64,000 nt of DNA. Origin: Promicromonospora soli (GTDB lineage: Bacteria; Actinomycetota; Actinomycetes; Actinomycetales; Cellulomonadaceae). How positions within the stretch are numbered: the first letter of the stretch is position 1; every line of letters starts with the position of its first letter. The notes beneath the pieces were generated by a model. The model was not told the origin of the DNA, made no database searches, and was given only the letters and a program-made list of their open reading frames with translations. The position numbers were made by a program, and so were the translations under genes. Of this stretch, positions 1 through 64,000 are shown piece by piece. The stretch lies in the NCBI RefSeq assembly GCF_014653785.1, contig NZ_BNAS01000005.1, positions 365,368-429,367 on the forward strand. Reading direction: 5' to 3'.

Positions 1-161
1 AGGCCGCGTTCCCCGGGCCAGTGCAGGCCCCCGAGCCACATCTGACGGTCCGAACCGTCCGGCGCGAAAGCATGCACGTCGACCCCGATGCCGGTCCGCG
101 GCAGGGGGTACGCGGCCGGCGCCGGACTGGCGGGGTCCGGCGTGCTGGACGGCTTGGTCAT
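1..161 (-). CDS. ispF: 2-C-methyl-D-erythritol 2,4-cyclodiphosphate synthase, N-terminal part
   Basis: Only the first 53 codons are inside the window; the gene runs off the left edge. After a Pro/Ala-rich lead of about 25 residues the frame reads TGIGVDVHAF, followed by a LGGLHWPGE segment. This is the IspF start region, whose Asp and His of DVH bind the metal. The enzyme makes the cyclic diphosphate of the MEP isoprenoid pathway. Its ATG overlaps the stop codon of ispD (ATGA), so it is translated directly after ispD, and the two enzymes act in the same pathway. The family match rests on the N-terminus only. Confidence 0.88.
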   Translation of the reverse strand, partial: MTKPSSTPDPASPAPAAYPLPRTGIGVDVHAFAPDGSDRQMWLGGLHWPGERG

Positions 162-874
162 GCGTTGGTCTCCTGCAGCACGAGGGACGCGAGCCACAGG
201 TCGCGTTCGGTGGTGATCTTGAAGGCGGCAGCGTCGCCGGCCACGATGTACACCGGTTCGCCGAGGGCCTCGACCAGGCCGGCGTCGTCGGTCGCGGCGA
301 GATGCTCGGCCAGGGCCCGAGCCGCACCGGTGCGGTGGGCGCGAACGAGGAGGTCGCGGTCGAATCCCTGGGGCGTCTGCACGGCCCGCAGGATCGAGCG
401 GTCGGGCGTGCCGGTGACGAGCTCGGCGTCGCCGTCGGGCCGCACCTGCTTGACTGTGTCAGTGACGGGCAGGCCGGGCACGACGGCGCCGTGGCCGTTG
501 CGCACCGCACCCACGACCCGCCGGACGAGATCCGGCGGTACGAGGGGGCGTGCGGCGTCGTGCACCAGCACCACGTCGTCGCCGGGCCTGGCGAGCTCGA
601 GACCAGCGCTGACGGACGCCTGCCGGGTGGGGCCACCGTCGGTCACCTCGACGGGGATCTGTACGCGCGGATCGTTGGCCAGAAGCTCGGTCATGATGCC
701 GACAAGGCCGTCAGGCGCGGTCACTACGAGAGAATCGACAACGTCCGACGCCACCAGGCGCCGCGCGGCGTGCAGCACAAGTGGAAAGCCGTCCAGCTCC
801 ACCAGAGCCTTGGGCAGGTCGCGCCCAAGTCGGGACCCCGACCCGGCGGCCGTCAGGATTGCAAGGGTCGTCAT
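158..874 (-). CDS. ispD: 2-C-methyl-D-erythritol 4-phosphate cytidylyltransferase
   Basis: At 238 residues this is normal for IspD. The N-terminus carries the nucleotidyltransferase loop AAGSGSRLGRDLPKAL (residues about 9-24), where the Arg and Lys contact CTP. VHDAARPLV near residue 104 is the second family signature. The enzyme transfers CMP to methylerythritol phosphate in the cytosolic MEP isoprenoid pathway. It starts with ATG at 874 and ends in a 4-bp overlap with ispF. carD lies upstream on the same strand, with a gap of about 100 bp that holds inverted repeats. The carD-ispD-ispF order is common in actinobacteria. Confidence 0.95.
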   Translation of the reverse strand: MTTLAILTAAGSGSRLGRDLPKALVELDGFPLVLHAARRLVASDVVDSLVVTAPDGLVGIMTELLANDPRVQIPVEVTDGGPTRQASVSAGLELARPGDDVVLVHDAARPLVPPDLVRRVVGAVRNGHGAVVPGLPVTDTVKQVRPDGDAELVTGTPDRSILRAVQTPQGFDRDLLVRAHRTGAARALAEHLAATDDAGLVEALGEPVYIVAGDAAAFKITTERDLWLASLVLQETNA

Positions 875-886
875 CTCGTCGGGGTC

Positions 887-973
887 CCCACAGGATCATG
901 ATTGAAGCGAAGGATCCCGTGGCGAGCGTCAGGTTCCTGACCAGTGCGTCAGAAGTGCAAGGGATCCTGTGGG
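887..973. repeat. Nested inverted repeats between carD and ispD
   Basis: CCCACAGGATC at 887-897 is the exact reverse complement of GATCCTGTGGG at 963-973. An inner pair, AGGATCCC (911-918) and GGGATCCT (961-968), competes for the same right arm. A small GTCAGG-TT-CCTGAC hairpin sits at 928-941. The element could fold in two mutually exclusive ways in the carD-ispD transcript. It may be an attenuator, a terminator or a protein site. There is no T-tract after it. Confidence 0.5.
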
Positions 974-977
974 TGAG

Positions 978-1460
978 TCAGGAAGCGAGGACCTCGTCGA
1001 GGATCGCTTCCGCCTTCTCCTCTTCGGTGTGCTCGGCCAGCGCGAGCTCGGACACGAGAATCTGGCGAGCCTTGGCGAGCATGCGCTTCTCACCTGCGGA
1101 AAGACCACGGTCGGCGTCGCGGCGGGACAGGTCGCGAACGACCTCGGCCACCTTGATGACATCGCCGGACGCAAGCTTCTCGAGGTTCGCCTTGTACCGG
1201 CGCGACCAGTTGGTGGGCTCTTCGGTGTACGGCGCACGAAGGACCTCGAACACGCGGTCGAGGCCCTCTTGGCCGACGACATCACGTACACCGACCAGGT
1301 CGACGTTTTCCGCCGGGACCTCGATGGTGAGGTCGCCCTGAGCAACCTTGAGCTTGAGGTACATCTTCTCTTCGCCGCGAATCTTGCGGACCTTGATCTC
1401 TTCGATCAGCGCCGCGCCATGGTGCGGGTAGACAACCGTCTCGCCTACTGTGAACGTCAT
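978..1460 (-). CDS. carD: CarD family RNA polymerase-binding regulator
   Basis: 160 residues, the usual CarD/CdnL length. The N-terminal part (about 1-65, [20 protein letters not shown]) is the Tudor-like RNA polymerase beta-subunit interaction domain. The C-terminal helical part contains the [13 protein letters not shown] segment, whose Trp wedges into the -10 upstream junction in studied homologues. CarD stabilises open promoter complexes, mainly at rRNA and housekeeping promoters. The ATG at 1460 is preceded by a purine-rich AAAGGGGA about 9 bases upstream. It is probably the first gene of a carD-ispD-ispF unit. Confidence 0.96.
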
Positions 1461-1764
1461 CTGCAGATGTCCCCTTTCCCTGAAACCAGGTTACCACGCC
1501 GTGATCTGGAGAACTTGCAGCCTTGGCGTTGCCTGAACCCAGTTCGCGACAGTGTTTGCGCAGGTCAGAGCGTTGCAAATGGCGCGCCACGCCGAACGCG
1601 CCGGCACTTCACGCACTATCGGATCGTTCCAGGGACGTGACCATTGCCACGCCCTGACCGGGCAATTCGCCTCCGGTGGCGATGCGCGGGCACACCCCCG
1701 GGACCACTAAGATGTGGCGGGGATCCGACCCCGCCCGAACCAGACGAACATCAGGGAGTTCACC
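1461..1764. other. Divergent intergenic region between carD and a lipoprotein gene
   Basis: About 300 bp separates the divergent starts of carD and the lipoprotein gene, so promoters for both must lie here. I see no RNA gene, no convincing small reading frame and no long inverted repeat. A TAAGAT hexamer near 1707 could be a -10 box for the lipoprotein gene, but no good -35 was found, so it is not called as a promoter. Confidence 0.4.
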
Positions 1765-2313
1765 GTGTCCCGTCGCGCCACCGCCGCCCGAGGCGCCCGC
1801 ACCATCGCCGTCGCGGCGGTATCCGCTGCGGGGGCCCTCCTCCTGGCGGCCTGTGCCCCGACCACGACGACGCTGACCTACGATCCGTCCGACGGCGTCG
1901 GCGTCTCCGTCCTGGGCGACGAGAACAGGGACCTGCGCGGTATCAACCTCATGGTCGTCTCGGCCGCCGAGGGCGAGCCCGGCAACGTCCTGGGTGCGCT
2001 GGCCAACGAGAGCGACAACGACGCGTCGTTCACGCTCGAGGCGCCTGGCGCCTCCCCTGTCACGGTGGACGTCCCGGCGGGCGGAACCGTCTACCTGGGC
2101 ACGGAGACCGGTGAGTCCGTCCAGCTCGACGCCGTGGGTGCAGCGCCCGGGGATTACCTCGACGCGACGCTGTCGGTGGGCAGCGACAGCACGGAGTTCC
2201 AGCTCCCGGTGTTCGACGGCACGCTTCCGGAGTACGCGGACCACCTGCCGGCCGCCGCGCCGTCGCCGTCCGGCTCCCCGTCGCCCTCGATGTCCCCGTC
2301 CCCCTCCGAGTGA
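1765..2313 (+). CDS. Putative lipoprotein, unknown function
   Basis: 182 residues from the GTG at 1765, which has CAGGGAG 7-8 bases upstream; the frame stays open further upstream but without a better start. A positively charged start, a hydrophobic stretch and the lipobox LAAC (Cys about 33) predict a membrane-anchored lipoprotein. The mature part reads like one compact beta-rich domain (GINLMVVSAAEGEPGNVLGALAN..., FTLEAPG...VTVDVPAGGTVYLG). It ends in a flexible tail of Pro-Ser repeats. Similar DNA-neighbourhood lipoproteins in actinobacteria have no assigned role, and none is assigned here. It is convergent with pstB across a long palindrome. Confidence 0.8.
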   Translation: MSRRATAARGARTIAVAAVSAAGALLLAACAPTTTTLTYDPSDGVGVSVLGDENRDLRGINLMVVSAAEGEPGNVLGALANESDNDASFTLEAPGASPVTVDVPAGGTVYLGTETGESVQLDAVGAAPGDYLDATLSVGSDSTEFQLPVFDGTLPEYADHLPAAAPSPSGSPSPSMSPSPSE

Positions 2314-2319
2314 GCACAC

Positions 2320-2423
2320 CGAAGTAGAACTCTGGCGAGAGAGAACTCTGGCGAGGTAAGAACCAGCGGCTTCTGCTGCGGTTCTACCTCGCCAGAGTTC
2401 TCTCTCGCCACAGTTCTACTTCG
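2320..2423. repeat. Long imperfect palindrome between convergent genes, copy 1
   Basis: Two arms of about 45 bp (2320-2364 and 2379-2423) pair with one mismatch and one single-base indel around a 14-nt loop. Each arm is made of tandem 16-bp units: GTAGAACTCTGGCGAG followed by AGAGAACTCTGGCGAG. It fills the gap between the convergent lipoprotein and pstB genes, as expected of a bidirectional terminator. It shares its units with copies at 10.8 kb and 42.7 kb. Confidence 0.88.
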
Positions 2424-2435
2424 GCGAGGGGCTCG

Positions 2436-3215
2436 TCACCCGAAGCGGCCCGAGACGTAGTCCTCGGTGGCCTTCTCGGCGGGCGACGAGAAGATCGTCG
2501 CCGTGTCGTTCATCTCGATGAGGCGGCCCGGCTTGCCCGTGCCCGCGATGTTGAAGAACGCAGTCCTGTCGCTCACGCGCGCCGCCTGCTGCATGTTGTG
2601 CGTGACGATGACGATCGTGTAGTCCTTCTTGAGCTCCTGGATCAGGTCCTCGATCGCCAGAGTGGAGATCGGGTCCAGGGCGGAGCACGGCTCGTCCATG
2701 AGCACCACCTGCGGCTTCACCGCGATGGCGCGGGCGATGCAGAGGCGCTGCTGCTGGCCACCCGACAGGCCGGAGCCCGGCCGGTCCAGGCGGTCCTTGA
2801 CCTCGTTCCAGAGGTTGGCGCCACGAAGCGACGCCTCGACCAGGTCCTCGGCGTCGGACTTGGAGATCTTGCGGTTGTTCAGCTTGACGCCCGCCAGCAC
2901 GTTGTCCCTGATGGACATCGTCGGGAACGGGTTCGGCCGCTGGAACACCATTCCGATGTTCCGGCGCACCGCCACCGGGTCGACGTCTTCCCCGTACAGG
3001 TCGACGCCTTCGAGCTCGACCTTGCCCTCCACGTAGGCACCGGGGATCACCTCGTGCATGCGGTTGAGGGTGCGCAGGAAGGTCGACTTGCCGCACCCGG
3101 AAGGGCCGATGAAGGCCGTCACGGACTTCGGGTCGACGGTCATGGAGACACCCTCGACAGCACGGAAGTCGCCGTAGTAGATGTTGACGTCCTTGACGTC
3201 GATACGCTGGGCCAT
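2436..3215 (-). CDS. pstB: Phosphate ABC transporter ATP-binding protein
   Basis: 259 residues, the usual PstB size. Walker [10 protein letters not shown] is at 37-45, the ABC signature LSGGQQQRL near 150, Walker B VLMDEP near 172, and the switch His in THNMQQA near 206. The CSALDPIST segment after Walker B is typical of PstB. It powers high-affinity phosphate import with PstA/PstC and also takes part in phosphate sensing with PhoU and the sensor kinase. It is the last gene of pstSCAB, 48 bp after pstA, and is followed by a long palindrome that should end transcription. Confidence 0.98.
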
Positions 3216-3263
3216 CTGTCTGTTCCTTCGGGCTGTGGCTTCGGGGGAGCTGAGGTGGGCGGG

Positions 3264-4214
3264 TCAGCGGGTCTTGGGGGCGAACCAGCGGTTCACGAGT
3301 CGACCGGCGATGTTGAGCAGCATCACGATCGCGATCAGCGTCAGGGCAGCGCCCCACGCGTTCTGCAGGGCGATGTCCGCCACGCAGTTCGCCTGGCCCT
3401 CACGGCACGTCGCGAGACCCTGGCTGTACTGCCGGTAGATGAACACCGGCAGTGTCATCATGCGCCCCTCGGACGGGTCGAAGTTGATCGAGTCCGTCAC
3501 GCCGACCGCGACGAGCAGCGGAGCCGTCTCGCCGATGACACGCGCCACGGCCAGCAGCACGCTGGTTGTCAGGCCCGCGACCGCGGTGCGGAGCACGATG
3601 CGGACGATCGTGAGCCACTTGGGCACGCCGAGCGCGTACGCCGCCTCACGGAGCTCGTTGGGCACGAGCTTGAGCATCTCCTCGCAGGACCGCACCACCA
3701 CGGGGATCATCAGCACCGACAGAGCGACGGCGCCGATAAGGCCGAACCGCGCACCAGGCCCGAAGAAGATGGTGAACAGCGCGACCGCGAAGAGGCCGGC
3801 CACGATCGACGGGATACCCGTCATGACGTCCACGAAGAACGTCACCGCCCGGGCCAGCGGGCCGCGCCCGTACTCGACCAGGTAGATGGCGACGAGGATG
3901 CCGATCGGCACGGAGATCAGCGTGGCGCAGCCCGTGATGATCAGCGTTCCCGTCACCGCGTGGTAGATGCCACCGCTCGGGTCGCCACCGAAGATGCCGC
4001 GCATCGAGAACGTCAGGAAGTCGATGCTGATCCGGCCCGCTCCGGTGAACAGCACAGTCCAGAGGAGCGAGACCAGGGGGACCATCGCCAGCAGGAACGC
4101 ACCCCAGATGAGCACGGCCATGATGCGGTCGGTGCGCCTGCGGCGCGGCTCGGCCGTGGTCAGGAGCGCGCGGGTGCGCTCGGTGGCGTCCATGGTGGAC
4201 GTGTCGGCGCTCAT
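3264..4214 (-). CDS. pstA: Phosphate ABC transporter permease
   Basis: 316 residues from the ATG at 4214, which overlaps the pstC stop (ATGA). A cytoplasmic N-terminus of about 30 residues precedes six predicted membrane helices. The permease EAA-type loop (ELREAAYALGVPKWLTIVRI) lies in the C-terminal half and is where PstB docks. The loop before the last helix contains two Cys (CREGQANC). It pairs with PstC to form the membrane channel for phosphate. Confidence 0.97.
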   Translation of the reverse strand: MSADTSTMDATERTRALLTTAEPRRRRTDRIMAVLIWGAFLLAMVPLVSLLWTVLFTGAGRISIDFLTFSMRGIFGGDPSGGIYHAVTGTLIITGCATLISVPIGILVAIYLVEYGRGPLARAVTFFVDVMTGIPSIVAGLFAVALFTIFFGPGARFGLIGAVALSVLMIPVVVRSCEEMLKLVPNELREAAYALGVPKWLTIVRIVLRTAVAGLTTSVLLAVARVIGETAPLLVAVGVTDSINFDPSEGRMMTLPVFIYRQYSQGLATCREGQANCVADIALQNAWGAALTLIAIVMLLNIAGRLVNRWFAPKTR

Positions 4215-5206
4215 CAGTTGGCCCCCGAGAATTCCTTGCGGCGGGCGACGATGGCCCGGGCGGCCATGTTCACCGCCAGTGTGATCACGAACAGCGCGAG
4301 GCCAGTGGCGATCAGCGCGTTGACGGCCAGGCCGCTCGCCTCCGGGAAGTCCAGGGCGATGTAGGCGGCGATGGTCTGCTGCTGCGCCGCCTGGAGGATC
4401 TTGAACGAGTAGAGGAAGCCGGGCGACAGGATCATCAGCACGGCCATGGTCTCGCCGAGGGCGCGGCCAAGGCCCAGCATCGCCGCCGAGATCACACCGG
4501 ACCGGCCGAACGGCAGCACAGCGGTGCGGACCATCTCCCACCGCGTGGCGCCGAGTGCGAGCGCCGCTTCCTCGTGCAGCTTCGGGGTCTGCAGGAAGAC
4601 CTCCCGCGAGACCGCCGTGATGATCGGCAGGATCATCACGGCAAGGACGACGGCGACGGTCGCCAGGGTGCGGGCCGTCGGGGAGACGTCACCGGCGAAG
4701 AGCGGGAACCAGCCGAACCACTCGTTCAGCCAGAGCCACACCGGGGAGAGCATCGGCGCCAGGACCGCGACACCCCAGAGGCCGTAGACGACCGAGGGGA
4801 TCGCCGCGAGCAGGTCCACGAGGTAGCCCAGGATCTGCGCGAGCCGGCGGGGAGCGTAGTGCGAGATGAACAGGGCGATCCCCATCGCGACCGGAGTGGC
4901 AAGGAGCAGGGCCAGCACGGCCGCCAGTAGCGTTCCGAAGACGAGCGGTCCCACATACGCGATGAACGACGTGTCGTCGGGGTACCGCGGGACGGCCGCG
5001 GCGAGCTCGGCTTCGCTCGCCGTCATGGCGGGCCACGCCCGCATGATCAGGAACAGGGCGACAGCAGCCAGGGTCGCGAGGATCAGAGCGCCGGCACCTG
5101 TCGTGATCCAGCGGAAGGTCCGGCTGAAGCCCCGCTCGGTGTCGCCGCTCGACCGTCGGCGCCGGACCGGCGCCACGGGAGCGGGCGGGCTGTCAGTGGT
5201 CGTCAC
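4214..5206 (-). CDS. pstC: Phosphate ABC transporter permease
   Basis: 330 residues. The GTG start at 5206 has GAGGAAC 5 bases upstream. An Arg-rich cytoplasmic lead is followed by six predicted helices and the docking loop LHEEAALALGATRWEMVRTAVLP, the EAA motif of binding-protein-dependent permeases. It is PstA's partner. The stop overlaps the pstA ATG. Upstream on the coding strand lie a strong hairpin (5277-5329) and an 18-bp tandem repeat (5233-5268), so pstC is set apart from pstS although the genes belong together. Confidence 0.97.
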   Translation of the reverse strand: MTTTDSPPAPVAPVRRRRSSGDTERGFSRTFRWITTGAGALILATLAAVALFLIMRAWPAMTASEAELAAAVPRYPDDTSFIAYVGPLVFGTLLAAVLALLLATPVAMGIALFISHYAPRRLAQILGYLVDLLAAIPSVVYGLWGVAVLAPMLSPVWLWLNEWFGWFPLFAGDVSPTARTLATVAVVLAVMILPIITAVSREVFLQTPKLHEEAALALGATRWEMVRTAVLPFGRSGVISAAMLGLGRALGETMAVLMILSPGFLYSFKILQAAQQQTIAAYIALDFPEASGLAVNALIATGLALFVITLAVNMAARAIVARRKEFSGAN

Positions 5207-5232
5207 AGATGTTCCTCGGCTCGTCGTGTCTG

Positions 5233-5268
5233 TGTGAGGTCAAGCGTGGCTGTGAGGTCAAGCCTGGC
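5233..5268 (-). repeat. 18-bp tandem direct repeat before pstC
   Basis: Two adjacent copies of TGTGAGGTCAAGCSTGGC (17 of 18 positions identical) lie 27-62 bp ahead of the pstC start. On the coding strand each unit contains CTTGACCTCAC, which looks like a -35 hexamer or half an operator. The spacing is 18 bp, unlike the 11-bp PHO boxes elsewhere, so it may be another regulator's site or a duplicated promoter element. Confidence 0.6.
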
Positions 5269-5276
5269 ACAGCCGT

Positions 5277-5329
5277 ACCGGTGGCCGGGCCACGAGCGCC
5301 TTTGATGCTCGCGCGGCCCGGCCACCGGT
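5277..5329 (-). terminator. Strong hairpin between pstS and pstC
   Basis: ACCGGTGGCCGGGCC (5277-5291) is exactly complementary to 5315-5329, with an inner CGAGC/GCTCG stem around a 9-nt loop. This GC-rich stem sits 35 bp after the pstS stop. It probably works as a partial terminator or 3' stabiliser, so that the binding protein is made in excess of the permease genes downstream. There is no clear T-tract. Confidence 0.75.
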
Positions 5330-5363
5330 CCGGTGTACTGCCAGGTACTGCTCAACGGCTGGC

Positions 5364-6467
5364 TCAGCCGGCCGTGATGGCCTCGACCGACGGCAGGAAC
5401 TGGTCACGCAGGTCGGCCGAGAGCGGGGCGGAGCCCGCCGAGTCCGCGGCAGCGGCCTGGCCCTCGTCGCTCAGGATGTAGCTGTAGAAGCCCTTGACCA
5501 GGTCGGCGATGGCCGCGTCCTCGTACGTGGCGCAGGCGAGCTGGTACGAGACCAGGACGACCGGGTAGGTGCCCGCGATGTCGCGCTTGAGGTCGTACAC
5601 GAAGACGTGGTCGCTCGTGCCCTCGACGCGCGGCGAACCCTCGACGACGGCAGCGGCCGCCTCAGGGCTGTACGGCACGAACTCGTCGCCGACACCCACG
5701 GCCACCGTGCCCAGCTCACCGATCTGCGACGCGTCGGCGTAGGTGATGGTGCCCTCGCCGGCCTGCGCGGCGCTGACGACGCCGGAGGTGCCCTGCGCGG
5801 ACTCCTGGCCCTCGACGGGCCAGATGCCCTCGGGCTCCCAGGTCCACACGTCCGGGACCACCGTGTACAGGTACTCCTGGAAGTTCTCGGTCGTACCCGA
5901 GTCGTCCGACCGGTGCACGACGGTGATGTCCGTGCTGGGCAGCTCGGCATCCGGGTTGTCGGCGGCGATCGCCTCGTCGTCCCAGGCGGTGATCTCGCCG
6001 GCGAAGATCCCGGCGATCGTCTCCGGGGTCATGTTCAGGGTGTCGACGCCCTCGAGGTTGAAGGCGACGGCCACCGGGGAGATGTACGCGGGGTACTCGA
6101 TGACGCCGCCCTCGCCGCACTGCGCCTCGGCGGCGGCCAGCTCCTCGTCGTCCAGCGCGGCGTCCGAGCCCGCGAACGGGAAGGCACCGGAGATGAAGCT
6201 CTCGCGGCCGCCGCCGGAGCCGACCGGGTCGTAGTTCACGGTGACGTCCGGGTACTGGCTCTGGAAGCCGGCACGCCAGGCCTCCATCGCGGACTCCTGC
6301 GCGGACGAGCCGCCGCCGTTGAGCTCACCGGACAGGTCAACGGCGGACTCGGAGCCCTCGCCGGCCGGCTCGGCTGCACCGGGGTCGGACCCGCAGGCTG
6401 CGAGGCTCAGCGCGAGCGCGCCCACCATGACAGCGGAGCCAACGCGGGGGAATCGGCTGATCTTCAC
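5364..6467 (-). CDS. pstS: Phosphate ABC transporter substrate-binding lipoprotein
   Basis: 367 residues from the GTG at 6467, which has GGAAAG 4 bases upstream; an in-frame ATG at 6488 is the alternative. A signal peptide with lipobox LAAC puts it on the outer face of the membrane. PstS signatures are present: GGGSSAQESAMEAW, YDPVGSGGGRE and HRSDDSGTTENF, which build the phosphate pocket. It delivers phosphate to PstCA. A PHO box (6562-6579) about 95 bp upstream suggests direct control by the response regulator encoded at 7921-8619. Confidence 0.97.
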   Translation of the reverse strand: MKISRFPRVGSAVMVGALALSLAACGSDPGAAEPAGEGSESAVDLSGELNGGGSSAQESAMEAWRAGFQSQYPDVTVNYDPVGSGGGRESFISGAFPFAGSDAALDDEELAAAEAQCGEGGVIEYPAYISPVAVAFNLEGVDTLNMTPETIAGIFAGEITAWDDEAIAADNPDAELPSTDITVVHRSDDSGTTENFQEYLYTVVPDVWTWEPEGIWPVEGQESAQGTSGVVSAAQAGEGTITYADASQIGELGTVAVGVGDEFVPYSPEAAAAVVEGSPRVEGTSDHVFVYDLKRDIAGTYPVVLVSYQLACATYEDAAIADLVKGFYSYILSDEGQAAAADSAGSAPLSADLRDQFLPSVEAITAG

Positions 6468-6557
6468 GTGTCTTTCCATCCTGTTCAAGTCGTACGCGCG
6501 GCAAGCGCCGCAGCGTCAGTCGGGAGGCTAGGGAGGCGGAGTGACCTACTCACCAGG

Positions 6558-6579
6558 TCTAGGTGAACGGAGGGTGAAC
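6558..6579 (-). promoter_or_regulatory. PHO box upstream of pstS
   Basis: On the pstS coding strand two 11-bp units start with exact GTTCACC (6579-6573 and 6568-6562). GTTCACC direct repeats at 11-bp spacing are the known PhoP-type operator of Streptomyces and its relatives. Confidence 0.82.
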
Positions 6580-6657
6580 AAGCCCGCCTGGAGCGGGTGA
6601 TCCGCGACACGCCCACCCTGGCACGCCCTTGCGCTTTTCACCCAGCAGGCTCCAGGG

Positions 6658-7803
6658 CTACCCGTCCGCCTGGTCGTCCGGGCGGTCCCGGGTCAGGTAG
6701 ATGGCCCCCGCGGCGTCCATGATCCACGCCTCCAGGTCGCTCGAGATGGCGGCGCTGCCCGCCGCGCCGGCGGCTCGCTGCTGCCCTTCGGCGGACGCGA
6801 CGTACTCGACGAACTCCTTGACGAAGTTCCCCTTTGCCTTGTCCTCGTACCGCGAGCACACCATGAGGTAGGACACGAGCACCATCGGGTACGCGAAAGG
6901 CTTGTCGATCTTCCGGTCGATGACGAAGGCGAGGTCGTGCTCGTAGCGGTTCTCGATCCGCGGCGAGACGTCGACGACCGCGGCCGCGGCCTCCGCGCTG
7001 AAGGGCACATACTCCTCGCCCACCTTGATGGCGACGTTGCCGAGGTCGGAGGTTCGCGAGGCGTCCGCGTAGGTGATGCCGCCGGGCGTGGAGCGAACCG
7101 TGTCGGTCACGCCGCTCGTGCCCTCCGCCTCGAACCCGTCCGGCGTCGGCCAGAGGCCGTCCGGCGGGAACGGCCACTCCTTCGGCGCGGTCGCGTGCAG
7201 GTAGTCGGTGAAGTTCTCGGTGGTGCCCGAGTCGTCGGAGCGGTGGACCGGCGTGATGGCCAGCGCGGGCAGCTTCGCCTCGGGGTTGGCCGCGGCGATC
7301 GCCGGGTCGTTCCACTGGGTGATCTTGCCCGTGAAGATCCGCGCGATCAGGGCCGAGGACAGGTTCAGCTGGTCGACACCCTTGAGGTTGAAGGCCACAG
7401 CGATCGGGCTGATGTAGACCGGCAGGTCGATGGCGTTGCCGCCGTCGCAGGCTGGTCCGGAGGCCACCATCTCGTCGTCGGTCAGGGCGACGTCGGAAGC
7501 GCCGAAGGCCGTGTCGCCCGCGAGAAAGGCCTCGCGGCCGTCGCCCGAGCCCACTGGGTCGTAGCTGATCGCCGCGTCCGGGTGCTGCTCCTGGAACCCG
7601 CTGATCCAGGCCTCCATCGCCGATTCCTGGGACGAGGCGCCCGCACCGTGGAACTCACCGACGACGGCGAGCTGCGGTTCGGTGCTGGGTTGGTCGCCCG
7701 GCCCGAAGCCCGGCAGGTCAGCCGCGGCGCAGCCCGCGAAAGGCAACACAAGGGCGCCTGCGGTGGCGACAGAGAGGAGACGTGCGCATCTGGGGGTACT
7801 CAC
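6658..7803 (-). CDS. pstS: Second PstS-family phosphate-binding lipoprotein
   Basis: 381 residues, clearly a diverged paralogue of the neighbouring pstS. It has a lipobox (FAGC), GAGASSQESAMEAW, YDPVGSGDGREAF and an intact HRSDDSGTTENF pocket motif. The C-terminus is extended by an acidic, hydrophilic tail. It lies in tandem upstream of pstS with a 190-bp gap and has its own PHO box. Gene duplication followed by divergence would give two binding proteins for one PstCAB channel, perhaps with different affinity. The conserved pocket argues against loss of phosphate binding. Confidence 0.94.
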   Translation of the reverse strand: MSTPRCARLLSVATAGALVLPFAGCAAADLPGFGPGDQPSTEPQLAVVGEFHGAGASSQESAMEAWISGFQEQHPDAAISYDPVGSGDGREAFLAGDTAFGASDVALTDDEMVASGPACDGGNAIDLPVYISPIAVAFNLKGVDQLNLSSALIARIFTGKITQWNDPAIAAANPEAKLPALAITPVHRSDDSGTTENFTDYLHATAPKEWPFPPDGLWPTPDGFEAEGTSGVTDTVRSTPGGITYADASRTSDLGNVAIKVGEEYVPFSAEAAAAVVDVSPRIENRYEHDLAFVIDRKIDKPFAYPMVLVSYLMVCSRYEDKAKGNFVKEFVEYVASAEGQQRAAGAAGSAAISSDLEAWIMDAAGAIYLTRDRPDDQADG

Positions 7804-7844
7804 GGTTCGCGAAACTACTCACGGGTGCCGTCCCGCGAGCAAAC

Positions 7845-7866
7845 ACCAGGTGAACGGAAGGTGACC
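7845..7866 (-). promoter_or_regulatory. PHO box upstream of the second pstS
   Basis: On the coding strand GGTCACC (7866-7860) is followed 11 bp later by an exact GTTCACC (7855-7849). This is the same direct-repeat layout as before pstS. It lies about 45 bp ahead of the start codon, so it overlaps the likely core promoter. Confidence 0.75.
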
Positions 7867-7920
7867 AGAGTCGCGATCACCCACGTGAGGTGCGACACCC
7901 GATGGCCGCACCTCCGCAGG

Positions 7921-8619
7921 TCACCCCTCGTCGTCGGCCAGCTTGTAGCCCAGGCCACGCACCGTCAGGAGGTACCTGGGCGAACCCGGGTCCGGCTCGA
8001 TCTTCGAGCGGATGCGCTTCACGTGGACGTCGAGCGTCTTGGTGTCGCCCACGTAGTCGGCGCCCCAGACCCGGTCGATGAGCTGGCCGCGCGTCAGCAC
8101 CCGGCCGGCGTTCCGCATCAGGAGCTCGAGCAGGTCGAACTCCTTGAGCGGGAGCGCCACGCTCTGACCGGAGACGGCCACGGTGTGCCGTTCGACGTCC
8201 ATCCGGACCGGCCCCACCTCGAGCACGCCGTCCTCGTCGTGCTCCGCCGAGTCGCTGGGCTGACGGCGGCGCAGGACGGCCCGGACGCGGGCGAGCAGCT
8301 CCCGGTACGAGTACGGCTTGGTCACGTAGTCGTCTGCACCGAGCTCCAGGCCCACCACCTTGTCGATCTCGGAGTCCTTGGCGGTCAGCATGATGACCGG
8401 CACGTCGCCGCGCGCCCGCAGCTCCCGGCACACCTCCGTGCCCGACAGCCCGGGCAGCATCAGGTCGAGCAGCACCAGGTCCGCCCCCTCCGCGTCGTAC
8501 GCAGCGAGCGCCGAGATGCCGTCGGCGGCCTCGACCACCTCGAAACCCTCGCGGGTCAGCTGGTACGTCAGCGGATCCCGGTACGACTCTTCGTCCTCTA
8601 CCACCAGGATGCGCGTCAC
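7921..8619 (-). CDS. regX3: Two-component response regulator, RegX3/PhoP type
   Basis: 232 residues of OmpR/PhoB architecture. The receiver domain (1-120) has acidic residues at 8-9, the phosphoacceptor Asp52 (LLDLMLPGLSG) and Lys near 101 (TKPYS). A winged-helix DNA-binding domain follows from about 130 to 228, ending in the usual YLLTVRGLGYKL. The GTG start overlaps the kinase stop (GTGA). By synteny with mshA-gpm1-senX3-regX3 of mycobacteria it is the RegX3 orthologue, the master regulator of phosphate starvation. Its likely targets here carry PHO boxes. Confidence 0.96.
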   Translation of the reverse strand: MTRILVVEDEESYRDPLTYQLTREGFEVVEAADGISALAAYDAEGADLVLLDLMLPGLSGTEVCRELRARGDVPVIMLTAKDSEIDKVVGLELGADDYVTKPYSYRELLARVRAVLRRRQPSDSAEHDEDGVLEVGPVRMDVERHTVAVSGQSVALPLKEFDLLELLMRNAGRVLTRGQLIDRVWGADYVGDTKTLDVHVKRIRSKIEPDPGSPRYLLTVRGLGYKLADDEG

Positions 8620-9878
8620 GCACCTACCTCCTCGTTCTTCGTGGCCTCATGGTCTGTGGCCTTGTGCTGGCCCTGCTCGTCTCCCTCACGGGCCACATCC
8701 GCCTGCGGCGGTGGGGCGGTCCGGCCGGCGCGGGTCGCGCCGTCGGGCCGGTCCGCGGACGGGATCCGCAGGGTGAAGGTCGAGCCCCGGCCGGGCTCGG
8801 ACCACATCGTGACGTCGCCACCGTGATCGGCCGCCACATGCTTGACGATGCTCAGGCCGAGACCGGTACCCCCCGTGTCGCGCGAGCGCGCGGGATCCAC
8901 CCGGTAGAAGCGCTCGAAGACGCGGTCCTGCGCATCCTCCGCGATCCCGACGCCCTGGTCCACCACCGCGATCTCGACGAGACCCGCCCGCTCGTTCACT
9001 CCCACGCCCACGCGGCTGGCGGGCCCGGAGTAGGCGACGGCGTTGTCCACCAGGTTGCGGACCGCGGTCACCAGGAGGTTGTGGTCACCGTAGACCTCGG
9101 TGTCCAGGTCCCCGCCCATGGTGATCGCGATGTTCTTGGCCTGCGCTGTGGTGCGTGCCCGGTCGACCGCCTCCTCCACGACCTCGCGGATCGGGACGGG
9201 TGTGAGCTTCGGCACCGCGCCGGCGCCCTGCAGGCGCGACAGCTCGATGATCTCCTGCACCAGGGCGGACAGCCGGACCGCCTCGCGCTGCATCCGTTCG
9301 GTGAACCGGCGGACGGCGACCGGGTCGTCCGCGGCGTCGGCCACGGTCTCGGCGAGCAGCGCCAGCGCGCCCACGGGCGTCTTGAGCTCGTGCGACACGT
9401 TGACCACGAAGTCGCGGCGGATCGCCTCGACGCGGCGCGCCTCCGTGCGGTCCTCCGCGAGCACCAGCACCCGCTCCAGGCCCAGCGGTGCGACCCGCAC
9501 CTGCAGCAGCACTGTGCCCTGGCCCACCGGGCCGCGGGCCAGCTCCAGCTCCTGCTCGCGGATCACGCCGTCGCGCCGCACCAGGGCCACCAGGTCCGTG
9601 ATCGCCGGGTGCACCAGCGCGTCGTTGCGGACCACGCCGAGGGCGTAGGCCGGCGGGGAGGCGCGGATCACCTCGTCCTCGCCGTCCAGCACGACGGCGG
9701 CGGAGCGCAGTACCGAGAGCACACGAACGAGCCCCGCGTCGAGCTCGTCGGGTTCGGCCTGGGGAAGGGCATGCTGCTGCCGTTCGGAGACGCGGAATGC
9801 CAAGGTGGCGACCACGCCGACGATCACGCCGAGAATTCCGGCGAGCAGCACCGGCACCCCGGAGATGATTCCGTCCAC
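8616..9878 (-). CDS. senX3: Phosphate-sensing histidine kinase, SenX3 type
   Basis: 420 residues from the GTG at 9878. The frame is open further upstream, but that part is Arg-rich and lacks a ribosome site. One membrane helix (about 5-27) is followed by a PAS-like region (60-160) and the HisKA box VVNVSHELKTPVGAL with the phospho-His. The ATPase domain has N-box NLVDNAVAYS, G1 DQGVGI and G2 GGTGLGLSIV. The C-terminal 45 residues are hydrophilic and low-complexity. It is co-translated with regX3 and divergent from phoU, whose product is expected to link it to the Pst transporter. Confidence 0.93.
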   Translation of the reverse strand: MDGIISGVPVLLAGILGVIVGVVATLAFRVSERQQHALPQAEPDELDAGLVRVLSVLRSAAVVLDGEDEVIRASPPAYALGVVRNDALVHPAITDLVALVRRDGVIREQELELARGPVGQGTVLLQVRVAPLGLERVLVLAEDRTEARRVEAIRRDFVVNVSHELKTPVGALALLAETVADAADDPVAVRRFTERMQREAVRLSALVQEIIELSRLQGAGAVPKLTPVPIREVVEEAVDRARTTAQAKNIAITMGGDLDTEVYGDHNLLVTAVRNLVDNAVAYSGPASRVGVGVNERAGLVEIAVVDQGVGIAEDAQDRVFERFYRVDPARSRDTGGTGLGLSIVKHVAADHGGDVTMWSEPGRGSTFTLRIPSADRPDGATRAGRTAPPPQADVAREGDEQGQHKATDHEATKNEEVGA

Positions 9879-9950
9879 GACTCCAGGGTAGGTCGACGTT
9901 TCAACCGCAGGTTGACGTCGGCGGGCGGTCGGAGGATCGCGTCGCTTACT

Positions 9951-9983
9951 GTTCATGTGAGGGAGGAAGAGCGTTAACCTCCC
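9951..9983 (+). promoter_or_regulatory. Candidate PHO box in the senX3/phoU divergent region
   Basis: GTTCATGTGAG (9951-9961) and GTTAACCTCCC (9973-9983) are in phase with an 11-bp period, with one degenerate unit between them. The site lies between the divergent senX3 and phoU starts, where autoregulation by the response regulator is expected. The match is weaker than at the pstS genes. Confidence 0.5.
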
Positions 9984-10153
9984 GGTACATCGCGACGTCG
10001 AACCTTGGCGGGTGCGGGCGGTAGCTGTGCCGTGCGCCGTTCCGGGACGTGTCCGGGGCGGCCGGCCCGGCCGCGCGTCGGCCCTGCTCGCCTGACGGCG
10101 GCGTGACAAGCGGACGCGAACCGTCCGCGCGCCCCAAGTGCGAGAGGAAACCG

Positions 10154-10801
10154 ATGCGACAGATCTTCGAAGCTGAGCTCCAGCAGGTCGGAGAGGACCT
10201 GACCGAGATGAGCAGGCTCGTCGAGTCCGCCATCACCCGTGCCGGCACGGCGCTGCTGGAGGCCGACCTTCAGCTCGCGCAGGAGGTGATCGCCTCCGAC
10301 AGGACCATCGACTCCCTCGAGAACTCCCTCGACGAGCGGTGCGTGCACCTCCTGGCGCAGCAGGCCCCGGTCGCGACCGACCTGCGGATAGTCGTGAGCG
10401 CGCTGCGGATGAGCTCCTCCCTGGAGCGCATGGGCGACCTCGCCCGGCACGTGGCGCAGGTGGCCCGCGGACGCTACCCCGCGCAGGCGATCGTCCCCGA
10501 GGCGCGGGACACCTTCGCGAAGATGCAGGACGCCGCAGTTCGCGTCGCGCAGCGCACCACGAAGCTGCTCGCCACGCGCGACCTCACGGTGGCCGAGGCC
10601 ATCGAACGCGACGACGACCTGCTCGACGAGCTGCACCAGGAGACGTTCAACGTGCTCCTGGCGCCCGAGTGGCAGGGCACCGTGCAGGAGGCCGTCGACG
10701 TGACCCTCGTGGGCCGCTACTACGAGCGGTTCGGCGACCACGGCGTCTCGGTAGCCCGCCGCGTCACCTTCCTGGTCACGGGTGACTTCCCGGACGAGTG
10801 A
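10154..10801 (+). CDS. phoU: Phosphate signalling complex protein PhoU
   Basis: 215 residues, all helical, with two PhoU repeats. Each has the metal-binding acidic pattern (RMGDLARHVAQVA in the first half; YYERFGDHGVSVARRV in the second). The ATG at 10154 has GAGAGGAAA upstream, and the long open stretch before it is non-coding. PhoU couples the phosphate load of the Pst transporter to the sensor kinase and keeps the Pho response off in phosphate-rich conditions. It is divergent from senX3-regX3 and convergent with gpmA across a perfect 91-bp palindrome. Confidence 0.96.
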   Translation: MRQIFEAELQQVGEDLTEMSRLVESAITRAGTALLEADLQLAQEVIASDRTIDSLENSLDERCVHLLAQQAPVATDLRIVVSALRMSSSLERMGDLARHVAQVARGRYPAQAIVPEARDTFAKMQDAAVRVAQRTTKLLATRDLTVAEAIERDDDLLDELHQETFNVLLAPEWQGTVQEAVDVTLVGRYYERFGDHGVSVARRVTFLVTGDFPDE

Positions 10802-10808
10802 CCCGCCC

Positions 10809-10899
10809 GCCGAAGTAGAACTGTGGCGAGATAGAACTGGGGCGGAAGCACTGTCAGTGCTTCCGCCCCAGTTCTATCTCGCCACAGTTCTACTTCGGC
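10809..10899. repeat. Perfect 91-bp palindrome between phoU and gpmA, copy 2
   Basis: Forty-five bases on each side of the central base (10854) are exactly complementary. Each arm holds GTAGAACTGTGGCGAG followed by the related ATAGAACTGGGGCGGA, then AGCACTG at the centre. It starts 8 bp after the phoU stop and ends 9 bp before the gpmA stop. That position fits a bidirectional terminator, but its length and perfection far exceed a normal one. Confidence 0.95.
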
Positions 10900-10908
10900 G
10901 AATCCTGG

Positions 10909-11649
10909 TCAGCGACCCTGGTTCGCGACGGCCGCGATCGCGTCCTTGGCGGCTTCCGGGTCCAGGTACGTGCCGCCCGGCTTGACCGGGGACAGGGTCT
11001 CTTCGTCGAGCTCGTAGACCAGCGGGATGCCCGTCGGGATGTTCAGCCCGGCGATGGCCTCGTCGGACACGCCGTCGAGGTGCTTCACCAGGGCCCGCAG
11101 CGAGTTGCCGTGGGCGGCGACGAGCACCGTCTTGCCGGCCTGGAGGTCGGGCACGATGTCGCTCTCCCAGTACGGCAGGGCGCGCTCGAGCACGAGCTTG
11201 AGGGCCTCCGTGCGGATGACGGGCGCGTCGGCGTAGCGCGGGTCGGCGTCCTGGCTGAACTCGGAGCCCAGCTCGATCTCCGGCGGCGGCACGTCGTACG
11301 AGCGGCGCCAGAGCATGAACTGCTCCTCGCCGAACTCCGCAAGCGTCTGCTTCTTGTCCTTGCCCTGCAGTGCGCCGTAGTGGCGCTCGTTGAGCCGCCA
11401 GCTGCGCTTGACAGGGATCCAGTGGCGGTCGGCGACGTCGAGCGCGAGGTTCGCGGTCGAGATCGCGCGGCGCAGGAGCGAGGTGTGCACGACGTCGGGC
11501 GAGACGTCGGCCTCCTTGAGGAGCTCGCCGCCGCGCTTCGCCTCCTCGACGCCCTTCTCGGAGAGAGGTACATCCACCCAGCCGGTGAACAGGTTCTTGG
11601 CGTTCCACTCGCTCTCGCCGTGACGGAGCAGCACAAGGGTGTAGGTCAT
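10909..11649 (-). CDS. gpmA: 2,3-bisphosphoglycerate-dependent phosphoglycerate mutase
   Basis: 246 residues from the ATG at 11649. The catalytic [10 protein letters not shown] (His about 9) starts the protein, [13 protein letters not shown] follows in the middle and [11 protein letters not shown] (second catalytic His) lies near 180. It interconverts 3- and 2-phosphoglycerate in glycolysis and gluconeogenesis. It lies between mshA and the senX3-regX3-phoU group, as in mycobacteria. Confidence 0.97.
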
Positions 11650-11742
11650 GCCCCCATCCTGCCGCACATTCCCGGCCGAACATGATGCCGATCCCAAGCC
11701 CCGGACAGGCATCAGGTTCATGCTCGGCGAAGTTGCTGGTGA

Positions 11743-13098
11743 CTACCTCGTCGCGTGGTGCTTTCGGGCGTCTTCGTAGACCTCGAGCATCTGCTCGGCC
11801 GCGCGGTCCCAGCCGAATCTGGTCGCCGAGTCGCGCGCACCCGCGGCCAGGCGCGCGCGCCACTCGTCGTCGTCCAGCAGGCTCTTGAGGACCAGGGCCC
11901 AGCTCTCGGGCTCGTGGTCGGGCACGAGGACGCCGGAGACGCCGTCCTCGACCACCGTGCACAGACCGCCGACCGCTGCCGCGACCACCGGGGTGCCCGA
12001 CGCCTGGGCTTCCGCCGCGACCAGGCCGAACGACTCGCTGTGCGACGGCACCGCCACCAGATCGGCCGCCTGGAAGTAGCGCGCCAGCGTCCGCTGCGGC
12101 ACCGGGGGCCGCACGAGCACGTGGTCGGCGACACCTTCCTGGTAGGCGAGCGCCTCCAGCTCGCGGACGGCGGTCGGCCGCCCGGAGGCGCCGCCCAGCA
12201 CCACGAGCAGCGGCGGCTGACCGTCCCCTTCCGACCAGATCGGCTCCCCCAGCGCCCGGACCAGCACGTCGGGCCCCTTGAGCAGCTGCACGCGTCCCGC
12301 GAAGAGCACGATCTTCCGGCCCGCCGGCAGCATGAGCCCCTTCCGCAGCTCGGCCAGCTGCCGGTGCGGCGCCGCCGGGTCCCGCAGAGCCTGGTCTCGT
12401 TCCGCCGGGTCCCGCTCCGTGGCGTCGGGCAGCGGGGAGAACACGCCGAGGTCCACGCCGGGCTGCACCACGTGCACCCGAGCCGGGTCGGCCTGGTAGT
12501 CGCGTGCCAGGTCGGCGGCCTCCTGCTCGGTGTTCGCGACCAGCGCGTCGGCCTCGGCGACCACCTGCTCCTCGCCGATGATCCGGCCCTGCGGCTCGGG
12601 TGCGTCCCCCGGCGCGAGGGACGCGTTCTTCACGCGCGCCATGGTGTGCATCGTGTGCACCAGCGGCACGTCCCAGCGCTCCGCCGCGAGCCAGCCCACC
12701 TGGCCCGACAGCCAGTAGTGCGTGTGCAGGACGTCGTACCAGCCCTCGGGGCGGTGCGCCTCGGCGCGCAGCACGCCCGCGGCGAACGCGCACAGCTGGC
12801 CCGGGAGGTCGTTCTTGTCCAGCCCCTCGTACGGCCCCGCGGACACGTGGATGACGCGGACGCCGGGCTCGGCGTCGGTCACCTTGGGCTGGGCCGACGA
12901 CGTCGCCCGCGTGTAGATCTCCACCTGCGCGCCCCGCCGGGCGAGCGCCCGGGACAGCTCCAGCACGTACACGTTCATGCCGCCCGCGTCGCCCGTGCCG
13001 GGCTGCTCGAGCGGCGAGGTGTGCACAGAGACCATCGCGATCCGGAGCGGACGGGACCCGTCCGGATCGGCGAAGTCGGGCGGCAGGCTGATGTGCAT
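11743..13098 (-). CDS. mshA: D-inositol-3-phosphate glycosyltransferase (mycothiol synthesis)
   Basis: 451 residues from the ATG at 13098, which overlaps the stop of the lactonase gene. It has GT-B fold and GT4 features: the N-terminal [24 protein letters not shown] loop, [25 protein letters not shown] and the C-terminal donor site [22 protein letters not shown]. It joins GlcNAc to inositol 3-phosphate, the first committed step of mycothiol, the actinobacterial thiol buffer. A Pro/Arg/Asp-rich insertion (about 235-262) is unusual. The long open frame upstream of this start is an overlap with the lactonase gene. Confidence 0.95.
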
Positions 13099-14183
13099 CA
13101 GGACACCAGGACGCACGCGGGCACTGGCAGCTCCAGTCGATCCGTGATCTGGCCCTGGCCCGTCGCCGGGTCGAGCCGGATCGCCACCAGCTCGTCGGCG
13201 TTCTGCGCGGCCACGACCACGAGCTCGCCGTCGGCAAGGACCGCGTGGTGGCGCGGCCACGCGCCCAGGCCGAGGTCGACGTCGCCGACGTTCTCGATGG
13301 TCAGGTGCCCGACGTCGTTTGGGCCGTCCGCCTCGCCCGACGCCGCCCGCACACGGAGCACCGAGAGGACGTCCGGGCCGCGCACGCCCACGTGCACGAG
13401 GTCGCCCGTGGCGGTGATGTGCGAGGGGTACCCGGGGGCCCCGTCGGGCATGGTGCGGCCGGTGATCGCCACCGAGCCGACGTGCTCCAGGCGGCCTGGC
13501 CCCGCTGGCACCAGGACGTGCAGGCGGCAGTCGAGCTCGCCGACGACCAGGATCGTGCCGTCGGGCAGCTCGACCAGGTGGCGCGGTCCCGTACCGGGCG
13601 GCAGGACGGCGGCTATCTGGCCGCCCGGCGACTCCGGGGCGTCCGCCGGGCCGGACCCGTCGAGCGGGTAGCTGCGCAGCTCGTCCGTGCCGAGGTCGGA
13701 CACGAGGACCCGGTCGCCCCACACGTGCACGAAGTGGGCGTGGGGCCCCTCCTGCCGATCCAGGACCGGGCCGGACCCCGCGTGCGGGAACGTTCGCGGC
13801 GCACGGAGCGCGCCGTTCTCCGCCAGCGGCGCGACGGCGGCCACGCCGTCGGTGTAGTTCGCCACCCAGGCCACGGTGTCGGTCGCCACCACGTGGCAGG
13901 GGCCCGAACCGCCCGAGGCCGCGGCCGAAGCGGGGGAGAGCGTGCCGGCGTCGGACACGCGGAAGGACGTGAGCCGGCCGGGCTCACGCTCGGTCACCGC
14001 CACGAGCGTGCGCCCCGACGGGTCCAGGGCCAGGAACGACGGCGAGGCGGCCTGCACGACGAGCTCCCCGCCCGTGAACTTGCCACCCGGTTCGATGCCG
14101 ACACGCCAGATGCCCTCACCGGTGCCCGGCTCGTTTCCCGCCGTCGGATAGGTGCCGATCCACAGGGCGGTGGGGTTATTCAT
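13098..14183 (-). CDS. Lactonase family seven-bladed beta-propeller protein
   Basis: 361 residues from the ATG at 14183. Motifs WIGTYPTAG near the start, [45 protein letters not shown] and the terminal [22 protein letters not shown] are those of the lactonase (PF10282) propeller family. That family includes 6-phosphogluconolactonase of the YbhE type. The family is catalytically uneven, so the substrate is uncertain; an oxidative pentose phosphate role is possible. It is translationally coupled to mshA. Confidence 0.85.
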
Positions 14184-14231
14184 GCGACCAGCGTAGTGAC
14201 GTTTGCTGGGTGCTCCGGCCGGAATGCACGA

Positions 14232-14267
14232 CGCCCCGGCCACCCCTCGATGAAGGGCGCCGGGGCG
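14232..14267 (-). terminator. Rho-independent-like hairpin after lsr2
   Basis: CGCCCCGGC...CCCT pairs with AGGG...GCCGGGGCG around TCGATGA. The stem lies 28 bp after the lsr2 stop and before the lactonase start, and would end the lsr2 transcript. Confidence 0.75.
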
Positions 14268-14294
14268 CAATCTGCCGTCGTGACTGCGACGGCG

Positions 14295-14627
14295 TCAGGC
14301 GTTCGCCTTCGCGTAAGCCTCCTGGACCTCCGCCGAGATGCGACCGCGGTCGCTCACGGTGAAGCCGTTGGCCTTGGCCCACTCGCGGACCGCGGCGGTG
14401 TCGCTCCCGGAACGGGACCGACGCGTGGTGCCGGTGCCGCGCGCAACGGGCGACTTCACCTTGCGCGCGTGGCCGACCCACGAAGCGAGCGCGTCACGCA
14501 GCTGGGCCGCGTGCTCGGCATTGAGGTCGATCTCGTAGGAGACGCCGTCAAGCCCGAAGTTCACGGTCTCGTCGGCGGCACCGCCGTCCATGTCATCTTC
14601 GAGAACGAGCTGAACCTTCTGAACCAT
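14295..14627 (-). CDS. lsr2: Lsr2 family nucleoid-associated protein
   Basis: 110 residues from the ATG at 14627. The N-terminal dimerisation domain has MVQKVQLVLEDDMDGG and FGLDGVSYEIDL. The basic linker is GTGTTRRSRSGS. The C-terminal DNA-binding domain (IREWA-type, here VREWAKANGFTVSDRGRISAEVQEAYAKA) carries a minor-groove hook, RGR. Lsr2 is the actinobacterial H-NS analogue that silences AT-rich foreign DNA. It lies close to lysS, as is usual in this phylum, though the expected clpC neighbour is absent. Confidence 0.97.
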   Translation of the reverse strand: MVQKVQLVLEDDMDGGAADETVNFGLDGVSYEIDLNAEHAAQLRDALASWVGHARKVKSPVARGTGTTRRSRSGSDTAAVREWAKANGFTVSDRGRISAEVQEAYAKANA

Positions 14628-14802
14628 ACGGGTAGTTCCCTTCCGCGCCACAAATTCCGGGGTTGTTCGCGAGCATGCCGCACTCAATATTGTCATGTCA
14701 ATAATGGGTAAGTGACACCGCTCACCAAAACTTCACCCTGCCGGAGTTGAAGTGCGGGGATTTGATCCCGAAGGTCCGCACGGATAACCTCGGCTGCGCG
14801 CT

Positions 14803-14982
14803 TCACCGGGAAGCGGAATTCCCCGCGCTTTCCGCTGCCGCCATGGCTTCGCGATCCATTCGCTCGAGCGCCTCCCGCTCGTGGCGGTCGGCTCGGAGGA
14901 TCTTACGCATCGCAAACCAGAACAACAGGCCGACGCCCACCGAGGGCGTGAGCCCGGCGAGCACCGCAAGTGTCATATCCAT
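14803..14982 (-). CDS. Small single-helix membrane protein, unknown
   Basis: 59 residues. An ATG at 14982 has GAGG about 9 bases upstream. One hydrophobic helix (about 4-25, LAVLAGLTPSVGVGLLFWF) is followed by a highly charged helix of Arg/Glu/Asp. The layout matches small membrane proteins often found beside lysS in actinobacteria, with no known function. It is 41 bp downstream of lysS on the same strand and so is probably co-transcribed. Confidence 0.7.
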   Translation of the reverse strand: MDMTLAVLAGLTPSVGVGLLFWFAMRKILRADRHEREALERMDREAMAAAESAGNSASR

Positions 14983-15023
14983 CACAAAATCCTCACAAGC
15001 CTCATCTGCGCGGTTTGAAATTC

Positions 15024-16553
15024 TCAGGCGATCGGCTTCACCAGCGGGAAAAGTATGGTCTCCCTGATGCCCTGGCCGGTCAACGCCATGAGCAGGCGGT
15101 CGATGCCCATGCCCATTCCGCCCGAAGGGGGCATCGCGAATTCCATCGCGGTCAGGAAATCCTCGTCGAGCCGCATGGCCTCGTCGTCGCCCGCCGCGGC
15201 CATCCTGGCCTGCGCCTCGAAGCGCTGCCGCTGGACCACCGGGTCGACCAGCTCGGAATAGCCCGTGGCCAGCTCGAAGCCGCGGATGTACAGGTCCCAC
15301 TTCTCGACCTGACCCTTTTTCGTGCGGTGGTCCCGGGTGAGCGGTGACGTCTCCACCGGAAAGTCTCGCACGAACGTCGGCGCCGTCAGGTGGTCGCCCA
15401 CCCGGTGTTCCCAAAGAGTCTCGACGAGCTTTCCGTGATTCAGGAGCTTCTTGTTGCCCACCTCGACATCGAGCCGGTGGGCGATCTTCTCGAGTTCCTC
15501 CACCGACGTGTCGGCGGTGATCTCCTCGCCCAGGCTTTCGGAGAGCGAGTCGTACATGCGCAGGTTTGCCCATTCCCCGCCCAGCTCGTACTCGGAATCG
15601 TCCGCAAGAGTCACGAGCGTGGTGCCGAGAACGTCCTGCGCCGCGGTCTGCACCAGATCCTGGGTGAGAGCGCCGATGGTGTTGTAATCCCCGTAGGCCT
15701 CGTACGCCTCGAGCATGGCGAACTCCGGCGAGTGCGACGAGTCCGCGCCCTCGTTACGGAAGTTCCGGTTGATCTCGAAGACCTTCTCGACGCCGCCGAC
15801 GACCGCCTTCTTCAGGAAGATCTCTGGCGCGATGCGCAGGAAGAGGTCCAGGTCGTAGGCATTCATGTGCGTCGAGAAAGGCCGCGCGGACGCCCCCGAT
15901 GCAATGGTCTGCAGCATCGGCGTCTCGACCTCGAGAAAGCTGCGGCGGTGGAAGTTCTCCCGCAGGGAACGCACCACGCCGGCACGCAGGCGCACCATGT
16001 CGCGTGCGGCCGGGCGGGCGATGAGGTCCACGTAGCGCTGGCGGACGCGCGCCTCCTCGGACAGGTCCTTGTGCAGCACGGGGAGCGGGCGCAGCGACTT
16101 GGCCGCCATCTGCCACGTGTCGGCGAAGATGCTCAGCTCGCCGCGCCTCGACGCGCCGACGCGCCCGTGCAGGAACACGTGGTCACCCAGGTCGACGTCG
16201 GTCTTGAAGGCCGCAAGGGCCTCCTCGCCGAGCACGGCCAGGCTCAGCATGCCCTGGAGTCGGTTGCCCTCGCCGTCCTGCAGCGTGACGAAGCACAGCT
16301 TGCCGCCGATCCGGATGAATACCACGCGGCCGGCGACGCCCACGACGTCGTCCGTCTCCTGGCCGGCCTCGAGGTGGCCGTACGTAGCGCGGACCTCGGC
16401 GACGGCGTGCGTGACCGGGACGGTGACCGGGTAGGGCTCGGTGCCGCTGGCCAGGAGGCGCTCACGCTTCTCGCGCCGGACCCGCAGCTGCTCGGGCAGG
16501 TCGTCGGTCGGCGGGGTCGCGGCACTCTCGGCACCGGAGTTCTCGGTCGTCAC
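15024..16553 (-). CDS. lysS: Lysyl-tRNA synthetase, class II
   Basis: 509 residues from a GTG at 16553. An OB-fold anticodon-binding domain (about 65-165) precedes the class II catalytic core. Motif 2 is seen at [24 protein letters not shown]. Motif 3 at the C-terminus is [16 protein letters not shown]. It charges tRNA-Lys. A 76-bp gap separates it from nadC upstream on the same strand. Confidence 0.98.
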
Positions 16554-16629
16554 GGATGCGATTCTATCGGGGCGCCAAGCTCAAATTTCCCGGTGTGACG
16601 GACGGCGCTCACCCCCACGACAAAAGGGG

Positions 16630-17559
16630 TCAGGCGCGCAGGTCCAGGGCCAGGTCGAGGATCGGCGCACTGTGCGTCAGCGCGCCCACCGACAGGAAGT
16701 CCACGCCAGTGGCCGCGACCTTGCGCGCCTTCTCGAGCGTCAGGTTGCCGGTCGCCTCGAGCTCGACGTGCGCCGGGACGCCGTCGCGCCCCTCCCGCTC
16801 CCGGACGGCGGCGACGGTCTCGGCGAGGAGCTCGGGCTCCATGTTGTCCAGCAGCAGGAAGTCAGCGCCCGAGGCCAGCGCCTCCAGGGCCTGGGCCGTG
16901 GTGTCGGCCTCGACCTGGACCTGCACGTCCGGGAACGTCTCGCGGACGGCCCGGATCGCGGCGGCGACCGATCCCGCGGCGACCACATGGTTGTCCTTGA
17001 CCATGGCGACGTCGTACAGGCCCATGCGCTTGTTGGTGCCGCCACCCGCACGTACGGCGTACTTCTGCAGGGCACGCAGGCCCGGCGTGGTCTTGCGGGT
17101 GTCCAGCACCTGCGCACCCGTGCCCGCGAGCTCACGGGCGAAGGCGCGGGTAGCGGTAGCGACGCCCGACGCGCGGCTCGCCAGGTTGAGCAGGGTGCGC
17201 TCGGCCACGAGCAGCACCTGGGTGCGGCCCCGCAGGCTCGCCAGGACCTGGCCGTCGGACACCTCGTCGCCGTCCTGCGCGTGAAAGGTGACGGCCGGCG
17301 CCTCCAGGGCCAGGCGGGCGGCCACCTGGTCCAGCACCTCCTGCACCACGACGAGACCCGCGACGACACCGTCCTCGCGCGCCACGAGCTCTGCCACCCC
17401 CGTGCTCGACGGGGGGATGGTCGCCTGCGAGGTCACGTCCCGGCCCGGGCCGGGGCCCAGGTCCTCGTCGAGGGCGATCTCGACCGCCCGGGCGACCCAC
17501 GAGGCGTCGAGCCCTGGCGTGACCGTGGAGGGGCTGGGGAAGACGGGAAGGGTGCTCAC
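16630..17559 (-). CDS. nadC: Nicotinate-nucleotide pyrophosphorylase (carboxylating)
   Basis: 309 residues. The N-terminal ALDEDLGPGPGRDVTSQA is the QPRTase substrate region. Further family motifs are LNLASRASGVAT, the DTRKTTPGLRALQKYAVRAGGG block and VDFLSVGALTHSA near the end. It converts quinolinate to nicotinate mononucleotide in de novo NAD synthesis. The GTG start overlaps the stop of the GntR gene (GTGA). Its usual partner nadB is 6.5 kb away, on the other side of the 5-oxoproline cassette. Confidence 0.97.
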   Translation of the reverse strand: MSTLPVFPSPSTVTPGLDASWVARAVEIALDEDLGPGPGRDVTSQATIPPSSTGVAELVAREDGVVAGLVVVQEVLDQVAARLALEAPAVTFHAQDGDEVSDGQVLASLRGRTQVLLVAERTLLNLASRASGVATATRAFARELAGTGAQVLDTRKTTPGLRALQKYAVRAGGGTNKRMGLYDVAMVKDNHVVAAGSVAAAIRAVRETFPDVQVQVEADTTAQALEALASGADFLLLDNMEPELLAETVAAVREREGRDGVPAHVELEATGNLTLEKARKVAATGVDFLSVGALTHSAPILDLALDLRA

Positions 17560-18224
17560 TGGCTCACCGTATCCGCAGCGTCACCCGCGCCGGCGTCGTC
17601 GACGATGGCCTGGAGCATCCGCTCCGAGTCCTCGAGATACCGGTCCAGGTCGGCCGCGGCGCCGTCGGCGTCGCCCGCCAGGAAGCGGCGCAGCAGGCCT
17701 GCGTTGCGGTCCACGAAGCCGTCGAAGAACGCGCCGTTCTCGCCCAGCAGGCCGAACGACAGGCGTAGCTCGGCGGAGAGGTTGGCGTGCACGCGGTCGA
17801 GGCGAGGGCTGCCCGCGAGCGCCACGATCCCCGAGTGGAACCGCATGTTGGCGGCGGCGATGTCGCGCCAGTCGCCGCCCAGCCGGGCGGCGAGGGCGGC
17901 GTCGACTGCGTCCCGCATCGCGCGGGCCCCCGGGTGTGCCGGGTCGCCCGCGGCGAGGACCGGCACCTCGATGAGCCGCCGGACCCGGTAGATGTCGACG
18001 ATGTCGGCGAGGGTCGGCGTCGCCACGGCGACGCCGGCGTTGGGCCGCCGGACCAGGAGGCCCTCGTGCACCAGGATCCGGAAGGCCTCGCGCAGGGTGT
18101 TGCGCGAGACGTCGAGCGACTCGCTCACCGACTGCTCCGAGAGCCGCTGTCCGGGGGTCAGCCGTCCGGTGACGATGAGCTCGCGGATGGCGTCTGCGCT
18201 GCGTTCGGCGCGGTCCGGCTTCAC
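17556..18224 (-). CDS. GntR family transcriptional regulator (FCD domain)
   Basis: 222 residues from a GTG at 18224. An N-terminal winged helix (about 5-70; LTPGQRLSEQSVSESLDVSRNTLREAF in pieces) is followed by an all-helical FCD ligand domain with its conserved Asp/His metal ligands (DIAAANMRFHSGIVALAG). FadR/GntR regulators of this type bind organic acids. It is divergent from the NRAMP-like gene and the pxp genes, and their 232-bp spacer carries two identical TTG-AA-CAA dyads, so it probably controls the cassette. It is also translationally coupled to nadC, which may simply be read through. Confidence 0.9.
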   Translation of the reverse strand: MKPDRAERSADAIRELIVTGRLTPGQRLSEQSVSESLDVSRNTLREAFRILVHEGLLVRRPNAGVAVATPTLADIVDIYRVRRLIEVPVLAAGDPAHPGARAMRDAVDAALAARLGGDWRDIAAANMRFHSGIVALAGSPRLDRVHANLSAELRLSFGLLGENGAFFDGFVDRNAGLLRRFLAGDADGAAADLDRYLEDSERMLQAIVDDAGAGDAADTVSQ

Positions 18225-18287
18225 CGGGTCAGTCTACGGACCGGCCGGGGTGGTGCCGTTGGTGGCCGGGCCCGATCGTGGCCCTTC

Positions 18288-18428
18288 GTTGAACAATCGC
18301 TCCTGGGTGCACAGGTAAACATCTCGCATCTCAGGCTATGCCCCAGCACTGGAGCCGTGCCATGATCGTCAAGGTCCCGCAATGCGGGTGAAACATCCGA
18401 CTGGAACGATCCTGACTGTTGAACAATC
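18288..18428. promoter_or_regulatory. Two identical GTTGAACAATC boxes in the GntR/pxp spacer
   Basis: GTTGAACAATC occurs at 18288-18298 and again at 18418-18428, exactly 130 bp apart, both between the divergent GntR and transporter starts. The core TTG-AA-CAA has the dyad form common for FadR-like GntR operators. The second copy ends 29 bp before the transporter ATG. Autoregulated repression by looping is an inference. Confidence 0.6.
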
Positions 18429-18456
18429 CGGGCTCCACAACGACCAGGAGGGCACC

Positions 18457-19734
18457 ATGTCCGACACGAGCAACGAGGCCGCGACCACGCCAGCCGAAGC
18501 GCCGCCGGGCAGCCCGCCCGACGCGGTCAAGGTCTTCACGTCCGCGCGACGCCGCTCCTTGCTGGGCGCCCTCTTCCTCATGGCGACCTCCGCCATCGGG
18601 CCCGGCTTCATCACCCAGACCGCTACCTTCACGCAGCAGCTCGGTGCCGCGTTCGCGTTCGGCATCCTCGCCTCGATCCTCCTGGACCTGGCCGTCCAGA
18701 TGAACGTGTGGCGCATGATCACGCTGACCGGCAAGCGCGCGAGCGTGCTGGCCAACGACGCCCTGCCGGGCAGCGGCTACGTGCTGGCCGTGCTCATCGT
18801 CTTCGGCGGCCTCATCTTCAACATCGGCAACACCGCCGGCGCGGGCCTGGGCCTGAACGCCCTGTTCGGCCTCGACCCCCGGCTGGGCGGGGCGATCAGC
18901 GCCGTCATCGCCATCGCCATCTTCCTCGCCAAGCGCGCCGGAGCAGTCGTCGACCGGGTGGTCATCGTGGCCGGCCTGGTGATGATCGTGCTCACCGTGA
19001 TCGTCGCGATCATGTCCGGCCCGCCCGTCGGCGAGGCGCTCAAGCAGACCATGCTGCCCGACACCATCAACTTCGCCACCATCACCACCATCGTGGGCGG
19101 CACCGTCGGCGGGTACATCACGTACGCCGGCGCGCACAAGCTGCTCGACTCCGGCACCGCGGGCCCCGAGCACATCGCCGAGGTGAACCGGGCAGCGATC
19201 AACGGCATCCTCGTCACCGGCATCATGCGGTACGTCCTGTTCCTGGCGATCCTCGGCGTCGTCGCCTCCGGCGTCGTGCTGGACGTGGCAGGCAACCCGG
19301 CGGCCGACGCGTTCTCCGCGGCCGCCGGCGAGACGGGCCTGCGCATCTTCGGCGCGGTGTTCTGGATCGCGGCGATCACCAGCGTCATCGGGGCCGCCTA
19401 CACGTCGGTCTCGTTCCTGCCGGTGTTCTCCGCGAGGATCACGGGCCGCGCGGCCGACCTGTGGACGGTGGGCTTCATCCTGGTCTCGCTCGTGATCTAC
19501 CTGACGATCGGCACCGCACCGGCCACTCTGCTCGTCTTCGTGGGCGGCGTGAACGGCCTCATCCTGCCGATCGGCCTGACCCTGTTCATGTACATCGGCT
19601 GGTTCCGCGGCTCGCTCCTGGGCGGCCTCCGGTACCCGCGGTGGCTCCTGGTGGTCGGAACACTGGCCGCCGTGGTCACCTGGTATATGGCGGTCAACGC
19701 GGTGGGCCCGATCTTCGACCTGCTGGCCGCCTGA
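18457..19734 (+). CDS. NRAMP-related transporter lacking the metal motif (YcsG type)
   Basis: 425 residues with about 11 hydrophobic helices. The ATG at 18457 follows AGGAGG. It belongs to the NRAMP/APC fold family. However, the first helix has [10 protein letters not shown] where metal NRAMPs have DPGN, and the sixth-helix MPHN motif is replaced by [11 protein letters not shown]. The manganese/iron ligands are therefore missing. In Bacillus the related ycsG lies in the ycsFG-kipIA operon. Here the gene is 34 bp before pxpA. Import of 5-oxoproline or a related organic acid is the likely role; this is inferred. Confidence 0.85.
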
Positions 19735-19768
19735 GCTCCGGCTCGGCACACGAAAGGAGAGACGCACC

Positions 19769-20554
19769 ATGAGCGCCGTCGACCTGAACAGCGACCTCGG
19801 CGAGGGCTTTGGCCGCTGGAGCCTCGGCGACGACGAGCAGATGCTCGGCATCGTCTCCAGCGCCAACGTCGCCTGCGGGTTCCACGCCGGGGACCCGGCG
19901 TCCATCCGCCGCACCGTGCGGTCGGCCGTGGCACACGGCGTCAGCATCGGCGCGCACGTCGGATACCGCGACCTGGCCGGGTTCGGCCGGCGCAACATGG
20001 ACGTGCCCGACGAGGAGCTCGAGGCCGACGTCGTCTACCAGATCGGCGCGCTCCGCGGCCTGGCCGACGCCGAGGGCGGGACCGTCACCTACGTGAAGCC
20101 GCACGGCGCGCTGTACAACACGGCGGCGGTGGACGAGCGGGTAGCCCGGGCGGTGGCGGCGGCCGTCGTCGCCGTCGACCCGGGGCTCGTCCTGCTCGGC
20201 CTGCCGGGCAGCGTCGCCCTCGCCGCGGCGTCCGACGCCGGGCTCGCGACCGCCACCGAGGCATTCGCGGACCGCGCGTACACGGCCGAGGGCCGCCTGG
20301 TCTCGCGGCGCGAGCCGGGCGCCGTGCTGCACGACGCCGACGACGTCGCGCGGCGGATGCTCCGCCTCGTCACCGAGGGCCTGGTGACCGCGGTGGACGG
20401 GTCCGACGTCGCCGTGCGCGCCGACTCCGTGTGCGTGCACGGCGACTCCCCCGGCGCTGTCGCCATGGCCCGGCGGATCCGCGAGGTGTTCGACGCCGAG
20501 GGCATCGAGCTCGCGGCCTTCGCGCCCGCGGCGGGCAGCGGCCCCACAGCGTGA
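19769..20554 (+). CDS. pxpA: 5-oxoprolinase subunit PxpA (LamB/YcsF family)
   Basis: 261 residues of the LamB/YcsF fold. The start [11 protein letters not shown], then [38 protein letters not shown] and the terminal [12 protein letters not shown] are all family signatures and hold the metal/polysaccharide-deacetylase-like active site. With PxpB and PxpC it forms the prokaryotic ATP-dependent 5-oxoprolinase, which opens pyroglutamate to glutamate. The ATG has GAAAGGAGA upstream. The stop overlaps the start of pxpBC (TGATG). Confidence 0.95.
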
Positions 20555-22233
20555 TGCGGGTACTGACCGCCCGTGACGACGCCCTCCTGGTCGAGCTCGC
20601 CGACCTGGACCAGGCGGTCGCGCTGTACGAGTCCCTCCTGACCGACCCCGTGCGCGGGGTCGGCGTGCCCGTGCCCGGCGCCCGGACGCTGCTCGTGCCG
20701 TTCCGCCCGTCGGCCATCACGGCGCGCGCCCTGGCCGCCGAGCTCCGGACGCGGCCGCTGGAGCGCCGTGCCACGGATGCGGCGCGCACCGTCGAGATCC
20801 CGGTCCTGTACGACGGCGCGGACCTCGCCGAGGCGGCCGGGCTGCTCGGCTGGAGCGCCGACAAGCTGGTCCGGCGGCACACCGCGGCGGCGTGGACCGT
20901 GGGGTTCGTCGGGTTCGCGCCCGGGTTCGCCTACATGACCAGCGACGACCCCGATCTGGTGGTCCCCCGGCGGGCGAGCCCGCGCACCCGGGTCCCGGCC
21001 GGGTCCGTTGCGCTCGCCGGGCCGTACAGCGGCGTCTACCCCCGGGAGAGTCCCGGCGGGTGGCAGCTGGTGGGCCGCACCGACGCGCCTGTCTGGGACG
21101 TGACGCGCGAGCGCCCAGCCCTGATGCTCCCCGGCGACCGCGTCCGCTTCGTAGCGGTCCGCGACCTCACGCCGCCGCTGGCCCCTTCGGGGCCGCGTGG
21201 CAGCAACCACCAAGATCAGCACCGGCCCGGCGGTGGGCTCGAGGTCGTCAGCGCCGGGGTGCAGGCGTTGGTTCAGGATCTTGGACGGGCGGGTTCCGAG
21301 GGGGCCGGGGTGTCGGCGTCTGGTGCCCTGGACCGGCCGAGCCTGCGGGCGGCCAACCGGGCGGTCGGCAACCCGTCGGGCGCCGCGGTCATCGAGTCCG
21401 TGGGTGGCCTGCGGCTGCGCGCCCATGGTCCGCAGGTGCTCGCGGTGACGGGTGCGGTGGGCGACGTCGTGGTGCGGCCGGGCGCCGCCGAGAATGCCGC
21501 CGAGCCGACCCGCCCGGATCGCCGTCCGCGGCCGGGCGAGCCGTTCGCGCTCGACGACGGCGACGAGCTGCGCCTCGCCGCGCCCGCGCGGGGGGTGCGG
21601 GCCTACGTGGCGGTGCGCGGCGGGATCGACGTGCCGCCCGTGCTGGGCAGCCGGGCCACCGACGTGCTGGCCGGGCTGGGTCCCGACCCGCTCGGCTCGG
21701 GGGACGTGCTGCCGGTCGGCGCCCCGGAACGGGGCGTCCCCGCGGCCGACCCGTCCGCAAGCACTTCCCTCGGGGACACGGACGCGGCGCCGCCGTCGGA
21801 CAGGCTGCCCGCGCCCGGCGAGGTGACGGAGCTACCGATCATGCTGGGGCCGCGCGACGACTGGTTCGACGCGGCGGCGATCGTGACGCTGACCGGCCAG
21901 GACTGGCTTGTGACGCCGCGCTCCAACCGGATCGGGCTGCGCCTGGACGGCGACCCCCTCGCCCGCGTCCCGGACCGGGATGGCGCCGAGCTGGCGAGCG
22001 AGGGCTGCGTCACCGGCGCGATCCAGGTGCCGCCGGACGGGCTGCCGGTCCTCTTCCTGGCCGACCACCCCTTGACCGGCGGGTACCCCGTGATCGGGGC
22101 AGTCGTCGCCGACCACGTGCCGCTCGCCGGGCAGCTGCCCGCGGGCGCGCGCGTCCGCTTCACGATCCGGGACCGCGCCCCAGGCGCGCAGCCGGATGAC
22201 ACCATCCAGAACCGCCCAGGAGGCACCCCATGA
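20554..22233 (+). CDS. Fused 5-oxoprolinase subunits PxpB-PxpC
   Basis: 559 residues. The N-terminal 210 or so are PxpB (KipI/AHS1), with [31 protein letters not shown] and [10 protein letters not shown]. The rest is PxpC (KipA/AHS2, biotin-dependent carboxyltransferase family), with [48 protein letters not shown] and [17 protein letters not shown]. The subunits are separate genes in E. coli and Bacillus. The same two domains form the carboxyltransferase part of urea carboxylase. A Pro/Ser/Thr-rich insert (around 395-425) interrupts PxpC. Confidence 0.93.
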
Positions 22234-24002
22234 TCCGCACCGTGCTCATCGCCAACCGGGGCGAGATCGCGGTCCGCGTGGCCCGCGCATGTGCCGACCT
22301 GGGCATCCGCTCCGTCGCGGTGTACGCCGACGGCGACGCCGACGCCCCGCACGTCCGCCTCGCCGACGAGGCCTGGTCGTTGGAAGGCCGCACCGCCGCC
22401 GAGACCTACCTGTCGGTGGAGAAGCTGCTCGACGTGGCGCGCCGGTCCGGCGCGGACGCGGTCCACCCCGGGTACGGCTTCCTGTCCGAGAGCGCGGCCT
22501 CGGCGCGCGCCGTGGAGGAGGCGGGGCTCGTCTGGGTGGGGCCGACGTCGGCCACCATCGAGCTGCTCGGCAACAAGATCGCCGCCCGCGACCTGGCGCG
22601 CAAGGTCGGAGCGCCCCTGGTGCCCGGCTCTGACGGCCCCGTGGCCGACGCCGAGGCCGCGGTCGCGTTCGCCGAGGAGCACGGCCTGCCCCTGGCGATC
22701 AAGGCCGCCCACGGCGGCGGCGGGCGGGGTATGCGCGTAGCCCGCACCCTCGAGGAGGTGCCCGAGCTGTTCCACGCCGCCCGGCGCGAGGCGGAGGCCG
22801 CGTTCGGGCGGGGCGAGTGCTTCGTCGAACGGTTCCTCGAGCGCCCCCGGCACGTGGAGGCGCAGGTCATCGCGGACGACCACGGCCACGTGGTCGTCGC
22901 GGGCACCCGCGACTGCTCCCTGCAGCGGCGCAACCAGAAGCTGCTCGAGGAGGCGCCGGCACCGTTCCTCGACCCGGAGGTGCGCCGGCGGGTGCACGAG
23001 TCCGCGCGCGACCTCTGCGCGGCCGCCGGCTACCGCGGCGCCGGGACCGTGGAGTTCCTCCTCGGGGCGGACGGCACCCTGTCCTTCCTCGAGGTGAACA
23101 CGCGGCTCCAGGTGGAGCATCCGGTCACCGAGGAGACCACAGGGCTGGACCTCGTGGTCGAGCAGCTCCGCGTCGCCGGCGGCCTGCCGCTGTCCGTGAC
23201 CGAGGACCCCGAACCGCGGGGGCACGCGATCGAGCTGCGGCTCAATGCCGAAGACCCGGCGCGCGGGTTCCTGCCGGGGCCCGGTCGCATCGAGCGGTTC
23301 GTGCCGCCCGCGGGTCCGGGCGTCCGGGTGGACGCCGGGGTGGAGTCCGGGTCGGTGATCCCGGGCGAGTTCGACTCGCTGTTCGCCAAGATCGTCGTGT
23401 GGGGACCAACCCGGGAGGCGGCGCTCGCCCGCGCCCGGCGGGCCGCCGCCGAGACCGTGGTCGAGGGTGTGCCCACGGTGCTCCCGTTCCACCGCGCGGT
23501 GCTCGCCGACCCGGCGTTCACGGCGGCGGGCGCCGGGTCGGCGGGCGGGCACGGCTTCGCCGTCCACACCCAGTGGATAGAGACCGAGCTGCTCGCCTCG
23601 TTGGACCCGCAGGCGCTCGCCGCGCCCGTGGTCGAGCCCGGCGTCGTGGAGACCTGGGTCGAGATCGACGGGCGGCGGCACCGGGTGCGCACACCGGGCG
23701 GGATCGGGTTCGCGGGCCTGGCATCGGGTCCTGGTGCGGCACCGGCGCAGGCCACGCCCCCGGCGTCGGGCACCGGAGCGGACGGCGGACGCATGCCGCT
23801 GCTCCCGGCCATGCCCGGCACCCTGGTGCGCTGGCTGGTGGCCGACGGCGCGACGGTGGCCGACGGCCAGCCCGTCGCCGTCGTCGAGGCCATGAAGATG
23901 GAGACGCAGCTCGTGGCGGAGGCCGCAGGAACGCTGGAGCACGCGGCAGCCGAGGGCGCCCAGATCACGACGGGCGACCCGATCGGCTACATCACGCGCT
24001 AG
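22230..24002 (+). CDS. Biotin carboxylase fused to biotin carboxyl carrier domain
   Basis: 590 residues. The biotin carboxylase domains span 1-450: [15 protein letters not shown], the ATP-grasp loop [28 protein letters not shown] and [23 protein letters not shown] short linker leads to a C-terminal BCCP with the biotinylation site VVEAMKMET (Lys about 553). The ATG overlaps the pxpBC stop. No separate acyl-CoA carboxyltransferase is nearby. It may serve general acyl-CoA carboxylation or, as in urea carboxylase, supply CO2 to the adjoining PxpC domain. Confidence 0.93.
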
Positions 24003-24049
24003 CCGGCCACAGGTTCGCCGCCGAGCTCGGTCCCATGTCCCAGCCGGGC

Positions 24050-25738
24050 TCAGCGGGCCTGGAGCACCCCGTCGTCGTCCAGCCAGACCTGGACCCGGCG
24101 CTTCCAGGCGTCGGCCGGCTTCGGGAAGTCGGTGCGGTAGTGGCCGCCACGGGTCTCCTCGCGCAGCCAGGCCGCGCGGGTCAGTGCGCGGGCGACCATG
24201 TGGACGTTGGTGGTCTCCCACTCGGCGGCCTGTGGCTCGGCCACGACCTCGGCCGCAAGGTGCGCGTCGGCCCGGACCGCGCCCAGGCGCTCGTCGACAT
24301 CGGCCAGCGACCGCGCCGACCGGATCACGCCCGACCCGGCGGAGGTCACCTTCTGGATCCGTGACCGGGCGGCGGCCGCGACCAGCGCGGAACCGCCAGG
24401 GCGCTCGGCCGGCTCCCCCGGCTTCAGCTCGCCGGCGTCGAACCGCGCGGCGATGTCCCGCGCCGCCCGGGACGCGAACACTATGCCCTCGAGCAGCGAG
24501 TTCGACGCGAGCCGGTTCGCCCCGTGCACACCGGTGCACGCGACCTCGCCCACCGCGTACAGGCCGTCCACCGACGACCGCCCGTCGAGATCGGTCACCA
24601 CGCCGCCCGAGTGGTAGTGCTGCGCGGGCGCCACGGGCACCGGCTCCTCGGACCAGTCGATGTCGGCCTCCAGCAGCCGCCGGTTGATCGTGGGGAACCG
24701 CGTGCGCAAGAACTCCCGGCCCAGGTGGCGGGCGTCGAGCAGCACGTTGTCGGCCCCGGTGGCGGCCATCTGCCGCACAATCGCGTGCGCGACGACGTCC
24801 CGCGGCGCCAGCTCCGCCATCTCGTGCACGGCGGGCATGAACCGGTGCCCGTCGACGTCGAGGAGCAGCGCGCCCTCGCCGCGCACGGCCTCCGAGATGA
24901 GGGGCAGCTGGCCCTTGGCGCCCGAGCCCAGCCACAGGACCGTCGGGTGGAACTGGACGAACTCCAGGTCGCCCAGCACCGCACCCGCCCGGAGCGCGGC
25001 GGCGATGCCGTCGCCCGTCGCGCCGGCCGGGTTCGTGGACGACCGGAACACCTGCCCGATCCCGCCCGTGGCCAGGACGACGGCGGGGGCCAGTACCGCA
25101 CCGACGCCGCCCCGCGAGCCCGTGCCTCGCACGTGCAGGGTCACGCCGCAGGCGCGCCGCCGACCCGTGGAGTCAGGGGCCGCCGTCAGCACGTCCAGCA
25201 CCAGGGCGTTCTCCACCACCTCGATGCCGGGGTCGTGCCGGACCGCCTCGATCTGCGCGACCAGAGCGCGCGAGATCTCCGCGCCCGTCGCGTCGCCGCC
25301 GGCGTGGGCTATCCGGTCGGCGCGGTGGCCACCCTCGCGGGTGAGGGCGATGTCGCCGTCGGCCGCCTTGTCGAAGACCGCGCCGCGCGCGACCAGCTCG
25401 CGCACCCGCGCCGGGCCCTCGGTGACCAGCACCTGCACGGCCTCCGGGTCGGACAGGCCGCCGCCTGCGGCCAGCGTGTCCGCGAGGTGCGCCTGCGGCG
25501 AGTCGGTGGGGTGGAGCGCTGCGGCGATGCCGCCCTGCGCCCACACCGTCGAGCCGGACAGGAGCCGGCCCTTGGTCACGAGCAGCACCCGCGGCACCTG
25601 CGTGCGCAGCTCGAGCGCCGCCGTCAGGCCGGCGATCCCCGAGCCGACGACTATCGCGTCGGCCTCCACGGTCCAGCCGGGCGCGGGGGCCGCGAGCGAC
25701 CGCGCCAGGCGCGGTCCCGGTCCGGGCGTCGGGCTCAC
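24050..25738 (-). CDS. nadB: L-aspartate oxidase
   Basis: 562 residues. The FAD-binding start is [18 protein letters not shown], with [34 protein letters not shown], and the catalytic/succinate region QFHPTVLW...[13 protein letters not shown]. The HYHSGGV and [11 protein letters not shown] motifs follow. It oxidises aspartate to iminoaspartate, the first step of de novo NAD synthesis. The GTG start overlaps the panD stop. nadA is not in the window and nadC is displaced to 16.6 kb. It converges with the biotin carboxylase gene, 47 bp apart. Confidence 0.96.
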
Positions 25739-26241
25739 GCGCGGGCCGACGCCGTGCGCACCAGCCCGGCGTGCTGGAAGGGCTCGATCGGCAGACCGCT
25801 CTCCTCCAGGCCGTACCCGTCCGGCACGTGTCCGGGCTCGTCGTGCACCTCGACTATCCGGTTCTTCTCGTCCACGAACACGACATTCGGCAGGAACGTC
25901 CGCGCATCGTGGTCCGAGAGCATGCCGTAGCCGATGAGGATGACCACATCGCCAGGGCCGACCAGGTGGGCGGCAGCGCCGTTGATGCAGATCTGGCCGG
26001 AGCCGGGTTCGCCCGGGATCACGTAGGTGGTCAGCCGCGCGCCGTTGGTCACGTCGACGACGTCGACCTGCTGGCCGGGCACGAGGTCCGCGGCGTCGAG
26101 CAGGTCGGCGTCCACGGTGATCGAGCCGACGTAGTGCAGGTCCGCCTGCGTCACGGTGGCGCGGTGAATCTTCGCGATCATCATGGGCCGTTGCAGCGAG
26201 GCGGGGCGGCCGACGGGCGGGCGGTGCGGGGTGGAGCTCAT
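25735..26241 (-). CDS. panD: Aspartate 1-decarboxylase
   Basis: 168 residues. The ATG at 26241 has GAGGT 6 bases upstream, giving an N-terminal extension of about 20 residues before the family start [22 protein letters not shown]. The Gly-Ser pair in YVGSIT is the self-cleavage site that makes the pyruvoyl cofactor. [11 protein letters not shown] and VILIGYGML are conserved. It makes beta-alanine for pantothenate. The tail past residue 135 is longer than in E. coli. It lies 4 bp after panC. Confidence 0.96.
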
Positions 26242-26245
26242 GGTG

Positions 26246-27178
26246 CTACCTCTGGACCTCGGACGAGACCTCGACGGCCTGGTTGTCGATCAGGCGGGTA
26301 GAACCCACCCGTGCGGCCACGAGCAGCAGAGCGTGGCCGGAGAAGTCGTCGGCGACCGCTTCCACGGTCACCGGGTCGACGAGCGCGAGGTAGTCGACCA
26401 CGACGCCTTCGGCCCCGTCCAGCACCTGCCGGGCGGCGTTGATCACACCGTCCGCGCCGCGGTCGGCGGCCGCCGCCCCGGCCCGCAGCGCGCGCGACAG
26501 GGCCGGTGCCCGCTGCCGCTCGTCCGCCGACAGGTACGCGTTGCGCGAGGACAGGGCGAGCCCGTCGGGCTCCCGCACGGTGGGCACACCCACCACGTCG
26601 ACCGACACCTCCAGGTCGCGCACCATCCGGCGCACGGCCAGCAGCTGCTGGGCGTCCTTCTCGCCGAACAGCGCGACGTCGGGCCGCACCAGGTGCATCA
26701 GCTTGAGCACCACGGTGAGCACGCCGTCCAGGTGCCCAGGGCGGTGCTCCCCCTCGAGCACGTCGCCGATGTGCCCGGCGGACACGCGCACCACCGGGTC
26801 GCCGTCCGGGTAGACGACGTCGGGCGTGGGCGCGAAGACGACGTCGGCCCCGACGCCGGCGAGCTTGGCGATGTCGCCGTCGAGATCGCGCGGGTAGGCG
26901 TCGAGGTCCTCGCCCGCCGCGAACTGCAGCGGGTTCACGAAGATGGTCACGACCACCTGGCCGTTCGGCCCGGCCTCCTCGCGTGCGCGGCGCACGAGCT
27001 CCAGGTGACCGTCGTGCAGCGCGCCCATCGTCATGACGACGGCGCGCTGCCCCGGTGCCGCGTCGGGTCCGGCCGGCGCGATGGGCCCGCCGAGGGCCCA
27101 GCGCATCTGCGCGTCGCGCAGCTCGGAGCGGGTGCGGACCAGGAGCGGGGTGCGGGTGTCCCGGGTCTGGGTGATCAC
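26246..27178 (-). CDS. panC: Pantothenate synthetase
   Basis: 310 residues from a GTG that overlaps the DUF2520 gene stop (GTGA). Family motifs: [18 protein letters not shown] with the ATP-binding HxGH equivalent, [30 protein letters not shown] and [15 protein letters not shown]. It condenses pantoate and beta-alanine, the second product coming from panD just downstream. An Asp/Gly/Pro-rich stretch (around 20-40) before the first motif is a small insertion. Confidence 0.97.
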
Positions 27179-28146
27179 TGTTCAGTCCTTCCTGCGGACG
27201 ACTCCCCGGCGCCGTCCAGCGCGTCCAGCAGCGCCTGCGCCGCGAAGTCGTCGATGCGGTGGCTCGCCAGCGCGCGGCGCGTGGCCCCGCGGGCGAGCTC
27301 GGTATAGCTGTCGGGCACGTCGGTGGCGCCGCTGGCGGCGGCGAGGGCGCTGAGCTCGGTCAGGTGGCGGCGCACCGTGCCGACGTCGCCCCGGGAGACG
27401 GGCCCGGTGAGCGCGGAGATCGCACCCGGACCGACGCCGTCGCGCGCGTCCGCGGACCGCGTCGCCGACTCCAGGGCGGCCGAGAGCAGCGGCGCGAGCA
27501 CCCGGCCCGGCGCCTCGATCCCCGCGGCCTCCAGGGCCTGCGCGGCCTGGGCCACGAGCACCACCAGGTGGTTGGAGCCGTGCGTGAGGGCCGCGTGGTA
27601 CAGACCGCGGGCCTCCTCCGCGACGACGACGGGCTCGCCGCCGATCTCGACGACCAGCGCCTGCCCGATCGGCAGCACCGGCCCGGGACCCGTGACGGCG
27701 AACGTGCAGCCCTCCAGGCGCGCCAGATCGAGGGACGTGCCGGAGAACGTCATGGCGGGGTGCACCGCGAGCGGGATCGCGCCGCCCAGCCGGGCGGGCT
27801 CCAGGACGGCGGTGCCGTAGCGGCCGGACGTGTGGATCGCGAGCTGGCCCGGCTGCCAGGCCCCGGTGTCGGCGAGGCCGGCGACCAGGGGGCCCAGGGC
27901 GTCGTCGGGCACCGCGAGGAGGACCAGCTCGGCGCGCTCCACGACGTCGGGCACCTGGAGGTTGGGTACGCCGGGCAGGAGCATCTCGATGCGCTCCCGC
28001 GAGTCCGCCGAGATGCCGCTCGCGCCCACCACCGCGTGGCCGGCCGCGCGCAAGGCGTTGCCGAGCACGGCGCCCACGCGCCCGGCGCCGACCACGCCCA
28101 CGCCCAGCCGCCCTGGCCGGCGGGCCGGCTCGTCGGCGTCACTCAC
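27175..28146 (-). CDS. Rossmann-like/DUF2520 oxidoreductase in the pantothenate operon
   Basis: 323 residues from a GTG. The N-terminal NAD(P)-binding domain has the glycine motif [18 protein letters not shown] and a beta-alpha-beta fold as in ketopantoate and pyrroline carboxylate reductases. The C-terminal DUF2520 helical domain has [10 protein letters not shown]-type ([11 protein letters not shown]) and [20 protein letters not shown] motifs. It is directly coupled to panC. No classical panE is in the window, so a ketopantoate reductase-like role is a fair hypothesis. Its function is not established here. Confidence 0.85.
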
Positions 28147-28159
28147 CGGTCATCACCGG

Positions 28160-29743
28160 TCACTCACCCTGTCTCTCCATCCATCGTTCGGGACCCGCCG
28201 CCGCGCGTGCGGTGCGGGCGCGCATGGCCTGCTCCCCCATGAGCCGCGCGGCGTCGGCGGCGTCGAGGTGCGGCACCTCCGGACGCACCGGGCCCTCGGT
28301 GGAGTGCACCTGGAACGAGGCCACACCCAGCCGGCGCTGCCACGGGCCCTGGCTCAGGCCCAGCGACTGCGTCCGCTCGTGCGGCACCACGTCCAGGATC
28401 TTCACCAGGCGGCCTCGCCGCAGCAGCAGCGCGCGGCCGGTCACGGTGAACCCGTTGCGGCGCCACGCCACGGGATCAAGTATGCGGGTCCGCCGAGGTG
28501 CGTTGACGTAGGTGCTCTCCGTCCGGGAATCGCCGTCCAGCCCGGCGTCGAGGACGCGGCGCGGCTCGTCGACACCGAGGTCCGGCAGCACGAGGGACAG
28601 CACGGTCAGCGCCTCCTCGCGGGTGCCGACGGGCAGCAGGACGCTGTTCTTCTCCTCGCTCGCGCCGCCGTAGCCGGCGACGTTCACCTGCACGCGCCAC
28701 CAGTCGCGGTCACGCCACAGCACGCTCTGCACCAGGCGGACGGCCTGCACGCGGCCCGGCGGGATGGTCTGGGAGCGCGTCTCGAGCATGCCGTGACGCA
28801 GGCGGACGCCGTCGGGCGAGATGGCCACCCGGAAGTCGAACTCACCGGTCAGGCGGCCGAACAGGTACCCGCCCGCACCCAGCACCGCGGGCAGCGTGGC
28901 GGTCAGGACGGCGAACTGGCCAGTGACGATCACGGCCACGAGGACCGCGACGGCCCAGGCGACCAGCGTGATCATCGCGCCGGACCGCACCACCGACGCG
29001 ATCAGCCGCCCTATGGGCACGGTGAGTACCGGCACCTGAGGCGCTTCGAGGCTGGTCATCGGTGCCGGCTGGGCCGTTCCTGCGCCCTGCTCCCCGTCGG
29101 GCACGACACCGTCCTGCGCCGCGCCGTCCCGCTCGCCCGCCGGGACACGGCCGGCGGGGGCGGTCACGGCGTCGGACGGCGCGAGCGGCCGCGCAGCCGC
29201 CGGGTTCGCCCTGCCGACCTTGAGGCCGGCCGCACGGGCGAGGAGCTCGGCGCGCAGCTCGTCGGCGTCGGACCCCTTCAGGAAGCCGATGGCGACGCCG
29301 GAGTCCGTGCCGCCGGCGGTCTCCAGGGTGAGCTCGCACAGGCCGAAGAACCGGGCCACGAGCGGCTGCCGGATGTCGACCGACTGCAGCCGGTCCAGAC
29401 GGGCGTGCCGCTGCTGGCGGAACAGGATGCCGCGCCGCAGGTGCACGGTCTCCTCGCCGATGGCAAAGGTGGTCATGCGCCAGGCAAGGGTCGAGTAGCC
29501 CCAGCCCACGAGCGCGACGGCGGCGAGCGCGGCGAGCAGCGTCCACCAGTACTCGCTGGACACGAGCGCGATCAGGCCGCCGCGCGGGCCGCCGTCGAGG
29601 CTCTGCTGGCCCAGGATCACGATGGCCGCGCCGACCACCGCCCATCCCCGGACCAGGGGCGTGATCGGGTGGACGCGCCGCCAGACGAGCTCCTCGGCGT
29701 CGGGCTGCGCCCGCTGCTCGACGTTGTGCTCCGGCGTGCTCAC
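28160..29743 (-). CDS. PH-domain (bPH2/YdbT-type) membrane protein
   Basis: 527 residues. It has membrane helix pairs near 32-70 and 240-290 and repeated bacterial pleckstrin-homology units (RRGILFRQQRHARLDRLQSVDI; RHGMLETRSQTIPPGRVQAVRLVQ; RRGRLVKILDVVPHERTQSLGLSQGPWQRRLG), as in YdbT of Bacillus. A Pro/Ala/Gly linker (about 175-220) separates the first two units. The related Bacillus proteins protect against bacteriocins. The role in actinobacteria, where the pair sits next to folate genes, is unknown. It overlaps the next PH gene by 4 bp. Confidence 0.88.
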   Translation of the reverse strand: MSTPEHNVEQRAQPDAEELVWRRVHPITPLVRGWAVVGAAIVILGQQSLDGGPRGGLIALVSSEYWWTLLAALAAVALVGWGYSTLAWRMTTFAIGEETVHLRRGILFRQQRHARLDRLQSVDIRQPLVARFFGLCELTLETAGGTDSGVAIGFLKGSDADELRAELLARAAGLKVGRANPAAARPLAPSDAVTAPAGRVPAGERDGAAQDGVVPDGEQGAGTAQPAPMTSLEAPQVPVLTVPIGRLIASVVRSGAMITLVAWAVAVLVAVIVTGQFAVLTATLPAVLGAGGYLFGRLTGEFDFRVAISPDGVRLRHGMLETRSQTIPPGRVQAVRLVQSVLWRDRDWWRVQVNVAGYGGASEEKNSVLLPVGTREEALTVLSLVLPDLGVDEPRRVLDAGLDGDSRTESTYVNAPRRTRILDPVAWRRNGFTVTGRALLLRRGRLVKILDVVPHERTQSLGLSQGPWQRRLGVASFQVHSTEGPVRPEVPHLDAADAARLMGEQAMRARTARAAAGPERWMERQGE

Positions 29744-30222
29744 AGGCCCGCCAGACGAGCCTCACCGCGGGACGCAAGGCGGTCACGCAGACGCGCCGCC
29801 TCGTCCGGGGGCAGACCGGGGATCTGGGCGTCCGTGCCCACGGACGCCGTGTGCAGCTGCACCTTCGCCAGGCCCAGCTTGCGGTCCAGCGGGCCGGCCT
29901 CGACGTCCACGTACTGCATGCGGCCGTACGGCACCACGACCATCGACCGGAACATCACGCCCTTGCGGATCAGGAGGTCGTCGTCGCGCTCGGCGTAGCC
30001 GATCGCTCGGACCTGGCGCGGGACCAGGAAGATCGACCACACCAGGAAGACGGCGGGGACACCGGCGAGGATCCAGAACCACGGGCCGACGGTGATAGCG
30101 AGCACGACGCCCGCGATCAGCGGTATCCCGAGGGTGATCGTGCCCGGGACCAGCCGGGCCGTCACGAGCCGCGGGGACACGCGGTTCCAGGTCACATCGT
30201 GCGGTTCGAAGGGGCTGGTCAT
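29740..30222 (-). CDS. PH-domain (bPH2/YdbS-type) membrane protein
   Basis: 160 residues from the ATG at 30222; an ATG at 30231 is the alternative. Two adjacent membrane helices (about 25-68) are followed by one bPH2 domain with IRKGVMFRSMVVVPYGRMQYVDVEAGPLDRKLGLAKVQ split over its strands. It is the small partner of the downstream YdbT-like protein, and the pair is likely to form a membrane complex. Its stop overlaps the partner start (GTGA). Confidence 0.88.
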   Translation of the reverse strand: MTSPFEPHDVTWNRVSPRLVTARLVPGTITLGIPLIAGVVLAITVGPWFWILAGVPAVFLVWSIFLVPRQVRAIGYAERDDDLLIRKGVMFRSMVVVPYGRMQYVDVEAGPLDRKLGLAKVQLHTASVGTDAQIPGLPPDEAARLRDRLASRGEARLAGL

Positions 30223-30266
30223 GATGGCCATTGTTCCGCAGAGGGCGAGTACTGGACAGCGAGGCC

Positions 30267-30776
30267 TCAGGCCGGAGCGGGGGACTCGCCTTCCTCCGAG
30301 CTTGCGCGGTCCTTGTCCGACGGCGGCAGCTCGCAGAACTTCTCCACGACCAGGCCTACCACGGTGAGCACGATCGAGCAGAGCATGGCGATCCCGGCGG
30401 CAACGGCGCGGTCGCGGCGCGGCTCGATCGTGAGGTCGCCGAGCACCACCAGCACCTGCGCCAGGTACCAGCCGCCGAGCAGCGCACCGGTCAGCGCGGC
30501 CGCCTTCGCCAGGACGAGCGTCCGGGCGGCGCGGATACCGTCGAGGGACGGCCGCTTGCCCTTCTGGTACGAACGCACGGCCCACCCGGACCAGAACACC
30601 CCTCCGGCCAGCGCCAGGATCGCGACGTCGACCAGCCAGGGCACCACCGGCAGATACACGCTGCGCGTCTCCAGGGCGCGGAGCACCAGCCAGCCGACGA
30701 TCCCGACGGCCAAGAGGATTGCGATCAGGGACCCGACAGGGGTTCGGCGCATGTCAGGCGTCGCGCCCCCGCTCAT
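30267..30776 (-). CDS. DUF3180 membrane protein
   Basis: 169 residues, with an alternative ATG at 30752. Four predicted helices carry the DUF3180 pattern: RRTPVGSLIAILLAVGIVGWLVLR at the start, the LGGWYLAQVLVVLGDL segment in the third helix and a short charged tail. The family is confined to actinobacteria, sits between folK and PH-domain genes, and has no known function. It overlaps the end of folB-folK, which implies coupled translation. Confidence 0.85.
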   Translation of the reverse strand: MSGGATPDMRRTPVGSLIAILLAVGIVGWLVLRALETRSVYLPVVPWLVDVAILALAGGVFWSGWAVRSYQKGKRPSLDGIRAARTLVLAKAAALTGALLGGWYLAQVLVVLGDLTIEPRRDRAVAAGIAMLCSIVLTVVGLVVEKFCELPPSDKDRASSEEGESPAPA

Positions 30777-33621
30777 CCCGGACCGGCACCCACGAGGGGA
30801 CCGAGTCGATGGGGCCGTCAGGCGCCGTCGCGTGCTGCTCGTTCGCGTAGCCCGGCACCCGGATCACCGTGTGGTCGTTGTCGTATGCGTCCCGGTGACC
30901 GCTCAGCTGCCCGCTCGGGTGGCCGTTGGGGTGGCCGTTCTGGTGACCGTTCTGGGCCCGGTCGAGCGCACCGTTCGTCGACCCGTTGACCGGCGGGAAC
31001 ACCGGGCCCGCCGGCTCCTGCGGGGCGCCACCGTTCACCGGCGGGAACACACCCGACTGCTGGCGCGACGGATTGACCGGCGCGAACACCGGCTTGGCCG
31101 GCGCCGAGGACGCCAGGGGCAGCGGCTCGTGCGCCGGCAGCTCGTGCGCCGTGTCCCGTACCACGCGGGGCGCGATCGGTGCCGGCGGCGCCGGGACGAG
31201 CGCCTCCTCCGGCGGCGGCACGGCCGACCCGTTGCCCGTCATGCCGATCGGCAGAACCGTGCGCGGGGCCGAGGGCGCTGCCTGCGACACCTGCGACGGG
31301 ATCGGCACGGAGCCGCCCGGCACGGGTCCGCTGGAGTAGCCCTGCGGGTGCGGGCTGCCCGGGTACGCCTCCTGCTGCGGGCCCACACCCCGCGTCCGGG
31401 GGTCCAGGTCCACCGGGCCGCTGTGGTGCGTCTGCGGTTGCCCACCGCCGGGTACCTCCACCACGGGTCCGGCGGGCGAGGCCGGCGGGCGCCCGCTCGG
31501 CGGGAGCGACGGGGGCAGCGCGGGAGGCATCTCGCCGGCGCGGGCGTCCTGCCCGCCGTCGCCTCCACCCCGAGGCTCAGGCACCGCAGGGTGGTTCGAG
31601 ATGGTGGCGCCGCCGCCCTGCTCGGGCTCGGGGTCGGGGTCGGTCAGCCAGTCGAGCGCGAGCCAGCGGATGCCGGCCCGGTCCGGTGCCGTGGCCGCGA
31701 GCTGGGCCACCGGGCCACCGCCCAGGCCGGGCAGCACGGCGTCCGGCGCGATCTGCGACCAGGGCTCCAGGACGAACGCCCGCTCGTGCGCTCGGGGGTG
31801 GGGGATCTCGAGGTCCTCCGCGGCGTCGGTCAGGTTGCCGTAGGCAATCAGGTCGACGTCGAGCGTGCGGGCGCCCCAGCGCTCCTCGCGGGTGCGGCCG
31901 TGCACGTTCTCGACCTCCTGGCAGGCGTGCAGCAGCCCGCGCGCGGAGAGCGTCGTGCGGGCAAGCAGCACCGCGTTCAGGTAGTCGGGCTGGTCCTCCG
32001 GACCGCCGACGGCGGCCGTGCGCGCCAGCGGCGACACGTCGGTGATCTGCAGGCCCGGCATCCGGTCCAGCTCGGCGACCGCTGACCGCATGGTGGCCTG
32101 CGGGTCGCCCAGGTTGGCGCCGATCGCGATGACCACGTCCACATAGCCGGCGGGAACCTCGTCGAACCGGTCGCGCGGCTCGGGCTGATACTGCCCCGGC
32201 GCGTACTGCTCCTGCCCGTACGCCTGCTCCGGCTGCCCGACGGCGGAGTCGGGGACCGCCGCCGTCGCCCGGGTCGGTTCCATGTCGGCCCGGTCGTACT
32301 GCTGGTCGAACAGCTGGTCGTACTGGTTCGGCTGCTGCTCGAAAGGCTGCGGCTGCTCGAACTGCTGCGGCTGGTCGAAGCCCTGCTGCTCGAAGCCCTG
32401 CTGGACCTGGTCGAACTGCCCCGGCTGCTCGAACCGCTGCGGCCGCTGCTCGGGCTGAGCCTGCTCCGGCTGCTGCGCGTACTGGTCGTACTGCTGCTGC
32501 TCGAAACCGCCGCCCTGGTCGACTCCCTGCCGCTGGTCGATCCCCTGGAGCGACTCGTACTGCTGGACCGGCTCGAACACGGGCTCGGAATGGAACTGCT
32601 CCTCGGGCCGGAACTGCGGCTCGGGCTGGAACTGCGGCTCGGGCTGGAATGCAGGCTCCTGGCCAAGGTGATCCTGCCGCTCGGGCTGTGCCGGAGGCTC
32701 GGCCGGCAGCTCCCACGCCGCGGCGATCACCTGCAGCGGCTGGGGCGCGACGAGCTCGGGGGTGGGGAGCGGCTCCGGCTCCTCGACAGGGGGCTGTGCG
32801 GCGGGCGCGACCGAGGCCGGGATCCGCTCGACGAGCGGCGCTGCCTCGAACGCCTCGGCACCGAGCTGCTCCGAGTCGAAGGGCCGGTACGGCTCCGGCT
32901 CGAACGGCTCTGGCTCGAACGGCTCCGGCTCGGCGGTCGCGGGACTGGCGACAGCCTCGAAGTCCCGGGGCTCCGGCTCGGCGGCGAACGACGCGCTCTC
33001 GGACCCGCTGCGCGCCTGCTCCGCGGCGTCGTTCCACGAATCGATGGGCGGACCAGTGCGGAAGACGTCCTGCGGGTTCGGCTCGTACCCAGCGCGGGTG
33101 TCGGCCGGCTCGACCGGCTCGAGCGGCGCGGCGGTCGAGAGCGAGCTCTCGGCCGACGGTTCCTGGGCCTGCCGGAGGCCCGCGAGCGATGCCGGCGCGG
33201 CAACGACGGGCATGCGGGTGCGGTCGCGTCGGACCGCCACCACGACGTCGGCGAACGGCACCGGGATCGGCGCGTGCGGCTTGTGCACCTGCACGTCCAC
33301 CGCCTGGACCTGCGGCCGGGCCAGCACCGCGGCGGCGATGCGCTCGGCCACCGTCTCGACGAGGTCGGCGGGTTCGCCCGTGAGGATGCCGTGGACGTCC
33401 TCGGCCACGTCCGCGTAGCTGACGGTCAGCGCGAGGTCGTCACCGGCGGCCGCCGGGCGAGTGTCCAGGTAGAGCACGACGTCGGCCCGGAACTCCTGGC
33501 CGGTCTGTCGTTCCGACGGCAGCACACCGTGATACCCCCGCGCGCTCACGCCGCTCAGCTGGATCTGGTCCAGCGATCGGCCGTCCGGGCCTGTAACGCC
33601 CGTTCCGAACGCTGTGGTCAC
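30754..33621 (-). CDS. Dihydroneopterin aldolase-HPPK fusion with giant disordered insert
   Basis: 955 residues, about three times the sum of the two enzymes. FolB (about 15-135) has LSGVSARGYHGVLPSER and VHKPHAPIPVPFADVVV. FolK (about 488-655) has VIAIGANLGDPQATMR, RWGARTLDVDLIAYG and HPRAHERAFVLEPW. Between them lie about 350 residues rich in Glu, Pro and then Gln/Phe repeats such as QQFEQPQPFEQQ. After FolK there are about 300 more Pro/Gly/Asn-rich residues with NGHxNGH repeats. Both catalytic parts look intact, so it should do two successive steps of folate synthesis. Overlaps with folP (ATGA) confirm the operon. Confidence 0.93.
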   Translation of the reverse strand: MTTAFGTGVTGPDGRSLDQIQLSGVSARGYHGVLPSERQTGQEFRADVVLYLDTRPAAAGDDLALTVSYADVAEDVHGILTGEPADLVETVAERIAAAVLARPQVQAVDVQVHKPHAPIPVPFADVVVAVRRDRTRMPVVAAPASLAGLRQAQEPSAESSLSTAAPLEPVEPADTRAGYEPNPQDVFRTGPPIDSWNDAAEQARSGSESASFAAEPEPRDFEAVASPATAEPEPFEPEPFEPEPYRPFDSEQLGAEAFEAAPLVERIPASVAPAAQPPVEEPEPLPTPELVAPQPLQVIAAAWELPAEPPAQPERQDHLGQEPAFQPEPQFQPEPQFRPEEQFHSEPVFEPVQQYESLQGIDQRQGVDQGGGFEQQQYDQYAQQPEQAQPEQRPQRFEQPGQFDQVQQGFEQQGFDQPQQFEQPQPFEQQPNQYDQLFDQQYDRADMEPTRATAAVPDSAVGQPEQAYGQEQYAPGQYQPEPRDRFDEVPAGYVDVVIAIGANLGDPQATMRSAVAELDRMPGLQITDVSPLARTAAVGGPEDQPDYLNAVLLARTTLSARGLLHACQEVENVHGRTREERWGARTLDVDLIAYGNLTDAAEDLEIPHPRAHERAFVLEPWSQIAPDAVLPGLGGGPVAQLAATAPDRAGIRWLALDWLTDPDPEPEQGGGATISNHPAVPEPRGGGDGGQDARAGEMPPALPPSLPPSGRPPASPAGPVVEVPGGGQPQTHHSGPVDLDPRTRGVGPQQEAYPGSPHPQGYSSGPVPGGSVPIPSQVSQAAPSAPRTVLPIGMTGNGSAVPPPEEALVPAPPAPIAPRVVRDTAHELPAHEPLPLASSAPAKPVFAPVNPSRQQSGVFPPVNGGAPQEPAGPVFPPVNGSTNGALDRAQNGHQNGHPNGHPSGQLSGHRDAYDNDHTVIRVPGYANEQHATAPDGPIDSVPSWVPVRDERGRDA

Positions 33622-34667
33622 CGTGGTCTCCCCCCGTCGTCTTTACGTGCACCGGAATCCTGCCAGGTCGGCATGCCATGTCCCCCGGCCGTCCACGATT
33701 CTGTGGTCAAGGCCACGGTCGAAGTCAATGCCTCCGGTGCGGATCGAGGAGGGGCACCACGCGACCATACCCGTGGCTCGTCCGCCGCGGTGGTCCACGC
33801 GGCCGCCACCTTCACGGCGTCAGCACTGGCCCGGACGGTGTGCACGCGCACGCACCAGGCGCCCGCGGCGGCCGACAGAGCCGAGATCGCGGCCGTCGCG
33901 TCGTCCCGCGCACGCGGCGGCGCGGGGCGCCCTGACGAGTCCGCGAGCAGATGGCCCAGGAACCGCTTGCGGGACGCGCCGACGAGCACGGGTCGGCCCA
34001 GCTGGTGCAGCGCGTCGAGGTGAGCCAGCAGCGGCCAGTTCAGCACCCCTGCCTTGGCGAAGCCGAGCCCCGGGTCGAGGATCAGCTGCTCGGGCCGCAC
34101 CCCGTCGTCGTGCAGGGCGGCCATGCGGGCCGCGAGCTCCTCGCGGACGTCGGCCACGACGTCGTCGTACACCTCGAGGTCGTCCATGACGTCCGCGTGC
34201 CCTCGCCAGTGCATCGCCACGTACGCGGCGCCGGTCTCGGCGACGGCGCGGCCCATCCCGGGGTCGGCGAGGCCGCCCGAGACGTCGTTCACGATGCGCG
34301 CCCCCGCGGCCACCGCCCGCTCGGCGACGGCGGCGCGGGTGGTGTCCACGCTCACGATCGCGCCGTGCGCGGCGAGCTGCTCGATCACAGGCAGCACCCG
34401 CGCCAGCTCCTGGTCCTGCGGCACCCGCACGGCCCCCGGCCGGGTGGACTCCCCGCCAACGTCCAGGATGTCAGCACCCTCGCCGAGCAGCTCCAACCCG
34501 TGCGCGACGGCGGCCGACGGCTCGAACCACTCACCGCCGTCCGAGAACGAGTCCGGGGTGACGTTGACCACGCCCATCACGAGGGTGCGGCCCACTCCGG
34601 AGAGCTCCGGCAGGCCGTGCACCCGGGCGTCCCGGGTGGGATGACGCGCGGCGGGGGCCACCGTCAC
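33618..34667 (-). CDS. folP: Dihydropteroate synthase
   Basis: 349 residues from a GTG overlapping the folE stop. Motifs: [56 protein letters not shown] and GASRKRFLG. It joins pterin pyrophosphate with p-aminobenzoate and is the sulfonamide target. The catalytic TIM barrel ends near residue 295. A tail of about 55 Ser/Thr/Pro/Gly-rich residues follows and is not part of the family domain. Confidence 0.97.
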
Positions 34668-35287
34668 TTCCCGAGAATGAGGCTCATCGCCTCGGCTCGT
34701 GTGGCGCCGTCACGCATGACGCCGCGCACCGCGGAGGTGATGGTGCGCGAGCCGGGCTTCCGGACACCGCGCATGGACATGCACAGGTGCTCGCACTGGA
34801 CCACCACGAGCACGCCGCGCGGTTCGAGGATCTCCACCAGGGAGTCCGCGATCTGGGTCGTCATCCGCTCCTGGACCTGCGGGCGGCGGGCGTAGACCTC
34901 GACCAGGCGCGCCAGCTTGCTCAGGCCCGTGATGCGGCCGTCCACGTTCGGGATGTACCCGACGTGCGCGACGCCGTGGAACGGCACCAGGTGGTGCTCG
35001 CAGGTGGAGTACACCTCGATGTCCTTGACCAGCACCATCTCCTCGTGCCCGATGTCGAAGGTGGTGGTCAGCACCTCCTTCGCCTCTTGCCGCAGGCCTG
35101 CGAAGATCTCCCGGTACGCCCGGGCGACGCGGGCCGGCGTCTCCCGCAGGCCCTCCCGTTCAGGATCTTCGCCGACCGCGAGGAGGAACTCGCGCACTGC
35201 CGCCTCGGCCCGTGCGGCGTCGTACGGCGGAATTTCCGCCGCGGTCCGCACGGGCGTCGACAGGGGGGTGATGGACCCGTCGGTCAT
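34664..35287 (-). CDS. folE: GTP cyclohydrolase I
   Basis: 207 residues from the ATG at 35287 with GGAGC upstream. The zinc ligands are Cys96 and His99 ([10 protein letters not shown]) and Cys169 ([10 protein letters not shown]). [31 protein letters not shown], seen in pieces, is the tunnel-forming region. It makes dihydroneopterin triphosphate, the entry to folate. It is 26 bp after ftsH and coupled to folP. Confidence 0.98.
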
Positions 35288-35313
35288 CGTGTAGCTCCGG
35301 TCGTAGTCACTGC

Positions 35314-37353
35314 TCAGTTCGGCGGATCCGCGGGCGCCGTGTCCGACGGCGTCGCCGTGTCCAGCACCGCCTCGTCCTGGGGCACGGTGGTGGTGTGCCC
35401 GTTCTGGGCCGCCAGCTCCTTGGGCGTCAGGACCGGGCCGCGCGTGTGCACGGTGCGCTGCTCGCTGGAGAGCCAGACGTCGCGCGCGGGGCGCTTCTCG
35501 ACGGGCCGGAAGATCTCCTGGAGCTCCTTCTGGTTGAGGGTCTCCTTGTCGAGCAGGCCCAGCACCAGGTCGTCGAGCACGTCGCGGTACTGGCTCAGCA
35601 CCTCCCACGCCTCGTCGTGCGCGGCGTCGACGAGCTTGCGCACCTCGTCGTCGATGGTGCCCGCGACCGACTCGGAGTAGTCCCGCTCGTGCCCGTAGTC
35701 GCGGCCCAGGAACGGCTCGCCGGCGCTCGTGCCGAGCTTGATGGCGCCGACCTTCTCGCTCATGCCGTACTCGGTGACCATCTTGCGGGCGATCGCCGAG
35801 GCCTTCTCGATGTCGTTCGAGGCGCCTGTCGTGGGGTCGTGGAACACGATCTCCTCGGCGACGCGGCCGCCCATCGCGTACGCGAGCTGGTCCAGCAGCT
35901 CGTTGCGCGTGGTCGAGTACTTGTCCTCGAGCGGCATCACCATGGTGTAGCCCAGCGCCCGGCCGCGCGGCAGGATCGTCACCTTGGTGACGGGGTCCGT
36001 GTAGCGCATGGCCGCGGCGACGAGGGCGTGCCCGCCCTCGTGGTACGCCGTGATCTTCTGCTCCTTGGTGTTCATCACGCGCGTGCGCTTCTGCGGGCCG
36101 GCCACGACGCGGTCGATGGCCTCGTCCAGGGCGCGGTCGTCGATGAGCTGTGCGCCGCTGCGCGCGGTGAGCAGCGCGGCCTCGTTGAGCACGTTCGCCA
36201 GGTCCGCACCCGTGAAGCCGGGCGTGCGGCGGGCGACGGCCTCGAGGTCCACGGTGTCGACCATGGGCTTGCCCTGTGCGTGCACCCTGAGGATCGCCTC
36301 GCGGCCCTTGAGGTCCGGGGCCTCCACGGCGACCTGCCGGTCGAAGCGGCCCGGGCGCAGCAGCGCCGGGTCGAGGATGTCGGGGCGGTTCGTCGCGGCG
36401 ATGAGGATGACGTTCGTCTTGACGTCGAAGCCGTCCATCTCGACGAGCATCTGGTTCAGCGTCTGCTCGCGCTCGTCGTGGCCACCGCCCATGCCCGCGC
36501 CACGGTGCCGGCCGACGGCGTCGATCTCGTCCACGAAGATGATCGCCGGCGAGTTCTGCTTGGCCTGCTCGAACAGGTCGCGCACACGGCTGGCGCCCAC
36601 GCCGACGAACATCTCGACGAAGTCCGAGCCGGAGATCGAGTAGAACGGCACGCCGGCCTCACCTGCGACGGCGCGCGCGATGAGCGTCTTGCCCGTTCCG
36701 GGCGGGCCGTACAGCAGCACACCCTTGGGGATCTTGGCGCCAACGGCCTGGAACTTGGCCGGCTCGGCGAGGAACTCCTTGATCTCCTGGAGCTCCTCCA
36801 CCGCCTCGTCCGCGCCCGCGACGTCGGCGAAGGTCACCTGCGGGGTGTCCTTGCTGGCCAGCTTGGCCTTGGACTTGCCGAAGCCCATGACCCGGTTGCC
36901 GCCGCCCTGGGCCCGCGAGAGCAGGAACCAGAACACGACACCGATCAGGAGGAACGGGATCAGCACCGACAGCATGGACGACCAGAAGCTGGGCTGCGGC
37001 ACCTCCGAGTTGAACCCGTCGGCCGGGGCGGACTTGACTATCGCGTCCTCGATGCGGTCGCCCTGCGGCAGGGTGTAGAAGAACTCGACGGTCTTGCCGT
37101 GGTCGACCTCCTCGGCGGCGTCGCCCTCACCCTCGGTCGCCTTGTACGCCTTGGAGAGCTCGAGCTCGACCCGCTGCTCGCCGTCGACCATGAGGGCGTG
37201 CTCGACCGTGCTGCCGCGCAGCAGCTCGATGCCCTGTGACGTCTCGATTCGCGAGACATTGGGCTGGTTCAGGGCCGAGATGGCCAGAGTCACCACGACC
37301 AAGGCGACCAGGATCCAGATGACAGGCCCACTCAGAAGCTTCTTGATGTTCAT
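35314..37353 (-). CDS. ftsH: ATP-dependent zinc metalloprotease FtsH
   Basis: 679 residues. Two membrane helices (about 10-28 and 125-145) flank an extracytoplasmic domain. The AAA module has Walker A GPPGTGKT, Walker [12 protein letters not shown], the pore motif FVEMFVG and the [21 protein letters not shown]. The protease has HEGGH as its zinc motif plus a downstream Asp ligand. It degrades misfolded membrane and some soluble proteins. Leader of the fol genes below it, 184 bp after hpt, so it may have its own promoter. Confidence 0.98.
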
Positions 37354-37537
37354 CGGCGACGGGGACCGAGCCCCGTTTCCCTCCGCTCGCGCAGTATGTT
37401 TCCGTCGAAACTACATGGTCTCCCTGACAGGAGCCCCGGGTGTTCGCCCAGAGCATGTGACGCCTGGACCACACCTCGCCCGGACGTGACGAACCGCCCG
37501 GGATGGGCATACGCGGCGTCGGGCGCCGGCTGAGAAG

Positions 37538-38092
37538 TCAGCCGCCGTAGACGTGCGGTGCCAGGGTGGCAACGAACGGCAGGTTCCGATAGTTCTCGGC
37601 GTAGTCGAGGCCGTAGCCCACCACGAACTCGTTGGGGATGTCGTAGCCGAGGTACTTCACCTCGACGTCGGCCTGTGCCGCGTCCGGCTTGCGCAGCATC
37701 GCGGCGATCTCGACGGACTCGGGGCCGCGCGAGCGCAGGTTCGACACCAGCCAGGACAGGGTGAGACCCGAGTCGATGATGTCCTCGACGATGACCACGT
37801 TGCGACCAGTCAGGTCCGCGTCGAGGTCCTTGAGGATGCGGACGACGCCCGAGGACTTGGTGCCCGAGCCGTACGACGACACAGCCATCCAGTCCATCTG
37901 GACCTTGTGGTGCAGGCGCCGGGACAGGTCGGCCATCACCATGACGGCACCCTTGAGAACTCCCACCAGGAGCAGGTCCTTGCCCGCGTAGTCCGCGTCG
38001 ATCTGGGCTGCCAGCTCGTCGAGCTTCTTGGTGAGCTGCTCCTCCGAGAGCAGGATCTCTGCGAGGTCGGGTCCGACGTCGGACTGGTCCAC
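37538..38092 (-). CDS. hpt: Hypoxanthine phosphoribosyltransferase
   Basis: 184 residues from a GTG. The PRPP loop is VVIVEDIIDSGLTLSWL, with SSYGSGTKSSG and ADLSRRLHHKVQMDW as the other family segments, and YDIPNEFVVGYGLDY near the end. It salvages hypoxanthine and guanine. tilS ends 3 bp upstream on the same strand, the classical tilS-hpt-ftsH order. Confidence 0.98.
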   Translation of the reverse strand: MDQSDVGPDLAEILLSEEQLTKKLDELAAQIDADYAGKDLLLVGVLKGAVMVMADLSRRLHHKVQMDWMAVSSYGSGTKSSGVVRILKDLDADLTGRNVVIVEDIIDSGLTLSWLVSNLRSRGPESVEIAAMLRKPDAAQADVEVKYLGYDIPNEFVVGYGLDYAENYRNLPFVATLAPHVYGG

Positions 38093-38095
38093 GGG

Positions 38096-39250
38096 TTACT
38101 CCTGAGTTGTGCTGGGGGGCCTGACGCCGGTCCTGCCGTCCGAGGTACCGGTCGGCGCGGCGTGCAGGAAAAGCCTGCCACACACGCGACCGACCTGTGC
38201 GCCGCCCGGGAGGTGGGCCGGGCCCTGACCGCTCCAGGACACGACCAGCGCGTCGAGCGCGTCGACGTGCCGCGTGGTGGTGTCCGTGGGCCGGCACCCG
38301 ATCGCGAGCGCGGCCAGCCGCAGGGCACGACGCCGGAGCGCCGGGTGCGCCCGCTCCAGGACCTCGACGTCGAGGACGTGCTCGGCAGGGTCCCCCGCCG
38401 CCATGTCCGGATCGGTCACGCGGGCCTGCTCGAGCAGCTCCGCGGCGAGGGCGTCGAGCAGATCCGCGTCGTCGCGCAGCTGGTCCGCGCTGCGCCCGAG
38501 GGCCTCGACGATGCCGGGACCCAGCGTCTCCTCGAGCACGGGCAGCACCCGTCCCCGCACCTGCGAGCGCAGCGGCGTGAACGCCCCTTCGCGGGTCGGG
38601 CCTGCCCCCTCGCGGGTCGAGCCTGTCGAGACCTCGCCGTCGTCGGGCAGCAGGTTCGTCGGGTCCGTCCAGAACTCCAGGCCCGACGCCGCGCACACCG
38701 CCTCGGTCTGCGCGCGCCGCAGCCCCAGGAACGGCCGGCGGAAGATCCCCCGCTCGCGCGGCATGCCGGCAAGCGACCGGGCGCCCGCGCCCCGCGCGAG
38801 CCCGAGCAGCACCTGCTCCGCCTGGTCGTCGAGTGTGTGCCCGAGCAGCACCAGCGCGGCCCCGGTCTCCCCGGCGACCGCCGCCAGCGCGCTGTACCGG
38901 GCATCCCGAGCGGCGGCCTCGGGACCTCCGCCGTCGAACCATTCGGCGCGCCGGACCACGACCGGGTCGAGGCCAAGGGACCGGCACTGCTCGGCCGCCC
39001 GCTCGGCGACCTCGGCCGATCCGGCCTGGAGCCCGTGGTCCACGACCACCGCGCCCGCCCGCACGCCGTGCCCGCGCGACCGGACCGAGCGGCCGACGCG
39101 CCGGGCCTCGAACGCCACCGACGCCGCGAGCGCGAGGCTGTCCGCGCCGCCGGAGCAGGCGACCAGGACCAGGTCGTCCGGGCCCAGCCCGGCCAGCACC
39201 CCCCGCACCGCGTTCCGAGCCGCGGCGACGGCGGGTTCGACACGGGCCAC
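38096..39250 (-). CDS. tilS: tRNA(Ile)-lysidine synthetase
   Basis: 384 residues from the GTG at 39250, which has GGGGGCG about 9 bases upstream; an open extension to 39364 overlaps the neighbouring gene and has no better start. The PP-loop [14 protein letters not shown] is at 26-39. [26 protein letters not shown] is the adenylation region. It changes C34 of tRNA-Ile to lysidine so that AUA is read as Ile. An in-frame 21-bp tandem repeat (encoding TREGAGP and TREGAF) interrupts it near residue 215, where other TilS proteins have a short loop. Confidence 0.94.
38584..38633. repeat. 21-bp in-frame tandem repeat plus short dispersed repeat in tilS
   Basis: Units 38584-38604 and 38605-38625 differ at only two positions and add seven codons each. 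The second unit runs into GAGCCTGTCGAGACC (38619-38633), which recurs with one change in the MocR gene at 56644-56658. Confidence 0.7.
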
Positions 39251-39329
39251 GGTCAGGCGCCCCCGGTGTGGGGCGGCGCCGACGGCGACAGCAGCGCCAG
39301 CAGCGACACCGGCACCCCGCACACCGTCG

Positions 39330-40418
39330 TCATCCGTGTACCCGGCGCACCCAGGCGCGCGCATCGGCGATCTCCCGGGCGGTCGGCAGGTTCTCGGGGG
39401 CCGCCCACACGGCGTTGAGCCCGTCGCGTCCCACGGTCCGCTCCACGGTCCGTACGAACACGGCCCCGTCGCGGTACTGCGCGAGCTTGGCGTCCATGCC
39501 GAGCAGCTTCTGCACCACGATGTCGAAGGTGTTGCGCCCCTCGCCGTCGCGCCGCCGCTCGAACCGCGCCCGGATGCGGCGCACGGACGGCACCACGCGC
39601 GGTCCGACGGCGTCCATCATCACGTCCGCGTGCCCCTCCAGGAGGGCCATGACCGCGGTGATGTCGGCGAGCTCGGACTTCTGCTCGTGCGTGAGCATGC
39701 CGTCGATGATGGTGCCGCCGTCGCCGCGCAGTGCGTCGAACACGCTTCGCCCGATCATCACTATCTTCTTGTCGAACCGGGCCTTCGCCAGCTCCGCGGA
39801 CGTCCGGGCCATGCTCACGACCAGGCCCCGCGTGCGGCCGCTGAGGTGCCCGGAGAGCCAGGGCGCTGCGGTGAACTGCAGGGCGTGCGTCTGTTCGTGC
39901 AGGCAGACCCACAGCCGGAAGTCCCGCACCGGGACGCGCAGCGCGCGCTCCGCCTGCAGCACGTTGGGCGCGACGAGGAGCAGCCGGCCGGGCCCGGAGT
40001 ACGGGTCGAACTGCCCCAGCACCCGGCCGCTGAGCAACGCCAGGACTGCCCCGATCTCGGCGGCGCCGGCCAGCTGGGCGCCGGGCGAGATGGCGCTCTT
40101 GGACACCTGGGCGACGACCGCACCGATCCCGTCCGTCATGACCGCCATGGACTGCGTGTTCGCGCGGGCCCAGGTCGCGCGGTCCACGACCGCCACCGGG
40201 CTCAGCGCGCCGCCACCACCCTCGCCCCACGGCCCCGGCGACATGCGCGTGGTCTCCAGCACGTGCCCGACGGCGTCGCCCGCCGCCGCCCGCAGGCCAC
40301 CTACCAGCGCGTCGAGCTCGTCGCGGGGCGCCTGCGGCCCGGGCGCGGCGAGGCGCGCCGCGATCTGCGCCGCCGCTGACCAGTCGACGACCTGTGGGGC
40401 TGTGGAGGCTTGTGTCAC
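39330..40418 (-). CDS. Zincin-type metalloprotease family protein (F420-associated DUF)
   Basis: 362 residues from a GTG. The middle has [11 protein letters not shown], a HExxH zinc motif, and the second half has [24 protein letters not shown], where a Glu-Gly-His could supply the third ligand. The family (Zincin_2, PF10103) is annotated in databases as a zinc-dependent metalloprotease or F420-associated protein. Its substrate is unknown. No signal peptide is seen. It lies between dac and tilS, as in many actinobacteria. Confidence 0.85.
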
Positions 40419-40451
40419 CGGACCACGGTAACCGTCGCGGGTAGCGGTCCG

Positions 40452-41882
40452 TCAGCCCTGGGTCGAGTACGCCGCGAGGTCGCCGACAAAGCTGTCGAAG
40501 ATCCAGGTGGCGCCCACGGACCTGTCGGCCGGGATGGAATCGGCAAGGACCGTGAAGACGAGCAGGCGCTCGTCGGCGGTGACCACGGTCCCGGAGAGAG
40601 CGCGCACCCTGGGGAGGCTGCCGGTCTTGGCGCGCGCCAGGCCCTCGGCCGCGTTCGGGCGGGCGAACCGTCCGAGGCTGCTGTCGAGCGTCCCCGACAG
40701 GCCCGCGATCGGCATGCCGACGGCCTCGCTGCGCAGCTCCGGATGGGCCGGGTCGACCATGACGCCGAGCAGGTCCACCAGCTGCTGCGCGCTCAGGTAC
40801 GAGCCGTCCCCGAGGCCTGAGCAGTCCCGCAGGCGCGCGCCAGTCATGTCGACGCCGAGCCGCTTCGCGCTCGCGATGACGGCCTGCGTGGCGCCGTCGT
40901 TGGAGCCGGGCAGGCCGGCGTCCACCGCGACGAGGCGCCCGAGGACCTCGGTGATCGTGTTGTCGGAGTACTGCATGGCGAACTCGACGACCTCCGCGAG
41001 CGGTGCGGAGCTGACCTGGCCGAGCACTCGTGCGTCGTCGGGGGCGGTCGCGTCGACCACGGCGCCGGCGGTCTTGAGGCCCTGGTCCTCGAGAGCCGCG
41101 GAGAAGGCCTCGGCGGCGTACTTGCCGGGGGCGGACGCCCGAGGGCCGTTGTCGCTGTAGCCGTCGGAAAGCAGGCCGACGTTGATCCCGACGGACGAGA
41201 CCGGCGCGATGTAGCCCGCCGCGATGTCGGGGCTGGCGACCGTCGGGGCGATGTCGTCGCCCGTGAAGAGCGTGTCGTCGAGCGCGACCCGTACCTCTGT
41301 GGCGCCGGTCACCTTGATCTTCGAGGCGACCTGCTGCGCGAGATCGGCAAGTCCGGCCCTGCCGTTAACCGCGTTTGGGTTTCCCTTGCCCGCGGACAGC
41401 ATCATGTCGCCGCCGCCGACCAGGACCACCGTGTTGTCGTCCACGAGGACGGCCTTGGTCTCGAGGGTCGTGCTCGCGATGGACGACGAGAGCGCGGCGA
41501 CGCCGGTGAAGAGCTTCTGCGTGGACGCGGGGGTCATGAGCTTGTCCGGGCTCGACGAGCCGAGCACCTCGCCCGACTCCCCGTCGGCGACCACGACACC
41601 CAGGCGCGAGCCCAGCCGCTTGTCGCCGGCCAGGTCGCTCACCAGGCGCTGGATCTCAACGCTGTTCGGCACCGGCGCGTCGCCCGGGAGGCCCTCCAGG
41701 AGCGCGACGGGCGCAGGCCCGTCGACGGCGCCGGGGGCGGTCGGGAAGGGGCTGGGCTCGGGCCAGGGGTCGGCCATGGTGAGCATGCCGGGTACGACGT
41801 CGTACGCGTCGGCGACGAGGTACCCACCGAACATTGCGACGACCGCGGTGATGGCGGCGCCGGAGCGCAACCCCCACTCCAT
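40452..41882 (-). CDS. dacB: D-alanyl-D-alanine carboxypeptidase/endopeptidase (PBP4 family)
   Basis: 476 residues from the ATG at 41882, which has GAGAGG 6 bases upstream; ATG at 41903 is possible. One N-terminal membrane helix or uncleaved signal (LRSGAAITAVVAMFGGYLVADAY) is followed by a Pro-rich linker. The S13 serine peptidase then has SxxK STQK (TPASTQKLFTG), SxN SDN (QYSDNTITEV) and KTG KTGSLPRV. It trims peptidoglycan outside the membrane. It is divergent from ppa. Confidence 0.94.
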   Translation of the reverse strand: MEWGLRSGAAITAVVAMFGGYLVADAYDVVPGMLTMADPWPEPSPFPTAPGAVDGPAPVALLEGLPGDAPVPNSVEIQRLVSDLAGDKRLGSRLGVVVADGESGEVLGSSSPDKLMTPASTQKLFTGVAALSSSIASTTLETKAVLVDDNTVVLVGGGDMMLSAGKGNPNAVNGRAGLADLAQQVASKIKVTGATEVRVALDDTLFTGDDIAPTVASPDIAAGYIAPVSSVGINVGLLSDGYSDNGPRASAPGKYAAEAFSAALEDQGLKTAGAVVDATAPDDARVLGQVSSAPLAEVVEFAMQYSDNTITEVLGRLVAVDAGLPGSNDGATQAVIASAKRLGVDMTGARLRDCSGLGDGSYLSAQQLVDLLGVMVDPAHPELRSEAVGMPIAGLSGTLDSSLGRFARPNAAEGLARAKTGSLPRVRALSGTVVTADERLLVFTVLADSIPADRSVGATWIFDSFVGDLAAYSTQG

Positions 41883-42160
41883 GGGCATCCTCTCGATCGT
41901 CATGTGAAAGCCATAGCCAACTCTAGTCGCGGCAAACCACGCGACGTGTACGACGAGAGCGATTCGCAGGAATTTCACCCGCTCGCGGCGCGCGATCCAC
42001 GCGCGCGTCGCGCACGCTGCGAATTATGCCGAATGCGGACGGTGGTTCTGACCACAGGTAACGGTCGGGACACACGACGCATGGCACACTGGACGGGCGC
42101 AAGACCGCCGTCGCGGCAAGACACTTCGGCGTCCATCATCGAGAACTGGAGCACATCGGC

Positions 42161-42661
42161 GTGGAGTTCGACGTCACGATCGAGATCCCCAAGGGTCAGC
42201 GGAACAAGTACGAGGTGGATCACGAGACCGGACGCATCCGCCTCGACCGCATGCTCTTCACCTCGACGCGCTACCCCGACGACTACGGCTTCATCGAGGG
42301 CACCCTCGGCGAGGACGGCGACCCCCTGGACGCACTGGTCCTGCTGGAGGAGCCCACCTTCCCGGGCTGTCTGATCAAGTGCCGCGCGCTCGGCATGTTC
42401 CGCATGCGCGACGAGGCCGGCGGCGACGACAAGGTGCTGTGCGTGCCGACGGGTGACCAGCGCGCCGCGTGGCGCCAGGACATCGACGACGTCTCGGACT
42501 TCCACCGCCTGGAGATCCAGCACTTCTTCGAGGTCTACAAGGACCTCGAGCCGGGCAAGTCCGTCGAGGGCGCCCACTGGGTGGGCCGCTCCGACGCCGA
42601 GGCCGAGATCGTTCGCTCGATCCAGCGGGCCAAGGACACGGGCTACTACGACAAGCACTGA
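42161..42661 (+). CDS. ppa: Inorganic pyrophosphatase
   Basis: 166 residues from a GTG at 42161. It has the family I features: [23 protein letters not shown] in pieces, [24 protein letters not shown] with the metal-binding aspartates, and DDKVLCVP. It removes pyrophosphate from biosynthetic reactions in the cytosol. The divergent dac and convergent NlpC/P60 neighbours are the usual actinobacterial ones. Confidence 0.98.
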
Positions 42662-42664
42662 GGC

Positions 42665-42717
42665 CTGAGTCGGCGAAGTAGAACTATCTCGCCCCCAGTT
42701 CTACGTAGCCGGCTCAG
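42665..42717. repeat. Degenerate palindrome between ppa and the NlpC/P60 gene, copy 3
   Basis: Arms 42665-42685 (CTGAGTCGGCGAAGTAGAACT) and 42697-42717 match at 18 of 21 positions around an 11-nt loop, ATCTCGCCCCC. It shares the GAAGTAGAACT and ATCTCGCC blocks with the longer copies at 2.3 and 10.8 kb. It again lies between convergent genes and even overlaps the stop of the minus-strand gene. It seems to be a shortened or decayed member. Confidence 0.75.
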
Positions 42718-44075
42718 GGGCGGCCCGCGTAGGGCATCGCGCCGGAGAGCCGCAGCGGGTTCTCCGACAGCGGTTGCCCCGGCAGCGTCGCCTCGATCAT
42801 CATGCCGCCGCCCGTGTACATGGCGACGTGATAGATCGACGCCGGGTCGCTCGGGTTGGAGCCGTAGAAGATGAGGTCCCCGGGCCGCAGCGACCCGTAG
42901 TCCACCTTGCCGACGGCCAGGTACTGCGACCTGGACGTGCGCGTGATGTTCACGCCCTGGCTCACCCACGACATCATCGTCAGGCCCGAGCAGTCGTAGG
43001 CCGACGGGCCCGCCGCACCGAGCCGGTACGGCGCCCCGAGCTTGGTCCGCGCCCAGGCCACCGCGCCCAGGCCCAGGCTCTCCGACCCGACGGTCACGCC
43101 CGACGTGGGCGGGCCGACGGGCGGCGCGGGCTCCGGTGCGGGCGGGGGCTCCGGTGCAGGCGCGGGCACGCCGCCCGAGTCGCCCTCCTCGGCATCCGGC
43201 TTCTCCAGCTCCTGCGAGCGGTCTTCGGCGGGAGCCACGACCGCCACCGAGTCCCGGGCCGCCCGCTGCCGTTCGAGCGCCGCCCTGGCCGCCGCCTCAC
43301 GCGCGGCCTCGACGGCGGCTGCGCGCGCAGCCTCCCGATCCTGCTCTATCTGGACGCTGGTCTGGCGCAGGTGTGCGAGCCGCTCCAGCAGGGCCATCCG
43401 CTCCAACTCGGCGGCCCGGGTGCGCGCTTCGAGGGCGGCCGCAGCGGTCCGGGCGGCGTCCAGCGCGGCCTCGGCCTGCTCGGCCGCAGCGTCGAGCGCC
43501 TTCTTCGCGGCGGTCCACCGGGCGTCCGCGGACTCCGAGGAGGCGCGCGCGTCCTGGTACTCGGCAAGGGCCCCGGCCACCTTGCGCTGCACCGCACGCT
43601 CAGCGGTGCTGCGTCCCACCAGGTCGGGAACGGAGTCCGCCCCGAAGGCGACGCCGAGCGGCCCCATGTCGGCGTCGCGCGCCGAGACCCGGTACACCTC
43701 GGCCAGGCTCGTCCGCGCCGCCGTCTCGCCCTTGCGCGCCTTCTCGGCGGCGGACCGGGCCGCGGCCACCTCCTGCTCGGCCTGCTCGACGGCCTGCTGC
43801 GCCTCGGCGTAGTCAGCCGCCGAGACCTGCACGCGGACCTGTGCCGCCTCGAGCTCCGAGCGGAGCGCGACGAGCGCGGACTCCGCCTGCCGTACGTCGA
43901 GGGTCCCGGCCTCGACCGCGTCCCGGGCCGCCCGGGCATCCTCGACGGTGGGCGGATCGGCGGGCTGGTCTGCCTCAGCGCTCGGGCCCCACGGGAGCAC
44001 CAGGCCGAGTGCGAGAACCCCGGCGCCGAGCGCACGGAGCGCCAGCACCATGCCGTGGCCATGTCGAGCTGCCAT
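42714..44075 (-). CDS. Secreted NlpC/P60 peptidoglycan hydrolase
   Basis: 453 residues from the ATG at 44075 with AAGGGGGA upstream. A signal peptide (hydrophobic to about 35) is followed by a long Ala/Glu/Arg-rich coiled coil (45-250). A Pro/Ala/Glu linker then leads to a C-terminal NlpC/P60 domain with catalytic Cys in AYDCSGLTMMSW, His in SIYHVAMYTG and a downstream polar residue. The layout matches RipC-type hydrolases, where the coiled coil blocks the active site until FtsEX-like partners act. It cuts peptide stems during division. Confidence 0.93.
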   Translation of the reverse strand: MAARHGHGMVLALRALGAGVLALGLVLPWGPSAEADQPADPPTVEDARAARDAVEAGTLDVRQAESALVALRSELEAAQVRVQVSAADYAEAQQAVEQAEQEVAAARSAAEKARKGETAARTSLAEVYRVSARDADMGPLGVAFGADSVPDLVGRSTAERAVQRKVAGALAEYQDARASSESADARWTAAKKALDAAAEQAEAALDAARTAAAALEARTRAAELERMALLERLAHLRQTSVQIEQDREAARAAAVEAAREAAARAALERQRAARDSVAVVAPAEDRSQELEKPDAEEGDSGGVPAPAPEPPPAPEPAPPVGPPTSGVTVGSESLGLGAVAWARTKLGAPYRLGAAGPSAYDCSGLTMMSWVSQGVNITRTSRSQYLAVGKVDYGSLRPGDLIFYGSNPSDPASIYHVAMYTGGGMMIEATLPGQPLSENPLRLSGAMPYAGRP

Positions 44076-44463
44076 GATCCCCCTTTCGATCCGCGCACCA
44101 CCGGCGTGTCGCCTTGCGCAGATCCTGCGAACCACTCCGAGATACTGGTCCAAATGTGCCCCGGGCATCCGAATGGCGCATCCGGAAAGATCCGTCGTCG
44201 TGCCAATTCACCCCCATGTCACCCCTCGCGCGTCTCGCATCGTGGTCTCGCAGTGCAAGACGCCGGTTCCGCCCACGCGCGGCGCGGGTTACGGTCCGAG
44301 GCATGAGTCGTCGAATGTGCCACTGACAACCAGCCGCACGTTCGCCTGCCCACGACCGGCCCGAGCCCATCGACGGACCTCGCCGCGCGATCTGCGGACC
44401 ACTGCGCACATGCCCACGAGGCAAGCCAGTACCGAGCACACCACCCCGAGCCGCAGGAGCGAC
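44076..44463. other. 388-bp divergent spacer between the NlpC/P60 gene and metX
   Basis: Promoters for both flanking genes should lie here. No RNA gene or coding frame with a credible start was found. On the minus strand GGAACC and GGGGGTGAAT occur, as in c-di-AMP riboswitches before cell-wall hydrolases, but the other conserved blocks are missing, so no riboswitch is called. Confidence 0.35.
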
Positions 44464-45774
44464 ATGGCCATCCACACCCCGTCAGCCGCCCACGCCGGTC
44501 GCACGGCACCCGCCCCGGTCCACGAGGTCCGCGTCCCTTTCCCGGCCGCGGCAGCCCCGGCCGCGGCAGCCCCGACGGCGACCGCGGCGTCCGGCAGCGA
44601 GGTCGGCAGCAGCGGCGTCACCGCGCCGTCGCGCTCTCGGAGCAAGCCGCCGGTTCCCGTGAGCGGTGCGTGGCGGGAGGGCGACGACCCCGGGCGCCGG
44701 CAGTTCGCCGATGTCGGCTCGTTCAACCTGGAGGCCGGCGGGTACCTGCCCTCCGTGCGCGTGGCCTACGAGACGTGGGGCACCCTGAACGCCACCGGCT
44801 CCAACGCCGTGCTGGTCCTGCACGCACTCACCGGCGACTCCCACGTGACCGGCGAGGCCGGGCCCGGGCACGTGACCGACGGGTGGTGGGCGGAGATGGT
44901 CGGCCCGGGCAGGCCCATCGACACCGACCGGTACTTCGTCGTGGCGCCCAACGCGCTCGGCGGCTGCCAGGGCACGACGGGGCCGTCGTCGACGGCGCAG
45001 GACGGGCGCCCGTGGGGCGGCCGCTTCCCGTACATCACCACCCGCGACCAGGTCGCCGTCGAGATCGCGCTGACCCGGGAGCTCGGGATCCGGTCCTGGG
45101 AGCTCGTGATCGGCGCGTCGATGGGCGGGCTCCGCGTGCTCGAGTGGGCGCTGCTCGGGCCCGAGGCCGGCGTCGAGGTGCGCAACCTCGGCGCGATCGC
45201 TACGACCGCGCAGACCGGCGGGGACCAGATCGCGTGGGCGCACCCGCAGCTCGCCGCGATCCGTGTGGACCCGCGCTTCCGCGACGGCGACTACTACGAC
45301 GCGTCCGCCGACGACGGCCCGCACAACGGCCTGGGCATCGCGCGGCAGATCGCGCACACGACGTACCGCACGGGCTACGAGCTGGACCAGCGCTTCGGGC
45401 GGCTGCCGCAGGGCGGCGAGGACCCGTTCGCGGGCGGCCGGTTCGCCGTGCAGTCCTACCTCGAGCACCACGGCGACAAGCTGGCCCGCCGGTTCGACGC
45501 CAACTCCTACGTGGTGCTCACCGAGTCGATGCTCTCGCACGACCTGGGCCGCGACCGAGGCGGCGTCGAGGCCGCGCTCAGCCAGATCACCGCCCGGACC
45601 CTGGTGGTGGCCGTGGACAGCGACCGGCTGTTCCCGCCCACGCAGTCCGCGCGGCTCGCGCAGTGGATCCCGGGGGCGGAGTCGCTGCGGATCGTGACGA
45701 GCGACGTGGGCCACGACGGGTTCCTGGTCGAGGCCGACCAGATCGGCCCGATGGTCAGTGAGTTCCTCGGGTAA
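44464..45774 (+). CDS. metX: Homoserine O-acetyltransferase
   Basis: 436 residues from the ATG at 44464 with AGGAGC upstream. A disordered Ala/Pro/Ser lead of about 70 residues precedes the alpha/beta-hydrolase domain. Motifs: VLVLHALTGDSHVTG, PNALGGCQGTTGPSS, nucleophile Ser in VIGASMGGLRVLEW, Asp in AVDSDRLFPP and His in SDVGHDGFLVE. It activates homoserine for methionine synthesis. The metY partner usually found next to it is not in the window. Confidence 0.95.
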   Translation: MAIHTPSAAHAGRTAPAPVHEVRVPFPAAAAPAAAAPTATAASGSEVGSSGVTAPSRSRSKPPVPVSGAWREGDDPGRRQFADVGSFNLEAGGYLPSVRVAYETWGTLNATGSNAVLVLHALTGDSHVTGEAGPGHVTDGWWAEMVGPGRPIDTDRYFVVAPNALGGCQGTTGPSSTAQDGRPWGGRFPYITTRDQVAVEIALTRELGIRSWELVIGASMGGLRVLEWALLGPEAGVEVRNLGAIATTAQTGGDQIAWAHPQLAAIRVDPRFRDGDYYDASADDGPHNGLGIARQIAHTTYRTGYELDQRFGRLPQGGEDPFAGGRFAVQSYLEHHGDKLARRFDANSYVVLTESMLSHDLGRDRGGVEAALSQITARTLVVAVDSDRLFPPTQSARLAQWIPGAESLRIVTSDVGHDGFLVEADQIGPMVSEFLG

Positions 45775-45814
45775 CCAACCTGCGGACCGCGGGTCCCAGG
45801 TCTAGCGTGACCGT

Positions 45815-46243
45815 ATGGCAAAGCTCAATCCATACCTCAGCTTCAAGTCCGAGACCAAGGACGCCCTGGACTTCTACCAGTCCGTGCTCGGCGGCACGCT
45901 CGACGTCAGGACGTTCGGGGAGAACCCGATGGAGGGGATGCCCACGCCCGACGAGGACAAGGACCTCGTCATGCACGGGCAGCTCGACGCCCCGGGCGAC
46001 CTCACGATCATGGCGGCGGACACGCCTTCGTTCATGGGTGAGTACGTGGCCCCCTCGAGCGGTGTGACCGTCGCGCTGACGGGCGGCCCCGAGGACCACG
46101 AGTACATCAAGGGCGCCTTCGAGAAGCTGTCCGACGGCGCGACGCCGGGCCAGGCCTTCGAGCTCGCCCCCTGGGGCGACTACTACGGGGCGCTCACGGA
46201 CAAGTTCGGCGTCTCCTGGATGTTCGACGTCGGCACCGAGTGA
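45815..46243 (+). CDS. VOC superfamily (PhnB-like) protein
   Basis: 142 residues. LNPYLSFKSETKDALDFYQSVLGGTLDVRTF is the start of a PhnB-type glyoxalase fold. The middle strand MHGQLDAPGDLTIMAADT and the terminal ALTDKFGVSWMFDV complete it. The family binds metals and includes glyoxalases and resistance proteins, but this subgroup has no known reaction. Short gap (40 bp) after metX on the same strand; the two may be co-transcribed. Confidence 0.88.
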   Translation: MAKLNPYLSFKSETKDALDFYQSVLGGTLDVRTFGENPMEGMPTPDEDKDLVMHGQLDAPGDLTIMAADTPSFMGEYVAPSSGVTVALTGGPEDHEYIKGAFEKLSDGATPGQAFELAPWGDYYGALTDKFGVSWMFDVGTE

Positions 46244-46285
46244 CCGGCGGTACGCCCTTTCGTTACTGAACCCGTCTCCAGTAGC

Positions 46286-46323
46286 CTTCGTCGAGCTGAT
46301 CATCGCTGATCAGGCCGACGAAG
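46286..46323. promoter_or_regulatory. 38-bp near-perfect palindrome before the propeller gene
   Basis: Outer arms CTTCGTCG/CGACGAAG and inner arms CTGATCA/TGATCAG around a TCGC loop, with a single 2-bp mismatch. The right end abuts GAGGAG, the ribosome site of the gene starting at 46335. It could be an operator or an mRNA hairpin that hides or presents the ribosome site. Confidence 0.65.
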
Positions 46324-46334
46324 AGGAGCGTTCA

Positions 46335-47561
46335 GTGACACATCGCCGTGCACTCGCCATCCTGGCCACACTCGGCTTCGTGACGTCCGGGGCGGTCGCC
46401 GCGTCCACCCCGGCCCAGGCCGATCTGCCCGCCCAGGAGGTCCTGTTCGTCGCGAACAACTGGGACGGAACGGCCTCCGTGCTGTCGTCGGGCGCCGACC
46501 TCACGCCGGTCGGGCAGGTCGACGTGATCCCCGACCGCGCCGAACGCCTGCGCGAGATCTACCGCGACCCGATCCGGCTGGCGGCCTTCCTCGTCATCCG
46601 GGAGACCGTGGGCGAGGGCCACGACCAGTTCGCGGACGACATGTACACGACGCGTGACGGCTCGTCCCTCGTGGTGTCGCGGCCGAGCTTCGCCGACGTC
46701 GTCTCCATCAGCCTCGCCACCGGAGAGGTGGAGTGGCGGTTCCCGGTGGCCGGCCTCCGGGCCGACCACATGTCCGTGTCGCCGGACGGGACGCAGGTCG
46801 CCGTCTCGGCGTCGACCGGCAACCGGGTGCACGTGCTGGACATCGAGAACGGCGTCGAGGCCGGCTCGTTCCCCACGGGCGACAAGCCGCACGAGAACAT
46901 CTACACGTCCGACGGCCTGATCTGGAACATGTCGATCGGCGAGGTGAACAACGACCTCGACGACCCCGCGCTCGACTTCCTCAAGGGCGACCGCGTCATC
47001 ACCGTCGCCGACGCTGAGACGTTCGAGGTGGTGCGCGAGATCGACATGCGCGACCGGCTCGACGACGCCGGACTGGGCCGGCTGTCCGACGCCGTCCGCC
47101 CCGCCACGTTCAGCCCGGACGAGTCGAAGCTGTACTTCCAGGTGTCGTTCTTCGGCGGGTTCCTGGAGTACGACGTCGAGAGCGACCGCATCACGCGGGT
47201 CAAGACGCTGCCGAGCGTGTTCGACGGCCGCCGCTCCGACATGGTCAACGACTCACGCCACCACGGCCTGACCATGCAGCCCACCGGCGAGCACCTGTGC
47301 GTCGCCGGGACCATGGACGACTACGCGATGGTCGTGGACCGGGCGACGCTCGAGGAAGGTCCCTTGATCGACGTCGCCAAGCCGTACTGGTCCACCGTGA
47401 CCGGCGACGGCGCGGCGTGCGTCGTCTCGGAGTCCGGGGCGGACCAGGTGACGTCCATCGACTTCGCCACCGGGCAGAAGATCACCTCGGTGCCGGTGGG
47501 CGACCACCCGCAGCGCGTGCGGCCGGGCACCGTCCCCGCCGGCTGGTCCGGGGTCGGCTAG
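46335..47561 (+). CDS. Secreted YncE-like beta-propeller protein
   Basis: 408 residues from a GTG at 46335 with GAGGAG upstream. A cleavable signal peptide ends near ASTPAQA (about 28). Repeated blades follow, with phrases such as DHMSVSPDGTQVAVSASTGNRVHVLDIENG, RPATFSPDESKLYFQVSFFGG and RHHGLTMQPTGEHLCVAGT in pieces, typical of YncE/NHL-type propellers. It is exported to the cell surface or medium. The ligand or reaction is not known. Confidence 0.82.
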   Translation: MTHRRALAILATLGFVTSGAVAASTPAQADLPAQEVLFVANNWDGTASVLSSGADLTPVGQVDVIPDRAERLREIYRDPIRLAAFLVIRETVGEGHDQFADDMYTTRDGSSLVVSRPSFADVVSISLATGEVEWRFPVAGLRADHMSVSPDGTQVAVSASTGNRVHVLDIENGVEAGSFPTGDKPHENIYTSDGLIWNMSIGEVNNDLDDPALDFLKGDRVITVADAETFEVVREIDMRDRLDDAGLGRLSDAVRPATFSPDESKLYFQVSFFGGFLEYDVESDRITRVKTLPSVFDGRRSDMVNDSRHHGLTMQPTGEHLCVAGTMDDYAMVVDRATLEEGPLIDVAKPYWSTVTGDGAACVVSESGADQVTSIDFATGQKITSVPVGDHPQRVRPGTVPAGWSGVG

Positions 47562-47570
47562 GGTCGCCGC

Positions 47571-48530
47571 ATGCTTGCCGCCTACGTGACCAGGTTCTCG
47601 CCCGACAGCCCGCTCGACGGCCTGGAGGTAGGTGACCGCCCCGAACCGGAGGCCGCGGAGCACTGGACCACCGTGGACGTCCGGGCCGCAAGCCTGAACC
47701 ACCACGACCTGTGGTCGCTGCGCGGCGTGGGCCTGCGGGAACAGCAGCTGCCGATGATCCTTGGCACCGACGCCGCGGGCGTGGCCCCGGACGGGACCGA
47801 GGTGATCGTGCACGGCGTCATCGGGGCCGACGGCCACGGCGTCGGGCCGAAGGAGCCGCGGTCGCTCCTTTCGGAGCGCTACCCCGGGGCGCTCGCCGAG
47901 CGCGTGGCGGTGCCGACGGCGAACCTCGTGCCGAAGCCGGCGGAGCTGTCGTTCGAGGAGGCCTCGTGCCTCCCGACGGCGTGGCTCACCGCGTACAACA
48001 TGCTGTTCACGGCGGGCGGCCTCACGCCCGGCGACCGCGTCCTGGTGCAGGGCGCGGGCGGCGGGCTGGCGACGGCGGCGGTCACGCTGGGGGCGGCGGC
48101 CGGCCTGGAGGTCTGGGTGACGTCGCGCTCCGCCGAGAAGCGGGAGCGGGCCATCGCGCTGGGCGCGGCGGGCGCCGTCGAGGTGGGCGCGCGCCTGCCC
48201 GCACGCGTCGACGCTGTGCTGGAGTCGGTGGGCCAGGCGACGTGGGCCCACTCGATCCGCTCGGTACGCCCCGGGGGCTCCGTCCTGGTCTGCGGCGCGA
48301 CGTCAGGCGATGCGGCCCCGGCCGAGCTGACCCGCATCTTCTTCCAGGAGATCCGCGTGCAGGGCGTCACGATGGGTTCGCGGGACGACCTGAGCGCACT
48401 CGCCAGGTTCTGCGCCCGCACCGGCGTGCGCCCGGTGATCGACGCCGAGGTGCCGCTCGCGAAGGCCGCCGACGGGCTGGCACTGCTGCACGAGGGCAAC
48501 CAGTTCGGCAAGGTGGTCGTGCGGCCCTGA
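47571..48530 (+). CDS. Zinc-binding dehydrogenase/quinone oxidoreductase relative
   Basis: 319 residues. It has the MDR fold: an N-terminal GroES-like part with SLNHHDLWSLRGVG and ILGTDAAGVA, and an NAD(P) domain with VLVQGAGGGLATAAVTLGAAAGLEVWVTSRSAEKRERA. The four Cys of the structural zinc site are absent, which suggests a quinone or enoyl reductase rather than an alcohol dehydrogenase. It starts 10 bp after the propeller gene, so the two are probably one transcript. Confidence 0.88.
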   Translation: MLAAYVTRFSPDSPLDGLEVGDRPEPEAAEHWTTVDVRAASLNHHDLWSLRGVGLREQQLPMILGTDAAGVAPDGTEVIVHGVIGADGHGVGPKEPRSLLSERYPGALAERVAVPTANLVPKPAELSFEEASCLPTAWLTAYNMLFTAGGLTPGDRVLVQGAGGGLATAAVTLGAAAGLEVWVTSRSAEKRERAIALGAAGAVEVGARLPARVDAVLESVGQATWAHSIRSVRPGGSVLVCGATSGDAAPAELTRIFFQEIRVQGVTMGSRDDLSALARFCARTGVRPVIDAEVPLAKAADGLALLHEGNQFGKVVVRP

Positions 48531-48621
48531 ACTAAGGCTCCATGGGTATCGCCTGAGCCTGCGGTTCCGCTCCAGGCGCGTGCCTCGTCCCTCGGCCCGC
48601 ACCCTGCGCTGCACCTCCGGC

Positions 48622-50607
48622 TCAGGCGAACCGGCGGGAGAACTCCTCCACCAGGGTGGGGCCTGTGTCGCCGATGCGCCACACGCTCCAGCCGTCGGCC
48701 GTGTACGAGCCCGATGCCGCCGTTGCGGCCGAGTCCGGGTGCCGGTAGCGAGCGCCGTTGGCCAGCTCGATGGAGCCGTCCGGCAGGAGCATCGCCTCGA
48801 AGTGCTGGTTGCGCCGGGGGCGCGACCACACGATCCGGGTGGGCGTGCCCACGCTCCGGGCGAGCGCCTCGAGGTCGGGGTCGTCCTCCTCCTCGAACAG
48901 CATCGGGGTGCTGGCCCGGATGCTCTCGCCCGGCGGCACGGGCCGGGCCGGCGCCTCGGGCGCGCTGGACGGGTACGGGTCGGGGGCGTACGCCGTCTGC
49001 GGGTAGCCGTCGTCCGGGCCGGACATGTAGCCGCCGGACTCCCACTGGTTCTGTTCCGTCGCGACCGGGGCCGCGCCGTCGGCGTAGCCCGACTCGAACC
49101 GCGGCTGCTCGTCGTAGCCGTAGCCGCCCTGGTCGCCGTACCCGGCGCCCGCCTCAGGGGTGTAGCCGTACCCCGACGGGGCGGGCGCGAAGGGCGAGTC
49201 GCCGCCGTAGGCGGGCTCCGGGGTATAGCGCGGCCGGGTGACGTCGAAGTCGGCCGGCACGTTCGGCGGCGGCCCGGCGTAGGCGGGCGCCTCGTCGTAC
49301 GACGGGGGCTGCCACAGGTTCTCGTCGACCGCCGGCTGCGGCACGGACACCGGCGTGGACTCGCTCGGCTGGGCCGACTCCGCGAACCGGTCGGTGCGCG
49401 AGCGGCGACGCGGCGACGGGGGCGGCGGCGGTGAGGGTGCCGGCGGCAGCGGCGGCTCGGCAGCGTTCTGGGAGCGGGGCGGCGCGCCGGCGTCGCCGAG
49501 CGAGGAGCGGCTCGGGGCGAGTCGGGGCGGGGTGCTCGGCGTCGGGCGGGAGTCCGCACCGGGACGCGCCCGGGAGACCGGGGCGCTCGGCGGGCTCACG
49601 CTGCTCGGGGCGCTCACGATGTTCGGGCTCGGGGCCGGCGCGGGGTCGGACGAGGCTGCCGCTGCCTGGGCGCGGCGGCCGGCGCGCGTGCCCGCAGCAC
49701 GCTCGGGCTTGCTGCGCTGGGCGGCCCCGCGGAGGCTCGACCGCAGGCCGGTCGCCGCGTTGGTCGGACCGGAGGAGGCGTTGTCCGACGGGGGCACCTG
49801 CTGCGCGGGGCGCTCGGAGCGGGAGGGTGCCTGCGCGACGACCGGCATCTTGCCCGTGAGGGCATAACCGACCTTGACACCCTCCTCGAAGGCGTCCTTG
49901 GGCGGCGCCGCGGAGCCGCCCGAGACCCCGCCGGTGACTCCCGTGTCCATCGAGCTGCTGACCGAGTTCTCCATCGAGCCGGTGATGGTGCCGCCGATCG
50001 GCGCCGACTTCGGCGCGGGCAGACCCGGCGGAAGGTGCACAACGAGCGGCGACACGTCGAGGAACTTGCGGCCGTCGTTCGAGTTCACGACGCCCATCTT
50101 CAGCACCTCGACGGGCATCGACGGCTGGCGCAGGAAGTCGACGGCGTTGAGGATCTCGTCGGGCGCGTTCTGGCAGATGATGATGAGCCGCGCGCCCGGG
50201 CCGCCGTTCTTCCCGGCCTGGGTGCGGGTGATGGGAACGCTGTCGTAGAACGCGGCGACGTCGTGCTGGAACGAGCTCGCGCCGCCGCTGTAACGCGCCG
50301 CGAGGTCGGAGCGCGTCAGCCTGCCGGCCGCGCCGGCGTGGTCGAGCGCCTTGGCGAGGTTCTCCCGGTCGAGGTCGGCCACGAGCTCCACGACGACGGG
50401 CGAGCCCGACGCGTCGAGGGCGAGCAGGTGCGGCTCGTCGGGGCCCGAACCCTGGGCGATCGGGAAGACCTCTTCGCCGAGAAGCCCGTCGATGTGGGAG
50501 TCGACAACCTGGTTGGCCGTGGTCTTCAGACCTGGTTCCGAGCCGTTCGCGCCGTTCGCGGACGTCACGAGGAGGGGCCGCTGGGTATCGACCTCGAACA
50601 ATGGCAT
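48622..50607 (-). CDS. RAMA-domain protein with nuclease-like N-terminus and long disordered linker
   Basis: 661 residues. The first 200 or so form a compact domain, FEVDTQRPLLV...HLLALDASGSPVVVELVADLDRENLAKALDHAG, with the Asp and Glu spacing of a PD-(D/E)xK nuclease. The Lys of ExK is Val, so it may be inactive. About 340 Pro/Ser/Ala/Gly/Tyr-rich residues follow. The last 80 read RIVWSRPRR...LLPDGSIELANGARYRHPDSAATAASG...DGWSVWRI, which fits the RAMA (restriction-associated modified-DNA reader) domain. Its role is unknown. It may read modified DNA. No restriction gene is next to it. Confidence 0.78.
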   Translation of the reverse strand: MPLFEVDTQRPLLVTSANGANGSEPGLKTTANQVVDSHIDGLLGEEVFPIAQGSGPDEPHLLALDASGSPVVVELVADLDRENLAKALDHAGAAGRLTRSDLAARYSGGASSFQHDVAAFYDSVPITRTQAGKNGGPGARLIIICQNAPDEILNAVDFLRQPSMPVEVLKMGVVNSNDGRKFLDVSPLVVHLPPGLPAPKSAPIGGTITGSMENSVSSSMDTGVTGGVSGGSAAPPKDAFEEGVKVGYALTGKMPVVAQAPSRSERPAQQVPPSDNASSGPTNAATGLRSSLRGAAQRSKPERAAGTRAGRRAQAAAASSDPAPAPSPNIVSAPSSVSPPSAPVSRARPGADSRPTPSTPPRLAPSRSSLGDAGAPPRSQNAAEPPLPPAPSPPPPPSPRRRSRTDRFAESAQPSESTPVSVPQPAVDENLWQPPSYDEAPAYAGPPPNVPADFDVTRPRYTPEPAYGGDSPFAPAPSGYGYTPEAGAGYGDQGGYGYDEQPRFESGYADGAAPVATEQNQWESGGYMSGPDDGYPQTAYAPDPYPSSAPEAPARPVPPGESIRASTPMLFEEEDDPDLEALARSVGTPTRIVWSRPRRNQHFEAMLLPDGSIELANGARYRHPDSAATAASGSYTADGWSVWRIGDTGPTLVEEFSRRFA

Positions 50608-50710
50608 CTCGTGATCTCCCCGGGTCCTGCGGCATCGGTCCGCCCTAGCCTAAAGGCCGGTGGCAAGTGTCCGGAAACACCGGGGTGAAGGTTGTGGGTG
50701 AGACTTGTCC

Positions 50711-50747
50711 CATGGTTGGACCATGCCTAGGGTCATTGGCCATGACC
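50711..50747. promoter_or_regulatory. Two dyads in the spacer before the LysE gene
   Basis: CATGGT-TGG-ACCATG (50711-50725) and GGTCAT-TGGCC-ATGACC (50731-50747) are both exact inverted repeats, with centres 21 bp apart, that is, on the same face of the helix. They lie between the divergent RAMA and LysE genes, about 100 bp from each start, and may be operator sites. Confidence 0.5.
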
Positions 50748-50836
50748 ACGATCCACGCCCCTTCGTTCCTGTCCCGGCGACCTTCCGTCGCCGGCCAGCA
50801 GGTGCGTGGCTCGGGGAGGTGCCACCAGGCACAGCG

Positions 50837-51496
50837 ATGAGCGCCGCGGCGTCGGCGACGACGCTGTGGCCGGTCCTGATCGCCGGCGTCGTGGCCGGGT
50901 ACGCGGTCGCCCTCCCCGTGGGGCCCGTCGCGTCCTACCTCGTCGGTCTGGCCGCCCGCCACCCCTGGCGGGTCGGCGCGGCCGGAGCGCTCGGGATCGC
51001 GGTTGTCGACGGCGGCTACGCCTTGGTCACCGGCCTGTTCGGCACGCTCGTCGCGGGCCTGGTGCAGCCGGTCGAGGAACCGTTGCGGATCGCGTCCGCC
51101 GTCGTGCTCCTGGTGCTGGCCGCCCGTGGCGCGCTGGCCGCCTGGCGGGAGCGGACGGCGTCGGGCGGCGACGTGCGGGCCGACCCGCTCACCGCTCCGC
51201 GCGCCTTCGCGCGCTTTGTCGCCATCACGGCGATCAACCCGGGGACCGTCCTGTTCTTCGCGGTGGTCGTGACGGGCGGCGCGCTGCTGCCCGACGCCGC
51301 GACGGCCGGCCGCACCCTGGTCGCCGCCGTGTTCGGGATCGCCGCGTTCCTGGCGTCCGCGTCCTGGCAGCTTGCGCTGGCCCTCGGCGGGACGCTGCTG
51401 GGCCGGGTGCTGTCCGGGCCGCGCGGCCGGCTGGGCACGGCGCTGGCGTCGTCCGGCCTGATGGTGGTCCTCGCCGTCGTGATGCTCCTGGGCTGA
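50837..51496 (+). CDS. LysE family amino-acid exporter
   Basis: 219 residues from the ATG at 50837; the ribosome site is weak. About six hydrophobic helices carry the LysE/RhtB pattern: a first-helix VALPVGPVASYLVGLAARHPWRVGAAGALGIAVVDG in pieces and the middle FVAITAINPGTVLFFAVVV. Such proteins export amino acids or related compounds. The substrate is not predictable. It converges with the PAP2 phosphatase gene, 10 bp apart. Confidence 0.87.
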   Translation: MSAAASATTLWPVLIAGVVAGYAVALPVGPVASYLVGLAARHPWRVGAAGALGIAVVDGGYALVTGLFGTLVAGLVQPVEEPLRIASAVVLLVLAARGALAAWRERTASGGDVRADPLTAPRAFARFVAITAINPGTVLFFAVVVTGGALLPDAATAGRTLVAAVFGIAAFLASASWQLALALGGTLLGRVLSGPRGRLGTALASSGLMVVLAVVMLLG

Positions 51497-51506
51497 CGCC
51501 GAGCGA

Positions 51507-53327
51507 TCAGGGCTCGACGACGACGCTGTCGCCCCGGTAGGACGCCCGGACCGGACGGCCGTCGACCAGCACCCGGGCGAACTCGCCCGCCACCCGGAAC
51601 CCGCGCAGGACCGTGCGGCGGCCGCCGCTCCCGTGGCCGCTGCCGGTCAGCTCGAGTGTCGCACCGGGAGCGATCTCGACGGCGCCTCTGACCTCGACCG
51701 TCGTCGCGAGGCTCGAGCGGAGGGTCGTCTCGCGTTCGAGGGTCAGCGCGCCGTGGCCCAGGCTGTCGGCCGAACCCGCCACGAGAGTGCCGCCCCGGAC
51801 CACCGTGCCGCCGCGGTAGGAGTTGCAGCCGGCGAGGGTGAGCGTGCCCGTGCCGGTCTTGACCAGGCCGCCCGCGCCGTCGATGTCGTTGCGCCAGGCG
51901 TCGTCCGCCGCGAAGCCGCCTCCGGCGGCCAAGAGCTCGACGGTGACCGTCCGGTCGAACCGGGCGTACCCGTCGGCGGCGGCGAAGAGGTTCAGGCGCC
52001 CCCACTGCTCGGGCCCGTCCAGGATCGGGTAGCCGGAGGGCAGCGCGGTCGTGCGCAGCACGTCGCGCACCTGGGCCGGGGACAGGTAGGGGAAGCGCGT
52101 CTCGAGCAGGACCTCCGCGCCCTTCGGCACGTCGAGGTCGGCGGAGTGCCCGTCCCGGCGGCGCAGGGTGTAGGTCAGCGACGAACCGATCTGCTCCCGG
52201 TTCGCCGCCCGGTCGCGGTACTGGTCCGCACCGGTGTGAGCGGCGGCGTACAGGTCGTCGGCGCCCGTGATGGAGGTGAAGTACTCGACGGCTCGGGAGC
52301 GGGCCGCGGTCTTCAGCTCGGCGTTGGCGGGGTCACCGAGGATCGCGGCAGCCAGCGCGGTCGCCAGGATCCGGCCGCCGATGACGTCCACCGGCGAGTG
52401 CATGCCGGCGATGATCCGGCTGTCACCGAGCTCGGCCGCCACGACCATCAGCTCGGAGAACCGCTCAGGAATCGCGTAGGCGTAGGCGAGCGCGGCCAGC
52501 CAGGCGGCGTTGGCGTGGCCGCTGGGAAAACCGCCGTCGGACGCCGGATCCGTGCTGCGCTGCCGAAGCAGCTGGGGAGCGACGACCACGCCGGACTTGT
52601 AGACCGGGTAGCCGAGCTCGTCGACCACGCCCGTGTCCACGACGGTGCTGCGGTCGGTCATCCGCCAGGGGCGCGGGTACTGGAAGGCGAACTTCGAGGG
52701 GTTGCTGGACGAGAACGGGCCGCGCACCGTGTTCACGAGTCGGACGATCTCGCCCAGCTCGGAGGTGTCCGAGCCCGCACCGATCGCGGACCCGGCGGGC
52801 GCGTCAGCGGGTACCGCGTCGCTGATCGTGGTGGGCGGGGTCCCGTCCGGGGCCGTGGTGATCGAGGTGACGGCGCGTGCGCCCGTCCGGTACGCCTCGG
52901 CGAGCGGGCCGAGACCTGCGATGACCGAGTAGCTCTGGTGCCTGCGGTCGTAGACGAAGGCCTGCTCGGCCTGCTCGGCGGTTCGGCGCCGCGTCGCGTC
53001 GACGACATACCGGATGTTCTCGTGCAGCACCTTCGGGGAGAGGGCCAGACCGGTGTTCCACTCCGCGCCGGTCCGCCAAAGCTCCGACATTCCCGACAGC
53101 GCTCGGACGGCGGCGTTGGTCTCGCCCGTCAGGTTGGCCGTGACGTTCGACGTGTACCAGTCGACGAACGGCACCGGGGCAGCGGTGCCGGTGGCCGGGA
53201 CACGGACGGCGGCGCTCGCCGAGGTGGGCAGGCCGACCGCCGTCGGCCCCACGACGAGAGCGCCGACGCCGAAGGCCGCGCCGCGCAGGAAGTCTCGCCT
53301 GTCGACGTCAACAGCTGGTTGCTTCAT
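51507..53327 (-). CDS. Tat-exported PAP2/haloperoxidase-type phosphatase with autotransporter-like repeat
   Basis: 606 residues from the ATG at 53327. The Tat signal is DRRDFLRGAAFG (6-20). The PAP2 superfamily active site has GFPSGHANAAW (His271) and GDSRIIAGMHSPVDVIGGR (Arg304, His310, Asp314). From 484 to 530 there is GAGGLVKTGTGTLTLAGCNSYRGGT, an autotransporter-associated beta-strand repeat followed by more beta-rich sequence. That repeat is mostly known from Gram-negative passenger domains. It should cleave phosphate esters outside the cell. A four-unit PHO box just upstream fits phosphate scavenging. Confidence 0.9.
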   Translation of the reverse strand: MKQPAVDVDRRDFLRGAAFGVGALVVGPTAVGLPTSASAAVRVPATGTAAPVPFVDWYTSNVTANLTGETNAAVRALSGMSELWRTGAEWNTGLALSPKVLHENIRYVVDATRRRTAEQAEQAFVYDRRHQSYSVIAGLGPLAEAYRTGARAVTSITTAPDGTPPTTISDAVPADAPAGSAIGAGSDTSELGEIVRLVNTVRGPFSSSNPSKFAFQYPRPWRMTDRSTVVDTGVVDELGYPVYKSGVVVAPQLLRQRSTDPASDGGFPSGHANAAWLAALAYAYAIPERFSELMVVAAELGDSRIIAGMHSPVDVIGGRILATALAAAILGDPANAELKTAARSRAVEYFTSITGADDLYAAAHTGADQYRDRAANREQIGSSLTYTLRRRDGHSADLDVPKGAEVLLETRFPYLSPAQVRDVLRTTALPSGYPILDGPEQWGRLNLFAAADGYARFDRTVTVELLAAGGGFAADDAWRNDIDGAGGLVKTGTGTLTLAGCNSYRGGTVVRGGTLVAGSADSLGHGALTLERETTLRSSLATTVEVRGAVEIAPGATLELTGSGHGSGGRRTVLRGFRVAGEFARVLVDGRPVRASYRGDSVVVEP

Positions 53328-53359
53328 GCGCCGAGCGTCCCGGAACGCCGGGGCCCGTC

Positions 53360-53399
53360 GGTGAACCCCTGACGAACACCGGACGACAGGTCGGCGAAC
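53360..53399 (-). promoter_or_regulatory. Four-unit PHO box before the PAP2 phosphatase
   Basis: On the coding strand, 7-mers at an exact 11-bp period read GTTCGCC (53399-53393), TGTCGTC (53388-53382), GTTCGTC (53377-53371) and GTTCACC (53366-53360). The last is identical to the units before pstS. The array ends 33 bp before the start codon, so it overlaps the promoter region. Confidence 0.72.
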
Positions 53400-53446
53400 A
53401 GGACCGCGGAGCCCGAGCCGTTCCTGGGTAAGCCCTGGTTGTGGGC

Positions 53447-53770
53447 TCAGGAGTGGCCCGTCTCCGTCTCGTCGGCGGCGAGCCGCTCCTCGACCCTGGC
53501 GATCTTGCTGGTGATCTGCCCGGCCGGCGCACCCGGGCGGATGTCGGCCTTGATGACGAGGGACACGCGGTGCCCACCCCGTGCCACGGACTCGGTAGCT
53601 CGCTGTATCACCGGCATCACCTCGTCCCAGGACCCTTCGATCTCGGTGAACATCGAGGTGGTGCGGTTCGGGAGCCCCGACTCGCGGACTATGCGGACGG
53701 CCTCGGCAACCTGGTCGGCGACGGACTCGCCTGCGGTCATGGGGGCGACGGAGAACGCGAAGACAGCCAT
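53447..53770 (-). CDS. UPF0045/MTH1187 family thiamine-binding-like protein
   Basis: 107 residues from the ATG at 53770. MAVFAFSVAPMTAGESVADQVAEAVRIVRESGLPNRTTSMFTEIEG, in pieces, is the ferredoxin-like fold of this family, whose structurally known members (for example YkoF-like and MTH1187) form tetramers and bind thiamine-type ligands. The exact role here is unknown. Confidence 0.88.
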   Translation of the reverse strand: MAVFAFSVAPMTAGESVADQVAEAVRIVRESGLPNRTTSMFTEIEGSWDEVMPVIQRATESVARGGHRVSLVIKADIRPGAPAGQITSKIARVEERLAADETETGHS

Positions 53771-53867
53771 GTGCACATACTGCCCTCTCCCGGTCAGACA
53801 CACGGGTCACCGTGGTGTCCGACAGCGGGAGGTTCTTCCCGAAACAGGGCAGACGTAGGCTCGACGC

Positions 53868-54788
53868 GTGAACGTCACCCTCCTCGCGGGCGGGGTCGGC
53901 GGTGCGCGGCTTGCGCACGGCCTCGATCTCGCGCTCAGCCCACAGTCCCTGACCGTCGTCGTGAACGTCGGCGACGACACCGAGCTGCACGGCCTCGCGA
54001 TCTCCCCCGACATCGACACCGTCCTGTACACCCTCGCCGAGCTCAACGACGAGGACCGCGGCTGGGGCCTGCGCGGCGAGTCCTACGCGACCCTCTCCGC
54101 GCTCAAGGAGCTCGGCGAGGACACATGGTTCACGCTCGGCGACCGCGACCTCGCCACCCACATCGTGCGCACGGCGCGCCTGCGTCGCGGCGACGCGTTG
54201 TCCGCCGTCACGGCGCACATCGCCCGGTCCATGGGCGTCCGCCCCTGCGTCCTGCCCGTCACCGACGACCACCTCGCGACCCTCGTCGACACCCCGTCGG
54301 GCCGGCTCGGGTTCCAGGAGTACTTCGTGGGACGGCAGCACGCGGACGCCGTCCTCGGCCTGCACTTCGACGGGGCCGACGCCGCCCGCCCGGCCCCCGG
54401 CGTGCTCGACGCCCTGGCCGCCGAGCTGGTGGTGCTCGCGCCGTCGAACCCGTTCCTGTCGATCGAGCCGCTCCTCGCGGTGCGCGGGGTGCGCGAGGCT
54501 CTCGTGATGGCCCCCGGCCGCCGGGTAGCGGTGAGCCCCATCGTCGGCGGGCAGGCGATCAAGGGCCCGGCCGCCCAGATCCTGGAGTCCCTCGGGCACG
54601 AGGTGTCGGCCCTGGGCGTGGCCCGGATCTACGCGGACCTCGTGGACGTCATGGTGATCGACGAACGCGACGCGAGCCTCGCCGGGCCCGTGGCCGACCT
54701 CGGCCTGACGGTGCACGTCACCGACACGATCATGGGCGGCCCGCCCGGCCGTGAGCGCCTGGCCCGCGAGCTGCTGGCGCTCGCGTGA
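53868..54788 (+). CDS. fbiA: 2-phospho-L-lactate (phosphoenolpyruvate) transferase, F420 synthesis
   Basis: 306 residues from a GTG. The Rossmann-like start [70 protein letters not shown] and [16 protein letters not shown] are CofD/FbiA signatures. It moves the phospho-organic moiety onto 7,8-didemethyl-8-hydroxy-5-deazariboflavin, giving F420-0 or dehydro-F420-0. Its stop overlaps the fbiD start. The other F420 genes fbiB and fbiC are not in the window. Confidence 0.96.
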
Positions 54789-55450
54789 CCGGCGTCGTCC
54801 CAGGGCAGGGTCAAGGCACGACGGCGGTGGTGCCGCTCCGCGACGGCGTGTCCGGCAAGTCGCGGCTGGCCGCGGTGCTCGACGCCGGCTCGCGGCGTCG
54901 GCTCATCCGGGTGCTGGCCAGGCACGTGGTGACGACGCTGCTGGCCGCCGACGGGATCGAGCGGGTCGTGGTGGTGACGGCGGACCCGGCGTTCACCCGG
55001 GAGACGCTGGCCGGGCTGGCGGTCGAGGTGCTGGAGCAGCCCGCCGACCGGCCGGGGCTGAACGCCGCCCTGGAGCACGCCCGCGAGGTCCTCGCGGCGG
55101 GCAGTGCCGGCCGCCTCCTCGTCGCGCACGCCGACCTGCCGGCGCTGTCGCCCGGGGACGTTGCGGCGATCCTCGCCGAGGACGCCCCGGTCGTGATCGC
55201 TACCGACCGCAACCGGTCGGGCACCAACCTCCTGCTCCTGCCCGTCCAGGGCGCAGGCCCGCGCTTCCGGTTCCGGTTCGGGGCCGATTCCCTCGCCGCC
55301 CATCTCGCGGAGGCGGAGGCCCATGGCCTGGACGTGAGGGTGGTGTACCGGCCGGGCACGGCCGTCGACCTGGACACGACGGACGACTGGTCGCAGCTCC
55401 CGGACGAGGTCCGCTCCGCCGTGGGCCAGCAGGTGCCCGGACTGCTGTAG
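54785..55450 (+). CDS. fbiD: 2-phospho-L-lactate/PEP guanylyltransferase, F420 synthesis
   Basis: 221 residues from a GTG overlapping the fbiA stop. The N-terminal nucleotidyltransferase loop VVPLRDGVSGKSRLAAVL, LLVAHADLPALSPGDVAAIL and RNRSGTNLLLLP fit CofC/FbiD. It activates PEP or phospholactate with GTP and hands the product to FbiA, encoded by the gene just upstream. In several actinobacteria cofC and cofD are neighbours. Confidence 0.95.
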   Translation: MTGVVPGQGQGTTAVVPLRDGVSGKSRLAAVLDAGSRRRLIRVLARHVVTTLLAADGIERVVVVTADPAFTRETLAGLAVEVLEQPADRPGLNAALEHAREVLAAGSAGRLLVAHADLPALSPGDVAAILAEDAPVVIATDRNRSGTNLLLLPVQGAGPRFRFRFGADSLAAHLAEAEAHGLDVRVVYRPGTAVDLDTTDDWSQLPDEVRSAVGQQVPGLL

Positions 55451-55483
55451 GCGCCTGGCCGATCGACGGGGCGCCGCGACCGG

Positions 55484-56974
55484 TCAGCGCGCGGCGGCCT
55501 CCACCGCCGCGCGCAGGCTGCGCAGCGCCTCCTCCAGGCGCGCGTCGGCCAGGTTCCCGTAGCCGACCACGAGCACGGTGGACCTGGCCGACGGCGCCGC
55601 CTGGTACCGCCGCAGGTCGACCAGCGCGACGTCCCGTGCGGCCCCCTCGCGTACGACGGCGGCGGCGTCGATGCCGGGCGCGATGCCGGCCAGGTCCACA
55701 GTCACGTGCATCCCCGCTGCGATCCCGCCGACCCGCGCGCCGGGCAGCTCGCGGTCGAGAGCTGCCAGGAGCGCGGCCCGGCGTCGGGCATAGCGGGTGC
55801 GGGCCGCGCGCAGGTGCCGCGCGTACGCACCGTCCGCGACGAACCGGGCGAGCGTGAGCTGGTCCAGCGTCGCCGGGCCGGGCGTGGGCCCGCGGCGGAC
55901 CGACACGTCCAGCACCGCGGCACGCCACCGCTGCGGCACCACCATCCAGCCGATCCCGAACGCCGGCGCCAGCGTCTTGCTCGTCGAGCCGAGGAGCAGC
56001 ACCCGGTCCGGGTCGAGCCCCTGCAGGGCGGGCACGGGCCGGCGGTCGTAGCGGAACTCGGCGTCGTAGTCGTCCTCGATCACGAGCCCGTCCACCTCGC
56101 GCGCCCATGCCAGCACGGCCGCGCGGCGGTCGTCCGACAGCACGGCGCCCAGCGGGAACTGGTGCGCCGGGGTGAGCAGCACCGCACGGGCGCCCGTGCG
56201 GGCGGCCTCCGCGCGCAGCCGCTCCGTCGAGATCCCGGCGTCGTCCACCGGGACCGGGACCGGGGTGAGGCCGGCGGCCCTGGCGACGTCGCGCAGCGCG
56301 GCCCAGCTCGGGTCCTCGATGAGCAGGTGCGTGTGCCCGGCGTCGGACAGCGCGGCGGCAATCCGCGACATGCCGTCCGCGGCGCCGCGGGTGAGCACGA
56401 CGGCGTCGTCGGGCCCGGACACGATCCGCGCCCGCCGCAGGTGGGTCGCCATCGCCGCGCGTGCCGCCGGGTGCCCGGCGGGCGGCTGCCCGCCCAGGTC
56501 CTGGTTGGTCGCGTCCGCGAGCGCGTCGCGGGCCGCGCGCAGCCAGGCCTCCCGGGGGACGTGCCGCAGGTCGGGCACGCCGGGCGCGAGGTCGTGCGCC
56601 GCGCGGTCCGGCGCGCGTTCCAGCCCGATGCCCGGTGTCGGTTGAGCCTGGCGAGACCGGGTCTCGGCGAGCGAGGGCTCCCCGATGCCCGGGACGACGT
56701 CGGGCGCGGACGCTGCGACCCGGGTCGCCGAACCCGTGCGGGCCTCGAGGACTCCCTTGCCCACCAGGTGCCCGTACGCCTCGGTGACCACCCAGCGGGA
56801 GATGCCGAGGGCGTCGGCGAGGGCGCGACTTGGCGGCAGCGCCGTGCCCGGGGCGAGGCGGCCGGAGGCGATGTCCTCGAGGATCGCCTCCTCCAGCCGG
56901 TGGCGGAGCGCGCCCTGGCCGGGCGCGAGTGCGATGAGCACGTCGTCCGCAGAATTGGTCTGGTCCGTCGGCAT
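55484..56974 (-). CDS. MocR family PLP-dependent regulator
   Basis: 496 residues from the ATG at 56974. A winged helix (about 15-80; LPPSRALADALGISRWVVTEAYGHL) is joined by a linker to a fold-type-I aminotransferase domain. The PLP Lys is in LGSTSKTLAPAFGIGW and the cofactor Asp/Tyr in IEDDYDAEFRYDRRP. MocR proteins sense PLP with an amino compound. The linker carries a 57-bp duplication (PGIG repeats). It is divergent from the aldo/keto reductase gene, which it may control, and an inverted repeat covers its own start. Confidence 0.92.
   Translation of the reverse strand: MPTDQTNSADDVLIALAPGQGALRHRLEEAILEDIASGRLAPGTALPPSRALADALGISRWVVTEAYGHLVGKGVLEARTGSATRVAASAPDVVPGIGEPSLAETRSRQAQPTPGIGLERAPDRAAHDLAPGVPDLRHVPREAWLRAARDALADATNQDLGGQPPAGHPAARAAMATHLRRARIVSGPDDAVVLTRGAADGMSRIAAALSDAGHTHLLIEDPSWAALRDVARAAGLTPVPVPVDDAGISTERLRAEAARTGARAVLLTPAHQFPLGAVLSDDRRAAVLAWAREVDGLVIEDDYDAEFRYDRRPVPALQGLDPDRVLLLGSTSKTLAPAFGIGWMVVPQRWRAAVLDVSVRRGPTPGPATLDQLTLARFVADGAYARHLRAARTRYARRRAALLAALDRELPGARVGGIAAGMHVTVDLAGIAPGIDAAAVVREGAARDVALVDLRRYQAAPSARSTVLVVGYGNLADARLEEALRSLRAAVEAAAR
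56624..56692. repeat. Short insertion-like repeat inside the MocR linker
   Basis: The 12-mer CCCGATGCCCGG occurs at 56624-56635 and 56681-56692, 57 bp (19 codons) apart. Between the copies is GAGCCTGGCGAGACC (56644-56658), shared with tilS, then the palindrome GAGACCGGGTCTC (56652-56664). This looks like a small element flanked by a target duplication, kept in frame. Confidence 0.6.
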
Positions 56975-57003
56975 GGCATTGGACCGTAGCACCAGACCGA
57001 TTC
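56952..57003. promoter_or_regulatory. Inverted repeat at the MocR/aldo-keto reductase divergent start
   Basis: GAATTGGTCTGGT (56952-56964) is the reverse complement, with one mismatch, of ACCAGACCGATTC (56991-57003). The left arm lies in the first codons of the MocR gene and the right arm in the spacer. This is a likely binding site for MocR itself. Confidence 0.6.
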
Positions 57004-57066
57004 CTGCCTAGCGTGGTGATCGCCGGGCGGAGGCGCCCGGGACACGGCAGGCCGAAGGAGCAGACC

Positions 57067-58050
57067 ATGCAGTACCGCACGCTGGACAACGGGCACACCT
57101 CGTTCGAGGTGTCGACGCTGTGCCTGGGCACCATGTTCATGGGCACCCGGACCGACGAGGAGACGTCGTTCGCGATCCTGGACCGGTTCGTCGAGGCCGG
57201 GGGCACGTTCCTCGACACCGCCAACAACTACAACGCGTGGGTCGGAGGCTACGGCCGCGACTCCGAGGACGTGATCGGCCGCTGGCTCGCCTCGCGGGGC
57301 AACCGGGACGACCTACGGATCGCGACCAAGCTGGGAGCGGCGAAGAAGGACCCCGACCTGCCGCTGTCGAACACGCCGCCCACCAACTACCAGGGACTGG
57401 CCGCCTCGACGATCGACCGGGAGGCGCGCGAGAGCCTGCGCCACCTCGGCGTCGACCACATCGACGTGCTGTACGGGCACGTCGACGACCTGGAGACGCC
57501 GCTCGAGGAGACGGTCGGCGCGTTCGGCAAGCTGGTCGACGAAGGGATCGTCGGGATCCCGGGCATCTCGAACGTCGCGCTCTGGCGGGTCGTCGAGGCG
57601 CGCGAGACCGCCGCACGGCTTGGGGTGGCGCCGTACGGCGCGGTGCAGCAGAGCTGCAGCTATGTGTACCCGCGGCCGCAGCCGATCCGGGCGAGCTGGG
57701 CCACGCCCGAGCTGCTCGACTACGCCCGGTCCACCGGCACCCCAGGCCGGCCGGGGCTCACCGTGATGGCGTACTCGCCGCTGCACCAAGGCGTGTACTC
57801 GCGGGATGACAAGGCGCTCCGCGACGGGTCGGACCACGCCGGGTCGCGAGAGCGGATCAGGGTGCTGCGCGCGGTCGCCGCCGAGATCGGGGCGACGCCG
57901 AACCAGGTAGCGCTCGCCTGGCTGCTGGGCGGCGAGGTGCCGGTGATCCCGGTGTTCGGGGCGAGCAGCGTGGCGCAGCTCGACGAGGCGCTCGGGGCGG
58001 CGGACCTGGTGCTGGACGACGAAGTGCGGGCACGCCTCGACGCGGCGTGA
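57067..58050 (+). CDS. Aldo/keto reductase
   Basis: 327 residues from the ATG at 57067 with GAAGGAGC upstream. It has the TIM-barrel AKR pattern: LCLGTMFMGTRTDEETS, FLDTANNYNAWVGG with Asp and Tyr, RIATKLG with the catalytic Lys, YGHVDDLETPLEETVGAF (His of the tetrad) and the cofactor-binding PNQVALAWLL near the end. It reduces carbonyls with NADPH; the substrate is unknown. It is divergent from the MocR gene. Confidence 0.92.
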   Translation: MQYRTLDNGHTSFEVSTLCLGTMFMGTRTDEETSFAILDRFVEAGGTFLDTANNYNAWVGGYGRDSEDVIGRWLASRGNRDDLRIATKLGAAKKDPDLPLSNTPPTNYQGLAASTIDREARESLRHLGVDHIDVLYGHVDDLETPLEETVGAFGKLVDEGIVGIPGISNVALWRVVEARETAARLGVAPYGAVQQSCSYVYPRPQPIRASWATPELLDYARSTGTPGRPGLTVMAYSPLHQGVYSRDDKALRDGSDHAGSRERIRVLRAVAAEIGATPNQVALAWLLGGEVPVIPVFGASSVAQLDEALGAADLVLDDEVRARLDAA

Positions 58051-58055
58051 CCTTC

Positions 58056-58121
58056 TTGGTTGTGGGCGTGATCGTTGCGACTATGCGTCCGGTTTAGGCG
58101 CAACGATCGCGCCCACAACAA
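58056..58121. terminator. Long hairpin between convergent aldo/keto reductase and nitroreductase genes
   Basis: GTTGTGGGCGTGATCGTTGCG (58059-58079) pairs with 58099-58119 with one mismatch around a 19-nt loop. It fills the gap between two convergent genes and should stop transcription from both sides. Its sequence is unrelated to the RTAGAACT family of palindromes. Confidence 0.85.
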
Positions 58122-58127
58122 AGGGGG

Positions 58128-58751
58128 TTACCAGCCGCCTCGGTGGATCACCTCGGCTTGGGGCTTGCGGGGGCGGCGGGTGGGTGAGCCCTTCGCGCCG
58201 CCGTCGGCCGGATGGCCGATCGCGACGACGCCGGTGATCTCGAACTCGTCCGGGATGCCGAGCTCGGCGCGGACCGCCGCCACGTGCTCCGGCGGGACGC
58301 CGAAGAAGCACGCACCCAGTCCCTCGTCGACGGCGGTCTGCAGCATGAGCAGCGAAGCCATGCCGACGTCGATGTGCCAGAACGGGGCCGGCCAGCGGGC
58401 CTCGTCGAGGTCCGTCCAGCCCTTGTCCTTCTCCGCGTATCGCCGCAGGTACGCGGCCTTGGAGGCGAGCGCCAGCACGATCACCGGCGCGGTCCGCATC
58501 CCGGCGAGCCAGGCCGACATGTCACGCTCCGAGCGCTCCGCGGTCTGCGGCGTCGACGCCGCCCAGAACCGGTCCCGGTCCTCGGCGGTCTCCAGCACCA
58601 CGAACGCCCAGCCCTGGCTGAACCCCGCGCTGGGGGCGCGGACGGCGTTGCTGGTGATGCGGTCGACGGCCCTGGCGGCCACAGGCTCGTCGGAGAACTT
58701 GCGGTGCATCCGGCGCTTGCGGACGACGTCCTGGAATTCCATGGGGCTCAT
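58128..58751 (-). CDS. Nitroreductase family flavoprotein
   Basis: 207 residues from the ATG at 58751 with GAAGG upstream. VVRKRRMHRKFSDEPVAARAVDRITSNAVRAPSAGFSQGWAFVVL, in pieces, is the FMN-binding start, and ASLLMLQTAVDEGLGACFFGVP completes the family pattern. It likely reduces quinones or nitro compounds with NAD(P)H. The C-terminal domain of F420-linked FbiB is of the same fold, but the F420-specific region is absent. It is divergent from the cupin gene. Confidence 0.9.
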   Translation of the reverse strand: MSPMEFQDVVRKRRMHRKFSDEPVAARAVDRITSNAVRAPSAGFSQGWAFVVLETAEDRDRFWAASTPQTAERSERDMSAWLAGMRTAPVIVLALASKAAYLRRYAEKDKGWTDLDEARWPAPFWHIDVGMASLLMLQTAVDEGLGACFFGVPPEHVAAVRAELGIPDEFEITGVVAIGHPADGGAKGSPTRRPRKPQAEVIHRGGW

Positions 58752-58816
58752 TGTCGACCTTCGGCGACCCACGAATCCCGTTGCCCGACGGCGGCGCGCC
58801 AGCCAGGCTGGAGGGC

Positions 58817-59149
58817 ATGACTCTCCAGGCGATCGAGCAGGCAGCGCTGCCGTACGGCAACTTCGAGGGGTACCTCCACGGCTCCCAGGTCTCCATCATC
58901 TTCGAGCGGGTGACGCAGGACGGCGTCGGGCCGCGACTGCACCGTCATCCCTATTCGGAGACGTTCGTGATCCGGTCCGGCCGGGCGCTCTTCACCGTGG
59001 GCGGCGAGGAGATCCAGGCGGTGGGCGGCCAGATCCTCGTGGTCGAGGCGATGGTGCCGCACAAGTTCAAGACCCTCGGCGCCGACCTCTACGAGGCGGT
59101 CCACATCCACGCGAACGACCGCTTCGAGACGGAGTGGCTGGAGGACTGA
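58817..59149 (+). CDS. Cupin domain protein
   Basis: 110 residues from the ATG at 58817 with GGAGGG upstream. A single cupin barrel has RLHRHPYSETFVIRSGRALFTVGGEE as motif 1 (His-x-His, Glu) and a second motif around MVPHKFKTLG with a His. It can bind a metal. The reaction is unknown. It lies 65 bp from the divergent nitroreductase and 4 bp from the convergent serine hydrolase. Confidence 0.88.
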   Translation: MTLQAIEQAALPYGNFEGYLHGSQVSIIFERVTQDGVGPRLHRHPYSETFVIRSGRALFTVGGEEIQAVGGQILVVEAMVPHKFKTLGADLYEAVHIHANDRFETEWLED

Positions 59150-59153
59150 GCCG

Positions 59154-60455
59154 TCAGCAGGTGGCCTGCAGCATCGCGACCAGCACCGCGCTCGGGTCGT
59201 ACAGCGGCTCGTCGGTGTACCACGGGTAGGCGATGTCCCGGCCGGTGATGCCGATGGAAAGCTGCCGCTCGCCGTCGGGCGACGCCAGGTTGATCGAGAT
59301 GGTGCCGTACGAGCCGCCGTCGTGCCCGTAGAGCCAGCCGCCGGGGACGCACGGGTCCGGGACGCGGTAGACGCCGAGGCCGTAGTCCGGGAACGCCTCC
59401 TGGCCCACGGTGCGGGGCTCGAGGATGTCCGCGGTGGTCGCCGGACCGACGAGGCGGTTCGTCACCAGCGCCTCGGTGAAGTCCGCGAGGTCCTCGGTGG
59501 TGCTGGTGACCGCGCCCGCGGCGTCGAACAGGCTCGGGTCCCAGTGGTCGAGGTCGTACCAGCCGGCCCCCTCCGGACCCGTGTACGCCGACTCGTGGAG
59601 GAACGGCCCGTACACGCCGGGGTCGTCTGGGTAGGCGCTCTGCCACATTCCCGCCGGGGCGAACACCCGAGACTGCATCAGGGCCTCGACGCTGCGCCCG
59701 GTGACCTCCTCAAGCATCATCCCGAGCACCACGTAGCCCGCGTTCGAGTAGGAGAACCCGGCCCCCGGCTCGTTCACCCACGGCGCGGCCTGGAGCGCCT
59801 CGATGTGGTCGGCCGCCGTGACCTCCTGGCCCATCACCGCGAAGACCTCGTCCACCGACGTCGGGTCGGTCACCCGCGAGGCGAGGATCCAGTCGGTGGC
59901 GGTCGGCGCGCCCGACCGGTGGCTCAGCAGCTGCTCGATCGTCACACCGGCCGGCATGACGCCGGGCAGCACGTCCTCCACCGGGGTGTCGAGCGTCCAG
60001 GTGCCCTTCTCGACCTCCTGCATCACCAGCGTCGCTATCATCGGCTTGGTGTTGCTCGCGACGCGGAACCGGTCGCGCGGCCGGGCGGGTGCGTCGCCCG
60101 TGCGCTCCCGGGTCCCGGCGGCACCGCTCCAGGTGTCCGACGCCGTCTCGACGCGCGCCGTCACCGCGACCGCGCCGTCCGCCACGAGGGCGTCCAGGGC
60201 GGCGTCGAGCTCGGCGTCGGCCGGCGCCTGCTGACCCTGCGCGAGCGCCCGGCTCCTGGCGACGTCGCGCCGCGCCTCACGAGCGGCGTCGGCCACCGCT
60301 TCGGACACGGTGGGCGGAACGTCGGCGGCGGTGGTGGACGGCGTCGGCCGGTCGGCGGTGCTCACGGCGTGCGCGGAGCCAGCGGCTACCAGCGGCGCCG
60401 CGAGCGCCAGGGTCGCGCTCAGGGCGAGCGCCGCTCGGCGGGTCGAACGATCCAT
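59154..60455 (-). CDS. Secreted serine hydrolase (class C beta-lactamase family)
   Basis: 433 residues. A Tat/Sec-like signal peptide (RSTRRAALALSATLALAAPLVAAGSAHA in pieces) is followed by an Ala/Arg-rich helix region (about 30-100) and the beta-lactamase fold. SxxK is VASNTKPMIATLVMQ, the Tyr-Ser-Asn motif is FSYSNAGYVVLG, and the C-terminal HDGGSYG takes the KTG position. Such proteins are often D-Ala-D-Ala peptidases or esterases; beta-lactam resistance is not implied. Confidence 0.9.
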   Translation of the reverse strand: MDRSTRRAALALSATLALAAPLVAAGSAHAVSTADRPTPSTTAADVPPTVSEAVADAAREARRDVARSRALAQGQQAPADAELDAALDALVADGAVAVTARVETASDTWSGAAGTRERTGDAPARPRDRFRVASNTKPMIATLVMQEVEKGTWTLDTPVEDVLPGVMPAGVTIEQLLSHRSGAPTATDWILASRVTDPTSVDEVFAVMGQEVTAADHIEALQAAPWVNEPGAGFSYSNAGYVVLGMMLEEVTGRSVEALMQSRVFAPAGMWQSAYPDDPGVYGPFLHESAYTGPEGAGWYDLDHWDPSLFDAAGAVTSTTEDLADFTEALVTNRLVGPATTADILEPRTVGQEAFPDYGLGVYRVPDPCVPGGWLYGHDGGSYGTISINLASPDGERQLSIGITGRDIAYPWYTDEPLYDPSAVLVAMLQATC

Positions 60456-60566
60456 GGGAGTCTCCTTCGTCTCGGCTGTGCTCCCATCCTCACGACGGAC
60501 GCCCGCCGGCGGATCACCCGCCCGGTGGATATGGCTCCGACCTGCGGCGGAGTTGCCGATACTCCC

Positions 60567-63500
60567 CTACAGCCGGTCCGCTATCACCTCGAGCAGGGAC
60601 TTGCCCTCGACGCCCGCGAGGTCCAGCGCCTGGGTGCGGCAGGAGAAGCCGTCGGCCAGGTAGGTCGTCCCGGGGGCGGCGTCCCGCAGCGCGGGCAGCA
60701 GCGCGTTCTCCGCGACCGCCACCGACGTCTCGTAGTGCCCCTTCTGCATGCCGAAGTTGCCGGCCAGGCCGCAGCAGCCCGCCAGTACCTCGACCTTCGC
60801 ACCGCCCTTCTCGAGCAGCGCCTGGTCCGCCTGGTAGCCCATCACGGAGTGCTGGTGGCAGTGCGGCTGCACCACGGCCGTGAGGTCGGCGAGGGAGGGC
60901 ATCTCCCACTCGTCCGGGGTGTCCGACGAGGTCAGCAGCTCGGCCGCCGTCCGCGTCATGCGGGCCACGGCGTGCGCGCGCGGGTCGTCGGGGAACAGGT
61001 CGAGCAGGTCCGAGCGCAGCACCGCCGTGCAGGACGGCTCCAGCCCCATGATCGGGATCCCGTTCACCGCGTACGGCCCGAGCACCTCGAGCAGCTTCAG
61101 CAGACGACGCCGGGCGCCGTCGAGCTGACCCGTCGAGATCCAGGTGAGGCCGCAGCAGGCCTGCTCGTCCGGGACGATCACGGAGTACCCGGCCCTGGTC
61201 AGCACCTTCAGCGCCGCCTGCGGGACCGTGGGCGCGAGCGCGTCGCTGAACGAGTCGGTCCAGAGCACCACCTTCGGCTTGGTCGCGAGCCGGGCCGCCG
61301 TAGCGCCCTCGCGCCCGGGCACCCCCAGCCCCTCCTCCGACACCACGGGCAGCCCGGGGACGCCGTGCGTCGCGCCGCCGCGCGCCCACCAGTGCCGGAA
61401 CGGGATGTCCGCGAACTTCGGCATCGACCGGCGGGTGTCCATGCCGCCCGCCCACAGCACCGCCTTGCCGATCAGATCCACGCCCAGCAGCCGGTTGACC
61501 AGCCCCGGCACGTGCCCGGCCAGGCGGGCCCAGCGGGGCAGCCAGCCCAGGGCGTAGTGGTCGACGGGCCGCAGCTTGCCGCGGTAGGTCCGGTACAGGA
61601 CCTCCGACTTGTACTGCGCCATGTCGACGCCCGCCGGGCAGTCGCTCGAGCACGCCTTGCACGACAGGCACAGGTCCAGCGACTCCCGCACCTCTGGCGC
61701 CTCGAGGCCGCCGACAAGGGTCCCGTTCACCGCCTCCTGCAGCACGCGGGCGCGCCCGCGCGTCACGTCCTTCTCGTCCTTCGTCGCCTGGTAGCTGGGG
61801 CACATGAAGCCGCCCGACGCCGAGGTGTCCGCCCGGCACTTGCCGACGCCCACGCAGCGGTGCACGGCGGTGGTCAGGTCGTTGTGGTCGTGCGCGAACG
61901 AGAACCCCTCGTACCCGGTCTTGCGCCGGACGCCGTGCGCGGAGCCCTTCCCGGCCATCGGCAGCTTGGTGCGCACCGGTGCCGCGGCCGGCCGGCGCAG
62001 GTCGACGTCGACCGCCCGCGGCCGCACGACGACGCCCGGGTTGAGCAGGTCCTTCGGGTCGAACAGAGCCTTGAACCGCTCCAGCAGCGCTATCGCCTCG
62101 GAGGAGTAGATGAGCGGCAGCAGCTCGGACCGGGCACGGCCGTCACCGTGCTCGCCGGACAGCGACCCGCCGTAGCGGGCCACGAGCTCCGCCGCCTCGA
62201 ACATGAACGTGCGCAGCACCGACCCCGACGTCTCCAGCGGGATGTCGATCCGCAGGTGCACGCAGCCGTCGCCGAAGTGACCGTAGGGCAGGCCGTCCAC
62301 GCCGTAGCGGTCCATGAGCGCCTGCAGGTCACGCAGGTACGACCCCAGCTTTTCGGGCGGCACGGCGGAGTCCTCCCAGCCGGGCCAGGCCTGCTCCCCG
62401 GCGGGCGTGCGGCCGGCCAGGCCGGCGCCGTCGGCCCGGATCTGCCACATCTTCGTCGCGTCGGGGCCGGCGGGCAGCACCACGGAGTCCAGCGCCGTCG
62501 ACGCCGCCACTATCGCGTCCGCGCGGCCCAGGGCCTCGGCCTGCGACGAGCCGCCGACCTCGATCATCAGCCAGCCGGTGACGCCCTCGACGCCGGCCCC
62601 GGGCAGCGGCGGGACCGAGCTTTCGCCCTTGGCGCGCCGCACGACGTCGACCAGCCGGGCGTCGAGACCCTCGATGGCGAGGGGCTTGTGGTCCAGGAGG
62701 CGGGGGACGTCGTCGGCGGCCGTGGCCATGTCGGGGTAGCCGAGGACCACCAGCGTGGGCGCGCCCGGCGTCTCCACCAGGTTGAGCTCCGCCTCCAGGA
62801 CCGTGACCAGCGTGCCCTCCGTGCCGACGAGGGCGCGGGCGAGGTTCGAGCCGTTCTCGGGCAGCAGGTGCTCCAGCGAGTAGCCCGACACCTGCCGGCC
62901 GAACCGGCCGAACTCCGTACGGATCAGCGCGAGGTTGTCCCGGACGAGCTCCTTGAGACCGGGGACGGATCGGAACTCGGGGTCGCCGGAACCCGCGGTG
63001 AACCGCCGCCCGGCGCCGTCGATCACGTCGAGCGAGACCACGTTGTCGGCGGTGCGCCCGTACGCGACGGCGTGCGGGCCGCACGCGTTGTTGCCGATCA
63101 TGCCGCCGAGCGTCGCGCGGTTCTGCGTGCTGGGGTCGGGGCCGAAGCGCAGGCCGTGCGCCTTGGCCTGCGCCTGGAGGGTGGACATGATCGTGCCCGG
63201 CTGGACGCGGGCCGTGCGCCGTTCCGGGTCGATGCTCAGCACCCGGTTGAGGTTCCGGCCCAGGTCGAGCACGACGCCCGGGCCCACCGAGTTGCCCGCG
63301 ACCGACGTGCCCGCGCCGCGCGCCGTGATCGGGATCTCGAGCTCGCGCAGCACCCCGAGCGCCGCGACGACGTCGTCGGTGGTCTCCGGGAACAGCACGC
63401 CCTCGGGGACCACCCGGTAGTTGGACGCGTCCGTGGAGTACTCGGCGCGGCGGCGCGTGCTGGTGTCGACGTCGCAGCCGACCACGGTGCGCAGCGCGTC

Positions 63501-63701
63501 GGCGACCGCCTCGCGCGCGGCCTCGGCGGCGTGGTCCGCCTCCCGGCGCGCGGCCTTGCGCCGCTCCTCGCTCTCGGCGCGGCGGCGTTCCGCCTCCTCG
63601 GCGGCCCGGGCCTCGGCCTCTTCCCGCGCGATGCGGGCAGCCTCGGCGGCGTCGGCGGTGTGGCCCTCGGAGCCGTGCGCAACACGGTCGTAGTCGTTCA
63701 T
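60567..63701 (-). CDS. FAD-linked oxidase fused to Fe-S heterodisulfide-reductase-like domain (YdiJ type)
   Basis: 1044 residues from the ATG at 63701; a few upstream starts are possible. A charged Ala/Glu/Arg coiled coil (15-65) precedes the FAD-binding PCMH domain (ITARGAGTSVAGNSVGPGVVLDLG, QNRATLGGMIGNNACGPHAVAYGR in pieces) and the FAD-oxidase C domain with GEHGDGR. Two 4Fe-4S sites follow (CVGVGKC, and CLSCKACSSDCPAG), then CCG repeats (ACCGLTW, GCCGLAGNFG). The E. coli relative YdiJ oxidises D-2-hydroxyglutarate. A D-2-hydroxyacid dehydrogenase role is likely. Confidence 0.93.
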   Translation of the reverse strand: MNDYDRVAHGSEGHTADAAEAARIAREEAEARAAEEAERRRAESEERRKAARREADHAAEAAREAVADALRTVVGCDVDTSTRRRAEYSTDASNYRVVPEGVLFPETTDDVVAALGVLRELEIPITARGAGTSVAGNSVGPGVVLDLGRNLNRVLSIDPERRTARVQPGTIMSTLQAQAKAHGLRFGPDPSTQNRATLGGMIGNNACGPHAVAYGRTADNVVSLDVIDGAGRRFTAGSGDPEFRSVPGLKELVRDNLALIRTEFGRFGRQVSGYSLEHLLPENGSNLARALVGTEGTLVTVLEAELNLVETPGAPTLVVLGYPDMATAADDVPRLLDHKPLAIEGLDARLVDVVRRAKGESSVPPLPGAGVEGVTGWLMIEVGGSSQAEALGRADAIVAASTALDSVVLPAGPDATKMWQIRADGAGLAGRTPAGEQAWPGWEDSAVPPEKLGSYLRDLQALMDRYGVDGLPYGHFGDGCVHLRIDIPLETSGSVLRTFMFEAAELVARYGGSLSGEHGDGRARSELLPLIYSSEAIALLERFKALFDPKDLLNPGVVVRPRAVDVDLRRPAAAPVRTKLPMAGKGSAHGVRRKTGYEGFSFAHDHNDLTTAVHRCVGVGKCRADTSASGGFMCPSYQATKDEKDVTRGRARVLQEAVNGTLVGGLEAPEVRESLDLCLSCKACSSDCPAGVDMAQYKSEVLYRTYRGKLRPVDHYALGWLPRWARLAGHVPGLVNRLLGVDLIGKAVLWAGGMDTRRSMPKFADIPFRHWWARGGATHGVPGLPVVSEEGLGVPGREGATAARLATKPKVVLWTDSFSDALAPTVPQAALKVLTRAGYSVIVPDEQACCGLTWISTGQLDGARRRLLKLLEVLGPYAVNGIPIMGLEPSCTAVLRSDLLDLFPDDPRAHAVARMTRTAAELLTSSDTPDEWEMPSLADLTAVVQPHCHQHSVMGYQADQALLEKGGAKVEVLAGCCGLAGNFGMQKGHYETSVAVAENALLPALRDAAPGTTYLADGFSCRTQALDLAGVEGKSLLEVIADRL

Positions 63702-63879
63702 GCCGTTCCGGGATCGGGCGTCGTTGGTCTGCGATGGCACCTCGCGATTCTCGCACCACGAGGCGGCAGACCGCGCCAGATGTTCACGCAAGGTACCGGC
63801 GCCCCGCCGGCCGAGCGGGTGGAGAACTGTGGTCTCGACCCGCTCGACCAGCGAGAAAGCTCGGCCGGCGAAGCGGCGA

Positions 63880-64000
63880 TCAGCCCTCGAAGGTGACGTC
63901 CACCGTGATCTGGTCGACGCCGGTCAGCGCCTTCGAGATCGGGCAGCCGGCCTTGGCGGCCTCGGCAGCGGCCTTGAAGCCCGCCTCGTCGATGCCGCTC
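63880..64000 (-). CDS. OsmC/Ohr-family protein, C-terminal end
   Basis: Only the last 39 or so codons are inside the window. They read SGIDEAGFKAAAEAAKAGCPISKALTG...ITVDVTFEG. The GCPISKAL segment is the family's conserved Cys region near the C-terminus, which in Ohr/OsmC reacts with organic peroxides. It ends about 180 bp after the start of the FAD/Fe-S dehydrogenase gene, on the same strand. Confidence 0.85.
   Translation of the reverse strand, partial: SGIDEAGFKAAAEAAKAGCPISKALTGVDQITVDVTFEG

Follow-up and report, generated by a model that had tools for sequence, protein, structure and literature searches.

What are long palindromes doing between genes that end face to face, and why does the same sequence recur at several such sites? 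The window analysed here, a stretch of 64,000 nucleotides from Promicromonospora soli, raises this question three times. It is 72% GC, and 91% of it is called as coding by a codon-usage gene caller written for this analysis, whose calls are independent of any annotation. Nine gaps in the window separate convergent genes; three of them hold a related palindrome and six do not. A preliminary description had recognized these three as a family built from tandem 16-bp units, found only between convergent genes, and had proposed that it serves as a bidirectional terminator, a protein-binding insulator or a REP-like mobile unit. We conclude that the iterated hairpins are probably a genus-restricted, dispersed family of 3'-end signals that serve both sides in convergent gaps. 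We put the probability of this reading at about two in three.

All three copies are present, with limits slightly shifted from those first given. Element 1 spans 2319–2424. Its arms (2319–2358 and 2385–2424) are 98% complementary, and each contains the unit repeated with a 16-bp period: a unit search places two units on the plus strand in the left arm (2325–2339 and 2341–2355) and two on the minus strand in the right arm (2388–2402 and 2404–2418). The MFE is about -97 kcal/mol on either strand, with folding z-scores of -13.9 (plus strand) and -16.0 (minus strand). To its left lies a gene of 199 amino acids (1714–2313, plus strand) with no Pfam match at E 0.001; to its right lies an ABC transporter ATPase (PF00005; 2436–3215, minus strand) that has an orthologue in all 13 Promicromonospora genomes at 92–100% identity. 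Element 2 (10808–10900) is a palindrome as perfect as had been claimed, 93 bp long instead of 91. It consists of 46-bp arms (10808–10853 and 10855–10900) around a 1-nt centre, with a GGGGC inner hairpin flanked by two units per arm and z-scores of -16.1 and -16.8 (plus and minus strands). It separates a gene with a PhoU domain (10154–10801, plus strand) from a member of the histidine phosphatase superfamily (10909–11649, minus strand) whose orthologues are likewise found in 13 of 13 genomes, at 94–100% identity. In both long copies, then, the unit is iterated as well as inverted.

Element 3 (42664–42718) is a degraded copy. Its 22-bp arms (42664–42685 and 42697–42718) are 86% complementary and carry one TAGAACT each; no tandem repeat was found in it. 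It lies between an inorganic pyrophosphatase (42161–42661, plus strand) and an NlpC/P60 gene (42714–44051, minus strand) whose stop codon falls inside the outer arm. With z-scores of only -2.1 and -0.8 (plus and minus strands), element 3 is barely above shuffles, so that it counts as a member only through shared sequence. Allowing three mismatches, the unit matches the window 12 times against 1.95 expected, a number reached by none of 100 shuffles, and eight of these matches fall in elements 1 and 2. A search of the whole window against Rfam returned nothing above the gathering score.

Are there more copies? In the host genome (G000; 5.38 Mb in 20 contigs), TAGAACTSTGGCGAG occurs at 117 places with at most two mismatches, compared with 15 for a reversed control. 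The family thus exceeds the three copies of the window. We fetched 40 stretches around such places and parsed 134 elements in all, 43 from G000 and 91 from other genomes, including at least five named relatives; all loci were chosen by the motif. In the stems, GCGA-RR-TAGAAC-NNNN units follow one another in tandem. Within each unit (G-CGA-RR-TAGAAC-NNNN), RR is AG, GG or GA, and the 4-mer is mostly TGTG, TCTG, CAGG, TGCA, CCTG, CGCA, TGGG or CGTG. By eye, many elements start with GCCGA and end with TCGGC. Some elements have a common inner core around CTGATCAG, and near-identical whole elements are present at unrelated loci.

Inverted pairing is the rule: 124 of the 134 elements have strictly plus units followed by minus units, seven have an extra match and three are one-armed. 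The copies are not, then, scattered singly through the genome. Fold statistics cover 122 elements, 12 having been dropped for a missing arm, an odd layout, a locus edge or an N. Their median length is 115.5 nt (range 44–200) and their median MFE is -91.6 kcal/mol, with 48 pairs. Most have two or three detected units per arm. The number is equal between arms in only 42 of the 122, a count that misses degenerate units; L017, for example, has three units facing eight.

The elements keep to gene ends. Of 133 with both neighbours called (one at a locus edge was left out), 96 lie in convergent gaps, 37 in co-directional gaps and none in divergent gaps, whereas adjacent genes throughout these motif-chosen loci form 182 convergent, 500 co-directional and 164 divergent pairs. 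The co-directional cases make the earlier phrase 'only between convergent genes' too strong, although it does hold for the three copies in the window. In convergent gaps the first unit follows the stop codon at a median distance of 9 nt (178 gene ends); for co-directional gaps the median is 14 nt (35 ends), and the start of the next gene lies a median of 70 nt away.

How far do these features resemble those of a canonical terminator? A stable, GC-rich hairpin does stand shortly after the stop codon. The T tract that should follow the stem does not: the ten nucleotides after it contain a mean of 1.66 T (122 elements, both strands), fewer than the 3–4 reported for Streptomyces terminators (PMC12207403). 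A promoter and T-tail terminator scan of window positions 1–20000 called no site at either element 1 or element 2.

The stop codon is sometimes part of the element itself. At 44 of 213 adjacent gene ends the outermost unit supplies the stop codon with its TAG, and four genes stop further inside. The same pattern would arise if C-terminal extensions were being avoided. We considered the TAG of a second dialect, TAGTCA (described below), as support for a stop in three frames and rejected the argument as circular, the search pattern having demanded TAG.

A survey of gaps of at least 20 nt in the G000 loci, with a stem score cut-off of 12, extends the picture to gaps without the motif. Among convergent gaps, 23 of 26 with the motif and 8 of 21 without it reach the cut-off; one of those eight, L040, belongs to the family as a short member overlooked by the motif test. 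Among co-directional gaps the figures are 11 of 12 and 10 of 106. No divergent gap reaches it (0 of 59), and no shuffled gap does in any class.

The two arms of an element match each other even in the variable parts of the unit. In 44 elements with equal detected unit numbers, 55 of 112 facing units carry an identical 4-mer, where 1000 shuffles give a mean of 9.6 and at most 18; RR agrees in 78, where the shuffled mean is 42.6 and the maximum 58. When facing units are defined by the fold, which itself favours matches, 143 of 305 4-mers agree against 25 in shuffles; 59 left units have no facing unit in these predicted folds. A set of 13 aligned 88-nt copies, picked by length and arm pattern, gives a closer look. 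In this set 98.4% of cells pair, a paired count that none of 500 shuffles reaches, and 17 of 42 pairs show two-sided changes. Counted by cell, 62 changes are two-sided against four one-sided and nine unpaired; again, none of 500 shuffles reaches the two-sided count. Further pair types number 24 against 24.9 in shuffles, 380 of 500 of which reach that value. Related sequences can beat shuffles without any structure.

Among the sets compared, only the 88-nt set is dominated by double changes. Near-identical gapless copies, odd layouts such as L035 excluded, show 8 double and 28 single changes in five non-redundant pairs and 25 double and 51 single changes in all ten pairs. In the G000 elements L030 and L035, a four-base difference amounts to two compensated pairs. 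The double and single counts do not favour pure copying of one arm from the other in general, and part of the pattern may stem from the mirroring of unequal arms. A wobble test at the RNA level gave no support either. Were transcripts selected to fold, arm mismatches in co-directional elements would be expected to favour G-U on the transcribed strand; with innermost units left out, they show no such bias (16 on the transcribed strand, 15 on the other). A fold-based version gave 57 against 51 and is biased, since only the plus strand was folded. Pairing between the arms is kept, and the candidate causes are selection on RNA, selection on DNA and template switching.

Who carries the family? A scan for the two-unit pattern TAGAACNNNNGCGARRTAGAAC in contigs of named genomes yielded at least 91 stretches. 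Among the loci listed with names (at least 80), 79 belong to Promicromonospora (the listed carriers are P. panici, P. thailandica, P. sukumoe, P. iranensis and P. sp. AC04) and one to a Shimia metagenome bin, a match that we take for chance. Nine of the 13 Promicromonospora genomes contain the TAGAAC two-unit pattern; none of 208 genomes from elsewhere in the family does. A wider pattern, GCGARRTAG-N7-GCGARRTAG, occurs in 10 of the 13, in none of the same 208, and in none of 183 sampled genomes from other families of the order. Among the genomes searched, the TAGAAC hairpin family is restricted to the genus.

Within the genus the counts are strikingly uneven, from 0 to 241 TAGAAC two-unit matches per genome. 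In a tree built from 39 genes (44,082 columns), genomes with and without the pattern are interspersed. The sisters G193 and G187 have 39 matches and one match, respectively (G187 is 83% complete); the near relatives G192 and G190 have 74 and none. G184 has 171 matches to the wider pattern and none to TAGAAC, and its sister, G194, is rich in TAGAAC. In G184 the listed units, and in G185 and G186 most of them, have TAGTCA, TAGTCG, TAGACA or a close variant in place of TAGAAC. In one G184 element, L178, the inner core is nearly the same as in TAGAAC elements, which suggests that the two dialects are homologous.

The uneven counts look like those of a mobile element. No agent of mobility came to light: Y1_Tnp (RAYT), the sole transposase family searched, was found in none of the 13 genomes; the control was positive in 5 of 14 named genomes. 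Viral contigs contained no exact match of the two-unit pattern, and plasmids no match for element 1. By eye, the bases between stop codon and element differ between species, so that no empty site can be defined for recognizing target-site duplications.

What happens at one and the same gap in different species? In the gap of element 1 the stem score is at least 13 in 13 of 13 genomes. A script assigned four of these stems to TAGAAC and two to TAGTCA and left seven unclassified; two of the seven, in G190 and G194, contain unit-like sequence by eye. The gene pair around element 2 is kept in ten genomes, all with a score of at least 16. Here TAGAAC units stand in G000, G188 and G194, and G193 has what looks by eye like a degraded relative. 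Another repeated hairpin (GAGTGCTGG or close to it) occupies the gap in G184, G187, G190 and G192, and still others are present in G195 and G191. In three genomes the phosphatase faces another gene, and the gap contains TAGAAC-like units in G189 and TAGTCA-like units in G185 (both by eye) and a short hairpin in G186.

Other gaps are less constant. At element 3, 7 of 10 genomes score 12 or more, G000 itself scoring 8; at a fourth shared convergent gap 6 of 10 do, G000 scoring 5. Three further tabulated groups of gaps stay at 10 or below throughout, two of them lumping unmapped genes. The shuffled control covers the G000 survey, in which, on a slightly stricter score, none of the shuffled gaps came to 12. 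Within the set of 134 elements, 31 pairs have matching neighbours (at least 70% identity on both sides). Several share the same inner loop with outer units that differ in number or kind, and others differ throughout. The scores show that at some convergent gaps the stem is kept while the family is exchanged. It is common for related species to retain a hairpin at one site and to change the family from which its sequence comes.

The architecture is not tied to one sequence, either. A second iterated family, CGGTCGGTTGCNNNGAGNTCGGTC, is present in 11 of the 13 genomes (control 0), often, by eye, in inverted pairs with agreeing NNN. Of 12 loci fetched, 11 could be classified, eight co-directional and three convergent. 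Iterated and inverted hairpins therefore exist with unrelated letters too.

Comparison with known systems helps to weigh the possible functions. REP/BIME elements with their RAYT are extragenic palindromes, mosaics of short units, and uneven among relatives. Those of Promicromonospora are likewise dispersed, extragenic and uneven, but each is one hairpin made of arrays and not an array of hairpins, and Y1_Tnp is missing from all 13 genomes. Could the elements be a REP- or MITE-like selfish repeat that has no function and is tolerated only behind genes? The near-identical elements at unrelated loci and the counts that swing between relatives would fit, and dispersal of this kind does look mobile. 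The missing Y1_Tnp and the viral and plasmid searches argue against it. So does the finding that gaps without an element often hold another stem, which pure tolerance does not predict. We consider a selfish repeat quite unlikely. DNA uptake sequences (USS/DUS) that double as terminators are another candidate. Uptake sequences number about 1000 or more copies per genome, against 117 places here, which among those listed are mostly paired arrays. In other respects the likeness to the uptake sequences of Neisseria and Pasteurellaceae is close: these are dispersed oligonucleotides enriched between tail-to-tail genes in inverted plus-minus pairs that have been proposed as terminators, the nearest precedent for our hairpins (PMC1852404), and they too have dialects by lineage (PMC3630211). 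The Promicromonospora elements differ in iterating a 16-bp unit within each arm, in matching variable modules across arms, in their far lower copy number and in having few T after the stem. We give uptake next to no credence. Nor do we hold much hope for a double-stranded site for a protein (an insulator, a nucleoid site or a gyrase site), in which the palindrome would be two oriented arrays of sites. The strong conservation of CGA..TAGAAC, partly driven by detection, and the fixed orientation of the units are what such a site should show. A site-specific protein would need neither arm matching that reaches into freely variable 4-mers nor the unrelated hairpins that replace the element at orthologous gaps, and this makes the idea very improbable.

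Another rival is a role as a barrier on RNA: transcription would terminate further on, for example through Rho, exonucleases would trim back, and the stem would protect the mRNA end. The missing U-tract speaks for such barriers, as do the 37 of 133 elements that stand behind single genes in co-directional gaps. In Streptomyces, moreover, canonical intrinsic sites are reported to be a small share of 3' ends (4–6.6% of those mapped), and Rho or processing is suggested (PMC12207403). Barriers alone, however, leave the convergent excess unexplained, because 96 of 133 elements are convergent where the number of gene 3' ends in these loci leads one to expect about 42%. As the whole explanation we think this unlikely. 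Is a long stem with few U plausible as a terminator? In a Term-seq reanalysis, the terminator hairpins of Streptomyces are reported to exceed all others compared in length and stability and to show covariation and few U (PMC12207403), which makes such a stem plausible here. The same work finds the A-rich tracts typical of bidirectional terminators virtually absent in Streptomyces. Both genera have very stable, U-poor, covarying hairpins of a high-GC actinobacterium; the available part of that report describes no shared sequence family or iteration, and its distances, which run to mapped transcript ends, are not directly comparable with our stop-to-unit distances.

We return, then, to 3'-end signals. 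Dispersed palindrome families probably supply gene ends here with bidirectional terminators or with 3'-end barriers. Because the usual U-tract is missing, a REP transposase is absent and the analysis is one of sequences, we infer this function from placement: none of 133 elements is divergent, they stand directly behind stop codons, and the stem is often kept at orthologous gaps. To this extent the original suggestion of a bidirectional terminator fares well. Within a few nucleotides of the stop codon, RNA from either gene would form a stem tens of base pairs long. The stem may stop or stall the polymerase, fix the 3' end of the transcript, or both, and would thereby spare the opposite gene antisense RNA. 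Arrays may lengthen by slippage of 16 bp, as unequal arms such as those of L017 would suggest. The arms may stay matched through replication template switching, selection or both, and copies would spread between loci. Template switching has been proposed to copy one arm from the other, with compensatory change at several bases, in work on RNA genes and not on a dispersed gene-end family (PMC8794818).

Part of this is already known: dispersed inverted motifs have been proposed as terminators between convergent genes in the case of uptake sequences (PMC1852404). Searches on Promicromonospora and its relatives, at the level of titles and abstracts and outside subscription papers, returned no such element. 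In the literature searched we found no description of iteration within arms, of module matching, of dialects without uptake-like abundance or of the exchange of hairpin families at fixed gaps.

A bolder proposal, tentative and on balance doubtful, goes further. At least two unrelated, self-iterating hairpin families (GCGARRTAG..., CGGTCGGTTGC...) may colonise 'terminator slots' behind genes. Template switching during DNA replication would copy and lengthen them and preserve their symmetry, with no dedicated transposase, and they would compete with other hairpin families for these slots. If that were true, terminators would be a habitat for palindromes that are parasitic and yet useful, and their sequence would shift genome-wide as dialects. 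The genus is a natural experiment on how transcription ends at high GC without U-tracts, with 43 elements in G000 set against close relatives that lack the pattern. It also bears on the source of compensatory change in stems, be it selection or template switching during replication. And if our reading of the elements as 3'-end signals is right, a signal at the ends of genes stays functional through wholesale replacement of its sequence: the hairpin is kept, not its letters.

In four species, the gap corresponding to element 2, the perfect palindrome between the PhoU-domain and histidine phosphatase superfamily genes, is filled by a repeated hairpin, CTGAGTGCTGG...CCAGCACTCAG or a sequence near it. 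This hairpin lies downstream of the phosphatase gene in the extracted loci L157, L161, L164 and L165. The gene opposite the phosphatase appears unlike PhoU in three Promicromonospora genomes (G189, G186 and G185; loci L155, L163 and L166), which suggests that the DNA at the hairpin beside the phosphatase gene has been rearranged on a small, local scale.

Iteration combined with inversion is also found in a second family, CGGTCGGTTGCNNNGAGNTCGGTC (L010, 1009-1096; L232-L243), carried by 11 of the 13 genomes of the genus. In the P. soli genome a further hairpin family, GTTGTGGGCGCGATCGTTGCG or a similar sequence, is dispersed over both convergent and co-directional gaps; copies lie at 58051-58127 of the window, 1871-1949 of L011 and 2759-2829 of L018. 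A third repeated motif, around CGAGCTTGTCGA, occupies five gaps in loci from this genome (L047, 4041-4166, and four others); four of the five are co-directional.

The arms of the element at L017 4044-4225 are strongly unequal, with 3 versus 8 detected units. Several of the right-arm units are similar, and it looks as though one arm expanded recently. Two other elements have runs of N in their loops (L021, 7234-7358; L044, 3768-3892). These may be gaps that the hairpin itself introduced during assembly; elements of this kind may therefore be under-counted in draft genomes.

How do the elements meet the genes they adjoin? Across L009-L139 and the window, the TAG of the adjoining element's outermost unit serves as the stop codon at 44 gene ends; the stop codon lies deeper within the element at only four. 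In those cases where an element's outer end reads GCCGARRTAG, the protein would terminate in Pro-Lys or Pro-Arg.
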